The position numbers were made by a program, and so were the translations under genes. Below, one piece after another: positions 1-64,000 of a stretch of 64,000 nt of DNA. Position 1 is the stretch's first letter; each line of letters starts with the position of its first letter. Under the pieces are notes generated by a model that saw only the letters and a list, made by a program, of their open reading frames with translations, had not been told where the DNA came from and searched no databases. This DNA comes from Nocardioides sp. Root190. GTDB lineage: Bacteria; Actinomycetota; Actinomycetes; Propionibacteriales; Nocardioidaceae. Location: positions 62,001 to 126,000 of the forward strand of contig NZ_LMIA01000001.1 in assembly GCF_001428565.1 (NCBI RefSeq), in the 5' to 3' direction.

Positions 1-1
1 G

Positions 2-73
2 GGCGGCCTGACGGCCACGGCCGACAGTGACGGATCGGCCGCGATCACCTTCTCGGTGCTGCTGACGCCCTGA
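2..73 (+). CDS. C-terminal fragment of a probable secreted or surface protein
   Basis: The left edge cuts this gene; only 23 codons and the TGA stop remain. The residues end in AAITFSVLLTP. This resembles the ends of the beta-sandwich modules in the giant surface protein at 13526-19051 (for example VTFSVVVSP). I infer that the missing gene encodes a related secreted module protein, but the fragment is too short for a firm family. It is convergent with the regulator gene at 94-792. Confidence 0.4.
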   Translation, partial: GGLTATADSDGSAAITFSVLLTP

Positions 74-93
74 CCGCCTGACGACGTACGGCG

Positions 94-792
94 TCAGGCG
101 CGGGCCCGGGGGAAGACGACCAGGGCCTTGCGGTACATCGCGACGGCCGCGAGCTGGGAGTCGACGCCCAGCTTGCGGCGCAGCGACTTCACCTGGGTGC
201 GCACGGTCGCCTCGGAGACCCCGGACGCGGTCGCGATCCGGCGCACCGACGAGCCGTCGTACAGCTCGCCGAGGACCTCGAACTCACGGTGGGTCAGGCG
301 CTCCATGCGACGGACCAGGTCGCGCTGCTCCTCTGCGACGTCGAGCCACGCGCGGATCGCCTGGTCGCGCACCGCCGGGGGCGTCGGCGAGCGCCCCTGC
401 ATGACCTCGCGAACTGCGACAGCCAGGCCCAGCGTGCTGATCGTGGTCGGGAGCACGCCGGTCGCACCAGCTTCCAGGACGGTGCCCCAGCGGGGGCCGG
501 GACCGCTGTCGGTGAGGACCAGCCAGCGCACCGGACCGTGGCCGACGACCCGTTCGACGTCCCGCAGCAGGTCGGGCGTGCCGAGGTCGCACAGGATCAC
601 TCCGACGGGCGCCTGGCTGCGCGCGACGCTCTGGCGGAACTCCCGCGTGCTGCCGCGCCGCGGCCAGGGAACCGGGACGGGGAACAGTCCCTTGCTCACG
701 AGCGCGGCTGCGATCGCCTGGCCCACCAGCCGGCGTTCGGCGATCAGGGCCACCCGGGCCGTGCGGCGCTCAGGAGATGTCGACGACGACAC
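94..792 (-). CDS. LuxR/NarL-type response regulator with atypical receiver
   Basis: A cytoplasmic transcription regulator of 232 residues. The N-terminal half is receiver-like: the likely phospho-acceptor Asp69 lies in LCDLGTP, but the usual acidic pair is replaced by Ala18-Glu19. The C-terminal 60 residues are a GerE/LuxR helix-turn-helix (LTHREFEVLGELYDG, then SVRRIATASGVSEATVRTQV). It is a paralogue of the regulators at 20750-21436 and 36958-37677 and shares their ATVRTQVKS-type recognition helix. The start is a GTG at 792, overlapping the end of the upstream secreted-protein gene by 23 bases, so the two are probably co-transcribed. A regulatory role over the neighbouring polysaccharide genes is an inference from position. 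Confidence 0.85.
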   Translation of the reverse strand: MSSSTSPERRTARVALIAERRLVGQAIAAALVSKGLFPVPVPWPRRGSTREFRQSVARSQAPVGVILCDLGTPDLLRDVERVVGHGPVRWLVLTDSGPGPRWGTVLEAGATGVLPTTISTLGLAVAVREVMQGRSPTPPAVRDQAIRAWLDVAEEQRDLVRRMERLTHREFEVLGELYDGSSVRRIATASGVSEATVRTQVKSLRRKLGVDSQLAAVAMYRKALVVFPRARA

Positions 793-1624
793 GATCGATC
801 ACTCCGTGGAACTGGTCGGATCCAGCGGGGTCGATACGACCCGCGTCGGACACCTTGGCGCCGACGGAGACCGGGACCCCCGTGAAGCGGATGTCTCCCG
901 GGTCCGCCCTCTTCCACCACTCGCCGACGGTGACCCCGGACTCGAGGTCCGTCAGCTGCAGTCCGACCCGGCCCGCAGTGCGCTGGCAGGTCAGCCGGTA
1001 CCAGTGGCCGGGTTGCACCGGGTCCGGGGCCACGACGACCACCGCCCCCTTGTCGCCGGAGAGCCGGCAGCCGGGCACACCGTGGTCCAGCTGGAGCTTG
1101 AACTGGGCCATGGCGTCGAAGCGGCCGCGTTGCAGCAGGTTGTCGCCGTTGTCTCCGGGGCGGCCGCTCTCCGGGGCATCGGCAGCGAAGTCGACCCCGA
1201 TGACGAAGTCCCGCGTGCCCGGCTCCAGCTCGCGCTCGACGGTCGGGACGACCACCAGCGCTGCGGTCGGGGTGCGCTGCGCGGCGCCGAACGCCGGCGT
1301 CCGGACACCGCCGCCCTCCCAGCCCCGGTCCCAGGCGAGGCGTCCGCCGGCCCAGGTCACCACGGAGACGGAGGCCTCGACACGGCCGTCGTTGACGGCA
1401 CTGGGCACGGCGTCGCCCGGCACGGCGACCTCGTCGAACTGCAGCAGCAGCTCGGCGTTGCTCGGCTCACCGGCACGCCGTGGGTCCGTGACGACCGGGT
1501 CGTCACCCACCGAGCAGGCCACCGCACACGACGCAAGGAGCGTCGCCGTGATGAGGCCGACGATGATGCTCCAGGTCCTTGCGGGCGGCCCTCCGCACGG
1601 GCGCACGAGCCCTGACTCGCGCAT
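770..1624 (-). CDS. Secreted LamG/concanavalin-like domain protein
   Basis: A 284-residue exported protein. The start at 1624 is chosen because GGAGGG lies about 8 bases upstream; a longer reading from 1735 has no ribosome site and lacks a signal sequence at its N-terminus. Residues 17-38 are hydrophobic (IIVGLITATLLASCAVAC), fitting a signal peptide, possibly of lipoprotein type since two Cys follow small residues. The rest is a beta-rich domain with WYRLTCQRT and IDRVVVDIS, the pattern of LamG-like jelly-roll domains that often bind glycans. It sits at the edge of the polysaccharide island and is divergent from the polymerase gene. A role in binding or holding the polymer outside the cell is inferred. 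Confidence 0.65.
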   Translation of the reverse strand: MRESGLVRPCGGPPARTWSIIVGLITATLLASCAVACSVGDDPVVTDPRRAGEPSNAELLLQFDEVAVPGDAVPSAVNDGRVEASVSVVTWAGGRLAWDRGWEGGGVRTPAFGAAQRTPTAALVVVPTVERELEPGTRDFVIGVDFAADAPESGRPGDNGDNLLQRGRFDAMAQFKLQLDHGVPGCRLSGDKGAVVVVAPDPVQPGHWYRLTCQRTAGRVGLQLTDLESGVTVGEWWKRADPGDIRFTGVPVSVGAKVSDAGRIDPAGSDQFHGVIDRVVVDIS

Positions 1625-1709
1625 CGGGACTCCCTCCTCGGGCCCAGCACAGCAGGATCCCTGCGAGCGTAGGACGATGCGTGCGAGCCGCGCGACGCCG
1701 ATGTCAGAG

Positions 1710-1722
1710 TCACCCAAAATTG
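1710..1722 (-). promoter_or_regulatory. Polysaccharide-island box, copy 1
   Basis: The minus strand reads CAATTTTGGGTGA between the divergent genes at 770-1624 and 1762-3801. Similar A/T cores followed by GGG recur at 5497-5511, 13417-13432, 13452-13465, 19152-19166, 19179-19194 and 21461-21477, always in the intergenic region of polysaccharide genes. This suggests a binding site of a shared regulator. Confidence 0.4.
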
Positions 1723-1761
1723 ATGACCCGCCCATCCCCCCGCGGCGGGTTTGCTTCAGCC

Positions 1762-3801
1762 ATGCCGACGAGTGGGAATCCGGAGCGTGCCGCAGCCCGT
1801 GTGGCGCGGCGGTGCTGGGTGATCGCGCTCGTCGGGCTGCCGGTCTGGTGGCTCCTGGGTCTCGCGACGGTGGTGCCGCTGCTGCTCGCGGCCGTCCTCG
1901 CGTGGGACCTGTGGACCCGTCGCCGGATCATGCTGCCGGCGTACCTCGGCTGGTGGCTGCTGTTCCTGGTGTGGGTCCTCCTGGGGGCGATCACCCTGTG
2001 GCAGCAGGCCCCGGGCGCGGTGGACGACGGCGGCAGCGGTCGCGCTCTCGTCTTCGGCTACCGCTTCGGGTGGTACGTCGCCTGCACGATCGTCCTGGTG
2101 TGGCTGGTCAACACGACGCCACGGCAGCTCCCGGACCAGGTCGTGCGCCGGGTGATCGCGGTGGTGTTCGTCGTCGCGGTCACCGGAGGCCTGCTCGGGA
2201 TCCTGGCCCCTGACTTCGCCTTCACGACCCTGGCGGAGCGGGTCCTGCCCGGCGGCCTGCGCAGCAACGGGTTCGTGGCCACGCTGGTGTCCGCGGAGGC
2301 CTCCGACGTGCAGCACGTGCTCGGGCATCCCGAGCCCCGTCCGAAGGCACCGTTCCCGTTCACGAACACGTGGGGCAGCGTCATCTCGCTGACCCTGGTC
2401 TTCTTCCTCGCCATGCTGCGCGAGGCCACCCCGCGCCAGCGGTGGCTCGCGGCGCCGATCCTCGCCGCCGCTGCCGTCCCGGTCGTCGCGAGCCTCAACC
2501 GTGGACTGTGGCTCGCCCTCGCCGCGGGCGCCCTCGGCGTGCTCGTGCTGATGGCCCTGCACCGACGTGCCGGGGCACTGATCGGTCTCATCGTCGCGCT
2601 GCTGGTGGCCGGCGTCCTGCTCACCGGAACGCCCCTCGGCTCGACGATCGGCGAACGACTCGACAACCCGCACAGCAACGATCGCCGCTCGCAGCTCATG
2701 GTGGCGACGGTCGCCTCCATGACCGAGGGTTCCCCGGTCGTCGGGTTCGGCGGCACCCGCAACGTCGAGGGGACCTTCACCTCCATCGCCGGCGGCGCGA
2801 CCCCGGACTGCCCCGCCTGCGGCGTCCCCCCGCTCGGCACACAGGGCCAGCTCTGGCTGGTGCTGTTCACCCAGGGCTGGGTGGGAGCGGGCTTCTTCCT
2901 CGCGTTCTTCGCCCTCGGGCTCCGTCGCACCTTTCGCTGCCGGACGACCAACGAGACGGTGGCGACCTTCGTCCTCGCGATCTTCCTGCTCCAGCTCACG
3001 GTGTACGACACCCTCGGACTCCCGATGCTGGTGGTGATGGTGGCCCTGGGCCTGGTCGCCCGCGAGGGACCGCCGGGGTCCTACGCCCGCACGCCACGGC
3101 CCCGGGACCTGGTGACGGTCGCCGCGCTGAGCGGCATCGGTCTCACCTCCGGCGCGGTGATCACCACGCGGCACGCCGAGGACCTGCGCTCCAGCTCGGT
3201 GACGATGGTGCTCGAGCCGGCCGCGTCGCACCTGGACGCACGGGACCTCCCGACCTGGGGCGGGGCGCCGCGTGTCGACGTGACGACAGCAGAGCCGGCG
3301 ACCGTCGACACCGAGGCGGCGGTGCTCCGGTCCGCGCCGGTGGTGGCCCGCGCCGGCGCCCTGACGCACGTCCCGGTCCGGGAGCTCGACGACGCGATCA
3401 GCATCACCGCACCGCCGCACACGACGGTCCTGGTCCTGACCGTGACGCTGCCCGCGGTGCGGGATGCGGACGAGGTCGCCAGGACCCTCGCCGAGCAGTA
3501 CCTCGTCCAGCGTCGGGACCTGCTGACCGCCCTGCGTGACGAGCTCAAGGGCCGCTTGGCGGCCGAGCTCGCCAGGACCGACCGCAACGACCCGGCCTGG
3601 GCCGGCACCCGCGCCTACCTCCGCACGGCCATCGACCGCCTGGCCTCACGTCCCGTGGCGGCCGGCGAGGTGCTGCGCACCAGCCCGGTCGTCGACGCGA
3701 CGCAGGGACCGATGATCGGTCTGGCCAGCGGCGCCGGCTGCGGCATCCTGGCCGGACTGACGCTGGTCCGGCTGCGGCGCGGAAGGGCCCGGTCGCGATG
3801 A
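1762..3801 (+). CDS. O-antigen ligase/Wzy-type polymerase fused to a Wzz-like domain
   Basis: A 679-residue integral membrane protein. Residues 1 to about 430 contain roughly ten or more hydrophobic helices. A central stretch holds the family-typical SLNRGLWLALAAG helix, followed by a large extracytoplasmic loop rich in Gly and Pro with GFGGTRNVEG, as in O-antigen ligase/polymerase proteins. From about residue 450 a second unit begins: a helix, a soluble segment of about 175 residues with DADEVARTLAEQYLVQRRD, and a final helix (residues 653-671). That two-helix hairpin resembles the Wzz chain-length family. It probably polymerises lipid-linked repeat units outside the membrane. The start at 1762 is uncertain (1723 is an alternative) because neither has a clear ribosome site. 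It overlaps the next gene by ATGA. Confidence 0.75.
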   Translation: MPTSGNPERAAARVARRCWVIALVGLPVWWLLGLATVVPLLLAAVLAWDLWTRRRIMLPAYLGWWLLFLVWVLLGAITLWQQAPGAVDDGGSGRALVFGYRFGWYVACTIVLVWLVNTTPRQLPDQVVRRVIAVVFVVAVTGGLLGILAPDFAFTTLAERVLPGGLRSNGFVATLVSAEASDVQHVLGHPEPRPKAPFPFTNTWGSVISLTLVFFLAMLREATPRQRWLAAPILAAAAVPVVASLNRGLWLALAAGALGVLVLMALHRRAGALIGLIVALLVAGVLLTGTPLGSTIGERLDNPHSNDRRSQLMVATVASMTEGSPVVGFGGTRNVEGTFTSIAGGATPDCPACGVPPLGTQGQLWLVLFTQGWVGAGFFLAFFALGLRRTFRCRTTNETVATFVLAIFLLQLTVYDTLGLPMLVVMVALGLVAREGPPGSYARTPRPRDLVTVAALSGIGLTSGAVITTRHAEDLRSSSVTMVLEPAASHLDARDLPTWGGAPRVDVTTAEPATVDTEAAVLRSAPVVARAGALTHVPVRELDDAISITAPPHTTVLVLTVTLPAVRDADEVARTLAEQYLVQRRDLLTALRDELKGRLAAELARTDRNDPAWAGTRAYLRTAIDRLASRPVAAGEVLRTSPVVDATQGPMIGLASGAGCGILAGLTLVRLRRGRARSR

Positions 3802-4550
3802 GCGGCCACGCACCCTCCAGCGCACCACCGCTGCGGGACATCTGGACCCGGCTGGCCGTCGACCCGTTGGCCGACCCGGTGGCCCTCGTGCTGTCCCGGC
3901 ACCGGGTGGTCACCCCCAACCGCGTGACGACGGTGTCCGGCCTGCTCGGCGTCGCCGCGATCGCCTGCCTCGCGACGGGGCACCTGGCGGCGGGCGGCCT
4001 GCTGTCCCTGCTCCGGTTCTTCGCCGACTGCGTCGACGGCAAGGTCGCCCGCGCCCAGGGCAGTGGCAGCGCCCGCGGTGCCCTGCTCGACGTGGCCACC
4101 GACGTCGTCTGTGTCGTCGGGGCGTACGCCGCCCTGACGGCATGGGCCGTCACCGAGGGCCACCTCGACCCCCTGTGGGCGGGCGCGCTCATGGCGGTCC
4201 TCGGCTGGTACGGCTGGGCCCTGGCCCACCGCAAGCACCTGGCCGCCCTCGCCGGTGTGGGGGACGGCAGCTCACGACTGGTCGACCAGGAGGGATCGGG
4301 CCCCTGGGGTGCGTGGCTCGGGTTGTGCCGGCGCCTCCACATGCGGCCCGTGCCGTGGGCGGTGGAGGTGGAGACGCTGGTGCTCGGGCTCCTTCCTCTG
4401 CTCGGGCCCGGCTTCGCCGTACCCGGACTCCACCTCGCACTCCTCTTCTACGGCGGCGCGACGGTGGTCAACCTCGCCCGGATGGCGCGGATCGCAGCGG
4501 CCCTCGACGCGCGCTCCGTCACCTCGACCCCGACCCGGCTGCTGCCATGA
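3798..4550 (+). CDS. CDP-alcohol phosphatidyltransferase family protein
   Basis: A 250-residue membrane enzyme that should transfer a phospho-alcohol group from a CDP-activated donor. The full family signature is present: DG-x2-AR-x8-G-x3-D-x3-D, seen as DGKVAR, then eight residues, then GALLDVATD. Several hydrophobic helices follow. Most relatives make phospholipids, but this one lies inside a polysaccharide operon, between the polymerase and a glycosyltransferase, with 4-base overlaps on both sides. It may therefore build a phospho-polyol or phospho-inositol carrier or decoration of the polymer. That role is inferred from position only; the substrate cannot be read from the sequence. Confidence 0.85.
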   Translation: MSGHAPSSAPPLRDIWTRLAVDPLADPVALVLSRHRVVTPNRVTTVSGLLGVAAIACLATGHLAAGGLLSLLRFFADCVDGKVARAQGSGSARGALLDVATDVVCVVGAYAALTAWAVTEGHLDPLWAGALMAVLGWYGWALAHRKHLAALAGVGDGSSRLVDQEGSGPWGAWLGLCRRLHMRPVPWAVEVETLVLGLLPLLGPGFAVPGLHLALLFYGGATVVNLARMARIAAALDARSVTSTPTRLLP

Positions 4551-5455
4551 CCCGCCTGCCCACCGTCGACGTGGTGATCGCCACCCACGACCGTCCCGAG
4601 ATGGTGCGGGAGGCGATCGCTGCCGTCCTCGACCAGGACTACGAGGGCCCGGTGCGCTGCCTGGTGGTGCACGACCGGACGACGCCCGACGCGGACCTCA
4701 ACCTTTCCGCCCCCGGGCGCGAGGTCAGGGTGCTGGGCAACGACCGCTCCCCCGGTCTGGCGGGTGCCCGCAACACGGGGATCCTCGCGGGCGACAGCGA
4801 GCTGGTCGCCTTCTGCGACGACGACGACGTGTGGCTCCCGGGGAAGCTGCGCCGTCAGGTCGCAGAGCTGGTCCGCGGCGGGCCGCCGACGTGCGTGACC
4901 GGGATCGAGGTCGTGTACGACGGCACCAGCACCCCCCGTGTCCCCGCGCCCGCCGACCTCGAGCTCCCCACCCTCGTGCGGCGCCGGGTGATGGAGGCCC
5001 ACCCGTCCAGCGTCGTGGTGCGGCGCACCGATCTGCTCGATGTGATCGGCCTGGTCGACGAACAGATCCCGGGCTCCTACGGCGAGGACTTCGACTGGAT
5101 GCTCCGGGCCGCGGCCGCGGGCGGCTTCCACCTGGTCGCCGCCCCGCTGGTCCGGGTGCGCTGGGGTGGATCGCAGTTCTCCCGCAAGTGGCGCACGATC
5201 GTCGAGGCGATCGACTACGGCCTCGCGAAGCACCCGGCCTTCAGCGCCGACCGGCACGCCCATGCCCGACTGCTCGGTCGACGCGCGTTCGCCCTGGCCG
5301 CCCTGCGCGACCGGGAAGCACTGCCCACGCTCGCCCGGACCATCCGGACCCGTCCCCTCGAACCCCGCTCCTACCTCGCACTGGCGATCCTGCTGCGGTT
5401 GACCACCGCCGAGCGTCTGCTCGACATCGCCCACCGCCGGGGTCACGGCATCTGA
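4547..5455 (+). CDS. Glycosyltransferase family 2
   Basis: A 302-residue cytoplasmic or membrane-associated glycosyltransferase. The N-terminus has the GT-A fold start VDVVIATHDRPEMVREAI. The nucleotide-sugar metal-binding motif is an extended acidic run in AFCDDDDVWLPGKL, and GSYGEDFDWMLRAA is the usual acceptor-side motif. The start at 4547 overlaps the preceding stop (ATGA), which indicates translational coupling in a three-gene unit with the polymerase and the CDP-alcohol transferase. It likely adds one sugar of the repeat unit. No membrane helix is evident. The sugar specificity is unknown. Confidence 0.9.
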   Translation: MTRLPTVDVVIATHDRPEMVREAIAAVLDQDYEGPVRCLVVHDRTTPDADLNLSAPGREVRVLGNDRSPGLAGARNTGILAGDSELVAFCDDDDVWLPGKLRRQVAELVRGGPPTCVTGIEVVYDGTSTPRVPAPADLELPTLVRRRVMEAHPSSVVVRRTDLLDVIGLVDEQIPGSYGEDFDWMLRAAAAGGFHLVAAPLVRVRWGGSQFSRKWRTIVEAIDYGLAKHPAFSADRHAHARLLGRRAFALAALRDREALPTLARTIRTRPLEPRSYLALAILLRLTTAERLLDIAHRRGHGI

Positions 5456-5478
5456 AGAACCCTCCTCCCGCTCGGCCC

Positions 5479-5511
5479 ACCTCATTTCGAGGCCTACCTC
5501 ATTTGGGGTAG
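5479..5511 (+). promoter_or_regulatory. Polysaccharide-island box, copy 2, with direct repeat
   Basis: ACCTCATTT occurs twice 16 bases apart (5479-5487 and 5495-5503). The second copy extends to CCTCATTTGGGGTAG. It lies about 100 bases upstream of the secreted glycosidase start at 5611 and belongs to the same set as the boxes at 13417, 19152 and 21461. A 16-base spacing places both copies on nearly the same face of the helix, fitting a dimeric or cooperative activator. Confidence 0.4.
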
Positions 5512-5610
5512 CGATCTGCCGGGTGGTTCAGGTCTGCGTGAAAGTGTCCGACCGGTACTGACAAGTCGGTCGTGCCCAGCTCCCAGCGGCCCGGACATGA
5601 AGGAGAAAGC

Positions 5611-7059
5611 GTGCTGCGAGCATGCATGAGATGGACAGGCCGCCCCGCGGTCCTGCTCGGACTGGTACTCGGAGGCCTGGCGGCAGTTCCGCCGACCGTC
5701 TCCGCGGCACCCACCGCGATCGTCGGACCGGTCGGGAGCTTCGAGTCCCATGTCGACGGCTTCAAGGGGGTCGGCAAGACCCGGCTCGGACGGTCCAGCC
5801 TCGGGATCGGACGCAACGGCTCGCGCGCCATGTCGGTGCGGACCCTCGCCAACGGCCCGGCCATCGCCACCAACCAGTGGCCGCTGGGAGCCGCCCACTC
5901 CGCCGGCACGACCTACACCGTTCGCGCGTGGGTCCGGGTCAACCAGAAGCGCAGGGTCGCGATGCGGGTCAGCGAGGTGTCCCGGGGACGCGTGGTCCGT
6001 ACCGCCCTCACCCGGCCCGTGCTGAAGGCGCGGACCTGGACCCCCCTGAACCTCAAGGTCACCTCGGCCGCCTCCGGATCGACGCTGACGCTGAAGTTCC
6101 AGGCCGGGATGCGTACGACGGACCGCTACTTCGTCGACGACCTGCGGATCACCGCACCGGTCAAGGCCCCCGTCGACCAGCCGTCGGGTGACCCCGCCGG
6201 CGGCATGCTGACCAACAAGTGCAGCCACACCGTTCGCGGCATCCCCTCCTGCGGGACCTACGTGGGCGCGGCGCACGGCTCCAACACCGAGCCCAGCACC
6301 TTCGAGGGCAACCTCGGCGGCCAGCTCGGCGTCCGACGCACCTACTTCACCGCGACCGGCGTCGCCAAGGCGGTCTCGACCGCTCGTGCCGACCTGGCCG
6401 CGGGGCGACTCCCCTGGATCAGCTTCAAGCTGCCCCACAGCTGGGCGGACATGGTGGCCGGCAAGGGGGACGCGTGGGCCCGCGACCTCGCCAAGCAGCT
6501 CTCGGCGCTGGACGGACCCGTGTGGGTGGCCTTCCATCACGAGCCCGAGGGTGACGGCGACATCCAGCTGTGGCGCCGGATGCAGGAGCGGCTCGCTCCC
6601 ATCGTGCGGTCCGCCGCACCCAACGTCGCCTTCACCGTGGTGATGACCGGCTGGAACCAGTTCTACGGAGAGGCGAAGTACAGCCTCGCGGAGATCTGGC
6701 CCCGCGGAGTCGAGATCGACGTCGCCGGCTTCGACATCTACCAGAACTACGGCGTGGTCAAGGACGGCAAGACCACGACGAAGTGGACCGACTTCGAGCA
6801 GTACTTCCGGATGATCTCTACCTGGGCGCGCACTGCCGGTGTCGACTGGGCGCTCGGCGAGACCGGAGTCACCCAGGCGGCGATCGCGGCGCGACCCACC
6901 TCGATCGCGGACACCGTGAAGCTCATGCAGAGCTACGGCGGGATCGGCTACAGCTACTTCGACACGACGCTCAACAGCGTCGCGGACTGGAGCCTGTCGA
7001 CCACGGCCAAGGTCAACGCGTTCAAGTCGGCGCTGAGCAGCTCGCCGAAGCTGGACTGA
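5611..7059 (+). CDS. Secreted glycoside hydrolase (GH26-like) with N-terminal carbohydrate-binding-like domain
   Basis: A 482-residue exported enzyme. The GTG start at 5611 is chosen because AAGGAG ends 5 bases before it. Residues 1-35 form a signal peptide (AVLLGLVLGGLAAVPP, cleavage near VSAAP). Residues about 40-190 are a beta-sandwich domain with a final FVDDLRI strand, typical of carbohydrate-binding modules. The C-terminal barrel has two candidate catalytic glutamates: Glu311 in FHHEPEGD and Glu417 in LGETG, the arrangement found in clan GH-A families such as GH26. It probably trims the polymer made by the surrounding cluster. It carries its own upstream regulatory boxes and ends convergent with the kinase-fold gene. 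Confidence 0.8.
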   Translation: MLRACMRWTGRPAVLLGLVLGGLAAVPPTVSAAPTAIVGPVGSFESHVDGFKGVGKTRLGRSSLGIGRNGSRAMSVRTLANGPAIATNQWPLGAAHSAGTTYTVRAWVRVNQKRRVAMRVSEVSRGRVVRTALTRPVLKARTWTPLNLKVTSAASGSTLTLKFQAGMRTTDRYFVDDLRITAPVKAPVDQPSGDPAGGMLTNKCSHTVRGIPSCGTYVGAAHGSNTEPSTFEGNLGGQLGVRRTYFTATGVAKAVSTARADLAAGRLPWISFKLPHSWADMVAGKGDAWARDLAKQLSALDGPVWVAFHHEPEGDGDIQLWRRMQERLAPIVRSAAPNVAFTVVMTGWNQFYGEAKYSLAEIWPRGVEIDVAGFDIYQNYGVVKDGKTTTKWTDFEQYFRMISTWARTAGVDWALGETGVTQAAIAARPTSIADTVKLMQSYGGIGYSYFDTTLNSVADWSLSTTAKVNAFKSALSSSPKLD

Positions 7060-7065
7060 CGAACC

Positions 7066-7085
7066 CGGGACCGGCCGGAGTCCCC
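7066..7085. terminator. Possible bidirectional terminator hairpin
   Basis: GGGAC (7067-7071) and GTCCC (7080-7084) form a 5-bp GC-rich stem with an 8-base loop, in the 27-base gap between two convergent genes. There is no U-tract, so this is tentative. Confidence 0.3.
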
Positions 7086-7086
7086 G

Positions 7087-8259
7087 TCACGGGAAGCACA
7101 TCCGCTCGAGCGCGATCAGGACCTGACGCGCACGTGGTGCGATGTGCTTCCCGCCGGGCACCTCGATCAGGCACAGGTAGCGCACCAGGATCGCGACCAG
7201 GTAGAGCCGGGCCGTCAGCTCCCGGTCGCCCTCCGGCCACGACGTGCTCCGGAGCGCCAGCTCGATCCCGCGCAGCACACTCTCGGCCCCGGCCGGGGTG
7301 CCGGCCGCGACGACGTTGACGACGTGGTGGATCGCGTCGAAACCGACCGGCACACCGGTCTCGAACCGCTCCCAGTCCCACAGGAGCGTGCGGTCCCCGT
7401 CGGCGGCCATGTTCCACGGCGTCCAGTCGCCGTGCCAGGCCCCCCACTCCAGGGGACGACCGCCCGCTCCTCGCGCCACCTCCTCCATGGCCCGGGCCAG
7501 TCGGCCGCGGGAGACCGGATCGGTGAGCCCGCCCACCTGCTCCCACTGGCGCGCCCACCACGACGACTCCGTCAGCGGCCCCGGCTCCTGGCGGAAGAGG
7601 GAGGCCAGCTCGGCCATGGCCTCGAGCGGCGGTTCCCACGTACGACGCCGGGCGGACGGCCAGCCATGCGGGCGCAACGGCTCGGTGAGGATCACCGGAC
7701 GGCCCTGCCACCTGGTCCGGGCCAGCAGCGCGGGTGGGACGACCCGCTCCAGGTGGCGGGCTCCGACCGCGGCCAGGGCTCGCCCCTCGGCCGAGACATC
7801 GGCGCTGGTGTGGGCGGACCACCCGATCTTGCCGAAGGCCAGGCAACGACCGTCCATGTCGAACACCTGCAGCACCGGCTTGCGGTTGACCCGCGCGGTG
7901 CCGATGCTGATCGTGAAGCACACCGGCTTCCCGAGGACCTCCCCGATGTGCTCGGCCAGCCCCGGCTCCCCGCCACGCACCTCCACCCGTTGCCGCATCA
8001 GTGCCGGCGCCGCCCGGACGGCAACGCTGGCGGCGTTGCGGGCCATCGAGCTCCACCAGCTGGTCGCACTGCTGGTCCGGCGCAGCGACGCGCCGGCGGC
8101 GGCGCGGGGATCGACGGGGACGAGAACGGTCGCACCCGCGCCGCGCCCGAGGACGGCGTACCGCGCGCGGACGGGCCGCCCGTCGGCAGCCGCGTCCGCA
8201 GGAACCACGTCCGCGCCCGGCCACAGCTCGGCTGCCGTCGACAGGAGCTCAGAGGTCAC
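7087..8259 (-). CDS. Aminoglycoside-phosphotransferase/kinase-fold protein
   Basis: A 390-residue protein with the choline kinase/APH fold. The catalytic loop is WHGDWTPWN near residue 276 (catalytic Asp and metal-binding Asn). The metal-binding acidic position lies in LLWDWERFE about 20 residues later. The N-terminal part is less conserved. The GTG start at 8259 follows the preceding methyltransferase gene by 9 bases, so it is the last gene of a five-gene minus-strand operon (13337 to 7087) of polysaccharide assembly and modification. A small-molecule or sugar kinase role is more likely than drug resistance in this context, but the substrate is unknown. Confidence 0.75.
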   Translation of the reverse strand: MTSELLSTAAELWPGADVVPADAAADGRPVRARYAVLGRGAGATVLVPVDPRAAAGASLRRTSSATSWWSSMARNAASVAVRAAPALMRQRVEVRGGEPGLAEHIGEVLGKPVCFTISIGTARVNRKPVLQVFDMDGRCLAFGKIGWSAHTSADVSAEGRALAAVGARHLERVVPPALLARTRWQGRPVILTEPLRPHGWPSARRRTWEPPLEAMAELASLFRQEPGPLTESSWWARQWEQVGGLTDPVSRGRLARAMEEVARGAGGRPLEWGAWHGDWTPWNMAADGDRTLLWDWERFETGVPVGFDAIHHVVNVVAAGTPAGAESVLRGIELALRSTSWPEGDRELTARLYLVAILVRYLCLIEVPGGKHIAPRARQVLIALERMCFP

Positions 8260-8268
8260 GGGAGGACC

Positions 8269-9510
8269 TCACGACGTACGGATGCAGGCGAAGAGGTGGC
8301 GTCCGTAGTTGTCCTCGTACGGCGCCACGGCGTCCTGGTCGGGACCGAGGTCGATCACCTCGTCGAAGGTCGTGTGCTGGCGCAGGAAGGCCTCGACGTG
8401 GCCGGTGTCCCAGCCACCGAGCGAGGTGCGGAACCAACGCTCGTGCTCCTGCCCCGTGTCGAGGAAGAGGACCCGCCGGGTCGAGGCGTCCAGCCGGCGG
8501 GCGAGCTCCACCGCACTGCAGCCACCGCGTCCGAGCACGAAGTGGTGGAGCAGGCTGAAGCAGGACACGACATCCCACCGACGCGACGTCGTGGCCAGGA
8601 TCTGCTCGGCGTCGCCGATCCGGATCCGGGTCGGGTCGAGGTCGTAGACGACACGACCGAGCTCCGCGCCCAGCGGGTCCCGCTCGAGGCCCTCCGCGGC
8701 GTAGCCCCGGATCCCCATCTGGTCGACGAACCAGCCGTAGCAGCTGGCGACGTCGAGGTAGGACGTACCGGGCGCGTCGAGGCCCCGATCGGCGAGGAAG
8801 GACGTCATCAGGTCGAGGCGGTCCGTGCACCGTCGCACCGTCGGCCACTGCGCCTCGAGCTCCGGCGAGGACACCGGCTGGTAGAGCTCACGCCCACCGT
8901 CCAGCCACGACATCCGGCGGAGCAGCTGCTGCAGCGGGGTGTCCACGTGTCCCCGGCGCACCCGGACGCGCACCGTGGAGACGCCCTCACGCACCAGTTG
9001 CGCGACACGGTGGTGGCCGTCCAGCAGCTGGTGGCAGTCGGAGTCGGCGATCGGCACGGTCAGCACCGGCATGCCCGGCGCGGAGTGGTGGTCGCCGGTG
9101 ACCGCTGGCCCGCGGCCGCCGGTGGCGGCGTACTCGATGAACTGTCGTGCCTGGGCGAGGATCCCGGCGTGGTCGGCGGCCGCGAAGTAGCGGCCGGTGT
9201 GGCGGATGCACGCCATCGCCATCCGTCCGTAGGACGACTCGAGGATGTCCTGGTCGCTGAGTGGACCGAGGTCGGCGCGGTCGAGCAGCTCGACGTGCGG
9301 ACTGTCGGCGATCTGGCGCGAGGGCCACAGCGGGTCGCCGTAGACCGTGGCGAACTGGGCGGCCGTCATGCCGTTCTGGCCGCCGAGGAGGAGCCGGTCG
9401 AGAGGCACCTCACGCGTCCCGGCGTGCCATCGGGTGACCCGGGCGAGTCGATGGCGGGTGGGCGCGGTGAGCACCGCTCCCTGGCCTCGTTGCGGGTGGG
9501 CGTCGATCAT
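8269..9510 (-). CDS. ParB/Srx-like nucleotide-binding domain plus SAM-dependent methyltransferase
   Basis: A 413-residue two-part protein. Near residue 160, LLDGHHRVAQLVREG is the GxHR-type motif of the ParB/sulfiredoxin-like fold, which binds nucleotides. From about residue 245 a class I methyltransferase begins (SYLDVASCYGWFVDQM as motif I, then VVSCFSLLHHF as the later core motif). The ATG at 9510 has GGAAGGA upstream and overlaps the sulfotransferase stop by 4 bases. In this operon it may phosphorylate and/or methylate a glycan building block. The domain combination is suggestive; the reaction is unknown. Confidence 0.7.
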   Translation of the reverse strand: MIDAHPQRGQGAVLTAPTRHRLARVTRWHAGTREVPLDRLLLGGQNGMTAAQFATVYGDPLWPSRQIADSPHVELLDRADLGPLSDQDILESSYGRMAMACIRHTGRYFAAADHAGILAQARQFIEYAATGGRGPAVTGDHHSAPGMPVLTVPIADSDCHQLLDGHHRVAQLVREGVSTVRVRVRRGHVDTPLQQLLRRMSWLDGGRELYQPVSSPELEAQWPTVRRCTDRLDLMTSFLADRGLDAPGTSYLDVASCYGWFVDQMGIRGYAAEGLERDPLGAELGRVVYDLDPTRIRIGDAEQILATTSRRWDVVSCFSLLHHFVLGRGGCSAVELARRLDASTRRVLFLDTGQEHERWFRTSLGGWDTGHVEAFLRQHTTFDEVIDLGPDQDAVAPYEDNYGRHLFACIRTS

Positions 9511-10382
9511 CGTGATGGTTCCTTCCTCCAGCTGGGGGTGTCGCCGAGCAGCAACGCCAGCGCGGCGTCGTGCGGCTCGAAGTGGTCCTGCAGGTGGTTC
9601 CTGAGGTCGTCGGGCAGCGGTGCCCCGGGGCGTTCGTTCCAGCGACCGACCTCCGCCGGCCGGTGGGACGGGAGCCCGAGGCTCCGCTGCAGATCGAGGT
9701 ACGTCGTCACCGGGTCCGCGAACAGCCGGTTCGCATCCACGACATGGACCCGGTCGCGGCCGAGCTCGGCGACGAAGCGCGCGATCTGCTCGGCGTACTG
9801 GCTGCGCTGGAGGTAGCAGTGGTGGCGGTGGCCGAAGCTGGGCACGCCACTGTCGGCGGCGACCGCGGCGCCCAGCCCCCTGGTGCGTTCGGCCTCCTGG
9901 GTGACGGCGTCGGCGAAGGACAGCGTCTCGAAGCCGCGGGCGAACTCGTGGCGGTAGGAGGAGTAGGCGCGCTCGACGGGGTCCCGGACCATCACGACCA
10001 CCTGGCAGCCGGGCAGGTCGCGAGCGATGCGAGCGGCCGCGAGCGGGTGGAAGAGGTAGTAGCCACTGCACTCGAAGGCCAGCGTCGCGCCGCGACGCAG
10101 ACGGATGGGGAAGTGGGCGCGGTACCAACGGGTCCCGCGGGAGTAGTCGTCGTCGAAGTAGCCCGTGCCCTTGTTGATCGTCGGACGACGCAGCCTCGGG
10201 TGCTCACTGAGCAGCCGGAACAACGTGGTCGTGCCCGCTCGCTGCGCCCCGACGACGATGATCTCCGGTGGCGGTCGCAGGTCCGCAGTGAGGAATCCCC
10301 AGCCCAGCAAGGCTTTGCGGGCTCCGTTGAGCACGGGTCGCGGCAACCGCTGACGAAGCCGTCCGGCGAGTGCGCGGATCAC
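9507..10382 (-). CDS. PAPS-dependent sulfotransferase
   Basis: A 291-residue sulfotransferase. The 5'-phosphosulfate-binding loop is VVGAQRAGTTTLFRLL near residue 45. The 3'-phosphate-binding segment is VVMVRDPVERAYSSYRHEF near residue 133. Both are canonical for enzymes that move sulfate from PAPS to a hydroxyl. The length fits the family. The GTG start at 10382 overlaps the flippase stop (GTGA), and its own stop overlaps the methyltransferase start, so it is translationally coupled between flippase and methyltransferase. It most likely sulfates a sugar or lipid-linked intermediate of the exopolysaccharide. The acceptor is inferred from context. Confidence 0.85.
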   Translation of the reverse strand: MIRALAGRLRQRLPRPVLNGARKALLGWGFLTADLRPPPEIIVVGAQRAGTTTLFRLLSEHPRLRRPTINKGTGYFDDDYSRGTRWYRAHFPIRLRRGATLAFECSGYYLFHPLAAARIARDLPGCQVVVMVRDPVERAYSSYRHEFARGFETLSFADAVTQEAERTRGLGAAVAADSGVPSFGHRHHCYLQRSQYAEQIARFVAELGRDRVHVVDANRLFADPVTTYLDLQRSLGLPSHRPAEVGRWNERPGAPLPDDLRNHLQDHFEPHDAALALLLGDTPSWRKEPSR

Positions 10383-11890
10383 GACGCCACCAGCCGGGAG
10401 CGGGTACGACGCAGACCACTGATCGCGATGTCCACGTCGAGCCGCTCACGGAACCGCCACACCACGGCGAGGTAGCCGAGCATCACGACCGCGCTCGTCG
10501 CCAGCCAGGACGCTGGTCCCAGGCCGACAATCCGGTCCGCGGCGAGCAACGGGCCGGCCACGCACAGGAGTGCGAGGGCGCCGGCAAGGACCGTCGCCCG
10601 GATGTCGGCGTGCATCCGCAGGTCGGACCGCAGCTGGACGATCGCCAGCAGGCACCGCACGACGACGGCGGCCACCCAGGCCAGGCCCGCCCCCACGATT
10701 CCCATCCGCGGCACCAGGACCAGGCAGAGGGCCACGTCGACGGCGAGGGCGACGAGGGTGTTGGCCAGGCTGCGTCCGCTGCGCCCCAGCATCAGCAGGA
10801 GGGTGTCGACCGGGCCCGACGCGACGGCGACCAGCATCCCGACAACCATGACGACCGCAACGACGGCGTTCTCGGTCGTGACATAGGCATCGCCGAACCA
10901 GCCGAGGTAGGCCGCCGGCGCAGCGACCACGCACAGGTAGACGGGCCAGGACAGCAGCACGCTCCAGCAGGTCGTCGTGCTGAAGACGCGGGACAGGGCG
11001 TCGCGATCGCGGTCGCCGTCATCGCTCCCGGCAAGGATCAGGGTGAACCTGGGCTGGACGACCGAGGAGACCGCCTGGTTCGCGAGCTGGCCGAACACGA
11101 CGAAGCGGGTCGCCACGGTGTACGCCGCCGCGTGAGCCGGCGAGAGCAGCCACGCGACGAGCACGATGTCGAGCTTCTGGATCGCGATCTGCGCAATCCG
11201 TGCCGTCGCCCGTGGCCAGGTGAACGCCCAGAACGCCCGCCCGCTGATCCCCCCAGGATTCACGGACGGGCGTTCCACCGGCGGCTGGCCGACGCGAGCA
11301 CGCAAGGATCGCGCGGCGAGCACCGAGGTCAGGACGTACGCGCTGGCCCAGACCAGTGCCAGCTCACTGTGCGGACGCCCGGTCGCCAGCACTGCTGCCA
11401 CCAGCGCGAGCTGGACGCCGGGGCGCACCAGCCGCTCCACCAGGACGGTCGAGCGGAAGCTGGCGTGGGCCCGGACGGCGCCGAGGCAGAGGTCCGCCGC
11501 CGTCGCGAAGGGCAGCGCCCAGACGAGGGGCCGGGTGACCGGTGCAACGAGCGCGAGCAGGAGCGCGAGGCCCACGGAGGTGAGGAGAACGGGTGGGGCC
11601 ACCACCCGCAGCAGTGGGCGGATGTCGGTTGGCTGCCCCGAGCGGAGCACGAACCGGGCCAGCCCCGTCTCGGTTCCCAGGCCGGCGGTCGCGGCCGCCA
11701 TGAGGAAGAGGGAGGTGGCTGCGAAGAAGCGGCCTGCGGCATCCGGTGACAGGTTCCTGGTGATCACCAGCACCAGGCCGAAGGTGACGATCGTGCTGAC
11801 CGTCGCGCCGACGAGGCTGCCGGCGCTCCCCCGGGCAACAGCACCCAGGTGGCGTCGTACGTCGTCGGCGGTGGCCTCAGCGCTGCGCAT
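10379..11890 (-). CDS. Wzx-type polysaccharide flippase (MOP/MATE superfamily)
   Basis: A 503-residue protein with about 12-14 hydrophobic helices. It begins with a short cytoplasmic stretch followed by SLVGATVSTIVTFGLVLVI and TRNLSPDAAGRFF, typical of polysaccharide flippases. The start at 11890 has GGGGAG about 6 bases upstream; a longer reading to 11983 would run into the Wzz gene. It should move undecaprenyl-linked repeat units across the membrane for the polymerase at 1762-3801. It overlaps the upstream Wzz gene by 14 bases and the sulfotransferase by 4, so it is part of one operon. Confidence 0.85.
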   Translation of the reverse strand: MRSAEATADDVRRHLGAVARGSAGSLVGATVSTIVTFGLVLVITRNLSPDAAGRFFAATSLFLMAAATAGLGTETGLARFVLRSGQPTDIRPLLRVVAPPVLLTSVGLALLLALVAPVTRPLVWALPFATAADLCLGAVRAHASFRSTVLVERLVRPGVQLALVAAVLATGRPHSELALVWASAYVLTSVLAARSLRARVGQPPVERPSVNPGGISGRAFWAFTWPRATARIAQIAIQKLDIVLVAWLLSPAHAAAYTVATRFVVFGQLANQAVSSVVQPRFTLILAGSDDGDRDRDALSRVFSTTTCWSVLLSWPVYLCVVAAPAAYLGWFGDAYVTTENAVVAVVMVVGMLVAVASGPVDTLLLMLGRSGRSLANTLVALAVDVALCLVLVPRMGIVGAGLAWVAAVVVRCLLAIVQLRSDLRMHADIRATVLAGALALLCVAGPLLAADRIVGLGPASWLATSAVVMLGYLAVVWRFRERLDVDIAISGLRRTRSRLVAS

Positions 11891-13337
11891 CCGGCTCCCC
11901 TTCCGAAGTCCCGACGCCGATCCCGCGGACCTCGACCAGTCCGAGGACGTCGCAGTCGCCGCGATCGGCCTCCTCCAGTGCACGCTCCACGTCGTTGCGG
12001 GTGGTGTGGAACGGGCTCACCTCCACCACCACGGCAGACGCGGCCGTCAGGACGGCTCGGCCCACGGGCGTCGTCAGGCCGGGGCACCTCACCACGACGA
12101 CGTCGGCGCGCTTGGCCAGGTCGTGCAGGCTCCGCGCCATTCCTGCGGCGGTGACGAGGTCGGCCAGCTCGGACTCCGTCCGCTCCCGGTCCACCGCGGT
12201 CGGCTGCAGCCGGGTGACGAAGTGCTGCTGGTCGGAGAGCACCTCGTCGACCTCGACCTCCTCGAGGACGAGCTGCGCCACGGCAGCGACGTCCTCGGGC
12301 CGGCCCAGGTCGACGCTGACGACCTGGTAGCGCGCGTTGCCGAGGGAGGTCACCAGCGATCGGTGGAGGACGCTCGAGGCCCGGTCGGCGCGGGCGACCG
12401 CGACCACTCGCGGTCTGGCCGGTGCCACCGCGAGGACGGAGGAGCGCACCGCCGCCACGACACCGTCGTCGGGACGAACCGGCGCCCGCACCGCGCCGAA
12501 GGCCGGCGGGGGAAGGTCGGTGAGGTCGTCCAGGGACCTGATCGTGAAGGTCCGTACCCGACCGCTGCGCACACCCACCCACCCACCGGCGACCAGCAGG
12601 ACCGCCAGTCCGGCCGACGCTCCGACGAGCGCCGGCTGGTGGAGGAGGCCCGGCGCGTTGACGCGGCCGGGCCGGACCACCTGGCCCGGGTCCAGGCTCT
12701 CGGACTCCGCTGTCACCAGCTGGGCGCGCAGGGAGCTGATCTGGAGGGTGAGCTCCTCGATCTGCTGTTCCAGCACGGGTCGCTGCGAGCTGCCCGAGGT
12801 CAACCGCTCGAGCTTGTCGATGGCCGCCGTGCGCTCGTCGGCACGGGCATCGACGAGCTCGTCGAGCCGCGAGGTCTGCTCGAAGACCGCCGACTCCGTC
12901 CGTGCGCGCCGGAAGGCAAGGTAGACCTCGGCGAAGGCGGACACCCGGGCCAGTGCCGTTTCTGCATCAGGTCCCGTGGTCGTGATCTCGAGCAGCTGCG
13001 TGTTGGGCGGGACGCTGACCTGGACGACCGCCAACAGATCGGCGGAGTCGCCTGCACTGTCGAGGCGGTCGAGGACGGCGCGAGCGACCGCCTCGGACCT
13101 GAGGACCTGTGCCTCGGTCTCGAGGTTGACCAGCTCGTCCCCGCGCCCGCCCGGGCTGTAGGCATTGCCGGTCAGCGGGTGCAACATCACCACTGCCGTC
13201 GCGCTGTTCTCCCCCTTGCGCTGCAGGGACCAGGCCGCGCCCGCCGATGCCACGACGACCACGAGGATGAACAGCAGCGCGACTGATCGCGCCGCCGGCA
13301 CCCACGCCCGCCGACCACCTCTGTCATCGCCGCCCAT
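11877..13337 (-). CDS. Wzz-type chain-length protein with degenerate BY-kinase-like tail
   Basis: A 486-residue membrane protein and first gene of the minus-strand operon. Helix 1 (residues about 18-36, [18 protein letters not shown]) and helix 2 (about 236-255) flank an extracytoplasmic region with a coiled coil (residues about 140-215), the Wzz topology. After helix 2 comes a cytoplasmic domain of about 220 residues that resembles the CpsD/Wzc kinase. Its expected Walker A loop reads [15 protein letters not shown], without the GKT/GKS lysine, and no terminal tyrosine cluster is present. It is therefore probably a pseudokinase partner controlling polymer length. The start at 13337 is supported by GGAGGTGGGC immediately upstream. 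Confidence 0.7.
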
Positions 13338-13416
13338 GCCCACCTCCATGTCCGGGCCGCCGAAGGCCACATCATGGAGCGCGGTCGGGTGCTGTGAGGG
13401 TGCCGCCGACGGATAC

Positions 13417-13465
13417 CCCCAATTTGTGGGACGTTGTGGCGCCCCGAGCAACCTGCCCAATATCG
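13417..13465. promoter_or_regulatory. Polysaccharide-island boxes, copies 3 and 4 (inverted pair)
   Basis: The divergent promoter region between the Wzz operon (start 13337) and the giant surface protein (start 13526) holds CCCCAATTTGTGGGAC on the plus strand (13417-13432) and CGATATTGGGCAGG on the minus strand (13452-13465). The paired, oppositely oriented arrangement is repeated at 19152-19194. Confidence 0.45.
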
Positions 13466-13525
13466 GTCATGCCGCAGGTCGCCCGGCACGGGCACGATCG
13501 CAGGGCCCTCGGAAATCCGGGGGCC

Positions 13526-16500
13526 ATGCGAGTGCGGGGGCGTGAACAGATGGCTGCAGCAAGATCCCGACGGAGTCCCCATGCACGGTTGGGAAGGCGA
13601 GGTGCCTGGGCGGCGATCCCCATCCTCGTCGTCGCCTCCTTGCTGTCCGTCCCCGTACTCGCGCCACCCGCGGCCTCGGCCCCGGGCGAGGTGAGCTTCG
13701 TCGGCGCTGCGAGCACCGCCGGCAACCGCACGAGCCACACGGTCCGGGTCCCGGCCGCCGTCGAGCCCGGTGACGTCCTGATGCTGGTCCTGTCGACGAA
13801 CTCGACGACGACGACCATCGGCACCGCGCCGGCAGGCTGGTCCCTGGCGGCCACCCGCGACGGCAACGGCATGCGGGGTCGACTCTGGACCCGCACCGCA
13901 GGTGCCACCGACGCGGACTCCGTCCTCACCGTCGCGACCAGCGCCGCCACGAAGTCCGTCATGAGTGTCGGCGCCTACCGCAGCACGGGGCAGGCACCGA
14001 CGATCACGGCCACCGCCGGTGGCTCTGACCTGAGCGGCACCTCCCACGCGACTCCCGCCACCACGGTGGCGGACGCCGGCTCCTGGTTGGTGAGCGTCTG
14101 GTCCGAGAAGTCGTCGACCGACCTGACCTGGACCCTGCCCGCCGCCGTGCAGCAACGCCAGGCCGCCGCCGCGACCGGGAGCGGGAAGGTCAGCGCGGTC
14201 TGGGGCGACTCAGCAGGCCCCGTCCCGACCGGAGCGAGGCCCGGCCTCGCCGCGACCACCAGCGCAGCTGCGTCACGGACGGTGACGTTCTCGGTGGTCG
14301 TCAGCCCCGGCGTGCTCGTCAACGCCGAGCCCGACGCCTCCTTCACCGCCAGCTGCGACGGTCTCGTCTGCTCGTACGACGCCTCGGGCTCCAGCGACCC
14401 CGACGGCGACGACCTCACCTACGCCTGGTCCTTCGGGGACGGGACGACAGGAGCCGGACGCACCGCCCAGCACACCTACTCCTCCGCAGGACAGCGCACG
14501 GTCACCCTCGACGTCAGTGACGGCCAGGACACGGACCAGGCGACCCGGCAGGTCAGTCCGACGCCGTCGACGACGGTCGGCAGCCTGACCCACGTGGGAT
14601 CGGCGAGCACCGCCGGCAACCGTCCGGCGCACTCGGTGACCGTCCCCAGCGCGGTGCTGCCCGGCGACCGACTCGTCCTCTTCCTCGTCACCAACACGAC
14701 GTCCGGAGTGCTGGCCGACGACCTCGCCGGCTGGACCCTGCTGGAGTCGAGGAACGGCAACGGCATCCGCGGCCGCGCCTGGACCCGCGCGGCCACGGCA
14801 GCGGACGCGGGTCGGACCGTCACGGTGACCAGCGACAGCTACATCAAGTCCGCCATGACCCTCACGGCCTACCGGAGCACCGGTCCTGCCGTGATCTCGG
14901 CGTCCGTGGTCGGAGGATCCGACTCGCCGGCGACCAACCACACCGCCCCGTCGGTCTCCGTTCTCAGCACGGGATCATGGGTGGTCAGCGCGTGGGGTGA
15001 GAAGTCGAGCACGGACACGACCTGGACGCTGCCCGGCTCTGCGACGCTGCGCGGCCAGGCGGCATCGACCGGCACCGGCAAGGTCAGCATGGCCGTCGGC
15101 GACTCGAACGCCGGCCTCCTGGTCGGCCCTGCGCCAGCACGCACTGCCACCACCAGCACCTCGGTGTCGCGGTCGATGCTCTTCTCGGTCGTCGTCGACC
15201 CCGGCATCGACGCCACGGCCAGCAACGAGGCCCCGGTGGCGGAGTTCTCCACCGGGTGCGCCGGGCTGACCTGCGAGTACGACGCGTCGCTGTCCTTCGA
15301 CCTCGACCACGACGACCTCACCTACCAGTGGACCTTCGGGGACGGGCAGACCGGGACCGGCGTGAACCCGGAGCACACCTACGCCACTCCGGGCATCCGC
15401 TCGGTCACCCTCACCGTCGGCGACGGCCACGGACACACGGACCAGGCGAGCGGCACCTCCGTCACGGTGCTGCCCAGCCCGCCGCCGGGCCACGCCCGTC
15501 TCGTGCCCGACGCGCCGCGGACCAACCAGCCGACGATCACCACGGGCGAGATCTGGGACATCGAGGTGGTCGGCAACCGGGTGTACGTCGCCGGGGGCTT
15601 CACCTCGATCCGCCAGCCCAACAACGGGGCCGTCGTCAACCAGTCCTTCCTCGCGGCGTACAACTGGAGCACGGGCCAGGTCGACACCCAGTTCCGTCCG
15701 GTCTTCACCGACGGCAGGGTCGATGCGGTCGAGGCCTCACCGGACGGGACGCGGCTCTACGTCGCGGGCAACTTCGGAGCCGTCAACGGTGTCAGCCGCA
15801 AGGCGATCGCCCGGCTGGATCCCGCAACGGGCGCGCCGATCGCGGCCTTCACGGCCAATGCCAACGGCAAGGCGAACGAGCTGGCCGTCACCAACTCCAC
15901 CGTCTATGCGGGCGGTCGCTTCACCACCATCAACAACGTGCCCCGCAGTGCGTTGGTGGCACTCGACGGCCTCACCGGTGCCGTCCGGACCGACTTCGTC
16001 AACAACATCACTGGCGGCATCGGCACCAACGGTGAGCTCGCGGTCCAACGGCTCAAGCTGACCCATGACGAGGGTCGACTCCTCGTCGTCCACACCGGGC
16101 GCCAGGTGAACGGTCAGGACCGCTACGGCATCGCGATCATCAACACCCGGACCAACCGGCTCACGGCATGGAAGTCCTCGCTGTGGACCGACAACCTCCA
16201 GTTCGTCGGGGGCATCCAGCGCATCTACGGCGGCGACATCGGTCCCGACGACTCCTACTTCGTCGTCACCAGCGGATCAGGCGGGGACCGGCCGCCGATC
16301 AACGACACGGTGATCGCCTTCAAGCTCGACGCCGACCCCGACGCGCAACCGCTCTGGATCTCGCGGCACTTCGACTCCGTCTACTCGGTCGCTGCGACCG
16401 AGTCCGGCATCTACATCGGCGGACACTTCCAGTGGGCCGAGTCCGCGACGGCGCCCGTTCCGTGGCCGGGGCTCGACGACGTCGGCTACGGCACCGGCCA

Positions 16501-19051
16501 GGGACTCTCGGCCTACGCCCTCGGCGATGCCGTCGTGAAGAGGTTCCACCTCGCTGCCCTGGACCCCACCGACGGCCACGCCCTCGAATGGTTCGCGCCG
16601 TCGAACTCCTACGAGGGCGACAAGCACATCGAGGCGACCCCCCGAGGCCTGTTCGTCGGCGGCGACGGCAACACCAAGGGCAGCTACAACGTCGGCCGCG
16701 TCGCCTTCTTCGACTTCACCAACGTGACCGCCCAGAACGGCACCCAGACCGAGATCACCTCCCCGATCGAGGGCAGGATCGAGCCGGTCGACGAGCAGTT
16801 CGAGATCACCGGAACCGCCACTGCGGCGACCGGCGTGCAGCGGGTCGAGATCGAGGTCATGGACCGCTCGTCGGGCCGCTACCTCGCCGACGACCTGACC
16901 ACATGGGGGTCGACCACCTCCAACACCATCAACGCGACCATCGATCCCGGCACCGGTGCCGCGCGGACCTGGCGTCTCCCCCTGCTCATGACGGCCAACC
17001 GCGAGCTGCTGGTGCGCGCCCGCGCGATCGCCGTGAACGGCACGGCCGACAGCACGAAGGCCGCCAAGAAGTTCGAGACGTTCGGCCTGTCCGACCAGCC
17101 ACCCGACACGAGCGTCAACGGTCCCGGCAGCCCGGTCAGTGCGCTGACGTTCACGGTGACCGGTTCGGCCACCGACGACTTCGGGGTCAACGGGATCTCC
17201 TTCACCCTGCGTGACAGCCAGAACCGCTACCTCCAGGACGACGGAACCGTCTCGGCCACCTACAACACCTTCCAGGTCGAGCCCGACGTGGTCGGCGGCA
17301 CCAGTACGACGTGGTCCCAGGAAGTCACCGTTCCCTACGAGGACGAGTGGTGGCTGCAGGCCAGGGCCTCCGACACGACCGGCCAGTCCGACCTGGACAC
17401 CGCGGACCGCCGCTGGATCGTCACCGAGAACGGTCAGCCACCGACGGTGTCGATCACCCAGCCGGCGCTGATGGTGCCCCCCACCTCGACGCAGACCGTC
17501 GTGGTCACTCCGGGCCAGCCGCTGACCTTCTCCGGGTCGGCGAACGACGACGAGGCGCTGAGCGAGGTGTGGATCACGCTGCGCAACAACTCGACCGGGG
17601 AACGTCTCGCATCCGACGGCTCCTGGGGCACCGGGGTGATCGCCGGGTCGTACCGGATCTCGCCGGTGAACCTGAACCAGACCAGCTACGGCTGGACCTA
17701 CACGACCCCGTTCGACCTCAGCCCCGGCACGTACAGCTTCACCGTCGGCGCCTCGGACCGGATCGGGCTCAGCACGTCGTCGAACAACCAGGGTCGACTG
17801 ACCCTCAACGCCCAGATCCCGGGCGACACCCCACCCAACGGGCTGCTCGACGTCACCGGCACCGTCAACGGCGGCCAGGTCCTCGCACTCGACCTCGCCG
17901 GTTCCGCCACCGACGACCGAGGGGTCGACCGCGTGGGCATCGCCGTGCTCCACCGTGACACCAGCCGCTACCTGCAACCCAACGGCACCCTGTCCGCGAC
18001 CTTCGCGACGATCGACGCCACCCTGGTGAGCCGCGGCGCCACCAGCACCCGGTGGAGCCTGTACGTGCCGCTGCCCACCCAGGGCGACTGGTCGGTCACG
18101 GCGTACGCGTTCGACACCGCAGGACAGCAGGACCCGTCGACCTCGGGGGCGACGGCGCGGTACCCGATCTACCCGGGCGACCAGCCCCCCGTGCTCAACG
18201 AGAGCCTGCTCAACCCCACCGAGGGCACGGTCTTCCCCGACGGCAAGATCTTCACCAGTGGGCGGGCCGAGGACGACCAGGCCATGTCGGAGGTGCAGGT
18301 CGCGGTCGTGAACGCCGCCGGCCAGTACATGAGCTCGTCGGGCACCTTCACCAGCACGAACGCCAGCTGGCGCACCGCGTTCCTCAACAGCCCCGGGACG
18401 CCCGGTTCCAACTTCTCGTACACGACACCGGTGATCCCGCCGGGCGCCTACACGGTCCGGGTCCGTGCGATCGACCAGCACGGCTTCATCAGCACCATCT
18501 ACGAACGGCACGCCAGCGTCACCCATCCGCCCAACGAGCCGCCCGTACCGTCCTTCACCTTCTCGTGCGCGGAGAACGTCTGCACCTACGACGCGCGGAC
18601 CTCGACCGACGAGGCGCCCGCGGCCCTCACCTACTCGTGGTCGTTCGGCAACGGCTCGGGCTCGGGGGCCGTGGTGACCCGGACCTACACCAGCGCAGCG
18701 ACCTACACCGTCACCCTCACCGCCCGCGACGAGTGGGGAGTCACCGCGGCCACCTCGCAGACCGTCACGATCGCGGTCCCGGCCGGCAACCAGGCCCCCG
18801 CGCCCGTGCTCAACCCACCTGCCTGCGCGAACCTCTCCTGCAACTTCTCCGCCGTCGGGTCGAGCGACCCGAACGCCGGCGACACGATCAGCTATCGGTG
18901 GGTGTGGGCCGACGGTACGGCGAGCTCGACGTCGACCTCGCCGAGCCACACCTTCCCGGCTGCCGGGACCTACCTGGTGGAGCTGACGGTGACGGACGGA
19001 TGGGGGACGGCCACCACGGTCAACCGGAGCGTGACCGTCGGCGGGCCCTGA
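13526..19051 (+). CDS. Giant secreted multidomain protein with PKD, propeller and Ig-like repeats
   Basis: About 1841 residues. A signal peptide ([19 protein letters not shown]) ends near residue 50 at AASA. Two copies of a beta-sandwich module follow, starting [14 protein letters not shown] and [14 protein letters not shown], each followed by a PKD domain ([11 protein letters not shown] near residue 300; [11 protein letters not shown] near residue 600). Residues about 660-1070 are a propeller-like region ([38 protein letters not shown]). Five Ig-like repeats with the core RYLxxDGT/S span about 1080-1665, and two more PKD domains close the protein. No sortase signal or terminal helix is seen. 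It is probably secreted or polymer-associated, acting in adhesion or matrix structure. The start is uncertain; 13550 is an alternative. Confidence 0.75.
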
Positions 19052-19151
19052 GCCACCGGACAACCTCTCAGAATCCGGCGATCGTCCACCAGAAATCCAG
19101 TCCGGGAGGAGATTCTTTACCCGAAAGGGTCCGAACGGTCAGGAATGACGG

Positions 19152-19194
19152 ACAATATTGGGTACGTTCGCAGGATTTCTACCCACAATTGCGC
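19152..19194. promoter_or_regulatory. Polysaccharide-island boxes, copies 5 and 6 (inverted pair)
   Basis: ACAATATTGGGTACG on the plus strand (19152-19166) and GCGCAATTGTGGGTAG on the minus strand (19179-19194) lie just upstream of the histidine kinase start at 19215. The pair resembles that at 13417-13465 and suggests autoregulation of the two-component genes. Confidence 0.45.
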
Positions 19195-19214
19195 TAGTCA
19201 CAGATACTGACCAG

Positions 19215-20753
19215 ATGACCGGGACCCCCAAGGCCCCTCGGTCCAGCCGCTCCCCCAGGGCGGTTCCTCGGGTGGAAACAGGACGGCCGAACAGCACCAA
19301 GGCCCCTGCCATGGAGCGCTCGTCGCTGTGGTGGGCCTTCGGCCTCACCCTGCTCATCCTCCACCCCTACGCCGTCGTGTACGTCCTGATGGGAACCGAC
19401 CAGCGACGCCTCGCCCTGGTGGGCGAGCTCTGCACCCTGGTCGCCGACCTCACGATCGTGTGCGCGGCGCTGTTGCTCACCCTCGACTCCCGCTTGGGCG
19501 GCAGCGCCCTGCGCGCCAGCATGGCGACCTGCCTGGTCCTGGTCGCCGTCCAGGACGCACCGGTGGCGATCCTCGCGATGGTCGACCCCGAGGTCGGTGC
19601 GCACTCCTACCGCCTGCACATCGGCCATCTGGCGGCCGTGCTGTTCGGCCTGGTGGTGCTCATCGCGGGACGTCGCGCGGTGCTCCCTCCGCGGAGCAGT
19701 CCGCTGGTCCTCGGGTTCGCGCTCGGGACTGTCCTGCTGGGCATGAGCATCGCCCTGTCCGCGACCGTGCCCGGCACCCTCGAGCTCGACGTCGACCGAG
19801 CAGGCGATCTCGTCGTCGTGGTGGTCGCCGCCGTCGGCGTGTGTGCGCTCTTCGTCCAGCTGCGCCGCTCCGGCCTGCCGCTCTGGGTCGCGAACCGTCT
19901 CGGCGTCGCTGTGCTGGCGATCTTCGGCGCCCGCCTCTACGCCACCGTCACCGACGCGACAGAGCCCCAGTTGCCTGCGGTCGCGGGCATCGTCGTCTTC
20001 AGCGCACTCTGTGCCACGACGGCCGCGGCGCTCCTGCGCCGCACCTTCGCCGAGTCGGCGACGCTCTCGCGTGGGTACGCCGACCGCGCGGCCGAAGCAG
20101 AGGCGACCGTCCGTCACGACCAGGAGCTCGCGCACGAGGTCCGCGCCGCAACGGCCGGCGTCGTCGCCGGAGCCCGCCTGCTCGCGAGCGGCCGGATTCC
20201 CGAAGGACCACGGCGTGACGCCATCGAGCACATGGTGGACGTCGAGGCCGCCCGTCTGGGCCGCAGCCTCGGCCCCTTGGCGGCCCCCTCCGGACCGGTC
20301 GCCATCGACGACGTCATCGGCCCTCTCGTCGTGGCACAGCGCGCGCAGGGCCACGAGGTCTCGTGGGAACCGTCCGGTCACGCCGTGGTCGTGCGGCGCG
20401 ACGACCTGGCCGAGGTCGTGAACGTGCTGCTCAACAACGCCGCCCGGCACGGGGGGTCCCGGGACACCCGGGTCGCCGCGACCAACGTCGAGGACCACGT
20501 CGAGATCCGGGTGTCCGACCGCGGGCCGGGTGTCGCCACCGAGGTACGCGACCACCTGTTCCAGTGGGGCGCGCGCGGCCCCGACTCCCCCGGCGAGGGC
20601 ATCGGGCTGCAGCGCGCCCACCGGCTGGCGCAGGAACACGGCGGCCACCTCCGCATGGAGACGTTGAACGAGCAGGGTGCCGCCTTCGTGTTCGCGCTCC
20701 GGGCGGCGGATGCCGGAGAGCTCGAGAAGAGCCTGCAGGGCTGGCCCGGATGA
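19215..20753 (+). CDS. Membrane sensor histidine kinase
   Basis: About 512 residues. After a short polar N-terminus, seven or eight hydrophobic helices run from residue about 34 (LWWAFGLTLLILHPYAVVYV) to about 280. The kinase part has the candidate phospho-accepting His307 in ELAHEVRAATAG, an N box VVNVLLNNAARHG, a G1 box SDRGPGV and a G2 box GEGIGLQRA. The stimulus is unknown because the sensor is wholly membrane-embedded. It overlaps the response regulator start by ATGA, so they are a cognate pair. The start is uncertain: 19158 would lie inside the regulatory boxes, so 19215 is preferred, with 19311 as an alternative. It probably controls polysaccharide genes. Confidence 0.8.
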   Translation: MTGTPKAPRSSRSPRAVPRVETGRPNSTKAPAMERSSLWWAFGLTLLILHPYAVVYVLMGTDQRRLALVGELCTLVADLTIVCAALLLTLDSRLGGSALRASMATCLVLVAVQDAPVAILAMVDPEVGAHSYRLHIGHLAAVLFGLVVLIAGRRAVLPPRSSPLVLGFALGTVLLGMSIALSATVPGTLELDVDRAGDLVVVVVAAVGVCALFVQLRRSGLPLWVANRLGVAVLAIFGARLYATVTDATEPQLPAVAGIVVFSALCATTAAALLRRTFAESATLSRGYADRAAEAEATVRHDQELAHEVRAATAGVVAGARLLASGRIPEGPRRDAIEHMVDVEAARLGRSLGPLAAPSGPVAIDDVIGPLVVAQRAQGHEVSWEPSGHAVVVRRDDLAEVVNVLLNNAARHGGSRDTRVAATNVEDHVEIRVSDRGPGVATEVRDHLFQWGARGPDSPGEGIGLQRAHRLAQEHGGHLRMETLNEQGAAFVFALRAADAGELEKSLQGWPG

Positions 20754-21436
20754 TCGGCGCCGCCCAGGGCTCGACGCGCGTCACGATCGTCGACGACCAC
20801 GCGCTCTTCGCGGAGTCGCTCGCCATCACGCTGGAGGCGGAGGGCTACGCCGTACGCCGGATCGACCTGACCCTCGACCACACCTCGCTCGCGAGCGTCC
20901 TGGCTGCGGTCGTCCGCACCTCCCCGCGGGTGGTCCTCCTCGACCTCGACCTCGGCCGGATCGGCGACGGCACGCGCCTCGTCGACCCGATCACCGCCAC
21001 GGGCGCGTCGGTCATCGTCATGACAGGGAGCTCCGACCGGGTGCGGTGGGGTGAGTGCCTCCGGCGCGGTGCGAAGACGGTACTGACGAAGACCTGTCCG
21101 CTCGACCACGTCGTGACCAGGGTGCGACGGGCCGGGGACGGGCTGCCCCTGATGCCGCCGGAGGAACGGACCCTGCTGATCGAGATGGCGATTGCCGAGG
21201 ACCGCGAGCTCCGCGCCATCCGGACCCGGCTCGAACGACTGACCAGGCGCGAGATGGAGATCCTCGGCGACCTGATGCACGGGCACCCGGTCAAGGAGAT
21301 CGCGCGGACCTGCGTGGTCTCGGAAGCCACCGTCCGCACCCAGGTGAAGTCCATCCTGGCGAAGCTCGAGACCAGCTCGCAGATCGCCGCGGTCGGCGCG
21401 GCCTATCAGGTCGGCTGGCGCCCTCCGGGCGACTGA
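20750..21436 (+). CDS. NarL/LuxR-type response regulator
   Basis: A 228-residue response regulator. The receiver retains the acidic pair Asp15-Asp16 (VTIVDDHALFAES), the phospho-acceptor Asp65 (VVLLDLDLG), the switch Thr (VIVMTGSS) and the conserved Lys (TVLTK). A LuxR helix-turn-helix follows (RLTRREMEILGDLMHG, then VVSEATVRTQVKSILAKL). It is the intact member of a three-paralogue set; those at 94-792 and 36958-37677 have lost key receiver residues. It is coupled to the histidine kinase by an ATGA overlap. The likely targets are the repeated CAATTTGTGGG-like boxes in this island, an inference. Confidence 0.9.
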   Translation: MIGAAQGSTRVTIVDDHALFAESLAITLEAEGYAVRRIDLTLDHTSLASVLAAVVRTSPRVVLLDLDLGRIGDGTRLVDPITATGASVIVMTGSSDRVRWGECLRRGAKTVLTKTCPLDHVVTRVRRAGDGLPLMPPEERTLLIEMAIAEDRELRAIRTRLERLTRREMEILGDLMHGHPVKEIARTCVVSEATVRTQVKSILAKLETSSQIAAVGAAYQVGWRPPGD

Positions 21437-21460
21437 GATCACTCAGACCCCCGGATCTTT

Positions 21461-21477
21461 GCACCATTTGAGGCATG
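21461..21477 (+). promoter_or_regulatory. Polysaccharide-island box, copy 7
   Basis: CACCATTTGAGGCATG lies upstream of the Alg14-like gene at 21547. A candidate -10 element TAGGGT begins at about 21498. The match to the box set is weaker than at 13417 or 19179, but ATTTG followed by a G-rich part is kept. Confidence 0.35.
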
Positions 21478-21546
21478 TCGCGCCGCTGCGGCGTCCCTAG
21501 GGTCGAGAGCGCTCCCCTCTCACTCGAACCTCTAGGAGACATCGCG

Positions 21547-21996
21547 ATGCGGCTCCTCCTGGTCTGCTCCTCCGGCGGGCACCTGGCCCAGCTGATGTGC
21601 CTGAAGGGCTGGTGGGAGAAGCACGATCGCCACTGGGTCACCTTCGACACCGAGGACGCCGTCGCCAAGCTCGCGGGCGAGGACGTCACCTGGGCACACC
21701 ACCCGACGACGCGCAACGCAGCCAACCTGGCCCGCAACTCCGCACAGGCCCGGAAGGTGCTTGCCGGCTACCGGCCGGACCTGATCGTCTCGACCGGCGC
21801 CGCGGTGGCCGTGCCGTACTTCTGGCTGCGCGAGCGCCGCCGGACCTCGACGGTCTACCTCGAGGTCTACGACCGCATCCAGACCCGCACACTCACCGGC
21901 CGGCTGTGCCGCCCTGCCACCGATCTCTTCCTCGTGCAGTGGGCAGAGCAGCAACGGCTCTACCGGTCCTCGGTCCTGGTCGGTGAGTTGTGGTGA
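21547..21996 (+). CDS. Alg14-like glycosyltransferase membrane subunit
   Basis: A 149-residue protein beginning MRLLLVCSSGGHLAQLM, the start typical of Alg14/EpsE-type subunits, in which GGHL recruits the sugar-nucleotide-binding partner. VSTGAAVAVPYFWL and STVYLEVYDRIQT match the rest of the family. The start at 21547 has TAGGAG upstream. It overlaps the Alg13-like gene next to it, and the two halves together should form one GT-B enzyme adding the second sugar to the lipid carrier, as in the Streptococcus CpsF/CpsG pair. It begins a three-gene operon ending with the priming transferase. Confidence 0.85.
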   Translation: MRLLLVCSSGGHLAQLMCLKGWWEKHDRHWVTFDTEDAVAKLAGEDVTWAHHPTTRNAANLARNSAQARKVLAGYRPDLIVSTGAAVAVPYFWLRERRRTSTVYLEVYDRIQTRTLTGRLCRPATDLFLVQWAEQQRLYRSSVLVGELW

Positions 21997-22496
21997 TGGA
22001 CGACCCGAGGCCCCTGGTCGCCGTGTTCCTCGGAACCGACCACCATCCCTTCGACCGTCTGGTGCGCTGGGCGGCAGGGCTGGAGGAACGAGCCGGTGTC
22101 AGCGTCCACGTCCAGCACGGATCCACCACACTCCCGCCGGGTCTCCCCGGGGCGTCGATGCTGGCGCCCGAACCGATGGACGACCTGCTGCACCGCGCGA
22201 GCGCGGTCATCACGCATGCCGGGCCGGGATCGATCATGGATGCCCGCGACCACGGCCACGTCCCGATCGTGGTGCCCCGCGATCCGCACCTCGGCGAGCA
22301 CGTCGACGACCACCAGCTCCGGTTCGCCCGGTTCATCGCACGCTCGGGAGCGATCATGACGGCGTACGACGAGGACGAGCTGGCGGCGCGGGTGCGCATG
22401 TCCGTCCTCGTCGGTCGCCCCAGGACGGCGGTGGTGCGACCCACCGCGACGCTGGACCGGTTCGAGCAGCTGATCGACAGGCTCGTCCGACGATGA
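21993..22496 (+). CDS. Alg13-like glycosyltransferase catalytic subunit
   Basis: A 167-residue protein forming the catalytic half of the split glycosyltransferase with the preceding gene. AVFLGTDHHPFDRLVRWA is the family-typical N-terminus, and VITHAGPGSIMDARDHGHVPIVVPR is the UDP-sugar-binding segment also seen in MurG-like enzymes (here cited as adjoining pieces). The start may be GTG 21990, GTG 21993 or ATG 21996; GTGA overlap with the preceding stop favours 21993. The sugar is not predictable. Its stop overlaps the start of the priming transferase by ATGA. Confidence 0.85.
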   Translation: MMDDPRPLVAVFLGTDHHPFDRLVRWAAGLEERAGVSVHVQHGSTTLPPGLPGASMLAPEPMDDLLHRASAVITHAGPGSIMDARDHGHVPIVVPRDPHLGEHVDDHQLRFARFIARSGAIMTAYDEDELAARVRMSVLVGRPRTAVVRPTATLDRFEQLIDRLVRR

Positions 22497-23923
22497 GTGT
22501 GCTGCCGACGTGGGCGCCCGCTGCGCGGCGGCGCGAGTCGGCGCCGAAGCCCCGGGTCGCCAGGGTGGAGCGACGGCTCGGCCGACTCCTCCTCCTGGTG
22601 GACACGGTCGCCGCGACCGTCGCCGTCGTCGTCGCCATGCTGATCCCCGGAGGCGTCGAGCGCGGCGCCGAGGCGCTGCTCTTCGTGCCCGCCTGGCTGG
22701 GAGCGGTCACCGCCGTCGGCGAGTACAGCCAGCCCGGCATCCTGGCCGCCCGGACCCGCCGGCTCGCCTTCGTCTCGATCATGCTCCCCACCGCGGTCCT
22801 GGCCGGAACGGACGTCCTCGGCTACCCGCTGTCGGCCAGCACCGTCCTCGCCGTGTGCGTCCTGGCCGCGATCCTCGGAATGCTCGCCCGGGCCCTGGTG
22901 GTCGCCAGCGCCCGACACGGCTTCCGGGTCAGCGACGTCACCCACCGCGTCGTCCTCGCCGGAAGCGGGCCCAGTCTCCCGCTGATCCGGGCCCGGCTCG
23001 AGAGCGAGCGCCGGCACCGGTTCCAGGTTGTCGGCGCCTGCGTGGCCGGCGACGCCGTCTGGGATCCGGGTGACGTCGTCATCGGCGCAGGCCTGGACCG
23101 GTGTGCCGAAGTCGTTCGCGGATGCGGCGCCGATGCAGCCGTCATCGCACCCGACCCTGCCATTCCGGCCGCTGACTTCCGCCGACTCTGCTGGGCGCTC
23201 GAGGAGGTGGGCATCCGGATCTTCGTCTGGACAGGGCTGCACGACGCGCCGACAGGACGTACTGCGCTCGACGTGACCGACGACCTCGCCATGCTGCACC
23301 TGCGCGCACCCCGGCGCCTTCGCCCGTCCTTCGCCGTGAAGCGGCTCTTCGACCGGGTGGCCGCCGTCACCGCCCTGCTGCTGCTCAGTCCGCTGCTCGT
23401 CGGGCTCGCCGTCGCCGTACGACTCGACTCGCCGGGGCCTGCCTTCTTCCGGCAGACCAGGGTCGGGCGCGACGACAGCCGCTTCTCGATCTGGAAGCTG
23501 CGCACGATGTGCTTCGACGCCGAGGCCCGACGCAGCGAGCTCGTCGCGCAGAACGAGGCCTCCGGGCTGCTGTTCAAGGTGCACCAGGATCCGCGGATCA
23601 CCCGTCTGGGGCGCTGGTTGCGGCGCACCTCGCTGGACGAGCTCCCCCAGCTGATCAATGTCGCGCTCGGCCAGATGTCGCTCGTCGGCCCGCGACCTGC
23701 CCTGCCCTCTGAGGTCGACCAGTACCCACCCGACGTCCGGCACAGGCTCGTGGTCGAGCCGGGCATCACCGGCCTGTGGCAGGTCTCGGGACGCTCGGAC
23801 CTACCTTGGAACGAGGCCATCCGCCTCGACCAGGAGTACGTCGACAACTGGTCGTTCCTGCTCGACATCAGGATCCTGCTCCGCACGATCCACACCGTCT
23901 GCCTGGGGCGCGGAGCCTACTGA
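22493..23923 (+). CDS. Polyprenyl-phosphate sugar-1-phosphate transferase (priming enzyme)
   Basis: A 476-residue membrane enzyme of the WbaP/CpsE type that starts repeat-unit synthesis by loading sugar phosphate on undecaprenyl phosphate. The N-terminal half has four hydrophobic helices and a CoA-binding-like fold (VVLAGSGPSLPLIRARLES). The catalytic half has KRLFDRVAAVTALLLLSP, WKLRTMCFDAE, DELPQLINVALGQMSLVGPR and GITGLWQVSGRSD, all diagnostic of bacterial sugar transferases. The start at 22493 overlaps the Alg13-like stop by ATGA. It overlaps the convergent DUF6629 gene by 7 bases and marks the right border of the polysaccharide island. Confidence 0.92.
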   Translation: MSVLPTWAPAARRRESAPKPRVARVERRLGRLLLLVDTVAATVAVVVAMLIPGGVERGAEALLFVPAWLGAVTAVGEYSQPGILAARTRRLAFVSIMLPTAVLAGTDVLGYPLSASTVLAVCVLAAILGMLARALVVASARHGFRVSDVTHRVVLAGSGPSLPLIRARLESERRHRFQVVGACVAGDAVWDPGDVVIGAGLDRCAEVVRGCGADAAVIAPDPAIPAADFRRLCWALEEVGIRIFVWTGLHDAPTGRTALDVTDDLAMLHLRAPRRLRPSFAVKRLFDRVAAVTALLLLSPLLVGLAVAVRLDSPGPAFFRQTRVGRDDSRFSIWKLRTMCFDAEARRSELVAQNEASGLLFKVHQDPRITRLGRWLRRTSLDELPQLINVALGQMSLVGPRPALPSEVDQYPPDVRHRLVVEPGITGLWQVSGRSDLPWNEAIRLDQEYVDNWSFLLDIRILLRTIHTVCLGRGAY

Positions 23924-24570
23924 GAGCTGGCCGCCACCTCGCGGTGGTCGGTCCTCCGCAAGTAGACGTTGAGCAGCACGCTCGAGATCGCTGCCCACAC
24001 GCACCACAGCGAGATGACGGCCGTCTGGTCGAGCCACACCAGCAGGGCCGCGGCCGCGATGTTCGCGACGCCGAAGACCTGCAGCGACGTCGGCCTGGCG
24101 ATCAGGCCCGGGACGCAACAGGCGAGCACGTAGAGCGCGAGAGTGATCTCGACGTAGGGCAACCCCACGTTGTAGACGATGTGGTGCCCCTCGATCCGCT
24201 TGCCCACGGGCCCCTCGACCAACGACGCGAAGTGCGACAGACCTGCCGCCGTACCCGCGAGGACGAGGGCTGTCCCGAGCCGCCGGGATCGTCCGGTGCC
24301 CAGCACCAGGAATGCGATGGGGACGACGATCGGGACCAGGGTCAGCGCGATCAGGACATAGATCCAGGCCGCCACGTCGCCCGTGCAGGACGACACCTTG
24401 CCCTGCAGGTCCCACCACACCAGCGTCTCGATCAGCTGGTGCACGCCGAACAGCACCGGGAGCGCCGCGATCGGCAGCTGGCGCCGGTCACTGACGTGTC
24501 GCAGGGCGTCGATGCCGACCACGGTGATGACCGCTCCGACGGCGAGATCCATCTCAGGGGCGAAGCACAC
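23917..24570 (-). CDS. DUF6629-type membrane protein
   Basis: A 217-residue membrane protein of unknown function with about seven hydrophobic helices. The GTG start at 24570 gives the N-terminus VCFAPEMDLAVGAV, which fits the family habit of starting MCFS-x-x-D, so it is preferred to the much longer reading from 25017. Further family-like segments are IDALRHVSDRRQLPIAALP and GVHQLIETLVWW. A conserved His in VHQLIE and several Trp are visible. Promoter-region palindrome 24649-24665 lies about 80 bases upstream and is shared with the divergent lipoprotein operon. Confidence 0.7.
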   Translation of the reverse strand: MCFAPEMDLAVGAVITVVGIDALRHVSDRRQLPIAALPVLFGVHQLIETLVWWDLQGKVSSCTGDVAAWIYVLIALTLVPIVVPIAFLVLGTGRSRRLGTALVLAGTAAGLSHFASLVEGPVGKRIEGHHIVYNVGLPYVEITLALYVLACCVPGLIARPTSLQVFGVANIAAAALLVWLDQTAVISLWCVWAAISSVLLNVYLRRTDHREVAASSQ

Positions 24571-24648
24571 GGACGTCAGTCTCCACTCCGGAGCAGCAAC
24601 CGCCTCGGGTGGGTCACCACCGGACCCCGCCCCGTGGCGACTGGCACC

Positions 24649-24665
24649 TGAGTAATTCCTACGCA
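24649..24665. promoter_or_regulatory. Imperfect palindrome shared with the LAL gene promoter
   Basis: TGAGTAATTCCTACGCA lies between the divergent DUF6629 gene and lipoprotein operon. It matches 13 of 17 bases of the perfect palindrome at 28834-28850. On the minus strand it contains TAGGAAT, a possible -10 element. Confidence 0.4.
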
Positions 24666-24741
24666 GCGCACCCTCGTCCAGACCCCGCCACGCTGTCCTC
24701 CACGTCGCCGGTCCGGTCCGGCGGGATCGAGGAGATGAACC

Positions 24742-25176
24742 GTGCGCAGTTTCGTCGGAGCCGTCGTGCTCAGCGTTGTCCTGGTGTCCGCGTCGGGTTG
24801 TGGGGACGACGGGGGTGGCGCCTCCGGGCCGGGAGGGTCGGCCGATGCCGGGACGTCGTTGGGGCCCGACCTGGCACAGAAGCCGGACGGCTGGCCCGAC
24901 GACATCACTCTCCCCCCACAGACGCAGATCACGGCGAACCTCGTCGAGGAGGCGTCCGAGGGTCGCACTCGTCGTACGGTCAATGCGAAGACCCTGCTGT
25001 CTCCCGAGGACGCGCACGCGTTCTATGCGGACCTGTTGGCGGACTGGTCCGCCACGGGCGGCGAGCCCGGCAGCGTGATCTCCGGAGCATGGACCTCGGG
25101 CGATCGCTCGGTCAGCACCACCGCCGCCGACGCAGGCGACACGACGACGCTGACCGTCACGGTGACTGAGCCGTGA
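24742..25176 (+). CDS. Small lipoprotein, first of a three-lipoprotein operon
   Basis: A 144-residue lipoprotein of unknown function. The GTG start has GGAG about 10 bases upstream. The N-terminus has a hydrophobic stretch (FVGAVVLSVVLV) ending in the lipobox SASGC, followed by an acidic, Gly-rich linker (GDDGGGASGPGGSAD). The mature part has two short alpha/beta halves (SPEDAHAFYADLLADW and TTTLTVTVTEP). That pattern recurs in the second lipoprotein of the operon (QEAFDEAVRLLEGAG). It overlaps the next gene by GTGA. Confidence 0.75.
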   Translation: MRSFVGAVVLSVVLVSASGCGDDGGGASGPGGSADAGTSLGPDLAQKPDGWPDDITLPPQTQITANLVEEASEGRTRRTVNAKTLLSPEDAHAFYADLLADWSATGGEPGSVISGAWTSGDRSVSTTAADAGDTTTLTVTVTEP

Positions 25177-25775
25177 TCACCCGCCTGTGGCTTCGTGGGG
25201 TCGCCCTGGTCCTCGCGATGCTCGGTCCCCTGACCAGACCCCCTGCCCGGAGTCGCCATCGCGGACTCACTGCCACGATCTGGTCGGGGGGCCTGTTGGC
25301 CCTGGTGCTCACCCTGGGCGCGTGCTCCGAGGACATCGGGGAGAAGGTGGCCGAGAAGATCGCCGAGGAGCAGATCGGCGACGGCGCCGAGGTCGATGTC
25401 GACACGGGCAGTGGAGAGGTCCGCATCGACGACGGGAGCGGCAGCTCCTACATCAGCGGCACCCAGCTGCCGGAGGACTTCCCCGCCGAGGTTCCGCTCA
25501 TCGAAGGAGAGATCCTGACGGGAGCGGCGGTGAAGGAGAACGACAGCGCCGTCTGGACGGTGACCGTCCAGGTCGCCGGCGACGCCCAGGAAGCGTTCGA
25601 CGAGGCCGTCCGGCTGCTGGAAGGTGCCGGATTCGAGCTGGCGACCGAGCTGCAGGCAGGCCTGTACGGCGGCCAGCTCGACAACGGGACGTGGGACGTC
25701 GTCCTCGCTGCGTACAGCGACCCGGATGCCGGGAACACGGCGGTCATCTACACCGTGGGAGACACCAACCGATGA
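25173..25775 (+). CDS. Lipoprotein, second of the operon
   Basis: A 200-residue lipoprotein of unknown function. The lipobox LTLGAC lies near residue 51, after a long N-terminus with two hydrophobic stretches. This suggests the true start may lie downstream of 25173, though the GTGA overlap with the preceding gene favours 25173. The mature part begins with a charged helix (EKVAEKIAEEQIGDG) and a Gly/Ser linker. A domain with PEDFPAEVPLIEGEI and AFDEAVRLLEGAGFE follows, which resembles the first lipoprotein and may bind the same ligand or partner. Confidence 0.75.
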   Translation: MITRLWLRGVALVLAMLGPLTRPPARSRHRGLTATIWSGGLLALVLTLGACSEDIGEKVAEKIAEEQIGDGAEVDVDTGSGEVRIDDGSGSSYISGTQLPEDFPAEVPLIEGEILTGAAVKENDSAVWTVTVQVAGDAQEAFDEAVRLLEGAGFELATELQAGLYGGQLDNGTWDVVLAAYSDPDAGNTAVIYTVGDTNR

Positions 25776-26248
25776 TGGCGAACGTGTCGACGCGACCGGT
25801 GGTGCTCGGCGTCGTCGTGCTGGTCCTCCTCGCCGGATGCGGCGCCGATGACGCCACCTCGGAGACCACGCCCGTCTCTCCCCCGTCGGCTTCCCCGGCG
25901 TCTCCCTCGACGTCCGGCTCGGGATCGTCCCTGCCCTCCGCCGGGGACTGGGAGACGTCGTACGGGCCGCTGAGGTTCACGGTGACGGATCAAGAGTTCA
26001 GCGGCACCTACGACGGGGAGAACACGATCGCCGGGACCGTCGACGGCGCGCAGGTGGCGGGCGAGTGGTTCGAGTCGTTGAACTCCGTGGCGTGCGAGGA
26101 GGAGCGTGGCGGGACCGCCCACTGGGGAACCTTCACCTTCGCGTTCTCCGCCGACGGCAACACCTTCGAGGGCACGTGGGGCTACTGCGACGGCGCGCAG
26201 GAGAGCGCCTGGTCCGGCGAACGTGCTCCCGACGCCGAGCTGTCGTGA
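25772..26248 (+). CDS. Lipoprotein, third of the operon
   Basis: A 158-residue lipoprotein. The lipobox is LLAGC near residue 23, followed by a Ser/Pro/Thr-rich linker of about 35 residues. The mature domain is beta-rich with repeated Gly-Thr-Trp motifs (FSGTYDGENTIAGTVDG, HWGTFTFAFSADGNTFEGTW) and two cysteines (VACEEE and YCDGAQ) that could form a disulfide. It has no recognised family. ATG 25772 overlaps the preceding stop by ATGA. The gene is convergent with the LAL regulator ending at 26268. Confidence 0.75.
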   Translation: MMANVSTRPVVLGVVVLVLLAGCGADDATSETTPVSPPSASPASPSTSGSGSSLPSAGDWETSYGPLRFTVTDQEFSGTYDGENTIAGTVDGAQVAGEWFESLNSVACEEERGGTAHWGTFTFAFSADGNTFEGTWGYCDGAQESAWSGERAPDAELS

Positions 26249-26267
26249 CGGACGCCGGCCGCGGCCA

Positions 26268-28781
26268 TCAGCCGGGCTGCTCCTCGAGCGCGGAGCGCAG
26301 CTCGGTCCTCCCGGACACGCCGAGCTTGCGGTAGACCTTCGCGAGGTGGTTGTCGACCGTGCGGACCGAGAGTCCGAGCTGCTCGCCGATCTCCTTGCTG
26401 CGCACCCGTTGAGCCGCGAGGTGGGCGATCTCGATCTCCCGCCGGCTGAGGAGGACACCCGACTCGGGCCACGAACCGAGCAGGTGAACCGAACGCAGCA
26501 CCGCAGCCGTACGCCGGTCCCGGACGGCCGCGTCGTGGCGCCCCGACTCCTGGTGCAGGCGTGCTGCCTGCTCCCAGGAGTCGGCAGCACGGCCCACGAG
26601 GCCCGTCTCCTCGAGGGCGACGGCCGCAGCCGACAGGCGCTGCGCCGATCCGTCGACCTGGGCCGAGGCCCGGGTGGCCAGCAGCCGGGCAACGCCTCCC
26701 CGGCCACCGAGCTCGAGCAGCTCGTCGGCGAGACCTGGAGAGCGGCACATCATCCATGCCTCGTCGAGAGCGAGCACGCCGAGGTGGCCGTGACTTTCAG
26801 CGAGGGCGCGGCGAGCGGCGACGACGAGAACGTCCGGTCCTGACCTGGTGGCCGCAACGCGGGCCAGGTGCAGGGCAACCTTCACATCGGGTTCGTCCGC
26901 TGGATCCGGTGGTTCCAGACCGGTCTGCCCACGCCGCGCCGCCACCGCGAGCACGAGAGCCTCGGCCGTCGTACGCAGGCCGGTGAAGTCGTGCCACGCG
27001 AGGTGGCGCACCGCGCGCCCGCCCAGTACGGCGGCATCGTCGAGGCGTCCGGTGTGCAACGCGAGCTCGGCCGCGGCGTACTCCCACATCCCGAGCTCGT
27101 ATCCAGCCGCCCGAGCGGCGGCATCGCGCCTCGACGTGGACAACTCCTGCGCCCTCGCCAGCTCGCCGTCGAACACGAGCGCGAGAAAACGCGAGAGCTC
27201 CAGGAGATGCCCGGAGCTCGCCGGAGCGACGGTGGTGCGTGCGAGTGCCCGAAATCCGGCTGCGACCTCCTGCTCTGCAGCGCTCCTGCTGCCGTCGAGA
27301 CTGGCGATCATCGCACCGATCACGGCGGCGCCGACGGCTCCAGCAGCGTCCACGTCCGCGGCATCGACGTCGGGGGCTGCGACGTCGGTCTCCCCGGCCA
27401 TCAGCCGCCACTTGACCAGGCCCGTGGCGATCAGATCCTTGGTCCGGCTCCCGACGGGTTCGGACAACAGCGAGGTCACGGCGGCGACCGCGACCGCCGC
27501 GTCGCCGTGTCGAACGGCGTGCAGGACGCCCAGCTCGTGGGCCAGGCGGACCAGCAGGTCGTCGTGGTCCGGGCGAGTCCGGTCGCCCGCCAGGAGTGCT
27601 CGCGCGCGGTCGAGGCACGCACCGGCGGCCTCGAGCTGCCCGGCCGCCGACGCCTCCGCACCGCGCAGCAACTGGGTGGCGGCGAAGTCGTTCGGGGCTG
27701 CCGCGAGCAATTCGGCCCGTTCCGGCGTGGTCAGCGCAGGCTGTTGGGCAGCAGCGAGGATCGCGCCCGCCGGCGGTGGGGACCCAGCGCGCACCGCCAA
27801 CAACGCCGAGCGTGCCCGCCCGCTGTCGTCGCCGGAGACGGCCGAGAACACGGAGAGCGCCTCCGCTGCGCGCAGCCTGCCGAGAGACGGCGGCGTCGCG
27901 GCGAGGACGAGGTCACGGTCCAGGTGCCGGGCGAACCCGATCATGCCCGCGTCCTCCCGCAACACACCGTCGCTGAGCAGGCGGTCCATGCCCCCCACCT
28001 GCCGGACCGCGTCCGCCGGGACGTCGCCAGCGACGGCCACGACCTCGGCGGCTCGGCGCACATCCGGGGCAAGCAGCGCGGGGTCGAGGAACCACCGGCC
28101 CAGCTCGGCCGCTCCTGGCTGCGTCCAGCGCAGCTCCACTCCTCCGGGGGTGGGCTCGGGCACGGCGTACTCGAGCAGCGCCACCGCCACGGCAGGCCGT
28201 CCCTCGCACCGGGCCAGCAAGGAGGCGGCGGCACCAGCGGAGAGCTCGCCACCCACGCGGGCGGTGGCGAGGGCCAGGATCTCGTCCGGGCTGGCGGGGG
28301 CGACCTCGATCAGCTCCCAGCGGCCGTCGGCGATGCCGTCCCGAATCGCTCGCGGCAGGCTCACGAGGTCGGCGGCGACCAGCACGACGCTGGCTCCGGC
28401 CCGCGCCAGGTGGGAGACGAGCACACCTGAGGCACTGTCGAGGTCGTCGGCGTCGTCGACCACGACACAGGCCGCGGCCTGTGGATCCGCGAGCAGGCGT
28501 GGGAGCCGGGTGTAGGCGAGCAGGGCGAGCGAGGGGTCGGCGGCTCCGACCGCACCGTCGAGCTGGTACGACGACAGCACCGGCGCGAAGGGAGCGAGGG
28601 GAAGCCCAGTGGTGCCGTCAGCGCCGAGAACCTCCACGATCACGCGCCCAGCAGCGCGCAGCGCTTCGGCGACCAGCCGCGCGGTGTGGGTGCGTCCGCC
28701 ACCGCGAGCCACCCGGATCACCACCGGGCGTCCGCCCGTCGCGGCCGCGGCCGCCCTCGTCACGGCCTCCCGTTGGTCCAC
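26268..28781 (-). CDS. Large LuxR-family regulator (LAL type) with degenerate P-loop
   Basis: An 837-residue regulator with an N-terminal ATPase-like region, a helical repeat middle and a C-terminal LuxR helix-turn-helix (SRREIEIAHLAAQR, SKEIGEQLGLSVRTVDNHL). The Walker B-like ACVVVDDADDLD is present. The P-loop region reads ARGGGRTHTARLV, in which the catalytic Lys is replaced, so ATP use is doubtful. The HTH is nearly identical to that of the next gene upstream (28869-31445); both end KLGVSGRTELR. GTG 28781 is the first start in frame, without a strong ribosome site. A perfect palindrome lies about 55 bases upstream of the start. Confidence 0.82.
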   Translation of the reverse strand: MDQREAVTRAAAAATGGRPVVIRVARGGGRTHTARLVAEALRAAGRVIVEVLGADGTTGLPLAPFAPVLSSYQLDGAVGAADPSLALLAYTRLPRLLADPQAAACVVVDDADDLDSASGVLVSHLARAGASVVLVAADLVSLPRAIRDGIADGRWELIEVAPASPDEILALATARVGGELSAGAAASLLARCEGRPAVAVALLEYAVPEPTPGGVELRWTQPGAAELGRWFLDPALLAPDVRRAAEVVAVAGDVPADAVRQVGGMDRLLSDGVLREDAGMIGFARHLDRDLVLAATPPSLGRLRAAEALSVFSAVSGDDSGRARSALLAVRAGSPPPAGAILAAAQQPALTTPERAELLAAAPNDFAATQLLRGAEASAAGQLEAAGACLDRARALLAGDRTRPDHDDLLVRLAHELGVLHAVRHGDAAVAVAAVTSLLSEPVGSRTKDLIATGLVKWRLMAGETDVAAPDVDAADVDAAGAVGAAVIGAMIASLDGSRSAAEQEVAAGFRALARTTVAPASSGHLLELSRFLALVFDGELARAQELSTSRRDAAARAAGYELGMWEYAAAELALHTGRLDDAAVLGGRAVRHLAWHDFTGLRTTAEALVLAVAARRGQTGLEPPDPADEPDVKVALHLARVAATRSGPDVLVVAARRALAESHGHLGVLALDEAWMMCRSPGLADELLELGGRGGVARLLATRASAQVDGSAQRLSAAAVALEETGLVGRAADSWEQAARLHQESGRHDAAVRDRRTAAVLRSVHLLGSWPESGVLLSRREIEIAHLAAQRVRSKEIGEQLGLSVRTVDNHLAKVYRKLGVSGRTELRSALEEQPG

Positions 28782-28833
28782 GGAGAGGATTCTGCGGGCG
28801 ATGCCGACCCGCGCACTCCCGTTCGGCGCAAGT

Positions 28834-28850
28834 TGAGTAGAACCTACTCA
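28834..28850. promoter_or_regulatory. Perfect 7-bp inverted repeat upstream of the LAL gene
   Basis: TGAGTAG, a 3-base spacer AAC, then CTACTCA. On the minus strand it contains TAGGTT, a possible -10 element about 60 bases before the GTG at 28781, so bound protein would block transcription. A U-tract is missing, so a terminator for the upstream gene is less likely. Confidence 0.5.
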
Positions 28851-28868
28851 CGCTCGGACGGCCCTCGA

Positions 28869-31445
28869 CTACGACGCGAAGAGCGTCCGCAGCTCGGTCC
28901 TGCCGGAGACGCCGAGCTTGCGGTAGATCCGGGCCAGGTGGTTGTCGACCGTGCGCACTGAGAGCACCAACCGTTCGGCGATCTCTCGGCTCGACAGCCG
29001 GTCGCATGCAAGGTCGACGACCTCCCACTCACGATCGGTCAGAAGATCGGCGTCGCCGATCTGCCACGGCCGGACGTCGGTGCGCAGCTCCAGCTCGCGA
29101 CGAGTCCGCTGGAGCCGTCGCAGCAGCTCCGGCCGGGTCCGCGCAGCAGGCATCGCCTCGGCAACGCGCAGGACGTCGACGGAGGTCGCCTCCATGCCTG
29201 CCTGTGCGAGACGTCCCGCTGCGGAGTGAACAGCCTCCGGCTGGCCCGCCCCGAGCGCGTTGCCCACTGCTGTCAGCGCGTCGTACAGCCCGAGGCCGGG
29301 GCCGACCCGGTGGTGGATGTGGGCCAGCAGGTCAGCTGCCTGCGTGGCCTGGTCGAGACGGAAGCACACCGAGAGCGAGATCGCTGCGACGAGGTCGTGC
29401 CCGGCGTCAGCGGCGACCCGCGCGGCCGCGAGGACGGTGCGTGCCGCCACTGCGGGGTCGCCCGCCAGCGCCGCCACCCAGGCCAGGGCCTCGGAGCGCT
29501 GCATCGCGGTCTTGGGATCGGCGATCTGGGACGGACGAAGTGTCGCGAGGCGGGCCATCGCCACCTCGCCGCGGCCGAGCTGTGCCTCCACGTTGGCCTG
29601 GAGCGCCACAGCGAATCCGTGGAATCCGAGCGGATCACGCCACCCCAGCTGCTCGACGGCCAGCTCGGCCAGAGCCAGCGCATCGGCCAGCCGGCCGCCG
29701 TACATGCGATGGATGCCGAGGGTCAGTGACCACATCCCGACCGAGTCCGGGTTGCAGACGACCCGCTGCTCCTCGCACACCCCGGCAGCCTCCTCCCCGC
29801 GGCCCTGGGAGAGCAGAAGGAAGTAGCGCTGGATGTGCACCATCGCAGCTGCGAACGGATCGAGGATGCCCTGCTCGCGCTCGATGCGGGTCAGGACGTC
29901 GGCGGCCTCACCGCCCAACCGGCCGCCCATCGAGTCGAGCATGACCGCAGAGATCGCCCCCCGGACAGCCACCTCGGGCGCGGAGTCGTCGGCCGGCGCG
30001 AGGACACTCTCGGCCTCGTCCGGCAGCTCGCCATTGAGGATCCGCCACGTCCGGATCTCTGGATCGAGCAGTCCGCGATCCTTCGCCTCGATGCGCGGTG
30101 CGAGGCGGGTCGCGAGCGCGAGCGCGGAACGGACGTCGAACCGGCGGTAGGCGTGGTGGCTGCCGCAGCGGGAGACCAGCAGGGCCAGGTCGGCGGACGT
30201 TGTCGCGACCGTCTCGGCGAGGACGAACGCAGCATCGGCGCGGTCCAGACGACCGAGGAACGACAGCGCGCTGGCCTCGTCGACGGCCGTCCCGAAGGCG
30301 GTCGGCTCGTCCTGTCCTGCGGCGCGCAACCGATCGGCGAGCTCGTGGGCCATCAGATGCGCCCCCATGGAGTAGGCGCGTCGGACGGCCCATGCGATGT
30401 CGTCCAGGTCGGCGCCCAGGGCCGTGTCGCACCGCAGCCGGACAGCCGTGAACCGCAGGTCCTCGTCGTCGCCGTCCTCGAGCCTGCCGGCGACCCGGTG
30501 GACCACAGCATCGCGCTGAGGAGGATCCATGCTCTCGAGGACGACTTCGCCGAAGGTCGGGTGGGCGACGCGCAGGACGTCGTCATGATCCTCGATGAAC
30601 CCGCGACCGATCAGGTCGTCGGCGATTCGCTGTTCGCCGGGGACAGGCAGCAGCACCGCCCGCGGCGCCGATGCCCCGAGGGCGACGAGCTGCACAACGG
30701 CCATCTCGTCCGGAGCCAGCTCGTTCAAGCGGTCGGCGATCGTGGTGTGCAGGTCGCGTGGCAGCGCCACACCGTCGATCTCGACGCCGGCGCCGACGCG
30801 GCGCAGCAGACCCCGCCGCTCGGCGAGGTCGACCAGCTCACGCAGGTGCAGGGGGTTTCCGCCCGTCTGCTGGTGGAGCCGGGTGACGTCGTCGGGTCGG
30901 ACACTCGCCCCGAGTCGGCCTCGGAGGAGGTGATCGACGTCGCCGCGGCTCATCGGCTCGAGATCGATCATGTCGAGAGCGTCCTCGATGACGAGTCGTT
31001 CCAACGGCCCGGTGAGGCCGTGCTCGGTACGCCCGGTCATGATGACCGGCACGCCGAAGGCCCGCACCAACTGGTGGAGGACGGCGCCGGAGGCGCCGTC
31101 GAGGAGGGGCGCGTCGTCGACGACGAGGAGGACTTCTCGAGCTCGGGTCCCGATCGCGGCGATCAGGTCACGTGCGGTCAGCCCCGCTGGCTCGCGGTAG
31201 CGCAGGCCGAGCTCGCGCAGCAAGGGGACGAAGGGCGCCAGCGGGGCGTCGTGGAGCTCGGCCAGTCCGACGACCGACAGCACCGTCGTACCCGTGCCCG
31301 ACCACCGTGCGGCCGACCGACGGGCCATGGTCGTCTTGCCGATCCCGGAAGTGCCGCGCAGCAGCACCGGGCGCGGCGGTGTCGAGGTGAGTGATTCCTC
31401 GAGCCGACCTTCAGCCTCAGGACGGTCGAGGATGGGCCACGGCAT
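28869..31445 (-). CDS. Large LuxR-family ATPase regulator (LAL/MalT-like)
   Basis: An 858-residue regulator of the signal-transduction ATPase type. Walker A is intact (LLRGTSGIGKTTMARR near residue 30) and Walker B is EVLLVVDDAPLLD. A long alpha-helical, TPR-like middle precedes a C-terminal LuxR HTH (LTDREWEVVDLACDR, SREIAERLVLSVRTVDNHL). It is probably an ATP- and ligand-gated activator; the ligand is unknown. It is a tandem paralogue of 26268-28781, which has lost its P-loop lysine. The ATG at 31445 lacks a clear ribosome site. The 192 bases upstream, as far as 31637, hold no gene that I can see. Confidence 0.88.
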   Translation of the reverse strand: MPWPILDRPEAEGRLEESLTSTPPRPVLLRGTSGIGKTTMARRSAARWSGTGTTVLSVVGLAELHDAPLAPFVPLLRELGLRYREPAGLTARDLIAAIGTRAREVLLVVDDAPLLDGASGAVLHQLVRAFGVPVIMTGRTEHGLTGPLERLVIEDALDMIDLEPMSRGDVDHLLRGRLGASVRPDDVTRLHQQTGGNPLHLRELVDLAERRGLLRRVGAGVEIDGVALPRDLHTTIADRLNELAPDEMAVVQLVALGASAPRAVLLPVPGEQRIADDLIGRGFIEDHDDVLRVAHPTFGEVVLESMDPPQRDAVVHRVAGRLEDGDDEDLRFTAVRLRCDTALGADLDDIAWAVRRAYSMGAHLMAHELADRLRAAGQDEPTAFGTAVDEASALSFLGRLDRADAAFVLAETVATTSADLALLVSRCGSHHAYRRFDVRSALALATRLAPRIEAKDRGLLDPEIRTWRILNGELPDEAESVLAPADDSAPEVAVRGAISAVMLDSMGGRLGGEAADVLTRIEREQGILDPFAAAMVHIQRYFLLLSQGRGEEAAGVCEEQRVVCNPDSVGMWSLTLGIHRMYGGRLADALALAELAVEQLGWRDPLGFHGFAVALQANVEAQLGRGEVAMARLATLRPSQIADPKTAMQRSEALAWVAALAGDPAVAARTVLAAARVAADAGHDLVAAISLSVCFRLDQATQAADLLAHIHHRVGPGLGLYDALTAVGNALGAGQPEAVHSAAGRLAQAGMEATSVDVLRVAEAMPAARTRPELLRRLQRTRRELELRTDVRPWQIGDADLLTDREWEVVDLACDRLSSREIAERLVLSVRTVDNHLARIYRKLGVSGRTELRTLFAS

Positions 31446-31637
31446 GGCCGGAGCATAGGAGATCGGCAGCAGCGCCGTGTCCCAGATCCGCTCCTGGCGC
31501 GCCTCCTTCGCATGCAGCGGGGACGGTGCACCCGACCAGCCTCGACGTCTCAGGAATCGACTGGGTCGTGGCGCGCTCGTTGGTGCTGGTCGTTACGCAG
31601 GTTCAGCATCGGACTGCTCTGCACATGGTGGGCTCCT

Positions 31638-32024
31638 TCAGACCGGTGCGGCGTCGGACTCGACGTCGTCTGCGAAATCGCAGAATGCGTCATAGGCGCG
31701 GGGGCCGTGGATGGTGGCGGGGCCGCCCTTCATCAAGAAGGTGACGCCGATGGCCTCGGCAGCTTCCTGTCGGCTGGCTCCGGCGCGTGCGGCAGCCTGG
31801 GCGTGCGATGCGATGCATCCGTCGCAGCCTTCGACCACCCCGATGGCCAGGGCGATCAGCTCCTTGGTCTTCACGTCGAGCTCACCGGCGGTGAAGGCCG
31901 CCTTGTGGAGTTCACCGAAACCCTTGTAGACCGCTGGGATCGCACGTCGTAGCTCGCGGTGCAGCGGCGCAAGATCGGCCAGAACTTCCTTGCCGTGCTG
32001 GGCATGGGTGGTCGTGGTGCTCAT
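31638..32024 (-). CDS. AhpD-like carboxymuconolactone decarboxylase family protein
   Basis: A 128-residue alpha-helical protein of the AhpD/CMD family. The redox motif is EGCDGCIASHAQAAARAG, i.e. CxxC followed by the conserved His. Such proteins reduce peroxides or act as thiol oxidoreductases. The start at 32024 has AAGGAA upstream. It lies 42 bases downstream of the MMPL gene on the same strand and is likely co-transcribed with it. The operon is controlled from the 34233-34348 region that holds operators for a Cys-based repressor, which fits a role in thiol or oxidant stress (inferred). Confidence 0.88.
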   Translation of the reverse strand: MSTTTTHAQHGKEVLADLAPLHRELRRAIPAVYKGFGELHKAAFTAGELDVKTKELIALAIGVVEGCDGCIASHAQAAARAGASRQEAAEAIGVTFLMKGGPATIHGPRAYDAFCDFADDVESDAAPV

Positions 32025-32066
32025 GGTGGTTCCTTCCGTCGGACGAGTGATCAGGGGCGGCGATGG

Positions 32067-34232
32067 TCAGCCGTGGGCGAAGCGGATGTCGGGGAGGATC
32101 CGGGTCAGCCAGCGAGGCGCCCACCAGGCCGCGCGTCCGGTCAGGCGAAGCAGCACCGGCAGCAGGACCAGCCGGACGAGGAAGGCGTCGAGAAGCACGG
32201 CGATGCCGAGGATGATGCCCATCTCCTTGGGCGGCAGGGGGCCCGAGAGCGCGAAGGTGAAGAAGACCGCGACCATGACCGCACCGGCGGCGAAGATCAA
32301 CCTCCCGGAGTGGGCGACCGCGCCGACCATGGCGTCATGTGGGTCGCCGCTTCGTTCGTGGTGCTCCTTGGCCGAGGCGAGCAGGAAGACCGTGTAGTCC
32401 ATCGCGATGGCGAAGATCATGGCGAAGAAGAACACCGGAGCCCAGGCATCCAGGAACCCTTGGGACTCGAATCCGAAGAACCCCGCGCCCCAGCCTTCCT
32501 GGAAGATCAGCCTGGCCACCCCGAAGGCCGCGGCAGTCGAGAGCAGGCTCACCAAGGTGCCCAGCAAGGCGATCAGTGGCGCCTGGAGTGCGACGAGAAG
32601 CAAGAGGAAGCCGAGCGCCAGGATCACTCCGACCACCAGTGGGGTCGAGTCATCGAGCTGGGTCTTCAGGTCGAGGTTCTCCACCGCCGCACCCCCGACC
32701 AGGGCCGTGGAGGGAAGGTCGGCACGCAGCCGGTCGACCGTCGCGGCCAGGGCCGGATCGGACGGGTCGACCGTGGGGACGGCCTGGATCAGCGACAGAC
32801 CAGAGCCATCCGGTGCCGGCGATGCGGGCACGGAACCGGCAATCCCGGGATCATCGGCCACCACAGCGGCGGCCTCCACGGCCTGGGCCTGATCGACGAT
32901 GACCTGCAGGGTTCCGGGGGCGCCGGGACCGAAGCTCTCCTGAACGAGGTCGTAGCCGATCCGGGCCGAAGCATCGTCCGGCAGCACCTTGATCGACGGC
33001 ATCGCCGTCGTCACGCCGACGATCGGCGCTGCCAGGACGCCCAGGACGACGAGGGAACCCAGCCCCCAGACCAACGGCCGCTTCCACAGGCGCTCTCCCC
33101 ACGCCGCGAAGCGGGCGGAGCGGTGCTCTCCCTCGCGGGCCCAGGGAAGGGAGAACTTGTTGATCCGGTCGTCGAGCTCGAAGAGCACCAACGGCAACAG
33201 CGTCAGGGTCGCGCCGAGGACGAACAGGACCGCCAGCATGATCCCGCCAGCCATCGATCGGAATGACGGGGAGGGCACCAACATCACCGCGGACAGCGAG
33301 ATCAGCACCGTGGCGCCGGAGAGGAGCACAGCCTTGCCGGCGGTGTCCATGGTCTCCGCGATCGCCGCCCGCGGCGATCCATGCGCAGCCATCCGCGCGG
33401 CGCGGTAGCGAACGACCAGGAACAGGGCGTAGTCGATGCCCAGCGCGAGCGCGAACATCATCGCGAAGTTCATTGCCCAGATGGACACCGGGACGAATTG
33501 GTTGATGAGCACCAACGAACCAGCCGAGGCAACCAAGCCGGAGATGGTCAGGAGCAGCGGGAGGCCGGCCGCCACGAGGGCACCGAACGCGAGCACCAGG
33601 ATCGCCAACGTCACCGGCCAGGAGAACAACTCCGACTTCAACATCGCGCTCAGATTGGCCTCGTTGAAGTCCGACCACAGCAGCGACGCACCCGTCGGGT
33701 TCACCGTCACTCCGTCGCCAGACAGCTCCTCGAGTGGCCCCTTGACGTCATCGGCCACCCGGACCATCTCGTTGGTGTCAGCCCCTGCGCCGGCCAGCAG
33801 CACGGCTGTCGTGCCGTCCTGGCTCAGGGTTGCTCCGGCCTGTGGCTGGACCACCTCGGCGATTCGCGGATCCGTGTCGAGCATCGCGGTCGCCCGCGCC
33901 AGCACTTCGGCGCCGACTCCTTCGGTGACCGGCCCCTCGGCGGAACGGACAACCACCTGGATGGCCGAGCTCGCGTTGCCGCCGAAGTGATCGCGGGCCA
34001 GCTCGCGGGCAGCGACTGACTGCGATCCGTCGGCCTGCCATCCAGCACCAGAGAGGTCGCTCTCCACTCGTGGTGCGAAAGCGCCGAGCCCGACGATCAG
34101 GAGCACCCAGACCGCGGCCGTCGTACGACGTCGGCGGGTCACCCACACGCCCAGCCGACCCAGCGGACCGGGACGGAAACCAATCTCCGGGTCGAGGTCG
34201 GTACGGGACGGGTGCGACGCGGTGGCGGTCAT
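32067..34232 (-). CDS. MMPL/RND-family membrane transporter
   Basis: A 721-residue transporter with the MMPL layout: one helix, a large extracytoplasmic domain, five helices, a linker, then a second domain and five more helices. Typical family segments are MFALALGIDYALFLVVRYR and MIFAIAMDYTVFLLASAKE, where the buried Asp of GIDYALF and MDYTVF is the proton-relay residue of the family. The start at 34232 has AAGGAG upstream. It is divergent from the DUF302/CsoR-like genes, with two operator-like repeats in between. It probably exports a lipid or hydrophobic toxic compound; the substrate is unknown. Confidence 0.9.
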   Translation of the reverse strand: MTATASHPSRTDLDPEIGFRPGPLGRLGVWVTRRRRTTAAVWVLLIVGLGAFAPRVESDLSGAGWQADGSQSVAARELARDHFGGNASSAIQVVVRSAEGPVTEGVGAEVLARATAMLDTDPRIAEVVQPQAGATLSQDGTTAVLLAGAGADTNEMVRVADDVKGPLEELSGDGVTVNPTGASLLWSDFNEANLSAMLKSELFSWPVTLAILVLAFGALVAAGLPLLLTISGLVASAGSLVLINQFVPVSIWAMNFAMMFALALGIDYALFLVVRYRAARMAAHGSPRAAIAETMDTAGKAVLLSGATVLISLSAVMLVPSPSFRSMAGGIMLAVLFVLGATLTLLPLVLFELDDRINKFSLPWAREGEHRSARFAAWGERLWKRPLVWGLGSLVVLGVLAAPIVGVTTAMPSIKVLPDDASARIGYDLVQESFGPGAPGTLQVIVDQAQAVEAAAVVADDPGIAGSVPASPAPDGSGLSLIQAVPTVDPSDPALAATVDRLRADLPSTALVGGAAVENLDLKTQLDDSTPLVVGVILALGFLLLLVALQAPLIALLGTLVSLLSTAAAFGVARLIFQEGWGAGFFGFESQGFLDAWAPVFFFAMIFAIAMDYTVFLLASAKEHHERSGDPHDAMVGAVAHSGRLIFAAGAVMVAVFFTFALSGPLPPKEMGIILGIAVLLDAFLVRLVLLPVLLRLTGRAAWWAPRWLTRILPDIRFAHG

Positions 34233-34260
34233 GGATCACTCTCTCCTTGGGGAATGCGAC

Positions 34261-35013
<753 letters not shown>

Positions 35014-35248
35014 GGGCGCGCCACACTTCACAGGTCCGGCGGACGAGGATCGTCTGGCGCGTCAGCAACGCTGCGGTGCGGGCTACGATGAGAAAACCCC
35101 CGACGACGGCCTCACGCCGCGCAATCTGCCGTACTCAACGCGTGATGCCGGGTTCCCAGGATCGGTGGTGGGATTCCGGTACCTCCTCGACGGAGACGCC
35201 GGACCCGATGTGGCCCCGGATCCGGGGTTGCTCCTGCTACCCGGGGAC
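35014..35248. other. Intergenic region with possible promoter and long leader
   Basis: No gene is evident in these 235 bases. A candidate -10 element TACGAT lies at 35084-35089, which would give the following GAF-ANTAR gene a leader of about 150 bases. The leader is GC-rich with several short inverted repeats, but I could not establish a defined riboregulator. Confidence 0.3.
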
Positions 35249-35968
35249 ATGAATGTGACGACGGTGACGCAGATCCTTGCGACCATCCATGGCCAGTCCG
35301 GCGGCGGGACGTCACTCCCCGACCTCCTCTGCATGGACTGCGCCCAGACCCTCCGCCTGACGGCCGTGGGCATGACTCTCACGAACACCGCCGGGCACAG
35401 GACGGTCGTCGGGGCGTCAGGGCTCATCGCCTCGCGGGTCGAGGAACTGCAGTCGGACGTGGGAGAAGGCCCGAGCGTCGATGCGTCGCTGGCCAGCCGG
35501 AGCGTCATCCACGACGACCTCATGATCGACTCCGGCGCCAGGTGGCCGATCTTCGCGCCTGCCGCCGTTGCCGCGGGCATCCGGGGGGTGAGCGCGCTTC
35601 CGCTGCGGGTCGGCGGGGTCAGGCTCGGCAGTCTCGGGCTCTATCGGTCGAGCCCCGGACACCTGGACGACGCCCAGAGCGACACGGCCGAAACCTATGC
35701 GGCCGCCGCCGTCGCCGTGCTGGTCGGCCTCCAGGGCGAGGCGACAGAGACCGCGCTCCACCCCGATCTCGCCGCGCCCATGGCCTACCGGGCCGTGATC
35801 CACCAAGCGACCGGCTTTCTGTCGGTCAAGGCATCGCTGGAGATGTCCGAAGCGCTGTTGCTGCTGCGCGCGAACGCGTTCGCCGCTGACCGGCCGCTCG
35901 TCGACGTCGCCCACGACGTGCTCTCGGGCCAGCTGCGGCTCCACCCGGAGGAAAAAGAGGATGATTGA
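35249..35968 (+). CDS. GAF-ANTAR domain protein
   Basis: A 239-residue protein. The N-terminal GAF-like region (residues about 20-165, with DVGEGPSVDASLASRSVIHDD in part and SALPLRVGGVRLGSLGLYR) should bind a small ligand. The C-terminal ANTAR domain (YRAVIHQATGFLSVKAS, then EALLLLRANAFAADRPL) binds RNA and prevents transcription termination in known systems. The start at 35249 follows CCGGGG; a longer reading to 35165 is possible. It precedes a second GAF-ANTAR gene by 51 bases. The RNA targets are unknown. Confidence 0.88.
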   Translation: MNVTTVTQILATIHGQSGGGTSLPDLLCMDCAQTLRLTAVGMTLTNTAGHRTVVGASGLIASRVEELQSDVGEGPSVDASLASRSVIHDDLMIDSGARWPIFAPAAVAAGIRGVSALPLRVGGVRLGSLGLYRSSPGHLDDAQSDTAETYAAAAVAVLVGLQGEATETALHPDLAAPMAYRAVIHQATGFLSVKASLEMSEALLLLRANAFAADRPLVDVAHDVLSGQLRLHPEEKEDD

Positions 35969-36019
35969 GGAACGGACGCCCGCTGCTCCCCACGGGGCGC
36001 TCGGCTGGAGGAGATGGCC

Positions 36020-36742
36020 ATGACGAATGAACTGCGACTGACCCGAGTCTTCGTTGAGCTCGCGGACACCTTGATCGACGAGTTCGACGTGCTCGACTTC
36101 CTGTCAGTCCTGACTGACAGAAGTGTCGGGCTGCTGAATGCCGATGCGGCTGGCGTCATCCTCCTCGACCCGCACGGCGTCATGCACGTCGTCGCATCGA
36201 CGAGTGACCAGGCGCAGCTCCTCGAGCTCCTCGAGCTGCAGAACGAGGAAGGCCCTTGTCTCGACTGCCTGGCGACCGGTCGAGCGGTCGTCAACGTCGG
36301 GCTCGCCGAGGCTCAGGAACGGTGGCCGGCCTTCACCCGCGCGCTGGCCGACGGCGGATTCCAGTCCGCCCATGCCATCCCGCTGCGCCTTCGGGACTCG
36401 GTCGTCGGGGCGATGAACCTGTTCTGCACCACCGAGTCCCGCTTGAGTGACGACGACGTCGCCGTGGGACAGGCGTTGGCAGACATCGCCACCATCGGCT
36501 TGCTCCAGGAACGGGCGGTCCGGCAGTCCGGTCTCATCGCCGAGCAGCTCCAGGCAGCACTCGACAACCGCGTGCTGATCGAGCAGGCGAAGGGCTCCCT
36601 GATGGCGAGCGCCGGTCTCGACGTCGACCAGGCCTTCCAGCTCATGCGCACCTACAGCCGCCGCAACAACGTGTCCGTCAGGGAAACCGCACGCCGGGTG
36701 GCAGAACGTTCTCTGAGCGTCGATCAGCTGAGACAGAGCTGA
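36020..36742 (+). CDS. GAF-ANTAR domain protein, second copy
   Basis: A 240-residue GAF-ANTAR protein. The GAF region includes GVILLDPHGVMHVVAS, QNEEGPCLDCLATGRAV and AIPLRLRDSVVGAMNLF. The GPCLDC pair of cysteines is common in mycobacterial and streptomycete relatives. The ANTAR end has LIEQAKGSLMASAGLDVDQAF followed by MRTYSRRNNVSVRE. ATG 36020 is chosen because GGAGGAG lies 7 bases before it; ATG 36014 would leave no spacing. It likely acts as a ligand-controlled antiterminator, paired with the preceding gene. Confidence 0.9.
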   Translation: MTNELRLTRVFVELADTLIDEFDVLDFLSVLTDRSVGLLNADAAGVILLDPHGVMHVVASTSDQAQLLELLELQNEEGPCLDCLATGRAVVNVGLAEAQERWPAFTRALADGGFQSAHAIPLRLRDSVVGAMNLFCTTESRLSDDDVAVGQALADIATIGLLQERAVRQSGLIAEQLQAALDNRVLIEQAKGSLMASAGLDVDQAFQLMRTYSRRNNVSVRETARRVAERSLSVDQLRQS

Positions 36743-36957
36743 CCATCGTGACCGGTCGCACTCGAACCGAAAGGTCTCTGGCGCGCCGCCGATCCTCGGT
36801 GTAGACATGGTCAGGTATCGATCGACCCGCCCGGACCCCGCGAGTCCACGTTCATCACGAACGAACGGACTGGGCCATGGCGAGGGTCAACGAACCACCG
36901 GACGGGAATTCCGCGAGCGAAGGGATCCCTCCGCTCCACCACACCGAGACACACCCG

Positions 36958-37677
36958 ATGGGCGGCGAGTTCCCGCACGCTCGCACGCAACGCTCGGGCG
37001 CGCCGAGTCGCGCGATGCGGATCACCATCATCGGCCACCACACCCTGCTGGCGGACTCGATCGCGGTGACGCTGGAGCGAGAGGGACATCTCGTCGCGAC
37101 GGTCGACTTCTCCCACCCGCAGTCGTCCCTGGCCACGGCTCTCGCCGCCGCGCTCCGCAGCATGGGGCGGTTGGTACTGCTGGAACACGACCTTGGTCAC
37201 ATCGGCAACGGAATGCGCCTGATCGCACCGCTGACCACGGCGGGGGCGACGGTCGTCCTCATCACCGAGTCGCGGAACCAGGTCCATTGGGGCGAAGCCA
37301 TCCAGCAGGGCGCCAAGGACGTCCTCCACAAGTCGCGCTCGCTCAAGGACGTGGTGACCATCGCCCAACGGGTGCGTGACGGCCTGCCGCTGATGTCTCG
37401 CGATGAGCGGGCCACGCTGGTCCACACTGCCGTCACCGATCGAGAAGAAGCACGCACGTTCCGGGCCAGGTTGGATCGCCTCACCGAACCCGAGATGGCG
37501 GTGCTCGGAGCACTGATGAAAGGCGCGTCGGCGCTGGACATCGCGCGAACGCGGCTGACGACCAAGGAGACCGTGCGAAGCCAGATCAAGTCGATCCTCG
37601 CGAAGCTCGAGGTCACCTCACAGCTCGCAGCAGTGGGCGCCGCACATCGGGTCGCCTGGGAGCCACCACTGCGCTGA
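36958..37677 (+). CDS. LuxR-type regulator with non-phosphorylatable receiver
   Basis: A 239-residue paralogue of the regulators at 94-792 and 20750-21436. The receiver fold is kept (ITIIGHHTLLADSIAVTL, VLLEHDLGHIGNG, VVLITESRN, VLHKS). The acidic pair has become Gly26-His27 and the phospho-acceptor position is Glu76. It therefore cannot be phosphorylated normally and may be locked on or gated otherwise. The HTH is intact (LDRLTEPEMAVLGALMKG, TKETVRSQIKSILAKLEV). The start is uncertain (36877, 36958 or 37015); none has a good ribosome site. A weak box-like sequence, CGAACCGAAAGGTCTC, lies near 36764. Confidence 0.82.
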   Translation: MGGEFPHARTQRSGAPSRAMRITIIGHHTLLADSIAVTLEREGHLVATVDFSHPQSSLATALAAALRSMGRLVLLEHDLGHIGNGMRLIAPLTTAGATVVLITESRNQVHWGEAIQQGAKDVLHKSRSLKDVVTIAQRVRDGLPLMSRDERATLVHTAVTDREEARTFRARLDRLTEPEMAVLGALMKGASALDIARTRLTTKETVRSQIKSILAKLEVTSQLAAVGAAHRVAWEPPLR

Positions 37678-37783
37678 CCGTGGACTACCTGTCCGTAGTA
37701 CTGATGGTTCGGCCGGGTCGGCGACGGCGAGCAGCGGTTCACCCTCGCTGACTTGCTCATCGCCGACCTGACCGCCTGAGCCG

Positions 37784-38425
37784 CTACCCGGCGCGGGTCG
37801 CCAGCTCCTCGCGCAGCGCGGCGATCTCCGCCTCGGCGGCGGCCAGGCGCTCGCGCATCGCGGCATGCACCGGCTCGAGCTCGGCAGCGCTGTAGCGCGG
37901 CGTGATGTGCTGCGGGCAGTTCCATTCGAAGGCCTCGACGGCGACGACGATCGCGCGCTCGACGACGGCATCGGAGCTCGGATCAGCGAGCCTCTCCACC
38001 AGCTCCGGCTCGTCGGCGAGTGTCACCACCCGGGCGCGGCCGAAGACCTTCAGGCGCTGCCGGCCGGCGTGGTCCATGGCGATGAGCGAGACCCGGTCGT
38101 CGTGGGCGAGGTTGCCGACGCTGACGTACTGCAGGTTGCCCTTGAAGTCGGCCCAGCCGATCATGTGGTCGTCGAGGACGCGCAGGAAGCCGGGAGGCCC
38201 GCCGCGGTGCTGGACGTAGGGCCACCCGGTCTCGCTCACGGACGCAAGGAAGAAGGCGTCCCGCTCCTCGAGGTAGTCCCGCTCGTGCGGGCCGAGCGGG
38301 TCCGGCCCGGAGCGGTCCGCGATCCCGCGCGCCGCCTTGGCGCCGTAGAAGTCCCGGCTGCCGTGACGCTCCTGGACCTGCTGGACCGTGTCGGTGAACG
38401 CGATCGCGGCGTAGTGCTTGTTCAT
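37784..38425 (-). CDS. Pyridoxamine 5'-phosphate oxidase-fold (flavin/F420-binding-like) protein
   Basis: A 213-residue split-barrel protein. DAFFLASVSETGWPYVQHRGG, in parts, and VSVGNLAHDDRVSLIAMDH are typical of the PPOX family. A C-terminal helix (MRERLAAAEAEIAALREEL) may form a coiled coil. It probably binds a flavin or deazaflavin and reduces a small molecule; the substrate is unknown. The start at 38425 has AGGAG upstream and overlaps the CGNR regulator stop by one base, so the two form an operon and the regulator probably controls it. Confidence 0.85.
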   Translation of the reverse strand: MNKHYAAIAFTDTVQQVQERHGSRDFYGAKAARGIADRSGPDPLGPHERDYLEERDAFFLASVSETGWPYVQHRGGPPGFLRVLDDHMIGWADFKGNLQYVSVGNLAHDDRVSLIAMDHAGRQRLKVFGRARVVTLADEPELVERLADPSSDAVVERAIVVAVEAFEWNCPQHITPRYSAAELEPVHAAMRERLAAAEAEIAALREELATRAG

Positions 38426-39027
38426 CACAGCTCCTGTCGTTGGCGGCGGGCATGGCGGGCGACTCGTGCGCGGTTGCCGCAGACGGCCGACGAGCACCAC
38501 TGCCGCTTGGCGTGGGTGGCGACGAACAGCAGGCTGCAGGCGTCGGACGCGCAGACCCGGAGCCGGTCCGCCGACGACCCCGTCACGACGTCGATCGCCG
38601 ACCGGGCGACGGCGCCGACGGTGAGCGCCACCGAGTCCTGCGTCCCCCACGACGTACGAAGCCCGGCGCCCGCGGTGACGATCGCGAGCTGCGGGGCAGA
38701 CGGCGCGTCGGCGGCTGCGGCATTGACCGCTGACACCGCGGAACGGTCGAAGGGGAGGTTGTCGAGGTGGCTCAGCAGAACCGAGCGGACGGCGCTGCGC
38801 AGGTCGGCGGTCTGCCCCGGCGAGGGCGCCGTGGCACCGGGGGGCAGCCGGTGCGCCTGCAGCGCCCAGAACGCGGCGTGCCGTTCGTCGTCGACGAGCA
38901 GCTCCACCGCCGGGTCCGTCGCCACGGTCACCGTGTTGGCCAGGTCGACGGCGAGCGGCTCGCCGGCGAGGAGCAGGCCCGCGGCAGCGACGTCGTCGTG
39001 GGCGAAGGGGGCCGCGGGGCTGCGCAT
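38425..39027 (-). CDS. CGNR zinc-finger transcription regulator
   Basis: A 200-residue regulator of the stress-induced ABATE/CGNR family. The N-terminal part (GEPLAVDLANTV) is the ABATE domain, believed to bind a ligand. The C-terminal zinc finger has CASDACSLLFVATH and the namesake CGNRARVARH, with the Cys pairs needed for zinc. It starts at ATG 39027, about 77 bases from the divergent monooxygenase gene at 39105. An A/T-rich stretch (TAATGCTTTCTAATCAACT) in between is likely the divergent promoter and operator. Confidence 0.9.
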   Translation of the reverse strand: MRSPAAPFAHDDVAAAGLLLAGEPLAVDLANTVTVATDPAVELLVDDERHAAFWALQAHRLPPGATAPSPGQTADLRSAVRSVLLSHLDNLPFDRSAVSAVNAAAADAPSAPQLAIVTAGAGLRTSWGTQDSVALTVGAVARSAIDVVTGSSADRLRVCASDACSLLFVATHAKRQWCSSAVCGNRARVARHARRQRQEL

Positions 39028-39104
39028 GACTCGAGCATAGGTGCCTAATGCTTTCTAATCAACTTATTCATTAGCAGGTCTGGCGCGACCAGTAGGGTCG
39101 CCCC

Positions 39105-39392
39105 ATGACGATCAACGTTGTCGCGACCATCCCGCTCGACCCCGCCCGCGCAGCCGAGGCCGGGCCCGCTCTCGCCGAGCTGGCCGCCGCCTCCGCCGAG
39201 GACGAGGGGTGCCTGCGCTACGACGTGTACCCGTCCGCGTCCGTGCCCGGCACCTACGTGACGATCGAGGAGTGGCGTGCCCAGGAGGACCTGGACGCCC
39301 ACATGAGCCAGCCCCACGTGGCCAAGGCCTTCGAGGTCGCCGGCCCGCTGCTGGCCGGCGAGGTCGTCATCCACGTTCTCGGCGCTCTCTGA
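39105..39392 (+). CDS. Antibiotic biosynthesis monooxygenase-fold protein
   Basis: A 95-residue ferredoxin-like-fold protein of the ABM family: INVVATIPLDPARAAEAGPAL, in parts, then EEWRAQEDLDAHMSQPHV. Relatives include YgiN-like quinol monooxygenases that act without metal or cofactor. It is divergent from the CGNR regulator and lies 53 bases ahead of an alpha/beta hydrolase gene, possibly the same unit. The substrate is unknown. Confidence 0.88.
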   Translation: MTINVVATIPLDPARAAEAGPALAELAAASAEDEGCLRYDVYPSASVPGTYVTIEEWRAQEDLDAHMSQPHVAKAFEVAGPLLAGEVVIHVLGAL

Positions 39393-39445
39393 GCTCTTCC
39401 CCTCCGCAGACCCATCCGGGCGGAGGCGGGGAACGAATCACCGGC

Positions 39446-40285
39446 GTGCGCCCCTCCGACCGGCTCCGCGCCGCCACCCTGCACGCCAGCGCCCGCTTCA
39501 CGGTGCGCTACGGCCGGGAGCTGCGCTTCGCAGGCCGAGACCTGCCCCGGCCCACGCGCCGCCGCTACGCGACCCGCCACGGCCGGGTCTCGACCCTGGA
39601 GTACGGCGATCCAGGGACGCCCGCGCTCGTGCACTTCCATGGCGGCGCCTGGCTGATGCGCTACCCCCAGATGGACGACTGGTGGTGTCGCTACCTGGCC
39701 GCGGAGGCGGGGGTGCGGGTGGTCAACGTCGACTTCCGCGCCGGCCCCTTCGTCGCCTATCCCGTCGCCCAGCACCAGTGCCACGACGTCGCCGCGGCCG
39801 TGGCCGAGCAGGGCGCACCGGTGGCCGTCGGCGGATTCTCCAGCGGCGGCGGACTCGCCGCGTCCGTGGCGCTGCAGGCACGCGATCTCGGCTCCTTCAC
39901 CCCACGACTCCAGGTGCTCGGCGTACCCGCCCTCGACCTCGCCTCCGACCTGCCACCGGGCCCCGGAATGATCTCCGCGTCGCTGCGGGGACTGGTACGC
40001 CGGGTCTACTTCCCTGACCCCGCCAGCCGGCACGAGCCCTACGCCTCCCCCGTGCTCGCCGAGGACCTGACCGGCCTGCCGCCGGCGATCGTGCTCACCG
40101 CGGAGCGCGACACGTTGCGACGCGACGGCGACCGGTACGCCGAGCGTCTGCGTGACGCCGGCGTCGAGGTTATCCACGACGTCACGCCTGGAGTCGACCA
40201 CTACTTCCTCACCGAGGACCCGGACCGGGCTCGTCGGACGATGGCGATGGTCGCGGCGCAGGTGCGAGAGCGGCTGTCCGGGTGA
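39446..40285 (+). CDS. Alpha/beta hydrolase (hormone-sensitive-lipase family)
   Basis: A 279-residue esterase or lipase. The oxyanion motif is HFHGGAW, the nucleophile elbow GGFSSGGGLAAS, the acid in TAERDTLRRDGD and the catalytic His in GVDHYF, the order used by the HSL family. The GTG start at 39446 has GGAGGCGGGGAA upstream with long spacing; longer in-frame readings overlap the preceding gene. It likely hydrolyses small acyl esters. The substrate is not predictable. Confidence 0.88.
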   Translation: MRPSDRLRAATLHASARFTVRYGRELRFAGRDLPRPTRRRYATRHGRVSTLEYGDPGTPALVHFHGGAWLMRYPQMDDWWCRYLAAEAGVRVVNVDFRAGPFVAYPVAQHQCHDVAAAVAEQGAPVAVGGFSSGGGLAASVALQARDLGSFTPRLQVLGVPALDLASDLPPGPGMISASLRGLVRRVYFPDPASRHEPYASPVLAEDLTGLPPAIVLTAERDTLRRDGDRYAERLRDAGVEVIHDVTPGVDHYFLTEDPDRARRTMAMVAAQVRERLSG

Positions 40286-40303
40286 GGGTTCCCAACCGGC
40301 GCG

Positions 40304-40479
40304 TCAGTCGCGCTGCGGTGGTGCAGATCCGTCGGACTCGGCCGCCTGCGCCCGGCGCGCCTCTACGTCTGCCAGGTGATCGATCGGCTGATCTCGTCGT
40401 ACTGGTGAATGAGGAAGTTCCAGTTGGCCACCGCGAGTGGCCAGTCCACGCCGTCAGGCGCCAGAACGCCCAAAGCGTT
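40304..40479 (-). pseudogene. Possible degraded HepT/HEPN-like gene remnant
   Basis: On the minus strand, one frame reads WPLAVANWNFLIHQYDEIS and stops at 40363. A neighbouring frame continues with HLADVEARRAQAAESDG to a stop at 40304. WNFLIHQYDEI resembles the HEPN-type RNxxxH segment of HepT toxins, with the Arg replaced by Trp. Both the frame change and the missing start suggest a decayed fragment in this 228-base gap. The similarity is from memory and is weak. Confidence 0.25.
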
Positions 40480-40513
40480 CTACCCGTCCGAACCGGATAC
40501 CCCTGTACCCATC

Positions 40514-43156
40514 TCATGTCACCGACAGCGGGCGAAGCTGTCGAGCCTCGCCTCCCGCGAGAGCGCTGTGGAAACGCGCCTTCACGTCGACGAGATGGAC
40601 ACCGTCGGGAGTCACGATCACCGGATTGAGGTCGAGCTCCACCAACTCCGGCACGTCGATCGCGAGCTGCCCGATCCGCGTGACGGTTTCGGCCAGGTCC
40701 TCGGTCGCCAACGGGGCCGCACCCCGGAACCCGTCGAGCAGGGGCCATGTCGTCATGCTCCTCAGCGCCCGCATCACCTCGTCCGCGCTGAAGGGGGGAA
40801 CGAGGAGCACTCGGTCGGTCGCCAGCTCGGTCGTGATCCCGCCGGGCGCGATCATCACCAGTGGGCCGAGCGAGGGGTCGCGCACGAGCCCGAGGGCGAC
40901 CTCGGTGCCGCGGACCATCGGCTGCACGACGACCCGGCCCGCGGCGCCCTCGGCGGCGAAGCGAGCGACCGCGTCGGCGACCTGGGAGCCGCTGACAAGG
41001 CCCGTCGCGACCAACCGCCGCTCGGTCCGGTGCACGACGTCGGCTGACACGACCTTGACCGCGACTGGGAAGCCCAGGCCGGCAGCGGCACGCGGAGCAT
41101 CCTCACCACCGACGACCACGCCGATCAGGCCCAACCCGTATCGCTGGAGCAGCGAGGACGCCTGCTCAGGTGACGCCCACCCGTCGGCGGTGCCGGCCTC
41201 CACCAACGAGCGCGCATCCGCCCGGGCGCTGAGGGCGCGCCGGGCGTCGGGGGCAGGAGCGAGACCCACCGGCACACGCCGCCACTGGACGTAGCGGGCA
41301 ACTCTGCCCAAGGCGTCCACGGCAGCCCTCGCGGAGGGCATCGTCGTGACGCCGGGAGGCGCAGCAGCACTGCCGCCCACGAGCACGACGAGGAGTGGAC
41401 GGTCGGCGTGCCGCGCACGGACGTCGGACAGCACCGCATGCGCTGCGTCGACATCGTTGGTGTCGGTCGCCACCAGCACGACCACGACCGAGTCGACCTC
41501 TCCTGAGGAGAGGACCCTCTCAACCACCGCACCGAGCTGCTCGGCGTCAGCGCCCGCTCCGACGTCGACCGGATTGGTCGCGCCCGAAGTGTTCGCCACC
41601 ACTATCTGGACCTGTGACTGCAGCTGTGGGGACAGCTCGGTCACGACCAGGCCAGCCTCTTCGGCGGCGTCCGCGGCCAGGATGCCGAGCCCGCCGGCGT
41701 TGCTGATGACGGCGAGCCGCGGACCTGCGGGCAGCGGCTCACTGGTCAGGACGGTCACCGTCTCGGCCAGGCTCTCGGCGTCATGGCAGTCGATGACCCC
41801 CGACTGCGCGAACAGGGCCCGGACGCCGGCATCGGGCGAGGCCGCCGCGGCCGTGTGGGACTGACCAGCGCGTCGACCGCTCGTCGACCGGCCACCGACC
41901 ACCGCAACAAGGGGCTTGCGTTCCGCGAAGGCGCGGGCGAAGCGCGCGAATTTCCGGGCATTCCCGAAGGACTCCAGGTAGAGCGCCGCGCAGGTGACGT
42001 CCGGGTCGTCGTACCACGCAGCGAGCAGGTCGTTGCCCGAGACGTCGACCTTGTTGCCCAAGGAGACGAACGAGCGAACGCCCACCTCCGCCTTGGCGAG
42101 GAGCTCCATCAACGCGATGCCGACTCCGCCGGACTGGCTTGCGACCGCAAGGCCCCCGGACGGGATCGCGCCGAGCCCGAAGGTCGCGTTCAACCGGACA
42201 TCCGGGTCGTTGCAGAGCACGCCCAGGCAGTTGGGCCCGACGAGACGGACGCCGCGGCGCCGGGCCAACGCGCCGAGCTCTGCCTGCAGCCGCGTGCCCT
42301 CCTCGCCCATCTCTCCGAAGCCCGAAGCGATCACCACCGCCGCGCCGACGCCGTGAGCGGTGGCGTCGTCCAGCGCGTGCAGCACACCGGACGCCGGCAC
42401 AGCGATGACAGCCAGGTCGCAGAGCGGCGCACCAGCCAGGGAGGCTCGCGTCGGCACCCCACCGACAGGTTCACCTCTGGGATGAACCACCACGAGCGAC
42501 CCGGCGAATCCGCCTCGCACGATGGCGGCCAGGATCGCTGCTCCCAGTCCCGATCCGTCGCGCCGTACGCCGTACAGCGCAACCGATCGTGGCGTCAGCA
42601 AGGGCCGCAAGGATCGTGCCTCGGAGGAGAACTCGCGACGGTCAGCAGCCGTCTGCGCCACCGCCGTGACGGTGATGTCCAGCCGCAGCTCGACCTCGCC
42701 GCCGTCGCGGTGCGTGGTGGTGTGGAACCCCGCGTCGGCGAAGACCTCGAGCATGCGCGCGTTCTCGGCAAGGACGAGTGCGGTGAATCGGTGGATCCCA
42801 CGGTCCCGTGCCGCGGCGGCGAGATGCTCCAGCAGCAGGGTGCCGAGCCCATGGCCGCGCAGCTCGTCATCGACGAGGAACGCAACCTCGGCGGAAGTGC
42901 CGTCGACGGGTTCTGCCGTCGCCAGGCCGATGGCCCGATCTCCCGACCAGGCGACGCGTGCGATGGTGCTCGATGAGGAGAGGACGTGCTCCACGTAGGC
43001 ATGGGCGGGCACGCTGCCTCCGGTGAAGAACCGGAGCCAGAGCGAGGTCCGCGACGCCCGCTGGTGAAGGTCGTCCAGCGCGGCGCCGTCCCCGGGCCGG
43101 ATCGTACGGATGGTGGCCACGGCGCCGTCCGCGAGGAGCACGTCGGCAGTCGTCAT
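40514..43156 (-). CDS. GNAT acetyltransferase fused to acetate-CoA ligase (ADP-forming)-like protein
   Basis: An 880-residue fusion. Residues about 15-160 are a GNAT acetyltransferase (AFLVDDELRGHGLGTLL is the CoA-binding segment). Then come a CoA-binding Rossmann domain (SVALYGVRRDGSGLGAAI), a ligase domain with GQSHTAAAASP, whose His is the phospho-His site in the ADP-forming family, and an ATP-grasp tail with APGGITTELATD. In the tail the usual HKSDVGGV region reads HRTERRLVATGL, so ligase activity may be lost, leaving a CoA sensor for lysine acetylation as in Pat. It is coupled to the PPOX gene upstream and is probably driven by the box at 43730. Confidence 0.88.
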   Translation of the reverse strand: MTTADVLLADGAVATIRTIRPGDGAALDDLHQRASRTSLWLRFFTGGSVPAHAYVEHVLSSSSTIARVAWSGDRAIGLATAEPVDGTSAEVAFLVDDELRGHGLGTLLLEHLAAAARDRGIHRFTALVLAENARMLEVFADAGFHTTTHRDGGEVELRLDITVTAVAQTAADRREFSSEARSLRPLLTPRSVALYGVRRDGSGLGAAILAAIVRGGFAGSLVVVHPRGEPVGGVPTRASLAGAPLCDLAVIAVPASGVLHALDDATAHGVGAAVVIASGFGEMGEEGTRLQAELGALARRRGVRLVGPNCLGVLCNDPDVRLNATFGLGAIPSGGLAVASQSGGVGIALMELLAKAEVGVRSFVSLGNKVDVSGNDLLAAWYDDPDVTCAALYLESFGNARKFARFARAFAERKPLVAVVGGRSTSGRRAGQSHTAAAASPDAGVRALFAQSGVIDCHDAESLAETVTVLTSEPLPAGPRLAVISNAGGLGILAADAAEEAGLVVTELSPQLQSQVQIVVANTSGATNPVDVGAGADAEQLGAVVERVLSSGEVDSVVVVLVATDTNDVDAAHAVLSDVRARHADRPLLVVLVGGSAAAPPGVTTMPSARAAVDALGRVARYVQWRRVPVGLAPAPDARRALSARADARSLVEAGTADGWASPEQASSLLQRYGLGLIGVVVGGEDAPRAAAGLGFPVAVKVVSADVVHRTERRLVATGLVSGSQVADAVARFAAEGAAGRVVVQPMVRGTEVALGLVRDPSLGPLVMIAPGGITTELATDRVLLVPPFSADEVMRALRSMTTWPLLDGFRGAAPLATEDLAETVTRIGQLAIDVPELVELDLNPVIVTPDGVHLVDVKARFHSALAGGEARQLRPLSVT

Positions 43157-43620
43157 CACCACACCCTCCGCACGGGCAGCTCGTCGGTGCAGCTCCAGCC
43201 GGTGCCGATCCGACGACCTGTGATCTCGTCCCACCGGAGACGGAACCAGGTCGCGTCCTGGATGCGTGCCCAGCGCGGTGGGCCGGGCGTGTGCCTCTCC
43301 GCCTCGGTGAGCTCCTCCGGGGTCACCCGCTCGCCGGTCCCCCGCGCCACCACCGACCAACCATGGTGGCGCTCGTGATTGACGTGATCGACCTCGAGGA
43401 GCACGCGCGCCCCGTCGGCACACCGGTCGATCAGGGAGCCGGGAGCCGTCCGCACCAGGACCGAACCTTCGACAGTCACGTAGTTGACCGGCAGCACTTC
43501 GATCCGGTCCGCGCCGACGTCGAGGACCAGTCGGCCGAACACCCCGGCGCGGAGCAGGGTCAGGCACTCCTCCTGGTCGAGGTCGGCGACGGCGCTCACG
43601 AGCCGCACCCGCCGCGCCAC
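43156..43620 (-). CDS. Pyridoxamine 5'-phosphate oxidase-fold protein
   Basis: A 154-residue split-barrel protein with EECLTLLRAGVFGRLVLDV at the N-terminus, VLPVNYVTVEGSVLVRT, and HHGWSVVARGTGE. It resembles the protein at 45644-46051; both have the GWSVxARG strand. Members of this kind occur in DosR regulons of actinobacteria and may bind flavin or haem. The GTG start at 43620 is the first in frame. Its stop overlaps the acetyltransferase start by one base. A DosR-like box lies about 115 bases upstream. Confidence 0.85.
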   Translation of the reverse strand: MARRVRLVSAVADLDQEECLTLLRAGVFGRLVLDVGADRIEVLPVNYVTVEGSVLVRTAPGSLIDRCADGARVLLEVDHVNHERHHGWSVVARGTGERVTPEELTEAERHTPGPPRWARIQDATWFRLRWDEITGRRIGTGWSCTDELPVRRVW

Positions 43621-43690
43621 GGTCCTGGTCCGCTGTCAGGCATCGCCGAGGGGGCGGGGACGCCAGGTGCATGAGCAGAGGAGTTCGCGG

Positions 43691-43706
43691 TCACCTCTCG
43701 ATCATC
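43691..43706 (-). promoter_or_regulatory. Conserved promoter-downstream element
   Basis: The minus strand reads GATGATCGAGAGGTGA, 23 bases after the box at 43730-43743. The arcA promoter has GACGATCGAGAGGTGA (59964-59979), 24 bases after its own box: 15 of 16 bases identical. GAYGAT may be the -10 element and the rest part of the leader. Confidence 0.45.
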
Positions 43707-43729
43707 GACGGCCGGCACGCTCGACCACA

Positions 43730-43743
43730 GGGTCGAAGGTCCC
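43730..43743 (-). promoter_or_regulatory. DosR-like box upstream of the PPOX/acetyltransferase operon
   Basis: GGGTCGAAGGTCCC. It fits the consensus GGGYCSAARGTCCC derived from six sites in this window and lies in the gap between the sensor kinase end (43765) and the PPOX start (43620). Confidence 0.65.
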
Positions 43744-43764
43744 CCGCTCCGGAGACCGACGTCC

Positions 43765-45495
43765 TCAGCTCCGGGGAACGGACCAGACGATGGTGGTGCC
43801 CTCACCCTGCTGGGTCCTGATGGTCAGCGACCCGCCGCGTCGCTCGGCTCGCGTCCTGATGTTCGCCAGCCCGCTCTCCGCGCCCTCACCGGTGATCCCG
43901 CGACCATCGTCGCGCACGGTCAGGACGATGACCTCCCCTGCCTCGAGGACCACCTCGATGGCGGTGGCCTCGGCGTGGCGGCTGGCGTTGGACAGCCCCT
44001 CGGCGAGGACAGCGAGCAGGTCCGGTGCCAGTCCCGGGTCCACCAAGGTCCGCACCGGTCCCTCGAAACGTAGGACCGGCCGGAACTTGAGCGTCGCCGC
44101 CGCGCGCTCGACGAGACGCGTCACCTCGGCCTGGACGTCACCGGCGGTCTCGAGCGAGCTCAGTCCGAAGATGGCGCGCCGGATGTCCTTGATCGTCGCG
44201 TCGAGGTCATCGACCGCCTGGTCGAGACGGGCAACGACCTCGGGTCGGTCCACCATGCGCGTCGCTCCCTGGAGGCCGAGGCCGACGGCGAAGAGCCGTT
44301 GGATGACGAGGTCGTGCAGGTCGCGACCGATCCGGTCACGGTCCTCGAAGACGGCAAGCCTGCGCTGGTCCTCCCTTGCCTCGGTGAGCTGCATGGCGAG
44401 GGATGCCTGCTCGGCGTACGACGCCACGAGCTGCGCGTCCAACGTGTAGTAGCGGTCCTCGTTGTCGCTGGTCCAGGCCAGCGACAACGTTCCCCTGGAG
44501 TGCCCCGTGGGCGTGAACGGCACCGCGAGCACGGGTCCGATCTCGGCGAGGCCCGGGGCCGCGTCGACGACCGTCCGGGAACCGTGAAGGTCCTCCACCG
44601 CACATGGCTCGCCCTTCTCGAGCGCGCCGCGGGATGCATCGTCGGAGGTCAGCGCCTCAACCGTGTCCTCGGTCCAGGGCCGACCCGCGAGGGCGACGAC
44701 CTGCAGGTCGTCGGCATCGGGTTCACCGACGAGGATCCACGCCGCGTCGGCAGAGCACACGCGTCGCGCTCCTTCGGCGACAGCGGCATAGGACTCCTGC
44801 GTCGACTTGTGCGTCCCCAGAGCCGAGCCGATCTCAGCAGAGGCTCGGGCCCAGGCCTCGCGGGCCGTCGTCTCTTCGTACAGTCGCGCGTTCTCGATGG
44901 CCACACCAGCCGCGGCCGCGAGGGCCACGACCACTTCCTCGTCCTCGACCGTGAAATCTCCACCACCGACCTTCTCGGTCAGGTAGAGGTTGCCGAAGAC
45001 ACGATCCCTGATCCTGACCGGAACGCCCAGGAACGAGCTCATCGGCGGATGATTGGCGGGGAATCCGTACGAGGCGGCATGCTCGGCGATGTCGTGCAGA
45101 CGAAGCGGCTCGGGACGGTCGATGATCAGCCCCAGCAGGCCGTGGCCCGTTGGCAGGTCACCGATCTCAGCCGCGATGTCGTCCGAGATGCCATGGTGGA
45201 CGAAGGTCCGCAGACGACGTCGCCTGCCCGCGCTGAGCACGCCGAGTGCCGCGTACTCCGCATCGACCAGGCGACTCGCGATCGCGACGATCCGAGCGAG
45301 CACGCCGTCGAGGCTGAGGTCGGCCGAGATGGTGACCACGGCATCCAGGAGGAGCTGCAGCCGCGCCTGCTGGTCCAGCGCCCCGTGCATCCGGTCCAGG
45401 ACCGCATGGACCAGGTCCTCGAACTCGACGCCGTCGAGACCAGGTGTTCGAGTGCGGATCACGTGATCGTCGTCGGCTGCGCCCATTGCGCTCAC
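43765..45495 (-). CDS. DosS/DevS-like GAF sensor histidine kinase
   Basis: A 576-residue soluble kinase. Two GAF domains (about residues 45-195 and 215-375) precede a HisKA_3 segment (DRDRIGRDLHDLVIQRLFAVG, in parts; RDLHD holds the phospho-His) and a HATPase (GLSNASRHAEAT, VRDDGRGI, SGLANIRTRAERRGGS). GAF-A has NHPPMSSFLGVPV with His149 and Tyr171, the same spacing as the haem-ligand His and distal Tyr of mycobacterial DosS (numbering recalled from memory). It is therefore likely a haem sensor of O2, NO or CO, or of redox. GTG 45495 is preferred because GGGGAG is 6 bases upstream. A DosR-like box is centred near -41 of its predicted promoter, so it is probably autoregulated. Confidence 0.9.
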   Translation of the reverse strand: MSAMGAADDDHVIRTRTPGLDGVEFEDLVHAVLDRMHGALDQQARLQLLLDAVVTISADLSLDGVLARIVAIASRLVDAEYAALGVLSAGRRRRLRTFVHHGISDDIAAEIGDLPTGHGLLGLIIDRPEPLRLHDIAEHAASYGFPANHPPMSSFLGVPVRIRDRVFGNLYLTEKVGGGDFTVEDEEVVVALAAAAGVAIENARLYEETTAREAWARASAEIGSALGTHKSTQESYAAVAEGARRVCSADAAWILVGEPDADDLQVVALAGRPWTEDTVEALTSDDASRGALEKGEPCAVEDLHGSRTVVDAAPGLAEIGPVLAVPFTPTGHSRGTLSLAWTSDNEDRYYTLDAQLVASYAEQASLAMQLTEAREDQRRLAVFEDRDRIGRDLHDLVIQRLFAVGLGLQGATRMVDRPEVVARLDQAVDDLDATIKDIRRAIFGLSSLETAGDVQAEVTRLVERAAATLKFRPVLRFEGPVRTLVDPGLAPDLLAVLAEGLSNASRHAEATAIEVVLEAGEVIVLTVRDDGRGITGEGAESGLANIRTRAERRGGSLTIRTQQGEGTTIVWSVPRS

Positions 45496-45517
45496 GCCCC
45501 TCTCCCCAACGTGCTGA

Positions 45518-45558
45518 ACGCTAACAGTCGAGCGCAGTCCAGAGGGGCCGAAAGGCCC
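45518..45558 (-). promoter_or_regulatory. DosR-like box and -10 element of the sensor kinase gene
   Basis: The box is GGGCCGAAAGGCCC-type at 45545-45558, a near-perfect palindrome in the divergent region between the kinase and the PPOX gene at 45644. On the minus strand TAGCGT (45518-45523) lies 21 bases after the box, placing the box centre at about -41, a normal activator position. Confidence 0.65.
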
Positions 45559-45643
45559 GCTCGACGAGGACCGCTCGACCCTGCAGCGACAGCTCCAGGG
45601 TGACCAGACTGGACTCGTTGCCCAACCAAGGAGGCGGAGTCCC

Positions 45644-46051
45644 ATGCCCACACAAGACGTTCATCCCGGCAGACTCGTGGTGCTCAACGACATCGAGTGC
45701 TGGGAGCTGCTCCAGTCACGTCCCGTCGGGCGCATCGCTTGGTTCGGGCTCCAAGGAGTGTCCGTGATCCCGGTCAACTTCGAGGTCGCCGACAATGCGA
45801 TCGTCCTGCGCACCACGCCGTACTCGATGATGGCGCGCGACAGCGCCGATCGTCAGGTGGCCTTCGAGGTCGACCTCATCGACGATGAGCACCACTCCGG
45901 TTGGAGCGTCCTCGCGCGAGGCAGGTGTACCCGCCTGCACAGATCACCCGACACTCCGGGCCCGTGGGTCACCGGCCCGAGGATCCTGGGGATGCGCATC
46001 GAGGTCCAGTCGATCAGCGGGCGCCGGATCCTGCAGCCTGACAAGGACTGA
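45644..46051 (+). CDS. Pyridoxamine 5'-phosphate oxidase-fold protein
   Basis: A 135-residue split-barrel protein (LVVLNDIECWELLQSRPVGR, WFGLQGVSVIPVNFEV, HSGWSVLARGRCTRL). It is related to the protein at 43156-43620 and probably binds a flavin or similar cofactor. AAGGAGG lies about 10 bases upstream of ATG 45644. It is divergent from the sensor kinase, with the box at 45545-45558 between them, and convergent with the regulator gene, with a shared terminator hairpin at 46046-46069. Confidence 0.88.
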   Translation: MPTQDVHPGRLVVLNDIECWELLQSRPVGRIAWFGLQGVSVIPVNFEVADNAIVLRTTPYSMMARDSADRQVAFEVDLIDDEHHSGWSVLARGRCTRLHRSPDTPGPWVTGPRILGMRIEVQSISGRRILQPDKD

Positions 46052-46069
46052 CGGCTGGGTCCGTCAGTC
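46046..46069. terminator. Bidirectional terminator hairpin
   Basis: GACTGACGG (46046-46054) and CCGTCAGTC (46061-46069) form a perfect 9-bp stem with a 6-base loop. It covers both stop codons of the convergent PPOX and response regulator genes. Confidence 0.65.
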
Positions 46070-46741
46070 GGGAGCGACCGGAGGCGTGTGCTTGACCGAG
46101 TAGATCGCCGCCTGCGTCCGGCTCGACATCCCGAGCTTGGCGAGCAGCGACGAGACGTAGTTCTTGACCGTCTTCTCGGCCAGGTGGATCTCCCGGGCGA
46201 TCTGCCGGTTCGTGAGCCCCTTCCCGATCAGGTCGAGGACCCGCAACTCCTGGTCGGTCAGGGACTCCAGTTCCTTGTCGACCTTCGGCCCGGACCGGAT
46301 CCTCTCCAGAACCTGCGCCGTGACCGACGGGTCGAGGGTCGACTGACCCGCTGCGACGCGCCGCACGATGTCGAGCAGGTCGTTGCCGCGCACCTGCTTG
46401 AGCACGTAACCGGACGCTCCGGCCATGATGGCCGAGAACAGCGCGTCGTCGTCGTCGTACGACGTCAGGATGAGCGCCTTGATCGACGGATCCTGGGACC
46501 GGATGTCGCGGCACACGTCGATTCCCGACCCGTCCGGCAGCCGACCGTCGAGGATCGCGACATCGGGGCGGAGCGCGGGGATGCGTCGCGTGGCCTCCTG
46601 CGCCGAGTCGGACTCGCCCACCACGACGATGTCGCCCTCGCTCTCGAGGAGGTCGCGGATCCCGCGTCGGATCATCTCGTGGTCGTCGAGAAGGTAGACG
46701 CGGACAGGCTGACGATCACCGTCGGTCGAGTGCTCACTCAC
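46064..46741 (-). CDS. DosR/DevR-like NarL-family response regulator
   Basis: A 225-residue response regulator. The receiver is complete: Asp19-Asp20 (VYLLDDHEMIRRG), phospho-acceptor Asp65 (VAILDGRLPDGSG), Thr in LILTSYDDD and Lys in YVLKQV. The C-terminal LuxR HTH has LTDQELRVLDLIGKGLTNRQ, then LAEKTVKNYVSSLLAKLGM, very like DosR/DevR. It is probably the partner of the kinase at 43765-45495 although one PPOX gene separates them. The GTG start at 46741 follows GGTGGGCGG. A DosR-like box lies about 50 bases upstream, so it is likely self-activated and the regulator of the whole island. Confidence 0.92.
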   Translation of the reverse strand: MSEHSTDGDRQPVRVYLLDDHEMIRRGIRDLLESEGDIVVVGESDSAQEATRRIPALRPDVAILDGRLPDGSGIDVCRDIRSQDPSIKALILTSYDDDDALFSAIMAGASGYVLKQVRGNDLLDIVRRVAAGQSTLDPSVTAQVLERIRSGPKVDKELESLTDQELRVLDLIGKGLTNRQIAREIHLAEKTVKNYVSSLLAKLGMSSRTQAAIYSVKHTPPVAPD

Positions 46742-46787
46742 CCGCCCACCGTAGCCCGACAGCGCGGCCCACACTGCCCGATCGGAG

Positions 46788-46801
46788 AGGACTTTCGGCC
46801 C
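46788..46801. promoter_or_regulatory. DosR-like box between the regulator and nitroreductase genes
   Basis: The plus strand reads AGGACTTTCGGCCC, i.e. GGGCCGAAAGTCCT on the minus strand, one mismatch from the consensus. It is shared by the divergent regulator (46741) and nitroreductase (46862) genes. Confidence 0.6.
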
Positions 46802-46861
46802 TGCCGCACACGAGGGAACGGCGCCGAGACTCGTCGGAGGCACAGGAGCGGAGGACCACCC

Positions 46862-47857
46862 ATGACGACAACGTCCCAACCCAGGACGGACGCGGCACCG
46901 GCGGTGCTCGTCCGGCGTCTGGTGCAGTTCGCTTGCCTGGCTCCCAGCGTGCACAACACCCAACCCTGGCGGTGGAGGTACGACGGCCTCGTCCTGACAC
47001 TCCTTGCCGACGAGGACCGTCGACTGACCAGCTCCGATCCCAGCGGTCGCAACCTGACGATCAGCTGCGGCGCCGCGCTGCACCACCTGCAGTTCGCGGC
47101 GCGCGCGCTGGCGTGCGATGCCTTCGTCACCCTTGCCCCTGATCACGCCCCCGACGGCGAGCTCGCCCGGATCCGGATCCACCGTGTGCCGGGACGACCG
47201 GTCGTCGGCGAGGACATCGAGCTCATCCGGTCTCGTTGCACCGACCGGCGCCGATTCACCGCCTGGCCGGTGCCCGATCACCGGATGCTGCAGCTCTGTC
47301 AGGTCGCCGAACCCTGGGGCGTGAGGGCCGCCGCGGTTCTCAGCGACCGCGACCGCATCCGCCTCGAGCTGCTCGCCAACCGTGCGCTGACCTTCCTGGA
47401 CCTCGAGGCGGAGCGCCGCGTCGAACAGGACGGATGGATCGACCACGGTCCGGTCGACGGCATTCCGCTGGACCATCTGCCCGACGCGCCGAACCCCTTG
47501 CAGGCACGAACCCGCTTTCGTCCGGGTCTGCTCGAGGACACACGCCTGGTCATCCACGGCGGCGACCGGGTGATCGCCATCGGTGCAGCGACCGATGACC
47601 GGACCAGTTGGCTCCGCGCCGGGCAGGCGCTCAGCGCAGTCTGGCTGGAAGCTGCCCGAGGAGGGTTGTCCGTCGTGCCGATGAGCCAGCCCATCGAGGT
47701 GGAGAGCATTCGGCGGGAGATCGCGAAGTCGGTCCTCGGCAACGCGTTCCAGCCCCACATCCTCCTCCAGATCGGGCTCCAGGCAATCGGACGCCGAGAG
47801 CTGCCGCGCACGCCCCGTCGTCCTGTCGAAGAAGTGCTCGACGCCCGTTCCGACTGA
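46862..47857 (+). CDS. Acg-type FMN-binding nitroreductase-family protein
   Basis: A 331-residue protein of the Acg family, a nitroreductase-like group known from mycobacterial DosR regulons (such as Rv2032). CLAPSVHNTQPWRWRYDG is the characteristic FMN-site segment, with CGAALHHLQFAARALA and GLSVVPMSQPIEVESIR further on. The conserved Ser and Gln-Pro-Trp are present. It may sequester or use flavin under hypoxia. ATG 46862 has GGAGG 9 bases upstream. It shares the divergent DosR-like box with the regulator gene. Confidence 0.9.
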   Translation: MTTTSQPRTDAAPAVLVRRLVQFACLAPSVHNTQPWRWRYDGLVLTLLADEDRRLTSSDPSGRNLTISCGAALHHLQFAARALACDAFVTLAPDHAPDGELARIRIHRVPGRPVVGEDIELIRSRCTDRRRFTAWPVPDHRMLQLCQVAEPWGVRAAAVLSDRDRIRLELLANRALTFLDLEAERRVEQDGWIDHGPVDGIPLDHLPDAPNPLQARTRFRPGLLEDTRLVIHGGDRVIAIGAATDDRTSWLRAGQALSAVWLEAARGGLSVVPMSQPIEVESIRREIAKSVLGNAFQPHILLQIGLQAIGRRELPRTPRRPVEEVLDARSD

Positions 47858-47909
47858 GGCGCGTACGGACGCAGTGGCAGGCCCCGTGCATGCCTTGCGT
47901 CCGTTTCGG

Positions 47910-47923
47910 GGGCCGAAGGTCCC
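47910..47923 (+). promoter_or_regulatory. DosR-like box upstream of cydA
   Basis: GGGCCGAAGGTCCC, a full match to the consensus, about 95 bases before the cydA start. A candidate -10 element TAGCGT is at 47970-47975, so the box would be near -65; another start nearer the box is possible. Confidence 0.65.
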
Positions 47924-48013
47924 GATGGTCCGGGCAGTCTGGCCATGGGCCGGGAGGTACCCGGATTCCTAGCGTGGTCACGTCAAGCCCCTCACGACGC
48001 CAGGAGCGCCCTC

Positions 48014-49444
48014 GTGGACCCGACCGACATCGCGCGGTGGCAGTTCGCCATCACGACCGTCTACCACTTCCTCTTCGTCCCCATCACGATCGGCCTCTCG
48101 GCCATCATCGCCGGCTACGAGATCACCTGGCTCCGCACCCGCGACGAGCGCTGGCTCCGCCTCACCAAGTTCTTCGGAAAGCTCTTCCTCATCAACTTCG
48201 CAATCGGCGTGGTGACCGGCATCGTGCAGGAGTTCCAGTTCGGCATGAACTGGAGCGACTACTCACGGTTCGTCGGGGACGTCTTCGGCGCACCCCTGGC
48301 CATCGAGGGACTGCTCGCCTTCTTCCTCGAGTCGACCTTCCTGGGGCTGTGGATCTTCGGCTGGGACCGGCTTTCCGGCAGGCTCCACGCCGCGTGCATG
48401 GTGCTCGTCCACCTCGGCACCCTCTTCTCGGCCTACTTCATCCTCGCCGCGAACTCCTGGATGCAGAACCCGGTCGGCTTCGCCTACAACCCCGACACCG
48501 GACGGGCGGAGATGAACGACTTCGCCGCGGTGATGCTCAACAAGGTGCAGCTGGCGACCTTTCCCCACGTCATCCTCTCCGCCTACATGACAGGAGCCGC
48601 CTTCGTCGTCGGCATCGCCCTGTGGCACCTGCGACGCAGCCGCGCCGAGCGCGACGAAGCGCTGTTCGGCCCAGCGGTGCGCAGCGGCGCCTGGATCGTC
48701 CTCGTCGCGGCTCTCGGCGTCGTCATCACCGGTGACGTGCAGGGCAAGATCATGACCGAGGTCCAGCCGATGAAGATGGCCGCGGCCGAAGGCCTCTACG
48801 AGACCGAGAAGCCCGCCGACTTCTCCCTCTTCCAGCTCGGCACCCTCGACGGCGAGCAGGAGACCTTCTCCTTCAAGGTCCCGGGGATGCTCTCCTACCT
48901 CGCGACCGGCACACCGGGGGGTGAGGTCCAGGGGATCAACGACCTGCGCGAGCAGTACCGCGAGACGTACGGCGCCGACCCGGGTGCGGCGTACTACTCC
49001 CCCGGCGACTACACCCCCGTCATCCCACTGACCTACTGGACCTTCCGCCTGATGATGGGGCTCGGCATGGCCGGCGCCGCCGTCGCAGCGTGGATCCTCT
49101 GGGCGACCCGCCGCGGCAGCACCTCGGGCGGCCGCTCAGTCCTGGCGGCGGCGATCGCGCTGCCCTTCCTCCCGCTCCTCGCCAACTCCTTCGGCTGGAT
49201 CTTCACGGAGATGGGGCGCCAGCCGTGGGCGGTGTTCGGCCTGATGACGACCGAGCACTCGGTCTCGCCGGGTTTGACGACGACCGAGGCGTGGATCTCA
49301 CTGCTCACCCTGAGCGCCGTGTACGGCGTCCTCGCCGTCGTCGAGGTCCGCCTCCTCCTGACCTGGATCCGACGCGGCGCGGACGAGCTGCCCGCGGACG
49401 ATCCCACCTCGGGCGACGACCGCCCGCTCGCCTTCGCCTACTGA
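48014..49444 (+). CDS. cydA: Cytochrome bd oxidase subunit I
   Basis: A 476-residue membrane subunit carrying the haems of the high-affinity quinol oxidase. Family marks are WQFAITTVYHFLFVPITIG with the haem-ligand His, VQPMKMAAAEGLYETEKP with the quinol-site Lys and Glu, and MGRQPWAVFG (GRQPW motif). The Q-loop is of the short type, in keeping with the 476-residue length. GTG 48014 is chosen because AGGAGC lies just upstream; the longer reading from 47945 adds a non-family N-terminus. It is first of the cydA-cydB-cydCD operon behind a DosR-like box, so likely induced when oxygen is low. Confidence 0.97.
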   Translation: MDPTDIARWQFAITTVYHFLFVPITIGLSAIIAGYEITWLRTRDERWLRLTKFFGKLFLINFAIGVVTGIVQEFQFGMNWSDYSRFVGDVFGAPLAIEGLLAFFLESTFLGLWIFGWDRLSGRLHAACMVLVHLGTLFSAYFILAANSWMQNPVGFAYNPDTGRAEMNDFAAVMLNKVQLATFPHVILSAYMTGAAFVVGIALWHLRRSRAERDEALFGPAVRSGAWIVLVAALGVVITGDVQGKIMTEVQPMKMAAAEGLYETEKPADFSLFQLGTLDGEQETFSFKVPGMLSYLATGTPGGEVQGINDLREQYRETYGADPGAAYYSPGDYTPVIPLTYWTFRLMMGLGMAGAAVAAWILWATRRGSTSGGRSVLAAAIALPFLPLLANSFGWIFTEMGRQPWAVFGLMTTEHSVSPGLTTTEAWISLLTLSAVYGVLAVVEVRLLLTWIRRGADELPADDPTSGDDRPLAFAY

Positions 49445-49459
49445 CCGAGGACTTCCACC

Positions 49460-50482
49460 ATGGAGCTCACCACCGTCTGGTTCATCCTGATCGCCGTCCT
49501 GTGGATCGGCTACTTCGCCCTGGAGGGCTTCGACTTCGGGGTCGGCATGCTGCTGCCCGTCCTGGCCCGCAACGACACCGAGCGTCGCGTCATGATCAAC
49601 ACGATCGGTCCCGTCTGGGACGGCAACGAGGTCTGGTTGCTCGTCGCGGGCGGCGCCACGTTCGCCGCATTCCCCGAGTGGTACGCCACGCTCTTCAGCG
49701 GGTTCTACCTGCCCCTGCTGATCATCCTGGTCGCCCTCATCGTGCGCGGCCTCGCCTTCGAGTACCGCGCGAAGCGCGACGACGCACGCTGGCGGGCCCG
49801 CTGGGACCTGTCGATCATCATCGGGTCCCTCCTGCCCTCTGTGCTGTGGGGTGTCGCCTTCGCGAACATCCTGCGGGGCGTCCCGATCGACCACGACCTC
49901 GAGTACGTCGGCGGCTTCTTCAACCTGCTCAACCCGTACGCGCTGCTCGGCGGATTCACCACGCTCGGCCTGTTCCTCACCCACGGCGCCCTCTTCATCG
50001 CGCTGAAGACCGACGGCGAGATCCGCCACCGGGCCCGCAGGCTCGCCGTACCCACCGCCGCCGTCACCGCGGTCATCGCGGTCGCCTTCCTCGCCTGGAC
50101 CCAGGAGCAGAGCGGGACGGTCGCCTCGGCCGTCAGCTTCACCGTCGCCGCGGCGGCCCTCCTCGGTGCCGGTGCCGCAGCCTGGGCCGGGAGGGAGGGC
50201 TGGGCCTTCGCCGGCACCTTCGCGACCATCGCGCTCGCCGTCGCCGGCCTGTTCCTCGCGCTCTTCCCGGACGTCATGCCGACCACGCTGGTCGACGGCA
50301 CCAGCCTGACGACGACCAACGCAGCGGCCACCTCCTACACGTTGCGGATCATGACGGTGGTCGCTGCCCTCTTCACGCCTCTAGTGCTCGCCTACCAGGG
50401 GTGGACCTACTGGGTGTTCCGCAAGCGCATCGCCGTCCACCACATCCCGCTCGCCCCTGCTCCGGTGGACACGAGCGCGTGA
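49460..50482 (+). CDS. cydB: Cytochrome bd oxidase subunit II
   Basis: A 340-residue membrane subunit of the bd oxidase. TVWFILIAVLWIGYFALEGF in parts, followed by DFGVGMLLPVLARND, is the family N-terminus, and WDGNEVWLLVAGG is a second conserved block. Eight to nine helices fit the family length. GAGGA lies about 9 bases upstream of the ATG. It begins 15 bases after cydA and its stop overlaps the cydCD start by one to four bases. Confidence 0.97.
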   Translation: MELTTVWFILIAVLWIGYFALEGFDFGVGMLLPVLARNDTERRVMINTIGPVWDGNEVWLLVAGGATFAAFPEWYATLFSGFYLPLLIILVALIVRGLAFEYRAKRDDARWRARWDLSIIIGSLLPSVLWGVAFANILRGVPIDHDLEYVGGFFNLLNPYALLGGFTTLGLFLTHGALFIALKTDGEIRHRARRLAVPTAAVTAVIAVAFLAWTQEQSGTVASAVSFTVAAAALLGAGAAAWAGREGWAFAGTFATIALAVAGLFLALFPDVMPTTLVDGTSLTTTNAAATSYTLRIMTVVAALFTPLVLAYQGWTYWVFRKRIAVHHIPLAPAPVDTSA

Positions 50483-53400
50483 TGAGACCCGGCGACCCCC
50501 GTCTGCGCAGCATGCTGCGCCCCGCGCGCACCAGTCTGCTGGGCGTCCTCGTCGCCGGCGGACTCAGCGGACTCCTCGTCCTCGCCCAGGCGTGGACCGT
50601 CACCGGACTCGTGGTTGCCGTCCTCCGCGGCAATGCACTCCTCCCGTGGGTGACCGCGGTGGTCGGCGTGCTCGCCCTGCGCGGCCTCACAAGTGCGGCA
50701 GGGGACCTCTCTGCCACCAGGGCCGCCGCGAACGTGGGCACGGTGCTGCGTCATCGCCTGGTCCGTGCAGCGACCGAGCAACGGGCCACGGCCGTCTCGA
50801 CCACCACGGCGAGCGACGCGGCAGTGCTCGCGACTCGCGGGGTCACGGCCGCCGAGCCCTACCTGACCCGCTACCTCCCGGCGCTGGTGCTGGCGGTCCT
50901 CCTACCACCCCTCACCGTGGTCGCGATCGCGACGCAGGACCTGCTCAGCGCAGCGATCGTCGTGTCGACGCTGCCGCTCGTCCCGATCTTCGGGGCACTC
51001 GTGGGTCTGGCCACCCGGGACCGCGCCGAGGAGCAGTGGCGCGCGATGACCGCCCTGTCCGGCCACTTCCTGGACGTCGTACGAGGGCTGCCGACGCTGG
51101 TGGCTCACCGTCGGGCACGTGCGCAGTCAGCACGCATCGCCGAGGTCACCGACCACTACCGTCGCGCGACGATGCGCACCCTCCGGATCGCCTTCGCCTC
51201 CTCCGCCGTGCTCGAGCTCGTCGCCACCCTCTCCGTCGCCCTGGTCGCCGTCACCGTGGGCGTCCGCCTCGCCGGTGGCTCCCTGGACCTGCACACCGCA
51301 CTGCTCGTGCTGCTGCTCGCTCCCGAGGCCTACTGGCCCCTGCGCCGCGTCGGCGCCGAGTTCCACGCCGCGGCCGAAGGAGCAGCTACCTTCACCGCCG
51401 CGCACGACCTGCTCACGACGGCCGGACCGGTCGAGGCCATCGACCGCCCCGCCCCTGTCGGTGCACCACTGGTTCTCGACCGCGTCCGCGTGATCCATCC
51501 CGGTCGCACCGTCCCGGCCCTGGACCTGGTCGACGTGGTCCTCCCGGCTCGCGGCGTCACCGCGATCACCGGGCCGTCGGGCTGCGGGAAGTCGACCATG
51601 CTGTCCGCCATCGCAGGTCTTGTACCCCTCAGCAGCGGCTCGATCAGCTCCGGTGGTCAGCAGGTCGGCGGTGTCTCCTGGCAGTCACAGGTCGCACGAC
51701 TTCCCCAGCAACCGCAGTTCGTCGGAGGAACCATCGCCGACAACCTCCGACTCGCGCGCGCGGCAGCCGCGGAGGCCCAGTTGTGGGCGGCGCTGCGCGA
51801 GGTGGCCCTGGAGGAGCGGGTCCGTGACCTGCCTGCGGGACTGGACACACCACTCGGCGAGGACGGCGCGACCCTGTCCGCCGGCGAGCGCGCACGACTC
51901 GCACTGGCGCGCGTGGTGCTGGCCGATCGTCCCTGGGTACTGCTCGACGAGCCGACCGCCCACCTCGACGACCTCACCGAACAAGTCATCGCCGACACGG
52001 TCGTCGCGCTCGGGCGTCGCTCGGGCGTGGTCGTCGTCGCGCACAGCCCGCGTCTGGTGGAGGCCGCCGACCGAACCGTCGTGCTGCGGCCCCCCGTCGC
52101 AGAGACCACCTCCACCTCGACGCGACCCGACGGTCCTGCTCGTGGACGCGAGCCCGTCGCCCACGCCAATCCAATCGTCGCCCCCATGGGGCAGGACCGA
52201 CCCGGCCACACCGGCCGGGCGCTCGCCAGCGCGACCGTCGTCGGAGCGCTGGCGAGCGCCTCCGGGGTCGCCCTGACCGCAACCGCCGGCTGGTTGATCG
52301 TCCAGGCCTCTACCCGTCCCGCAGTCCTCACCCTCCTGGTGGCTGTCGTGGGTGTCCGTGCCTTCGGGCTGGCACGTCCGGTCCTTCGCTACGTCGAGCG
52401 CCTGCTCGGCCACGACGCAGCGCTCCGGCTGCTGGCACGGAGGCGGGTCGAGGTGTACGACGTCCTCGTCCCGCTGGTCCCAGGAGGCCTGGACCGCCGT
52501 CGGGGGGACGTGCTTTCCTCCATCGTCGACGACGTTGACAGCGTCATCGACAGCAGGCTTCGGGTCAGGATGCCGCTGGCCCAGCTCGCGATGGTCGCCG
52601 TGCTGGCCACCGCCGTTGCCGCGTACCTGCACCCCCCGAGCTCTGTCTTCGTCGCGGCGGCGACTCTCGTCGGTGGGGCGGCGTACCTCCTCGCTCGCCA
52701 CGGAGCCCGCAGGGCGGAGAATGACTTGATCAGTCTGCGGGCCAGCCTGTCGATCGACGTCGTCGAGGCGGTCCAGCTCGCCGACGAGCTGGTCATGTGG
52801 CAGCAGACGATCCCGGCTGCCGACCGCATCGCCGCGACGAGTGCGCGCATGGGCGCCGCGGCACGGGTCGCCGCCGGGTGGCTCGCGGCGGCTCGCGCGA
52901 CCGTCCTCGTCGTGTGCGGCGGGGCCATGGCCGGCATCGCGCTCGTGGCAGCGGGGCCCGTCGAACGAGGCGACCTGTCAGGCCCCGTGATGGCGCTGCT
53001 CGTCCTCCTCCCCCTCGCGCTGGCCGATGTCGCCCTCCCCTGCGCCGACGCCGGCGTGGTCGCGGTGCGCGCCGCCGCAGCGGACCGGCGCCTGATGGAG
53101 CTCGAGCGCATCCCCGCGGCAGTCGCGGACGTGCCGGGCAGCGCGACGCCGTCCGGCCACCGGGTGGAGCTCGACCAAGTCTCGGCGCGATGGTCCCTGC
53201 GCGCTCCGACGACAGCACCGGTCTGCCTGCTGATCGAGCAGGGCGACCGCGTTGCCGTCGTGGGTCCATCAGGCTCGGGCAAGAGCACCCTCGCTGCCGT
53301 GCTGATGCGCTTCCTGGACCCGTGCTCGGGAAGGGTCAGCATCGGGGGCGCGTCCTTGCCAGATGTCGGCCCGGACGACGTACGTCGGATCGTGGGCCTC

Positions 53401-53874
53401 GTCGACGACCACCCCCACGTCTTCGCCACGACCGTGGCGGAGAACGTGCGGCTGGCCCGCCCCGACGCGAGCGACGCCGAGGTCGACGCCGCGCTGCGCG
53501 ACGCCCGCCTCGGGCCCTGGCTCGACGCCCTGCCCGACGGTCTGCACACCTGGCTGGGCGCAGGACACTCCGCGGTCTCGGGCGGGGAGCGCGCCCGCCT
53601 CGGCATCGCCCGCACCCTGTTGGCGGACCACCCCGTCCTCGTCCTCGACGAGCCCACCGCCCACCTCGACCATGCGACGGCCACCGCTCTCGCCCGCGAG
53701 CTCCTCGGAACGGATCGGGGTCGGTCGGTCATCTGGATCACTCACGGAACGGCCGGCCTCGACCTCGTCGACCGGACGATCGCGCTGGAGGTCGCGAGCG
53801 TCGCGAGGGCCCAAGGTCCCGTGATTTCGAGGGCCTCGGCCCGTGGCCCGGACACCACCAGCAGCGGAGGCTGA
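50482..53874 (+). CDS. cydCD: CydC-CydD fused ABC transporter for cytochrome bd assembly
   Basis: A 1130-residue fusion of two half-transporters (membrane-ATPase-membrane-ATPase). ATPase 1 has Walker A GPSGCGKST near residue 365 and signature LSAGERARLALARVVL. ATPase 2 has GPSGSGKST near residue 929 and VSGGERARLGIARTLL. In E. coli separate CydD and CydC export glutathione/cysteine or haem-related thiols needed for bd oxidase maturation; fused forms are common in actinobacteria. The ATG at 50482 (or GTG 50479) overlaps the cydB stop. The 3' end of the gene contains the DosR-like box for the next unit. Confidence 0.95.
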   Translation: MRPGDPRLRSMLRPARTSLLGVLVAGGLSGLLVLAQAWTVTGLVVAVLRGNALLPWVTAVVGVLALRGLTSAAGDLSATRAAANVGTVLRHRLVRAATEQRATAVSTTTASDAAVLATRGVTAAEPYLTRYLPALVLAVLLPPLTVVAIATQDLLSAAIVVSTLPLVPIFGALVGLATRDRAEEQWRAMTALSGHFLDVVRGLPTLVAHRRARAQSARIAEVTDHYRRATMRTLRIAFASSAVLELVATLSVALVAVTVGVRLAGGSLDLHTALLVLLLAPEAYWPLRRVGAEFHAAAEGAATFTAAHDLLTTAGPVEAIDRPAPVGAPLVLDRVRVIHPGRTVPALDLVDVVLPARGVTAITGPSGCGKSTMLSAIAGLVPLSSGSISSGGQQVGGVSWQSQVARLPQQPQFVGGTIADNLRLARAAAAEAQLWAALREVALEERVRDLPAGLDTPLGEDGATLSAGERARLALARVVLADRPWVLLDEPTAHLDDLTEQVIADTVVALGRRSGVVVVAHSPRLVEAADRTVVLRPPVAETTSTSTRPDGPARGREPVAHANPIVAPMGQDRPGHTGRALASATVVGALASASGVALTATAGWLIVQASTRPAVLTLLVAVVGVRAFGLARPVLRYVERLLGHDAALRLLARRRVEVYDVLVPLVPGGLDRRRGDVLSSIVDDVDSVIDSRLRVRMPLAQLAMVAVLATAVAAYLHPPSSVFVAAATLVGGAAYLLARHGARRAENDLISLRASLSIDVVEAVQLADELVMWQQTIPAADRIAATSARMGAAARVAAGWLAAARATVLVVCGGAMAGIALVAAGPVERGDLSGPVMALLVLLPLALADVALPCADAGVVAVRAAAADRRLMELERIPAAVADVPGSATPSGHRVELDQVSARWSLRAPTTAPVCLLIEQGDRVAVVGPSGSGKSTLAAVLMRFLDPCSGRVSIGGASLPDVGPDDVRRIVGLVDDHPHVFATTVAENVRLARPDASDAEVDAALRDARLGPWLDALPDGLHTWLGAGHSAVSGGERARLGIARTLLADHPVLVLDEPTAHLDHATATALARELLGTDRGRSVIWITHGTAGLDLVDRTIALEVASVARAQGPVISRASARGPDTTSSGG
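53807..53820 (+). promoter_or_regulatory. DosR-like box upstream of the first universal stress gene
   Basis: GGGCCCAAGGTCCC, inside the last codons of cydCD and about 60 bases before the stress protein start at 53879. One mismatch-free arm on each side suggests it is functional despite being in coding sequence. Confidence 0.6.
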
Positions 53875-53878
53875 GGAC

Positions 53879-54784
53879 ATGACGAAGACCATCAATCCGA
53901 GCAGCATCGTCGTCGCAGTCGACGGCTCCGACGACTCCCACCGCGCTGTCCACTGGGCCGCCGAGCAGGCCCACCGCGAGCGCCGTCCACTGTTGGTCGT
54001 GACCGCAACCGGTGCTGTCGACGTGCCGGCGATCGCCTGGGGCGGCATGGCCGCCGCCTACGTCTACCAGCCCCAGGAGCTGCTGGCTCGTGGGCAGGCG
54101 GTGGCCGACGAGGCGCTGGCCATCGCTCTTCACCTGTATCCGGCGCTCGAAGTGACGGCGACGGCGATCCTCGGAGATCCGCGCGTCGTCCTGACCGACG
54201 TCTCGCGCGACACTCACATGCTGGTGCTCGGATCACGCGGCCGCGGTGCCTTCCGCAGCAAGGTGCTCGGATCGGTGAGCGCCGCCGTCAGCCGTGACGC
54301 GGAGTGTCCCGTCGTCGTGTGCCGCCCGCGCGGTCGGGCCTCGGCCGACGGCGCAGGCGTCCTCGTCGGGGCGGACGGAACCGCCGAGTCAGTCCCGGTC
54401 CTCGAGCTCGCCTTTGCCCAGGCATCGCTGCTCGGTCGCCCACTGACCGTCATGCACACCCTCCTGGACGAACACGTCGGCTTCCGGGGCCCGGGCATGA
54501 TCTCCGCGGGAGAGCCGGGCCTCGAGGAGCACCGCCTCCTCCTGTCCGAGAGCGTGGCGGGCCTCCGCCCCAAGTACCCCGAGGTCGAGACCGATCTGGT
54601 GCTGGCACGCGGACTCGCTGAAGAGTGCTTGTCGGACCGGAGCGGGACGTGGGACCTGATCGTCGTCGGTCGTCACCCGGTGGACACGCTCTTCCGCCTC
54701 GTCACCGGCGCCGTGGCGACGGCCGTCGTCGAGCGCGCCCACACGAACGTCATCGTCGTTCCCCAAGCCGACCCCCGGACCTGA
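53879..54784 (+). CDS. Universal stress protein, two tandem UspA domains
   Basis: A 301-residue cytoplasmic protein with two UspA domains (residues about 8-145 and 155-300). Domain 1 begins SIVVAVDGSDDSHRAVHWAA and has the ATP-binding loop LGSRGRGAFRSKVLGSVS, following G-2x-G-9x-G(S/T). Domain 2 starts GVLVGADGTAESVP and ends with GRHPVDTLFRLVTGAVATAV, a looser loop. Mycobacterial DosR regulons contain several such tandem Usp proteins tied to slow growth. ATG 53879 has GGAGG upstream. It is first of a unit with the next two genes. Confidence 0.93.
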   Translation: MTKTINPSSIVVAVDGSDDSHRAVHWAAEQAHRERRPLLVVTATGAVDVPAIAWGGMAAAYVYQPQELLARGQAVADEALAIALHLYPALEVTATAILGDPRVVLTDVSRDTHMLVLGSRGRGAFRSKVLGSVSAAVSRDAECPVVVCRPRGRASADGAGVLVGADGTAESVPVLELAFAQASLLGRPLTVMHTLLDEHVGFRGPGMISAGEPGLEEHRLLLSESVAGLRPKYPEVETDLVLARGLAEECLSDRSGTWDLIVVGRHPVDTLFRLVTGAVATAVVERAHTNVIVVPQADPRT

Positions 54785-54795
54785 GGGCTCGCGTC

Positions 54796-55641
54796 GTGGC
54801 ACAGCACATTCCCTCCGGGAGCATCGTCGTCGCTGCCGACGGCTCCAAGCACGCTGACCGGGCGCTCTGCTGGGCCGCGACCCAGGCCTCCCTCGAGCAC
54901 CGCCCTCTCGTCGTCCTCACCGCAGCCGAAGGCAACGCTCAGCGGATCAACCATGAGGCGGCACAACGCGCGTCCTCCTTGGTCACCCCGGGTACCGATG
55001 TGGTCGGCCTGGTCGCAGCAGATGATCCGCGCGCGGCACTGGTGGACCTCTCGACCGAGGCTCGCCTGCTGGTGATGGGATCCCGGGGGCGAGGGGCCGT
55101 ACGCAGCCTGGTGCTGGGCTCCGTCAGCGCCGCAGTGTGCAAGCTCGCTTCCTGTCCCGTCGTCGTGTGCCGTCCCCACGAGGACCATGCCGGACTGGGC
55201 GTTCTTGTGGGCGTGGACGGAACGCGCGAATCGCTCCCGATCATCGAGTTCGCCTTTGCCTTCGCCTCCCTGAACCAGTTGCCGCTCACGGTCGTGCACT
55301 GCGTCTGGGACGTGATCGCGGCCGTGGCCGGTCTACGCAACGTGTCGGTGAACGACGTCGACCTGGGAGCAGGCGACGAGGCACATGTCCTTCTCGCCGA
55401 GACTCTCGCTGGATTCGGGGAGAAGTATCCCGACGTCCCCACGACCCTGCGCGTCACGCACGGCCTGGTCGACGACGTACTGGGGGGCCGTTCCTCGGCA
55501 TGGGACCTGGTGGTCGTCGGTCGCCACCCGCCGGACACCGTCAACAGGCTGGTGACGGGTTCGATCGCCGTCGCGGTGGTCGAACGTGCCCACACCACGG
55601 CTGCCGTCGTGCCCGTGCCCGTCGGAGGGACGCCGAGATGA
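54796..55641 (+). CDS. Universal stress protein, two tandem UspA domains
   Basis: A 281-residue tandem UspA protein, paralogous to the preceding one. SIVVAADGSKHADRALCWAA opens domain 1, with the ATP loop MGSRGRGAVRSLVLGSVSAA. Domain 2 begins LGVLVGVDGTRESLP and ends GRHPPDTVNRLVTGSIAVAV. Domain 1 is shorter than usual, with a compressed segment after TAAEGNAQ. The GTG start at 54796 lies 11 bases after the previous gene. Its stop overlaps the flavodoxin start by ATGA, so all three are co-translated. Confidence 0.92.
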   Translation: MAQHIPSGSIVVAADGSKHADRALCWAATQASLEHRPLVVLTAAEGNAQRINHEAAQRASSLVTPGTDVVGLVAADDPRAALVDLSTEARLLVMGSRGRGAVRSLVLGSVSAAVCKLASCPVVVCRPHEDHAGLGVLVGVDGTRESLPIIEFAFAFASLNQLPLTVVHCVWDVIAAVAGLRNVSVNDVDLGAGDEAHVLLAETLAGFGEKYPDVPTTLRVTHGLVDDVLGGRSSAWDLVVVGRHPPDTVNRLVTGSIAVAVVERAHTTAAVVPVPVGGTPR

Positions 55642-56192
55642 AGGAGCCGGCTTCAGCTCTCGTCGTCTACGAGTCCATGTTCGACAACACTGCCCGCGTT
55701 GCGGAGGCGGTCGCCCGCGGGTTGCGGCGAGGTGGACTCGAGGCCCATGCGATCCCGGTGACGTCGCTCGCATCGACTGGGCCGTTCGCCGTCGATCTGC
55801 TCGTCGTGGGCGCGCCGACCCATGCCTTCTCCCTGAGCAGGGCCCGGACCCGCGAGGACGCCGTCCGCCAAGGAGCCCCCGAGAATCGTGCGAAGCTGGG
55901 GATGCGCGACTGGATCCCGGGCGCGACGCCGAAGCGCTTCGGGACGGAACGCCTCGTGGTCTTCGACACCCGCGTCGCTCGGGTACGACGACTCCCCTCA
56001 GCCGCCGGTGTCACCGCAGCCCGCCTGCTGCGGCGGCGCGGCTTTCGCCTTCTGCGCAAACCGGTCGCCTTCCTCGTCGAGGGCACGCCGGGACCGCTGT
56101 GCAAGGGCGAGCAGGAGCGCGCAGAGCGCTGGGGCCAGATGATGGGCGCCGCCTGTCGCGGCGAGATGGCCGAGCGAACCGGGCCCCAGTGA
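55638..56192 (+). CDS. Flavodoxin-like protein
   Basis: A 184-residue protein beginning SALVVYESMFDNTARVAEAV, the flavodoxin phosphate-binding loop (here YESMFDNT instead of the usual T-x-T-G-x-T). DLLVVGAPTHAFSLSRART is the isoalloxazine-side loop. It should bind FMN and transfer electrons, perhaps to partners under hypoxia. The first loop lacks one glycine seen in classical flavodoxins, as in FldA-like oxidoreductases of actinobacteria. It overlaps the stress gene by ATGA. Confidence 0.85.
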   Translation: MKEPASALVVYESMFDNTARVAEAVARGLRRGGLEAHAIPVTSLASTGPFAVDLLVVGAPTHAFSLSRARTREDAVRQGAPENRAKLGMRDWIPGATPKRFGTERLVVFDTRVARVRRLPSAAGVTAARLLRRRGFRLLRKPVAFLVEGTPGPLCKGEQERAERWGQMMGAACRGEMAERTGPQ

Positions 56193-56250
56193 CCACCTCG
56201 AGCGAGCCGGAGACAACGGGACCGGCAGGGCCGGAAGCCCCTTCGAACGG

Positions 56251-56265
56251 GTGACTCTCGTACCT
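56251..56265 (+). promoter_or_regulatory. Degenerate DosR-like box before the OsmC gene
   Basis: GTGACTCTCGTACCT partly matches the reverse form of the box (GACTTTCGGCCC), keeping GACT-TCG-CC. It lies about 40 bases upstream of the OsmC start; it is a weak candidate only. Confidence 0.25.
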
Positions 56266-56299
56266 GACCGTGGATGCGGCGGCGTCCTACCGTGATGAC

Positions 56300-56761
56300 A
56301 TGTCCAGTTCCCCTCTGACCTACCGAGTACGAGCCCACGCCCCTGCCCACGGTTCGGCGTCCGTCCGTGCCGGCTCCAGCGAGGTCGCCCTCGACGTCGA
56401 CTGGGGTCAGGCGCCCACGGGCGAACCCGGACCGGCCGAGCTCCTCGCGTCTGCCGTCGCCGCGTGCCTTCTCAAGAACCTCGCCCGAACCCGAGATCTC
56501 ATCGGCTTCGACTACGACGACGCCACGGTGGAGGTCATCGCTCGCCGACAAGACAGTCCTCCTCGCTTCGTCGATGTCAGTTATTCCCTCGTCCTGAGCA
56601 CTGCCGAGTCACCGCATCGGCTCGAGCTGGTGCATCGGAACCTGCGCAAATTCGGCACGGTCTACAACACACTCGCGGCGGTGTGTGACGTCCACGGCGA
56701 GCTCTCCGCCCGCGTTGCGACGCGTCACGTCCACTGTCTCTCGCAGGATGGGGAAGACTGA
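56300..56761 (+). CDS. OsmC/Ohr-family peroxide-reductase-like protein
   Basis: A 153-residue protein of the OsmC family with the two redox cysteines in SAVAACLLKNLAR and LAAVCDVHGELS, used to reduce organic peroxides. PTGEPGPAELLASAVAAC is the conserved pre-Cys helix. ATG 56300 is preferred; a GTG at 56270 would add ten residues. It follows the flavodoxin gene by 107 bases and converges on the arc operon. Confidence 0.88.
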   Translation: MSSSPLTYRVRAHAPAHGSASVRAGSSEVALDVDWGQAPTGEPGPAELLASAVAACLLKNLARTRDLIGFDYDDATVEVIARRQDSPPRFVDVSYSLVLSTAESPHRLELVHRNLRKFGTVYNTLAAVCDVHGELSARVATRHVHCLSQDGED

Positions 56762-56777
56762 ACCCGGAACACTCGCA

Positions 56778-57713
56778 CTAGGGGTGCTGGCGCGGTTCGT
56801 AGGTCCCGGACGGCGTCACGATCGTGCCGGCGACACCGGCGAGGATCGACTCGACGTCATCCAGCGCACCGATGGCTGCCGTCCCGCCCGTCAGCTCGAC
56901 GAAGCGACAGGCAGCGTCGACCTTCGGGCCCATCGACCCGGCCGGCAGGTCCAGGGCGCGCAGACCCGACGGCGTCTCGTTCCGGATCTCGGTCTGCCCC
57001 GGCTCGTTGAAGTCACGCATGACAGCAGGCACATCGGTCAGGACGAGTAGCAGGTCGGCATCGAGCGCCTCGGCCAGCACAGCACTGGTGAGGTCCTTGT
57101 CGACGACGGCCTCGACCCCGCGCAGGTCCCCGCCGCCGTCGCGGATCACCGGAACGCCACCGCCGCCGGCACACACGACGATCGCACCGCTCTCGAGCAG
57201 TCGTCTGATCAGGGGCGTCTCGACGACCCGCTGCGGTCGGGGCGAGCCCACCACACGACGCCACCCGTCGCCGTCGGGTCGCACGGTCCACCCCCGCTGC
57301 TCGGCGAGTCGTCCTGCCTCCTCGCGCCCGTACATCTCGCCGACGAACTTCGTGGGGTTCTCGAAGGCGGGGTCAGCGGCCTCGACGAGGGTCTGGTTGA
57401 TGATCGCCGCCACCTGTCGGCCCTGAACGGCGTTCTCCAGCGCCTGCAGGAGCCAGTAGCCGATCATGCCCTGGGTCTGCGCGCCCAGCACGTCGAAGGG
57501 GTACGGCGTGCTCAGGTGTGGATCGGACGCACTCTGCAGGGCCAGCACCCCGACCTGGGGGCCGTTGCCGTGCGTCACCACGAGCTCGTGCTCTGCCGCC
57601 AAGGGCGCAAGAGCCGCGACCGCGCGTCGTACGTTCGTCTCCTGGACGCTGGCGTCCGGCTTCTGCCCGCGCTGGAGCAGTGCATTGCCTCCCAGGGCAG
57701 CGACGATGCGCAC
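56778..57713 (-). CDS. arcC: Carbamate kinase
   Basis: A 311-residue kinase that makes ATP from carbamoyl phosphate and ADP, the energy-yielding last step of the arginine deiminase pathway. RIVAALGGNALLQRGQ, VVTHGNGPQVGVLALQ and AVVDKDLTSAVLAEAL are classic family blocks. The GTG start at 57713 lies one base after the arcB stop. It is last in arcA-arcB-arcC, converging on the OsmC gene. Confidence 0.96.
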   Translation of the reverse strand: MRIVAALGGNALLQRGQKPDASVQETNVRRAVAALAPLAAEHELVVTHGNGPQVGVLALQSASDPHLSTPYPFDVLGAQTQGMIGYWLLQALENAVQGRQVAAIINQTLVEAADPAFENPTKFVGEMYGREEAGRLAEQRGWTVRPDGDGWRRVVGSPRPQRVVETPLIRRLLESGAIVVCAGGGGVPVIRDGGGDLRGVEAVVDKDLTSAVLAEALDADLLLVLTDVPAVMRDFNEPGQTEIRNETPSGLRALDLPAGSMGPKVDAACRFVELTGGTAAIGALDDVESILAGVAGTIVTPSGTYEPRQHP

Positions 57714-57714
57714 C

Positions 57715-58716
57715 TCAGCCCCCCAAGGTCGCGACGAGCACGGCCTTGATGGTGTGCATGCGGTTCTCGGCCTGGTCGAAGACGATCGAATGGCGCGACT
57801 CGAACACCTCGTCGGTGACCTCGAGCGCGTCCATGCCGGTCTGCTGGAAGAGCTCCTCGCCCACCTCGGTGTGGCGGTCATGGAAACCGGGGAGGCAGTG
57901 CATGAACCTCACCTTCGCATTTCCGGTGGCCCGGACCACGTCCATCGTGACCTGGTAGTCCCGCAGCAGCTCGATCCGATCGAGCCATCGCTCCTTCGGC
58001 TCGCCCATCGACACCCACACGTCGGTGTAGAGGAAGTCGACGCCGGCGACGCCCTCGGCGACGTCCTCGGTCTGGAGCATGCGAGCTCCGGTCTCCTCCG
58101 CGATGGCGTGCGCCTTGGCGGCGACGTCGTCGTGGTTCCAGAGCTCTCGCGGGGCGACGATCCGGACGTCCATCCCCATCATTGCGCCAGCGATCAGCAG
58201 CGAGTTGCCCACGTTGTTGCGTGCGTCGCCGAGGTAGGCGAAGGCGATTTCCTCGTCGTGCTTCCCGGCGTGCTCGCGCATCGTGAGCATGTCGCAGAGC
58301 ATCTGGGTGGGGTGCCACTCGTCCGTCAGCCCGTTCCACACGGGGACGCCCGCGTGCGCGGCGAGTGTCTCGACGTTCGCCTGGCTCGACCCGCGGTACT
58401 CGATGCCGTCGTACATCCGGCCGAGGACACGGGCGGTGTCTTCCATCGACTCCTTGTGACCGATCTGCGAGCCGGCCGGGTCCAGGTACGTGACCCGGGC
58501 GCCCTGGTCGAACGCCGCGACCTCGAAGGCGCAGCGGGTGCGGGTCGAGGTCTTCTCGAAGATGAGAGCGATGTTCTTCCGGCTCAGCCGCGGTTGCTCC
58601 GAGCCGGCGTACTTCGCCAGCTTGAGCTCGGCCGCGAGGTCGAGCAGGAAGCGCCACTCCTTCGGCGTGAAGTCGATCTCCTTGACGAAGCTGCGGTTGC
58701 GGAGGTTGAAGGCCAT
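57715..58716 (-). CDS. arcB: Ornithine carbamoyltransferase (catabolic type)
   Basis: A 333-residue enzyme converting citrulline and phosphate to ornithine and carbamoyl phosphate in this pathway. The carbamoyl-phosphate site is [15 protein letters not shown] and the ornithine site [26 protein letters not shown] and [18 protein letters not shown] are further family blocks. It sits between arcA (3-base gap) and arcC (one-base gap), which identifies it as the catabolic form rather than ArgF. Confidence 0.96.
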
Positions 58717-58719
58717 GCC

Positions 58720-59943
58720 TCAGATCCCGTCCCGCTCGACGGGGCACGTCATGCAGCGTGGGCCGCCGCGTCCACGTCCGAGCTCGCTGCCCTCGATCGT
58801 GACGACCTCGACCCCGTGCTTGCGCAGGTGCGTGTTCGTCGTGACGTTCCGCTCGTAGGCCAGCACCACGCCGGGGCGGACGGCCAGGACGTTGCACCCG
58901 TCGTCCCACTGCTCCCGCTCGGCGGCACGCACGTCCTGGGTCGGTGTCAGCACCGTGATGCGATCCAGGCCGAGGGCGGCCGCGATCGTCTCGTGCATAC
59001 CTTCGGCGGGATGCGCGGTGACGCGCAGGTCCTGCTCGTCGGCCCCGGGCTCGATGGTGTACGACGGCAGCATCCCCAGCCCGGCGTACTGGGTGAAGGT
59101 GTGGTCGTCGACCATCGTCATCACGGTGTCCAGGTGCATGAAGGCCCGCTTCTGCGGCATGGACAGCGCTACGATCCGCTGTGCGCTGCCGGAGGCGAAG
59201 AGCCGTCGAGCCAGCCGCTCGACACCCTGCGGTGTGGTGCGCTCACTCATCCCGACCAGGACGGCACCCCGCCCGAGCACGAGGATGTCCCCACCCTCGG
59301 TGGTGGCGGCTCCGCCTGAAGATCCCTCGGCCCACCAACGGAAGTCCTCCCCGCCGAAGTGGGGGTGCCAGCGGTAGATGGCCTCGTAGTGCACCGTCTC
59401 GCGCATGCGAGCCCGCTTGCGCATGGAGTTCACCGACACCCCGTCGAAGATCCACGCCGACGTGTCACGGGTGAAGAGGTGGTTGGGAAGCGGTGGGAGC
59501 AGCAGGTCGTCGACCGCCAGCGCCTTGATCAGCACCGAGCCCGGCTCCGGGATCCGTTCGAGCAGCTCCCCCTTGGTCATCCCGCCGATCAGGTGGGCCG
59601 TGAGCTCCTCCGCGGGCAAGGACGAGAACAGGTCGAACATCGCATCGACCGCCGTAGGTCCGTAGACCCGCTCGTCCAGCGTTCCCTCGAGGACGTGCTT
59701 CCTGGCCTCCGGCACGGCGAGGGTCTCGGAGAGCAACTGGTCCAGCAGGTGCACCTGCACTCCCTGGTCGCGAAGGGCCTCCGCGAAGGCGTCGTGCTCC
59801 TGCTTGGCGCGCTTGACCCAGAGCACGTCGTCGAACAGGTAGTCATCCTTGTTGGTCGGTGTCAGGCGCTTCAGCTCCAGGCCGGGTCGGTGCAGGATCG
59901 CCTGCCTCAACCTGCCCACCTCGGAGTCGACATGCAGCTTCAT
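58720..59943 (-). CDS. arcA: Arginine deiminase
   Basis: A 407-residue enzyme that hydrolyses arginine to citrulline and ammonia. The N-terminus [18 protein letters not shown], the guanidinium-site FTRDTSAWI and [10 protein letters not shown], and the catalytic Cys in [12 protein letters not shown] near the C-terminus are all present (Cys of GGPRCMT). GAGGAAACGACC precedes ATG 59943. It leads the arcABC operon behind a DosR-like box, so arginine fermentation is probably switched on with the hypoxic response. Confidence 0.97.
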
Positions 59944-59963
59944 GGTCGTTTCCTCGCTCGTCA

Positions 59964-59979
59964 TCACCTCTCGATCGTC
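59964..59979 (-). promoter_or_regulatory. Conserved promoter-downstream element of arcA
   Basis: The minus strand reads GACGATCGAGAGGTGA, 15/16 identical to the element at 43691-43706 and at nearly the same distance (24 bases) from its DosR-like box. It may include the -10 element. Confidence 0.45.
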
Positions 59980-60003
59980 GGGCGCCGGGCGCCGGAGAGA
60001 AGA

Positions 60004-60017
60004 GGGTCCTAGGTCCC
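60004..60017 (-). promoter_or_regulatory. DosR-like box upstream of arcA
   Basis: GGGTCCTAGGTCCC (consensus except for a T). It lies in the divergent region between arcA and the ArcD-like gene. A second partial copy, GGTCCTAGCCC, is at 60072-60082 close to the ArcD-like start and may instead be its -10 region (TAGCCC). Confidence 0.6.
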
Positions 60018-60098
60018 GGGCGGAGGGGAACATCGGCACCTCTCCCGAGGGGCGCTGCAGTGGTTCGGTGAGGTCCTAGCCCGAGAAAGGGGCCTCCC

Positions 60099-61640
60099 AT
60101 GACCACCTCCCAGAAGGCAGCACGTCTGATAGCCGGCAAGCCGGCGCCGACGGCAGAGCGCGAGTCGCGCTTCCGCTTCCCCAGCGCGTTCACCGTGCTG
60201 TTCGGGGTCACCGTCGCGGTGTGGCTGCTGACCTTCGTCGTCCCGACCGGGGTGTACGAGACCGACGCCGACACCGGCCGTCCCGTGCCGGGAACCTATG
60301 GCGGCACGGACACCGGCCTCTCCTTCGGGGACCGGCTGATGGAGCTCTTCCTTGCGCCGGTCAACGGTCTCTACGGCGTCATCAACCCGGAGGGCAGGAT
60401 CGGCCCCTACGAGTCGGGTGAGCTGTACGGCGCAGCCGGCGTCTTCCTCTTCGTCATCGCCATCGGGGTGTTCATCACGATGGCGATGAAGACGGGCGCC
60501 ATCGATAACGGCGTGGCGCGGGTCGCGCAGCGGATGAGCACGCGAGGCACGGCGCTGATCGCGGTGTTGATGGTGCTCTTCTCGATCGGCGGCACGACGG
60601 AGGGCATGGCGGAGGAGACCCTGGGCTTCTATGCCCTGGTGATCCCCCTGATGCTCGCACTGGGCTACGACCGCATGGTGGCCGCCGCGACCATCCTGGT
60701 GGGAGCGGGGATCGGGGTGCTGGCATCGACGGTGAACCCGTTCGCGACGGGCGTCGCCTCGGACTCCGCGGGCATCTCGATCGGCGACGGCATCGCCTTC
60801 CGCTTCGCGATGTACCTCGTGCTCGTCCCGGTCGCAGTGTGGTGGGTCCTGCGCTACGCGCGCCGCGTGAAGGCCGACCCCTCCCGCTCCCTGGCTGCAG
60901 ACGTGGCCGGTGACGACGAGATGCGCGCCCACGGGCTGCGCGACGCCGTCCGGCTGACGGGTCGCGAGAAGACTGTCCTCGGCATCGTCGGCGTGACCTT
61001 CGCGTTCATGATCTTCGCGATCGTCCCGTGGGCACAGGTGGTCAACGGGCCCGAGGCCGCGAGCTTCGCCTGGCAGCTCGACTGGTACTTCCCCGAGCTG
61101 GCCGCGCTGTTCCTGGTGATGGCACTGGTGGTGGGCCTGGTCGGCGGACTCGGCGAGAAGGGCGTCACCGATGCCGTCGTCCGCGGCGCCGGCGACTTCA
61201 TCGGAGTCGGCCTCATCATCGTGCTGGCGCGTGGCGTCACCGTCATCATGAACAACTCCGAGATCACCGGAACGGTCCTGCACGCGATGGAGAACACGGT
61301 GGACGGAACGTCCTCCGGTGTCTTCGGTGCACTCATGTTCCTGATCAACGTCCCCCTGGCCCTCCTCGTTCCCTCGACGTCCGGGCATGCGGCACTCGCC
61401 ATGCCGATCCTCGCGCCTCTCGCGGACTTCGCCGGGGTGGAGCGGGCGATGGTGGTCACCGCCTTCCAGTCCGCGTCCGGCGTGGTCAACCTGATCACCC
61501 CCACCTCGGCGGTGGTGATGGGCGGGCTCGCGCTGGCCAAGGTCCGCTACGACCAGTACCTGCGGTTCGTCCTGCCGCTCGTCGGAATCCTGTTGGTGCT
61601 GGGCACGGCGTTCGTCGCAGCCGGCGCCGCTCTCTCCTAG
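60099..61640 (+). CDS. YfcC/ArcD-like basic amino-acid carrier
   Basis: A 513-residue transporter with about 12 helices of the YfcC/DcuC-like family. [20 protein letters not shown] and [14 protein letters not shown] form the family-typical start. [20 protein letters not shown] and [21 protein letters not shown] are core blocks. Its position divergent to arcABC suggests arginine uptake or arginine-ornithine exchange, replacing the classical ArcD. AAAGGGGCC is the only ribosome-site-like sequence before ATG 60099. Confidence 0.88.
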
Positions 61641-61659
61641 TGGCACATGGACAGTCGAG

Positions 61660-62571
61660 ATGACCCTCGCGTCGGAGCCCGTGGTAGGCATCCGTGGTCT
61701 CGTGAAGACGTTCGGATCCTTCAGAGCGCTGGACGGCCTCGACCTGACCGTCCGGCGCGGGGAGGTCCACGGGTTCCTCGGACCCAACGGCGCCGGCAAG
61801 TCGACGGCGATCCGGGTCCTGCTCGGGCTGCTGCGCAAGGACGAGGGCGACCTGATGCTGCTGGGCGGCGACCCGTGGGCGGAGGCGACGGCACTCCACC
61901 GCCGACTCGCCTACGTCCCGGGCGACGTCAGCCTGTGGCCGAACCTCACCGGCGGCGAGACCATCGACCTGCTGCTGCGCATGCGTGGGGTCGATCCCGC
62001 TCGATCACGCCGCGACGACCTGGTCGAGCGGTTCGGGCTCGACCCCACCAAGCGTGGTCGCGCCTATTCCAAGGGCAACCGGCAGAAGGTGGCGTTGGTC
62101 GCGGCCTTCGCGGCCGACTGCGAGCTCCTCGTCCTCGACGAGCCCACCTCCGGGCTCGACCCGCTCATGGAGCAGCTGTTCAACGAGTGCCTCGCTGAGC
62201 ACACCGCCCGCGGCGCCACGGTGCTGCTCTCCAGCCACATCCTCAGCGAGGTCGAGCGCATCGCGGACCGCGTCACCATCATCCGTGACGGTCGCGTGGT
62301 CGAGTCGGGCGACCTGGCGGCGCTGCGCCACCTCCAGCGCACGAGGATCACCGCCCGTGTCAGTGGGCAGGTCCCTGACCTCTCGGCACTTCCAGGGGTG
62401 CACGACCTCTCCGTAGACGGGACCGAGATCACCTGCACCGTGGAGCAGGAGATGATCTCCAAGCTCCTGGAAGGACTCGCCGTGTGTGGGGTGGAGTCGC
62501 TGGTCAGCGGACCACCCACGCTGGAGGAGCTCTTCCTCGGCGCCTACCGCGGCTCGGACGAGTCCCGATGA
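61660..62571 (+). CDS. ABC exporter ATP-binding protein
   Basis: A 303-residue ATPase. Walker [19 protein letters not shown], the Q-loop, the signature region [16 protein letters not shown] (SKGNRQ replaces LSGGQ), Walker [15 protein letters not shown] and the switch His in [14 protein letters not shown] are present. The modified signature is common in the DrrA-like exporters of actinobacteria. The extra C-terminal domain after residue 215 is also typical. It overlaps the permease gene by ATGA. Confidence 0.93.
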
Positions 62572-64000
62572 CCCGCCCAACGGGGCGGGCGCTGACGATC
62601 GACGGCCCCACCGCAGGAACCCTTCTGCTGATGCGGCTGGCACTGCGACGGGACCATCTCTTCGCGCCGCTGTGGATGGCCGCCCTGCTGCTCGTGTGCT
62701 GGGCGTCCGCCGCGGCCACGCCGGGCCTCTACCCCGACGAAGGCGTGCGGGTCCGAGCGGCTGAGGCACTCAACGCGAGCCCGGCGATCGTGGCGCTCTA
62801 CGGTCCGGTGCTCGACACCAGCAGCGTGGGCGAGCTCGCGATGACCAAGATGACCGTGCTCTACGCGGTCTTCGTCTCCGTCCTCTTCATCGCCCTCGTC
62901 CGTCGGCACACGCGCGTCGAGGAGGAGAGCGGACGCAGCGATCTCGTCGCCTCAGCCGGCGTCGGTCGCTACGCGCCGCTGGCAGCCGGTGTGCTGGAGG
63001 GCTGCCTGCTCGCCGCGATCCTCGGTGTCCTGACCGCAGCTGCGAACACCGTCGGCGGGCTGGCCCCAGGGGATCGATCGTCTTCGGTGGCGTGTGGGCA
63101 GGCACTGCGCTGGTGGCCGTCGGGGTCGGCGCCGTCACCGCCCAGCTCGCGGCGAGCGCCAGGACGTGCGCGGCGTACGCCGCCGCCACCGTGGGCGCCT
63201 TCTTCGTGCTCCGCGCCGTCGGTGACACCGGCCCGGACTGGGTCAGCTGGCTCTCGCCGCTGGGCTGGAACACCCAGGTGAGCTCCTACTCGGGGCCGCG
63301 CTGGTGGCTGCTCCTCCTCTACCCGCTGCTCGGCGCAGCCCTGCTCACCGTGGCGTGGTCGCTGCGCACGCGACGCGACCTGGCCGCTGGCCTGGTCGTC
63401 GCCCGCGCCGGCCCGGCGACCGGCTCACCGCGGCTCGAGGGAGCCATCTCCCTGGCGCTCCGGGTGCACGCGACATCGCTCGTCCTGTGGACCGTCGCCT
63501 GCGCCACCCTGGGTGCTCTGTTCGGCATGATCACCCCCGGGATCGGCGACCTGCTCGACTCCACGCCCGCCCGGGCCGTCATCGACCAGCTGGGCGGTGC
63601 ACTGGTGGCGGCGATCCTCTCGGTCATGGCGGTGGTGGTCACCTACTTCGCATCCACCGTCATCAACCATGCTGGCTCCGACGAGGACCGAGGACGCGCG
63701 GAGATGGTGCTGTCGACCGCGGTGAGCCGCGCTCGCTGGTTCCTGGCGACGATGACCCTCGCGCTTGTCGGCACCGGCTGGCTGCTCTCGGTCACGGGTG
63801 CGTCGATGTGGGCAGGGTACGTCGTCGCCGGCGGTCCTGGCGTCGGCAACATCTGGGTGGCGGCACTCGGCTGGGCGCCCGCGGTCTGGGTCGTCGTGGG
63901 CCTGTCGGGTCTCGGCCTCGCTGTCCGCCCGGCCGCAGCGGCCGCCGCGTGGGCATGGCCCGCTGGCTTCCTGGCCCTCACGCTGCTCGTGGACCTGCTC
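62568..64000 (+). pseudogene. ABC exporter permease, frameshifted and cut by the window edge
   Basis: A two-module membrane permease. Frame 1 from ATG 62568 encodes a first stretch with LRRDHLFAPLWMAALLLV and TVLYAVFVSVLFIALVRRHT up to about residue 168 (GGLAP), then degenerates. In a shifted frame from 63071, coding resumes (SIVFGGVWAGTALVAVGV, then LSPLGWNTQVSSYSG) to the window end without a stop. One G is missing in the run at 63069-63072: CCA GGG GGA TCG ATC would restore the frame. The product resembles permeases of polyketide or peptide exporters. Either the gene is broken or this is a sequencing error. Confidence 0.8.

Follow-up and report, generated by a model that had tools for sequence, protein, structure and literature searches.

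A recurrent 16-bp palindrome in a Nocardioides exopolysaccharide island, the probable operator of an island-encoded NarL/FixJ-type regulator

Introduction

VpsT of Vibrio and CsgD are LuxR-type regulators with atypical receivers that act on matrix genes. The half-site of NarL has the consensus TACYYMT, and the RcsAB box differs in sequence from the element described here. In E. coli, NarL binds inverted 7-mers with a 2-bp gap, and single sites are active at -44.5, -67.5 and -77.5, according to PMC7419079. At capsule operons, the response regulator RcsB and the auxiliary regulator RcsA act through the RcsAB box (PMC5829831). In Streptomyces, the operator of BldM is a 16-bp palindrome, TCACcCgnncGgGTGA, and WhiI is without the conserved lysine and one residue of the acidic pair (PMC4125116).

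In this study, we analysed a 64-kb stretch of Nocardioides DNA (hereafter the window), which harbors a polysaccharide island with a kinase, a response regulator (RR) and a NarL-type regulator with a degenerate receiver (LuxR1). The BldM operator is the closest published one that we found to the box of this island: both are actinobacterial 16-bp palindromes with similar outer bases, that of BldM being bound by NarL/FixJ-type regulators and that of the island probably so, and LuxR1, like WhiI, lacks the Lys and one acidic residue (PMC4125116). However, the box here has an A/T core where that of BldM has gnnc, and it does not conform to TCACcCgnncGgGTGA. BldM and WhiI are both orphans, whereas the gene for RR, with its canonical pocket, immediately follows a kinase gene in the window; the target is sporulation there and a polysaccharide island here, where a heterodimer is hypothetical. 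With NarL, the box shares the 7-2-7 geometry, and the class I and class II positions suggested below are comparable to the active positions of NarL sites. The island half-site is near TACYYMT, but its position 7 is A and not T, there is no nitrate link, and the targets are others. As with RcsB and RcsA, a response regulator and an auxiliary regulator would act at exopolysaccharide promoters, although in another phylum and with no phosphorelay identified for the island; we hypothesize that LuxR1 may have an RcsA-type function. The structures matching the LuxR1 fold include VpsT chains, and its match to CsgD is weak, far below the CsgD cut-off. LuxR1 goes with a kinase-RR module, a relation not known to us for VpsT or CsgD. 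Within the literature collection searched, queries on Nocardioides and actinobacterial polysaccharide regulators yielded no paper naming this operator or regulon in its title or the start of its abstract; we consider the regulon itself new and of an already known kind.

Results and Discussion

Judged from the predicted products, the locus qualifies as a Wzx/Wzy-type exopolysaccharide island, with an initiating transferase, a flippase, a polymerase and glycosyltransferases (Table 1). The family search gave no match above cut-off for the conserved island protein at 7087-8259 or for the product of 11877-13337, which we take to be Wzz-like from its position.

Table 1. Boxes, -10-like hexamers and genes of the island in the window
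Feature	Position	Strand	Remarks
LuxR1, NarL-type regulator with degenerate receiver	94-792	-	GerE in Pfam, 44.8 bits
LamG-like protein, first gene of LuxR1 operon	770-1624	-	Laminin_G_1 below curated cut-off
-10-like TACGCT, LamG/LuxR1 operon	1666-1671	-	39 nt from box 1
Box 1, CACCCAAAATTGATGA	1711-1726	.	matrix 17.5, rank 4
Wzy/O-antigen-ligase-like protein	1762-3801	+	Wzy_C below curated cut-off
CDP-alcohol phosphatidyltransferase	3798-4550	+	
Family 2 glycosyltransferase	4547-5455	+	Glycos_transf_2 above cut-off
Box 2, TACCTCATTTGGGGTA	5495-5510	.	matrix 18.5, rank 2; upstream of CBM/GH5-like gene
CBM4_9 + GH5-like protein	5611-7059	+	
Conserved island protein	7087-8259	-	syntenic in relatives
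Methyltransferase-like protein	8269-9504	-	match below cut-off
Sulfotransferase	9507-10382	-	
Wzx-like flippase	10379-11890	-	Polysacc_synt_3 just above cut-off
Wzz-like protein (presumed)	11877-13337	-	
-10-like CATGAT, Wzz-like operon	13371-13376	-	39 nt from box 3a
Box 3a, CCCCCAATTTGTGGGA	13416-13431	.	matrix 17.9, rank 3; towards Wzz-like operon
Box 3b, TGCCCAATATCGGTCA	13454-13469	.	matrix 18.9, rank 1; towards giant PKD protein
-10-like CACGAT, PKD gene	13493-13498	+	23 nt from box 3b
Giant PKD-domain protein	13526-19051	+	
Box 4a, CGGACAATATTGGGTA	19149-19164	.	matrix 10.9, rank 6; kinase/regulator promoter
Box 4b, ACCCACAATTGCGCTA	19181-19196	.	matrix 8.1, rank 8; between box 4a and start
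-10-like GATACT, kinase promoter	19203-19208	+	38 nt from box 4a
Histidine kinase	19215-20753	+	HATPase_c; homologues found; membrane location inferred
RR, response regulator, favoured candidate binder of boxes	20750-21436	+	Response_reg and GerE above cut-offs
Box 5, TGCACCATTTGAGGCA	21460-21475	.	matrix 12.4, rank 5; upstream of PssD/Alg14-PssE/Alg13-like genes
-10-like TAGGGT, upstream of Alg14/PssD-like gene	21498-21503	+	22 nt from box 5
Alg14/PssD-like glycosyltransferase subunit	21547-21996	+	Alg14 above cut-off, PssD just below
Alg13/PssE-like glycosyltransferase subunit	21990-22496	+	Glyco_tran_28_C above cut-off, PssE below
Initiating polyprenyl glycosylphosphotransferase	22493-23923	+	TIGR03025 above cut-off

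The repeated element is one 16-bp palindrome, approximately TVCCCMAWWTKGGGBA, in the control regions of the island, and its geometry is 7-2-7, with inverted 7-bp half-sites (approximately TVCCCMA) around a 2-bp A/T center. A has a frequency of 0.85 at half-position 7, and A or T of 0.94 at half-position 8. An earlier note on this DNA had quoted seven similar strings from five intergenic regions, and all seven were recovered, in part from the minus strand; its common recurrent motif stood, but the probable operator is the 16-bp palindrome and not an 11-mer. The box at 1711 is common to the divergent Wzy-like and LamG-LuxR promoters, and the weakest copies of the window are those of the kinase promoter (19149 and 19181). 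A look-alike at 5478, beside the box at 5495, scored only 4.9 with the matrix and was excluded from the box count.

For the window scan, a palindromic matrix was trained on relatives alone, with the window left out. The seven sites ranked 1-6 and 8 in the 64 kb, rank 7 being a site at 27246 within an ORF (matrix 9.9), and all eight offsets scoring above 10 were intergenic. When 30 column-permuted matrices were used, four reached at least 8 offsets above 10, of which just 0-2 were intergenic. A single matrix had all of its 5 offsets in intergenic DNA, and the remaining 25 had at most 2 there. A/T runs of at least 6 are rare, as had been remarked earlier, with 3 in 64 kb, two of them within boxes. 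In the whole genome, 5 sites with at most one mismatch to TVMCMMAWWTKKGKBA were found versus 1 in the control, and 4 of the 5 lie within ~16 kb at the island, including one immediately beyond the left edge of the window; at 2 mismatches, 70 sites versus 50 in the control gave no discrimination. In 68 loci on contigs left out of training, there were 108 strong boxes, 105 of them intergenic, versus 0 in the complement control. The motif enrichment on which the earlier note made its reading depend was found relative to controls, together with conservation at orthologous promoters. A/T content is expected to be higher in intergenic than in coding DNA, and the boxes could on that ground be chance A/T-rich words of intergenic DNA, but this control, the exact orthologous conservation and the recurrent -10 spacing refute such a view, to which we give practically no weight.

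The box is present in the corresponding gaps of the syntenic islands of eight other genomes. The box 1 gap has it in 7 of the 7 relatives listed with the Wzy promoter, the box 2 gap in 6 relatives and not in G002, and the box 5 gap in 8 relatives. The 16-mer of box 3a is identical in G055, G134, G139, G085 and G080, and that of box 3b in the same five and in G002. The box 4a gap of the eight island relatives contains copies scoring 14.4-20.9, followed by CATAAT; a box in the kinase/regulator promoter, as previously proposed, was confirmed for this gap here and in these relatives, but the window copies are weak. Boxes flank the LuxR1 and kinase-RR genes even where most of the remaining island genes are not adjacent, and the regulon also takes in a promoter that lies 2.6 kb beyond the left edge of the window. 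In G061, boxes also adjoin housekeeping-type genes (enolase, SHMT), and 2 of the 14 stretches examined there have the box within an ORF.

Among 147 genomes, those with RR had 7.5 boxes on average (n=105) and those without it 2.2 (n=42; Mann-Whitney p=3.9e-14), whereas the control counts were equal (1.2 with and 1.2 without RR). RR was scored as present when the best hit was below 1e-50, a threshold also reached by RR-like paralogues, and RR marks the presence of the module, so any co-inherited regulator would correlate with the boxes as well. Exclusion of the window's genome and 19 training genomes gave 7.3 (n=86) versus 2.2 (n=41; p=1.3e-12). At most two boxes were found in 10 of the 105 RR-bearing genomes (zero in G079 and G039), and at least four in 7 of the 42 RR-less ones (8 in G043, 6 in G091, and 5 in G131, equal to its control). 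That box counts track the island RR, that the island holds four of the top five sites in its own genome, and that the core is A/T and not g/c as in the BldM site all argue against binding by a global regulator from outside the island, such as a BldM orthologue. This reading appears improbable to us, even with the 16-bp palindrome and similar outer bases of the Streptomyces BldM site (PMC4125116) and the many non-polysaccharide genes adjoining G061 boxes in its favor.

RR and/or its receiver-degenerate partner LuxR1 are the most likely candidate binders. RR has an N-terminal receiver (Response_reg, 48.2 bits; cut-off 30.2) and a C-terminal GerE helix-turn-helix (47.9; cut-off 23.5). Its phosphorylation pocket is canonical (D15, D16, D65, T92 and K114), and this pocket is kept in 31 of 32 module RRs, a point in favor of a functional switch by phosphorylation. 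The LuxR1 receiver had no Pfam match; a receiver-like fold was predicted (pLDDT 89.8), and the PDB fold matches of LuxR1 include VraR, ChrA, LiaR, RcsB and VpsT. In LuxR1-like proteins, the receiver Lys is lost in 25 of 25, and the first acidic position is A, S or C in all 23 with a residue there, while the Asp column of the alignment is ambiguous, as a two-residue shift would put D or E there in many. Judged from these residues, the LuxR1 pocket is not canonical and its receiver is degenerate.

It is possible, if rather doubtful, that the operator is mainly that of LuxR1, controlled by a ligand or by abundance as with VpsT, CsgD or WhiI, and that RR only feeds in the signal or competes. The LuxR1 operon itself reads from the 1711 box with the hexamer at 39 nt, LuxR1 and RR of the window have the same recognition-helix stretch (SEATVRTQVKS), and the fold matches above agree with such a role. 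A LuxR1-like gene accompanies RR in 28 of 29 modules (9/9, 10/10 and 9/10), which were picked regardless of a LuxR1 match. Eight mapped loci are without the embedded kinase, and seven of these belong to genomes that carry 7-27 boxes; LuxR1 and boxes are retained in these loci, and the embedded kinase is therefore dispensable for box conservation. Against LuxR1 as the main binder stand the canonical pocket of the module RRs and the genomes G049 and G118, where RR occurs along with 9 and 12 boxes, respectively, and no LuxR1-like gene was found within the examined stretch, a strongly diverged copy elsewhere being possible. The self-contained exopolysaccharide regulon of the earlier note, with the embedded kinase/regulator pair regulating itself, is favoured by enrichment, orthologous conservation, -10 spacing and RR co-occurrence.

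Downstream of the box, the distance to a -10-like hexamer peaks at 39 and 22 nt. TANNNT occurred at exactly 39 nt in 23 of 223 stretches and at 22 nt in 15, against a background mean of 1.3 per position and a maximum of 8 over 300 rotations; a looser -10 pattern gave 12 and 11 at these distances (rotation maximum 10). These spacings would put the box where activators of class I and of class II bind, although the 17-nt gap between them is no whole number of helical turns, which counts against our preferred explanation. The hexamer lies at 38 nt in 11 of 28 kinase-promoter stretches and, for the box 5 promoter, at 22 or 23 nt in each of the 9 stretches (window included). A -10-like hexamer was absent at 20-27 and 36-42 nt from box 2 (5495), and no recurrent hexamer was found at the Wzy and GH5 promoters of relatives. 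Binding upstream of the core promoter is usual for activators. The dominant placement at about -59.5 is of this kind and, with no -35 evident at box promoters on inspection, speaks against repressor sites at which the regulator would occlude RNA polymerase. Such repression, with which the weak box 4b, stopping 6 nt short of the presumed -10 of the kinase promoter, and a -42 placement overlapping the -35 region would be consistent, is unlikely in our opinion.

Taken together, we suggest with a probability of roughly 0.78 that the boxes are the operator of an island-encoded NarL/FixJ-type regulator, bound by an RR dimer with LuxR1 as a probable partner and acting mainly in activation. The RR dimer would bind the two inverted 7-bp half-sites after the kinase (19215-20753) phosphorylates RR in this genome, phosphorylation being the presumed trigger, and LuxR1 probably binds the same operator as partner or modulator. 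From a class I position ~59.5 bp upstream of the start or a class II position ~42.5 bp upstream, the dimer would recruit RNA polymerase to weak promoters, and the operons for the polymerase, for export and decoration, for glycosyltransferases and for the giant protein would be switched on together with the regulators' own operons. For a polysaccharide system that occurs across Nocardioides and its near relatives, these data provide a candidate operator, the geometry of its promoters and two possible regulators, and the matrix may serve for regulon annotation in Nocardioides.

The pair of a canonical and a degenerate regulator offers a natural case in which to test for heterodimers of response regulators. 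Symmetry among the 223 distinct boxes slightly exceeds that of randomly paired half-sites (z 4.1 at position 2), which gives no support to an obligate heterodimer, but with the near-identical helices of RR and LuxR1 such a dimer may still occur. Tentatively, there may be a genus-wide matrix-polysaccharide switch in which the canonical RR, a phosphorylation-dead paralogue and perhaps a further one share one 16-bp operator and the homo- or heterodimer composition sets the output; if true, such a switch would be the actinobacterial equivalent of RcsAB and BldM-WhiI, having evolved on a polysaccharide island. This further, third paralogue, with Glu for Asp, is located at 36877-37677.

A conserved palindrome in the promoters of the polysaccharide island

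The island spanning approximately 94 to 23923 encodes a polysaccharide pathway together with a histidine kinase and two NarL-type regulators, a response regulator (RR) and LuxR1. An earlier note had described a recurrent box in five intergenic regions of this island and had proposed a self-contained exopolysaccharide regulon of the embedded kinase/regulator pair. By inspection, the same box was recognised in many upstream regions of kinase homologues in other genomes. A palindromic matrix was seeded with ten of these upstream sites and refined on 20 stretches drawn from 19 further genomes, with the window excluded (108 sites). This relatives-only matrix placed the seven sites first described at ranks 1-6 and 8 within the window, which confirmed the recurrence of the box. 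A look-alike at 5478 was dismissed, with a matrix score of 4.9.

In 223 distinct intergenic sites with a score of at least 13, taken from 157 loci, the half-site frequencies were T 0.89 at position 1, C 0.53/A 0.26/G 0.21 at position 2, C 0.82 at position 3, C 0.93 at position 4, C 0.74 at position 5, A 0.53/C 0.30 at position 6, A 0.85 at position 7 and A 0.48/T 0.46 at position 8. On these frequencies, the box is assigned as a 16-bp palindrome of 7-2-7 form. No strict heterodimer signature was found within the boxes.

The relatives searched belong to Nocardioides in the broad sense, including Pimelobacter simplex ATCC 6946 (G085), N. ungokensis (G117) and N. gilvus (G061). Eight other genomes with a syntenic island (G055, G134, G145, G002, G139, G041, G080 and G085) hold boxes in the gaps upstream of the Wzy, GH5, Wzz/PKD, kinase and Alg14 genes, with no above-threshold box before the GH5 gene of G002, and with the Wzy and GH5 gaps of G085 lying outside the data, as the fetched 20 kb stops within the island. 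In G145 (loci L042/L043), the giant PKD gene is absent from its usual gap, and both boxes are present there. In more distant genomes, the module runs in the order LuxR1, boxes, kinase, RR, sugar transferase, and the other island genes mostly do not adjoin it.

With LuxR1, 79 loci were found in named genomes, 68 of them on contigs outside the training set. These 68 loci held 108 sites scoring at least 14, of which 105 were intergenic (complement control, 0), and a site was located within 700 bp upstream of a LuxR1-like gene in 24 of them; some of these loci come from species near training species, and one (L197) lies on a further contig of a genome used in training. The IUPAC pattern, allowing two mismatches, gave 106 matches against 2 for the control in the 20 training stretches; this enrichment is not independent, because the pattern was derived from sites like these, and the 68-locus set and the per-genome counts are more independent. 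The gene starts came from our own codon-usage caller and some are misplaced; two orthologous boxes of G080, for instance, are covered by an over-extended ORF.

Counts at two mismatches in the 5.0-Mb genome of the strain itself were less discriminating. A 14-mer search with up to two mismatches was uninformative, returning the one known exact copy and five two-mismatch sites, and the 16-mer search at the same tolerance gave 70 sites against 50 for the control. This poor discrimination is partly due to the 16-mer TACCCATATTGGATCA, which recurs identically at 9 scattered places among the sites listed (e.g., C8:283836 and C9:89351) and is probably a mobile element.

Promoter geometry

The spacing was analyzed in 223 box-to-gene stretches; 11 source loci lie on training contigs, and spacing played no part in the training. 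The pattern TANNNT peaked at 39 nt (23 occurrences) and 22 nt (15 occurrences) from the box, against a mean of 1.3 per position and a maximum of 8 in 300 rotated sets. A looser pattern gave the same two peaks (12 and 11; rotation maximum, 10). Candidate hexamers of the window are listed in the table; no -10-like hexamer was found for its GH5 gene, and the scan of relatives revealed no recurrent -10 for the Wzy or GH5 promoters. If the hexamer starts at -12, the box centres would be at about -59.5 and -42.5. These placements are comparable to those at which NarL sites are active, given as -44.5, -67.5 and -77.5 in PMC7419079.

Window features with coordinates, and -10-like hexamers with their distance from the box
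Feature	Coordinates	Strand	Hexamer	Distance (nt)
Boxes	1711, 5495, 13416, 13454, 19149, 19181, 21460			
LuxR1 (LamG-LuxR1 promoter)	94-792		TACGCT	39
Wzy	1762-3801		TTTGCT/TTGCTT (less convincing)	23/24
GH5	5611-7059			
Wzz	11877-13337		CATGAT	39
PKD giant	13526-19051		CACGAT	23
Kinase	19215-20753		GATACT	38
RR	20750-21436			
Alg14	21547-21996		TAGGGT	22
Large GerE regulators	26268-28763, 28869-31367	-		
MMPL transporter	32067-34232			
GAF-ANTAR proteins	35165-35968, 36014-36742	+		
Third NarL-type paralogue	36877-37677	+		

Candidate binders of the box

Genomes with RR had 7.5 boxes on average at up to one mismatch (n=105), compared with 2.2 in those without it (n=42), and the controls were 1.24 and 1.19. 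The best RR matches had E either <1e-50 or >1e-34. Because paralogues resembling RR are also counted at this cut, presence here reflects the RR family and not strict orthology. Pattern sites also occur in two genomes lacking a close RR or LuxR1 homologue (G043, 8 sites; G091, 6 sites; control, 1 each).

Eight mapped loci have no kinase (G061, G023, G126, G142, G100, G028, G049 and G039), and the kinase matches across these genomes are weak (E 5e-11 to 2e-7). Seven of these genomes keep 7-27 boxes, and the kinase is therefore dispensable for box retention; G039 has no box, and the acceptor Asp is missing from its RR. Lone close kinase paralogues were observed at G084 C1:693909 and at a second locus of G134 (C1:2552456), without RR or LuxR1 within the fetched stretch. 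No site with up to two mismatches was found in the 40 kb fetched at either locus, where the matrix gave only weak sites (9.4-10.9).

A LuxR1-like gene accompanies RR in 28 of 29 modules picked independently of LuxR1 matches: 9/9 syntenic islands (four of the LuxR1 genes lie outside the fetched stretch) and 10/10 and 9/10 other loci. It was also present in 12 of 13 loci picked around LuxR1 search matches, a figure biased by that selection. The gene was not found in the modules of G118 and G049. In an alignment of 41 rows (32 module RRs and 9 others, with gene 36877-37677 entered twice), the phosphorylation pocket is complete in 31 of the 32 module RRs. LuxR1 has lost the Lys in 25/25 and the first acidic residue in 23/23, the same degeneracy as reported for WhiI. 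Its predicted fold (pLDDT 89.8) consists of a receiver and a helix-turn-helix, and the model matched VraR, ChrA, LiaR, RcsB and VpsT with a full-length TM of about 0.45 and an rmsd of about 8-12, values that we ascribe to domain orientation.

The RR and LuxR1 pair resembles the RcsB/RcsA and BldM/WhiI pairs, and by analogy the box would act like a NarL or BldM site. The system is set apart from that of BldM, as the core of the BldM operator is not matched and the orphan status of BldM is not shared. Taken together, the data support the regulon reading, with RR and LuxR1 as candidate binders and activation as the presumed mode of control.

Reach of the proposed regulon

A strong box, TCACCCATTTTGGGGG, lies 2.6 kb left of the window at C1:59345 of the same genome (L120:17345-17360), and a relative of the PKD giant is encoded downstream of it. 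Elsewhere in this genome, boxes were located upstream of a gene for an RCC1-repeat protein (C10:852539) and in the gap that separates a CAP-domain gene from one for peptidase M13 (C7:56684). N. gilvus has 27 boxes against 1 for the control. The neighbours of the 17 sites listed for it include sugar transferase and GH6 genes (two boxes each) and genes for CAP, nucleotidyl transferase and DUF4012 proteins, as well as enolase, SHMT, sulfite/nitrite reductase, Mur ligase and others; two of these 17 sites fall inside ORFs. The regulon may be wider in N. gilvus, or part of its sites may be inert. CAP-domain protein genes adjoin boxes in two species (L217 of N. gilvus and L123 of the present genome).

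Other regulators in the window

The third NarL-type paralogue is 50% identical to RR, and the matrix scan of the window placed no box beside it. In its product, Glu aligns with the acceptor Asp and the acidic pair is replaced by Gly-His (GHETK pattern); the protein may be a constitutively active form. In G041 and G080, DHETK counterparts occur close to the island. The two consecutive GAF-ANTAR proteins are encoded immediately ahead of this gene. The two very large GerE regulators adjoin each other, one with a NACHT match (LAL-like), and the MMPL transporter gene lies beside them.
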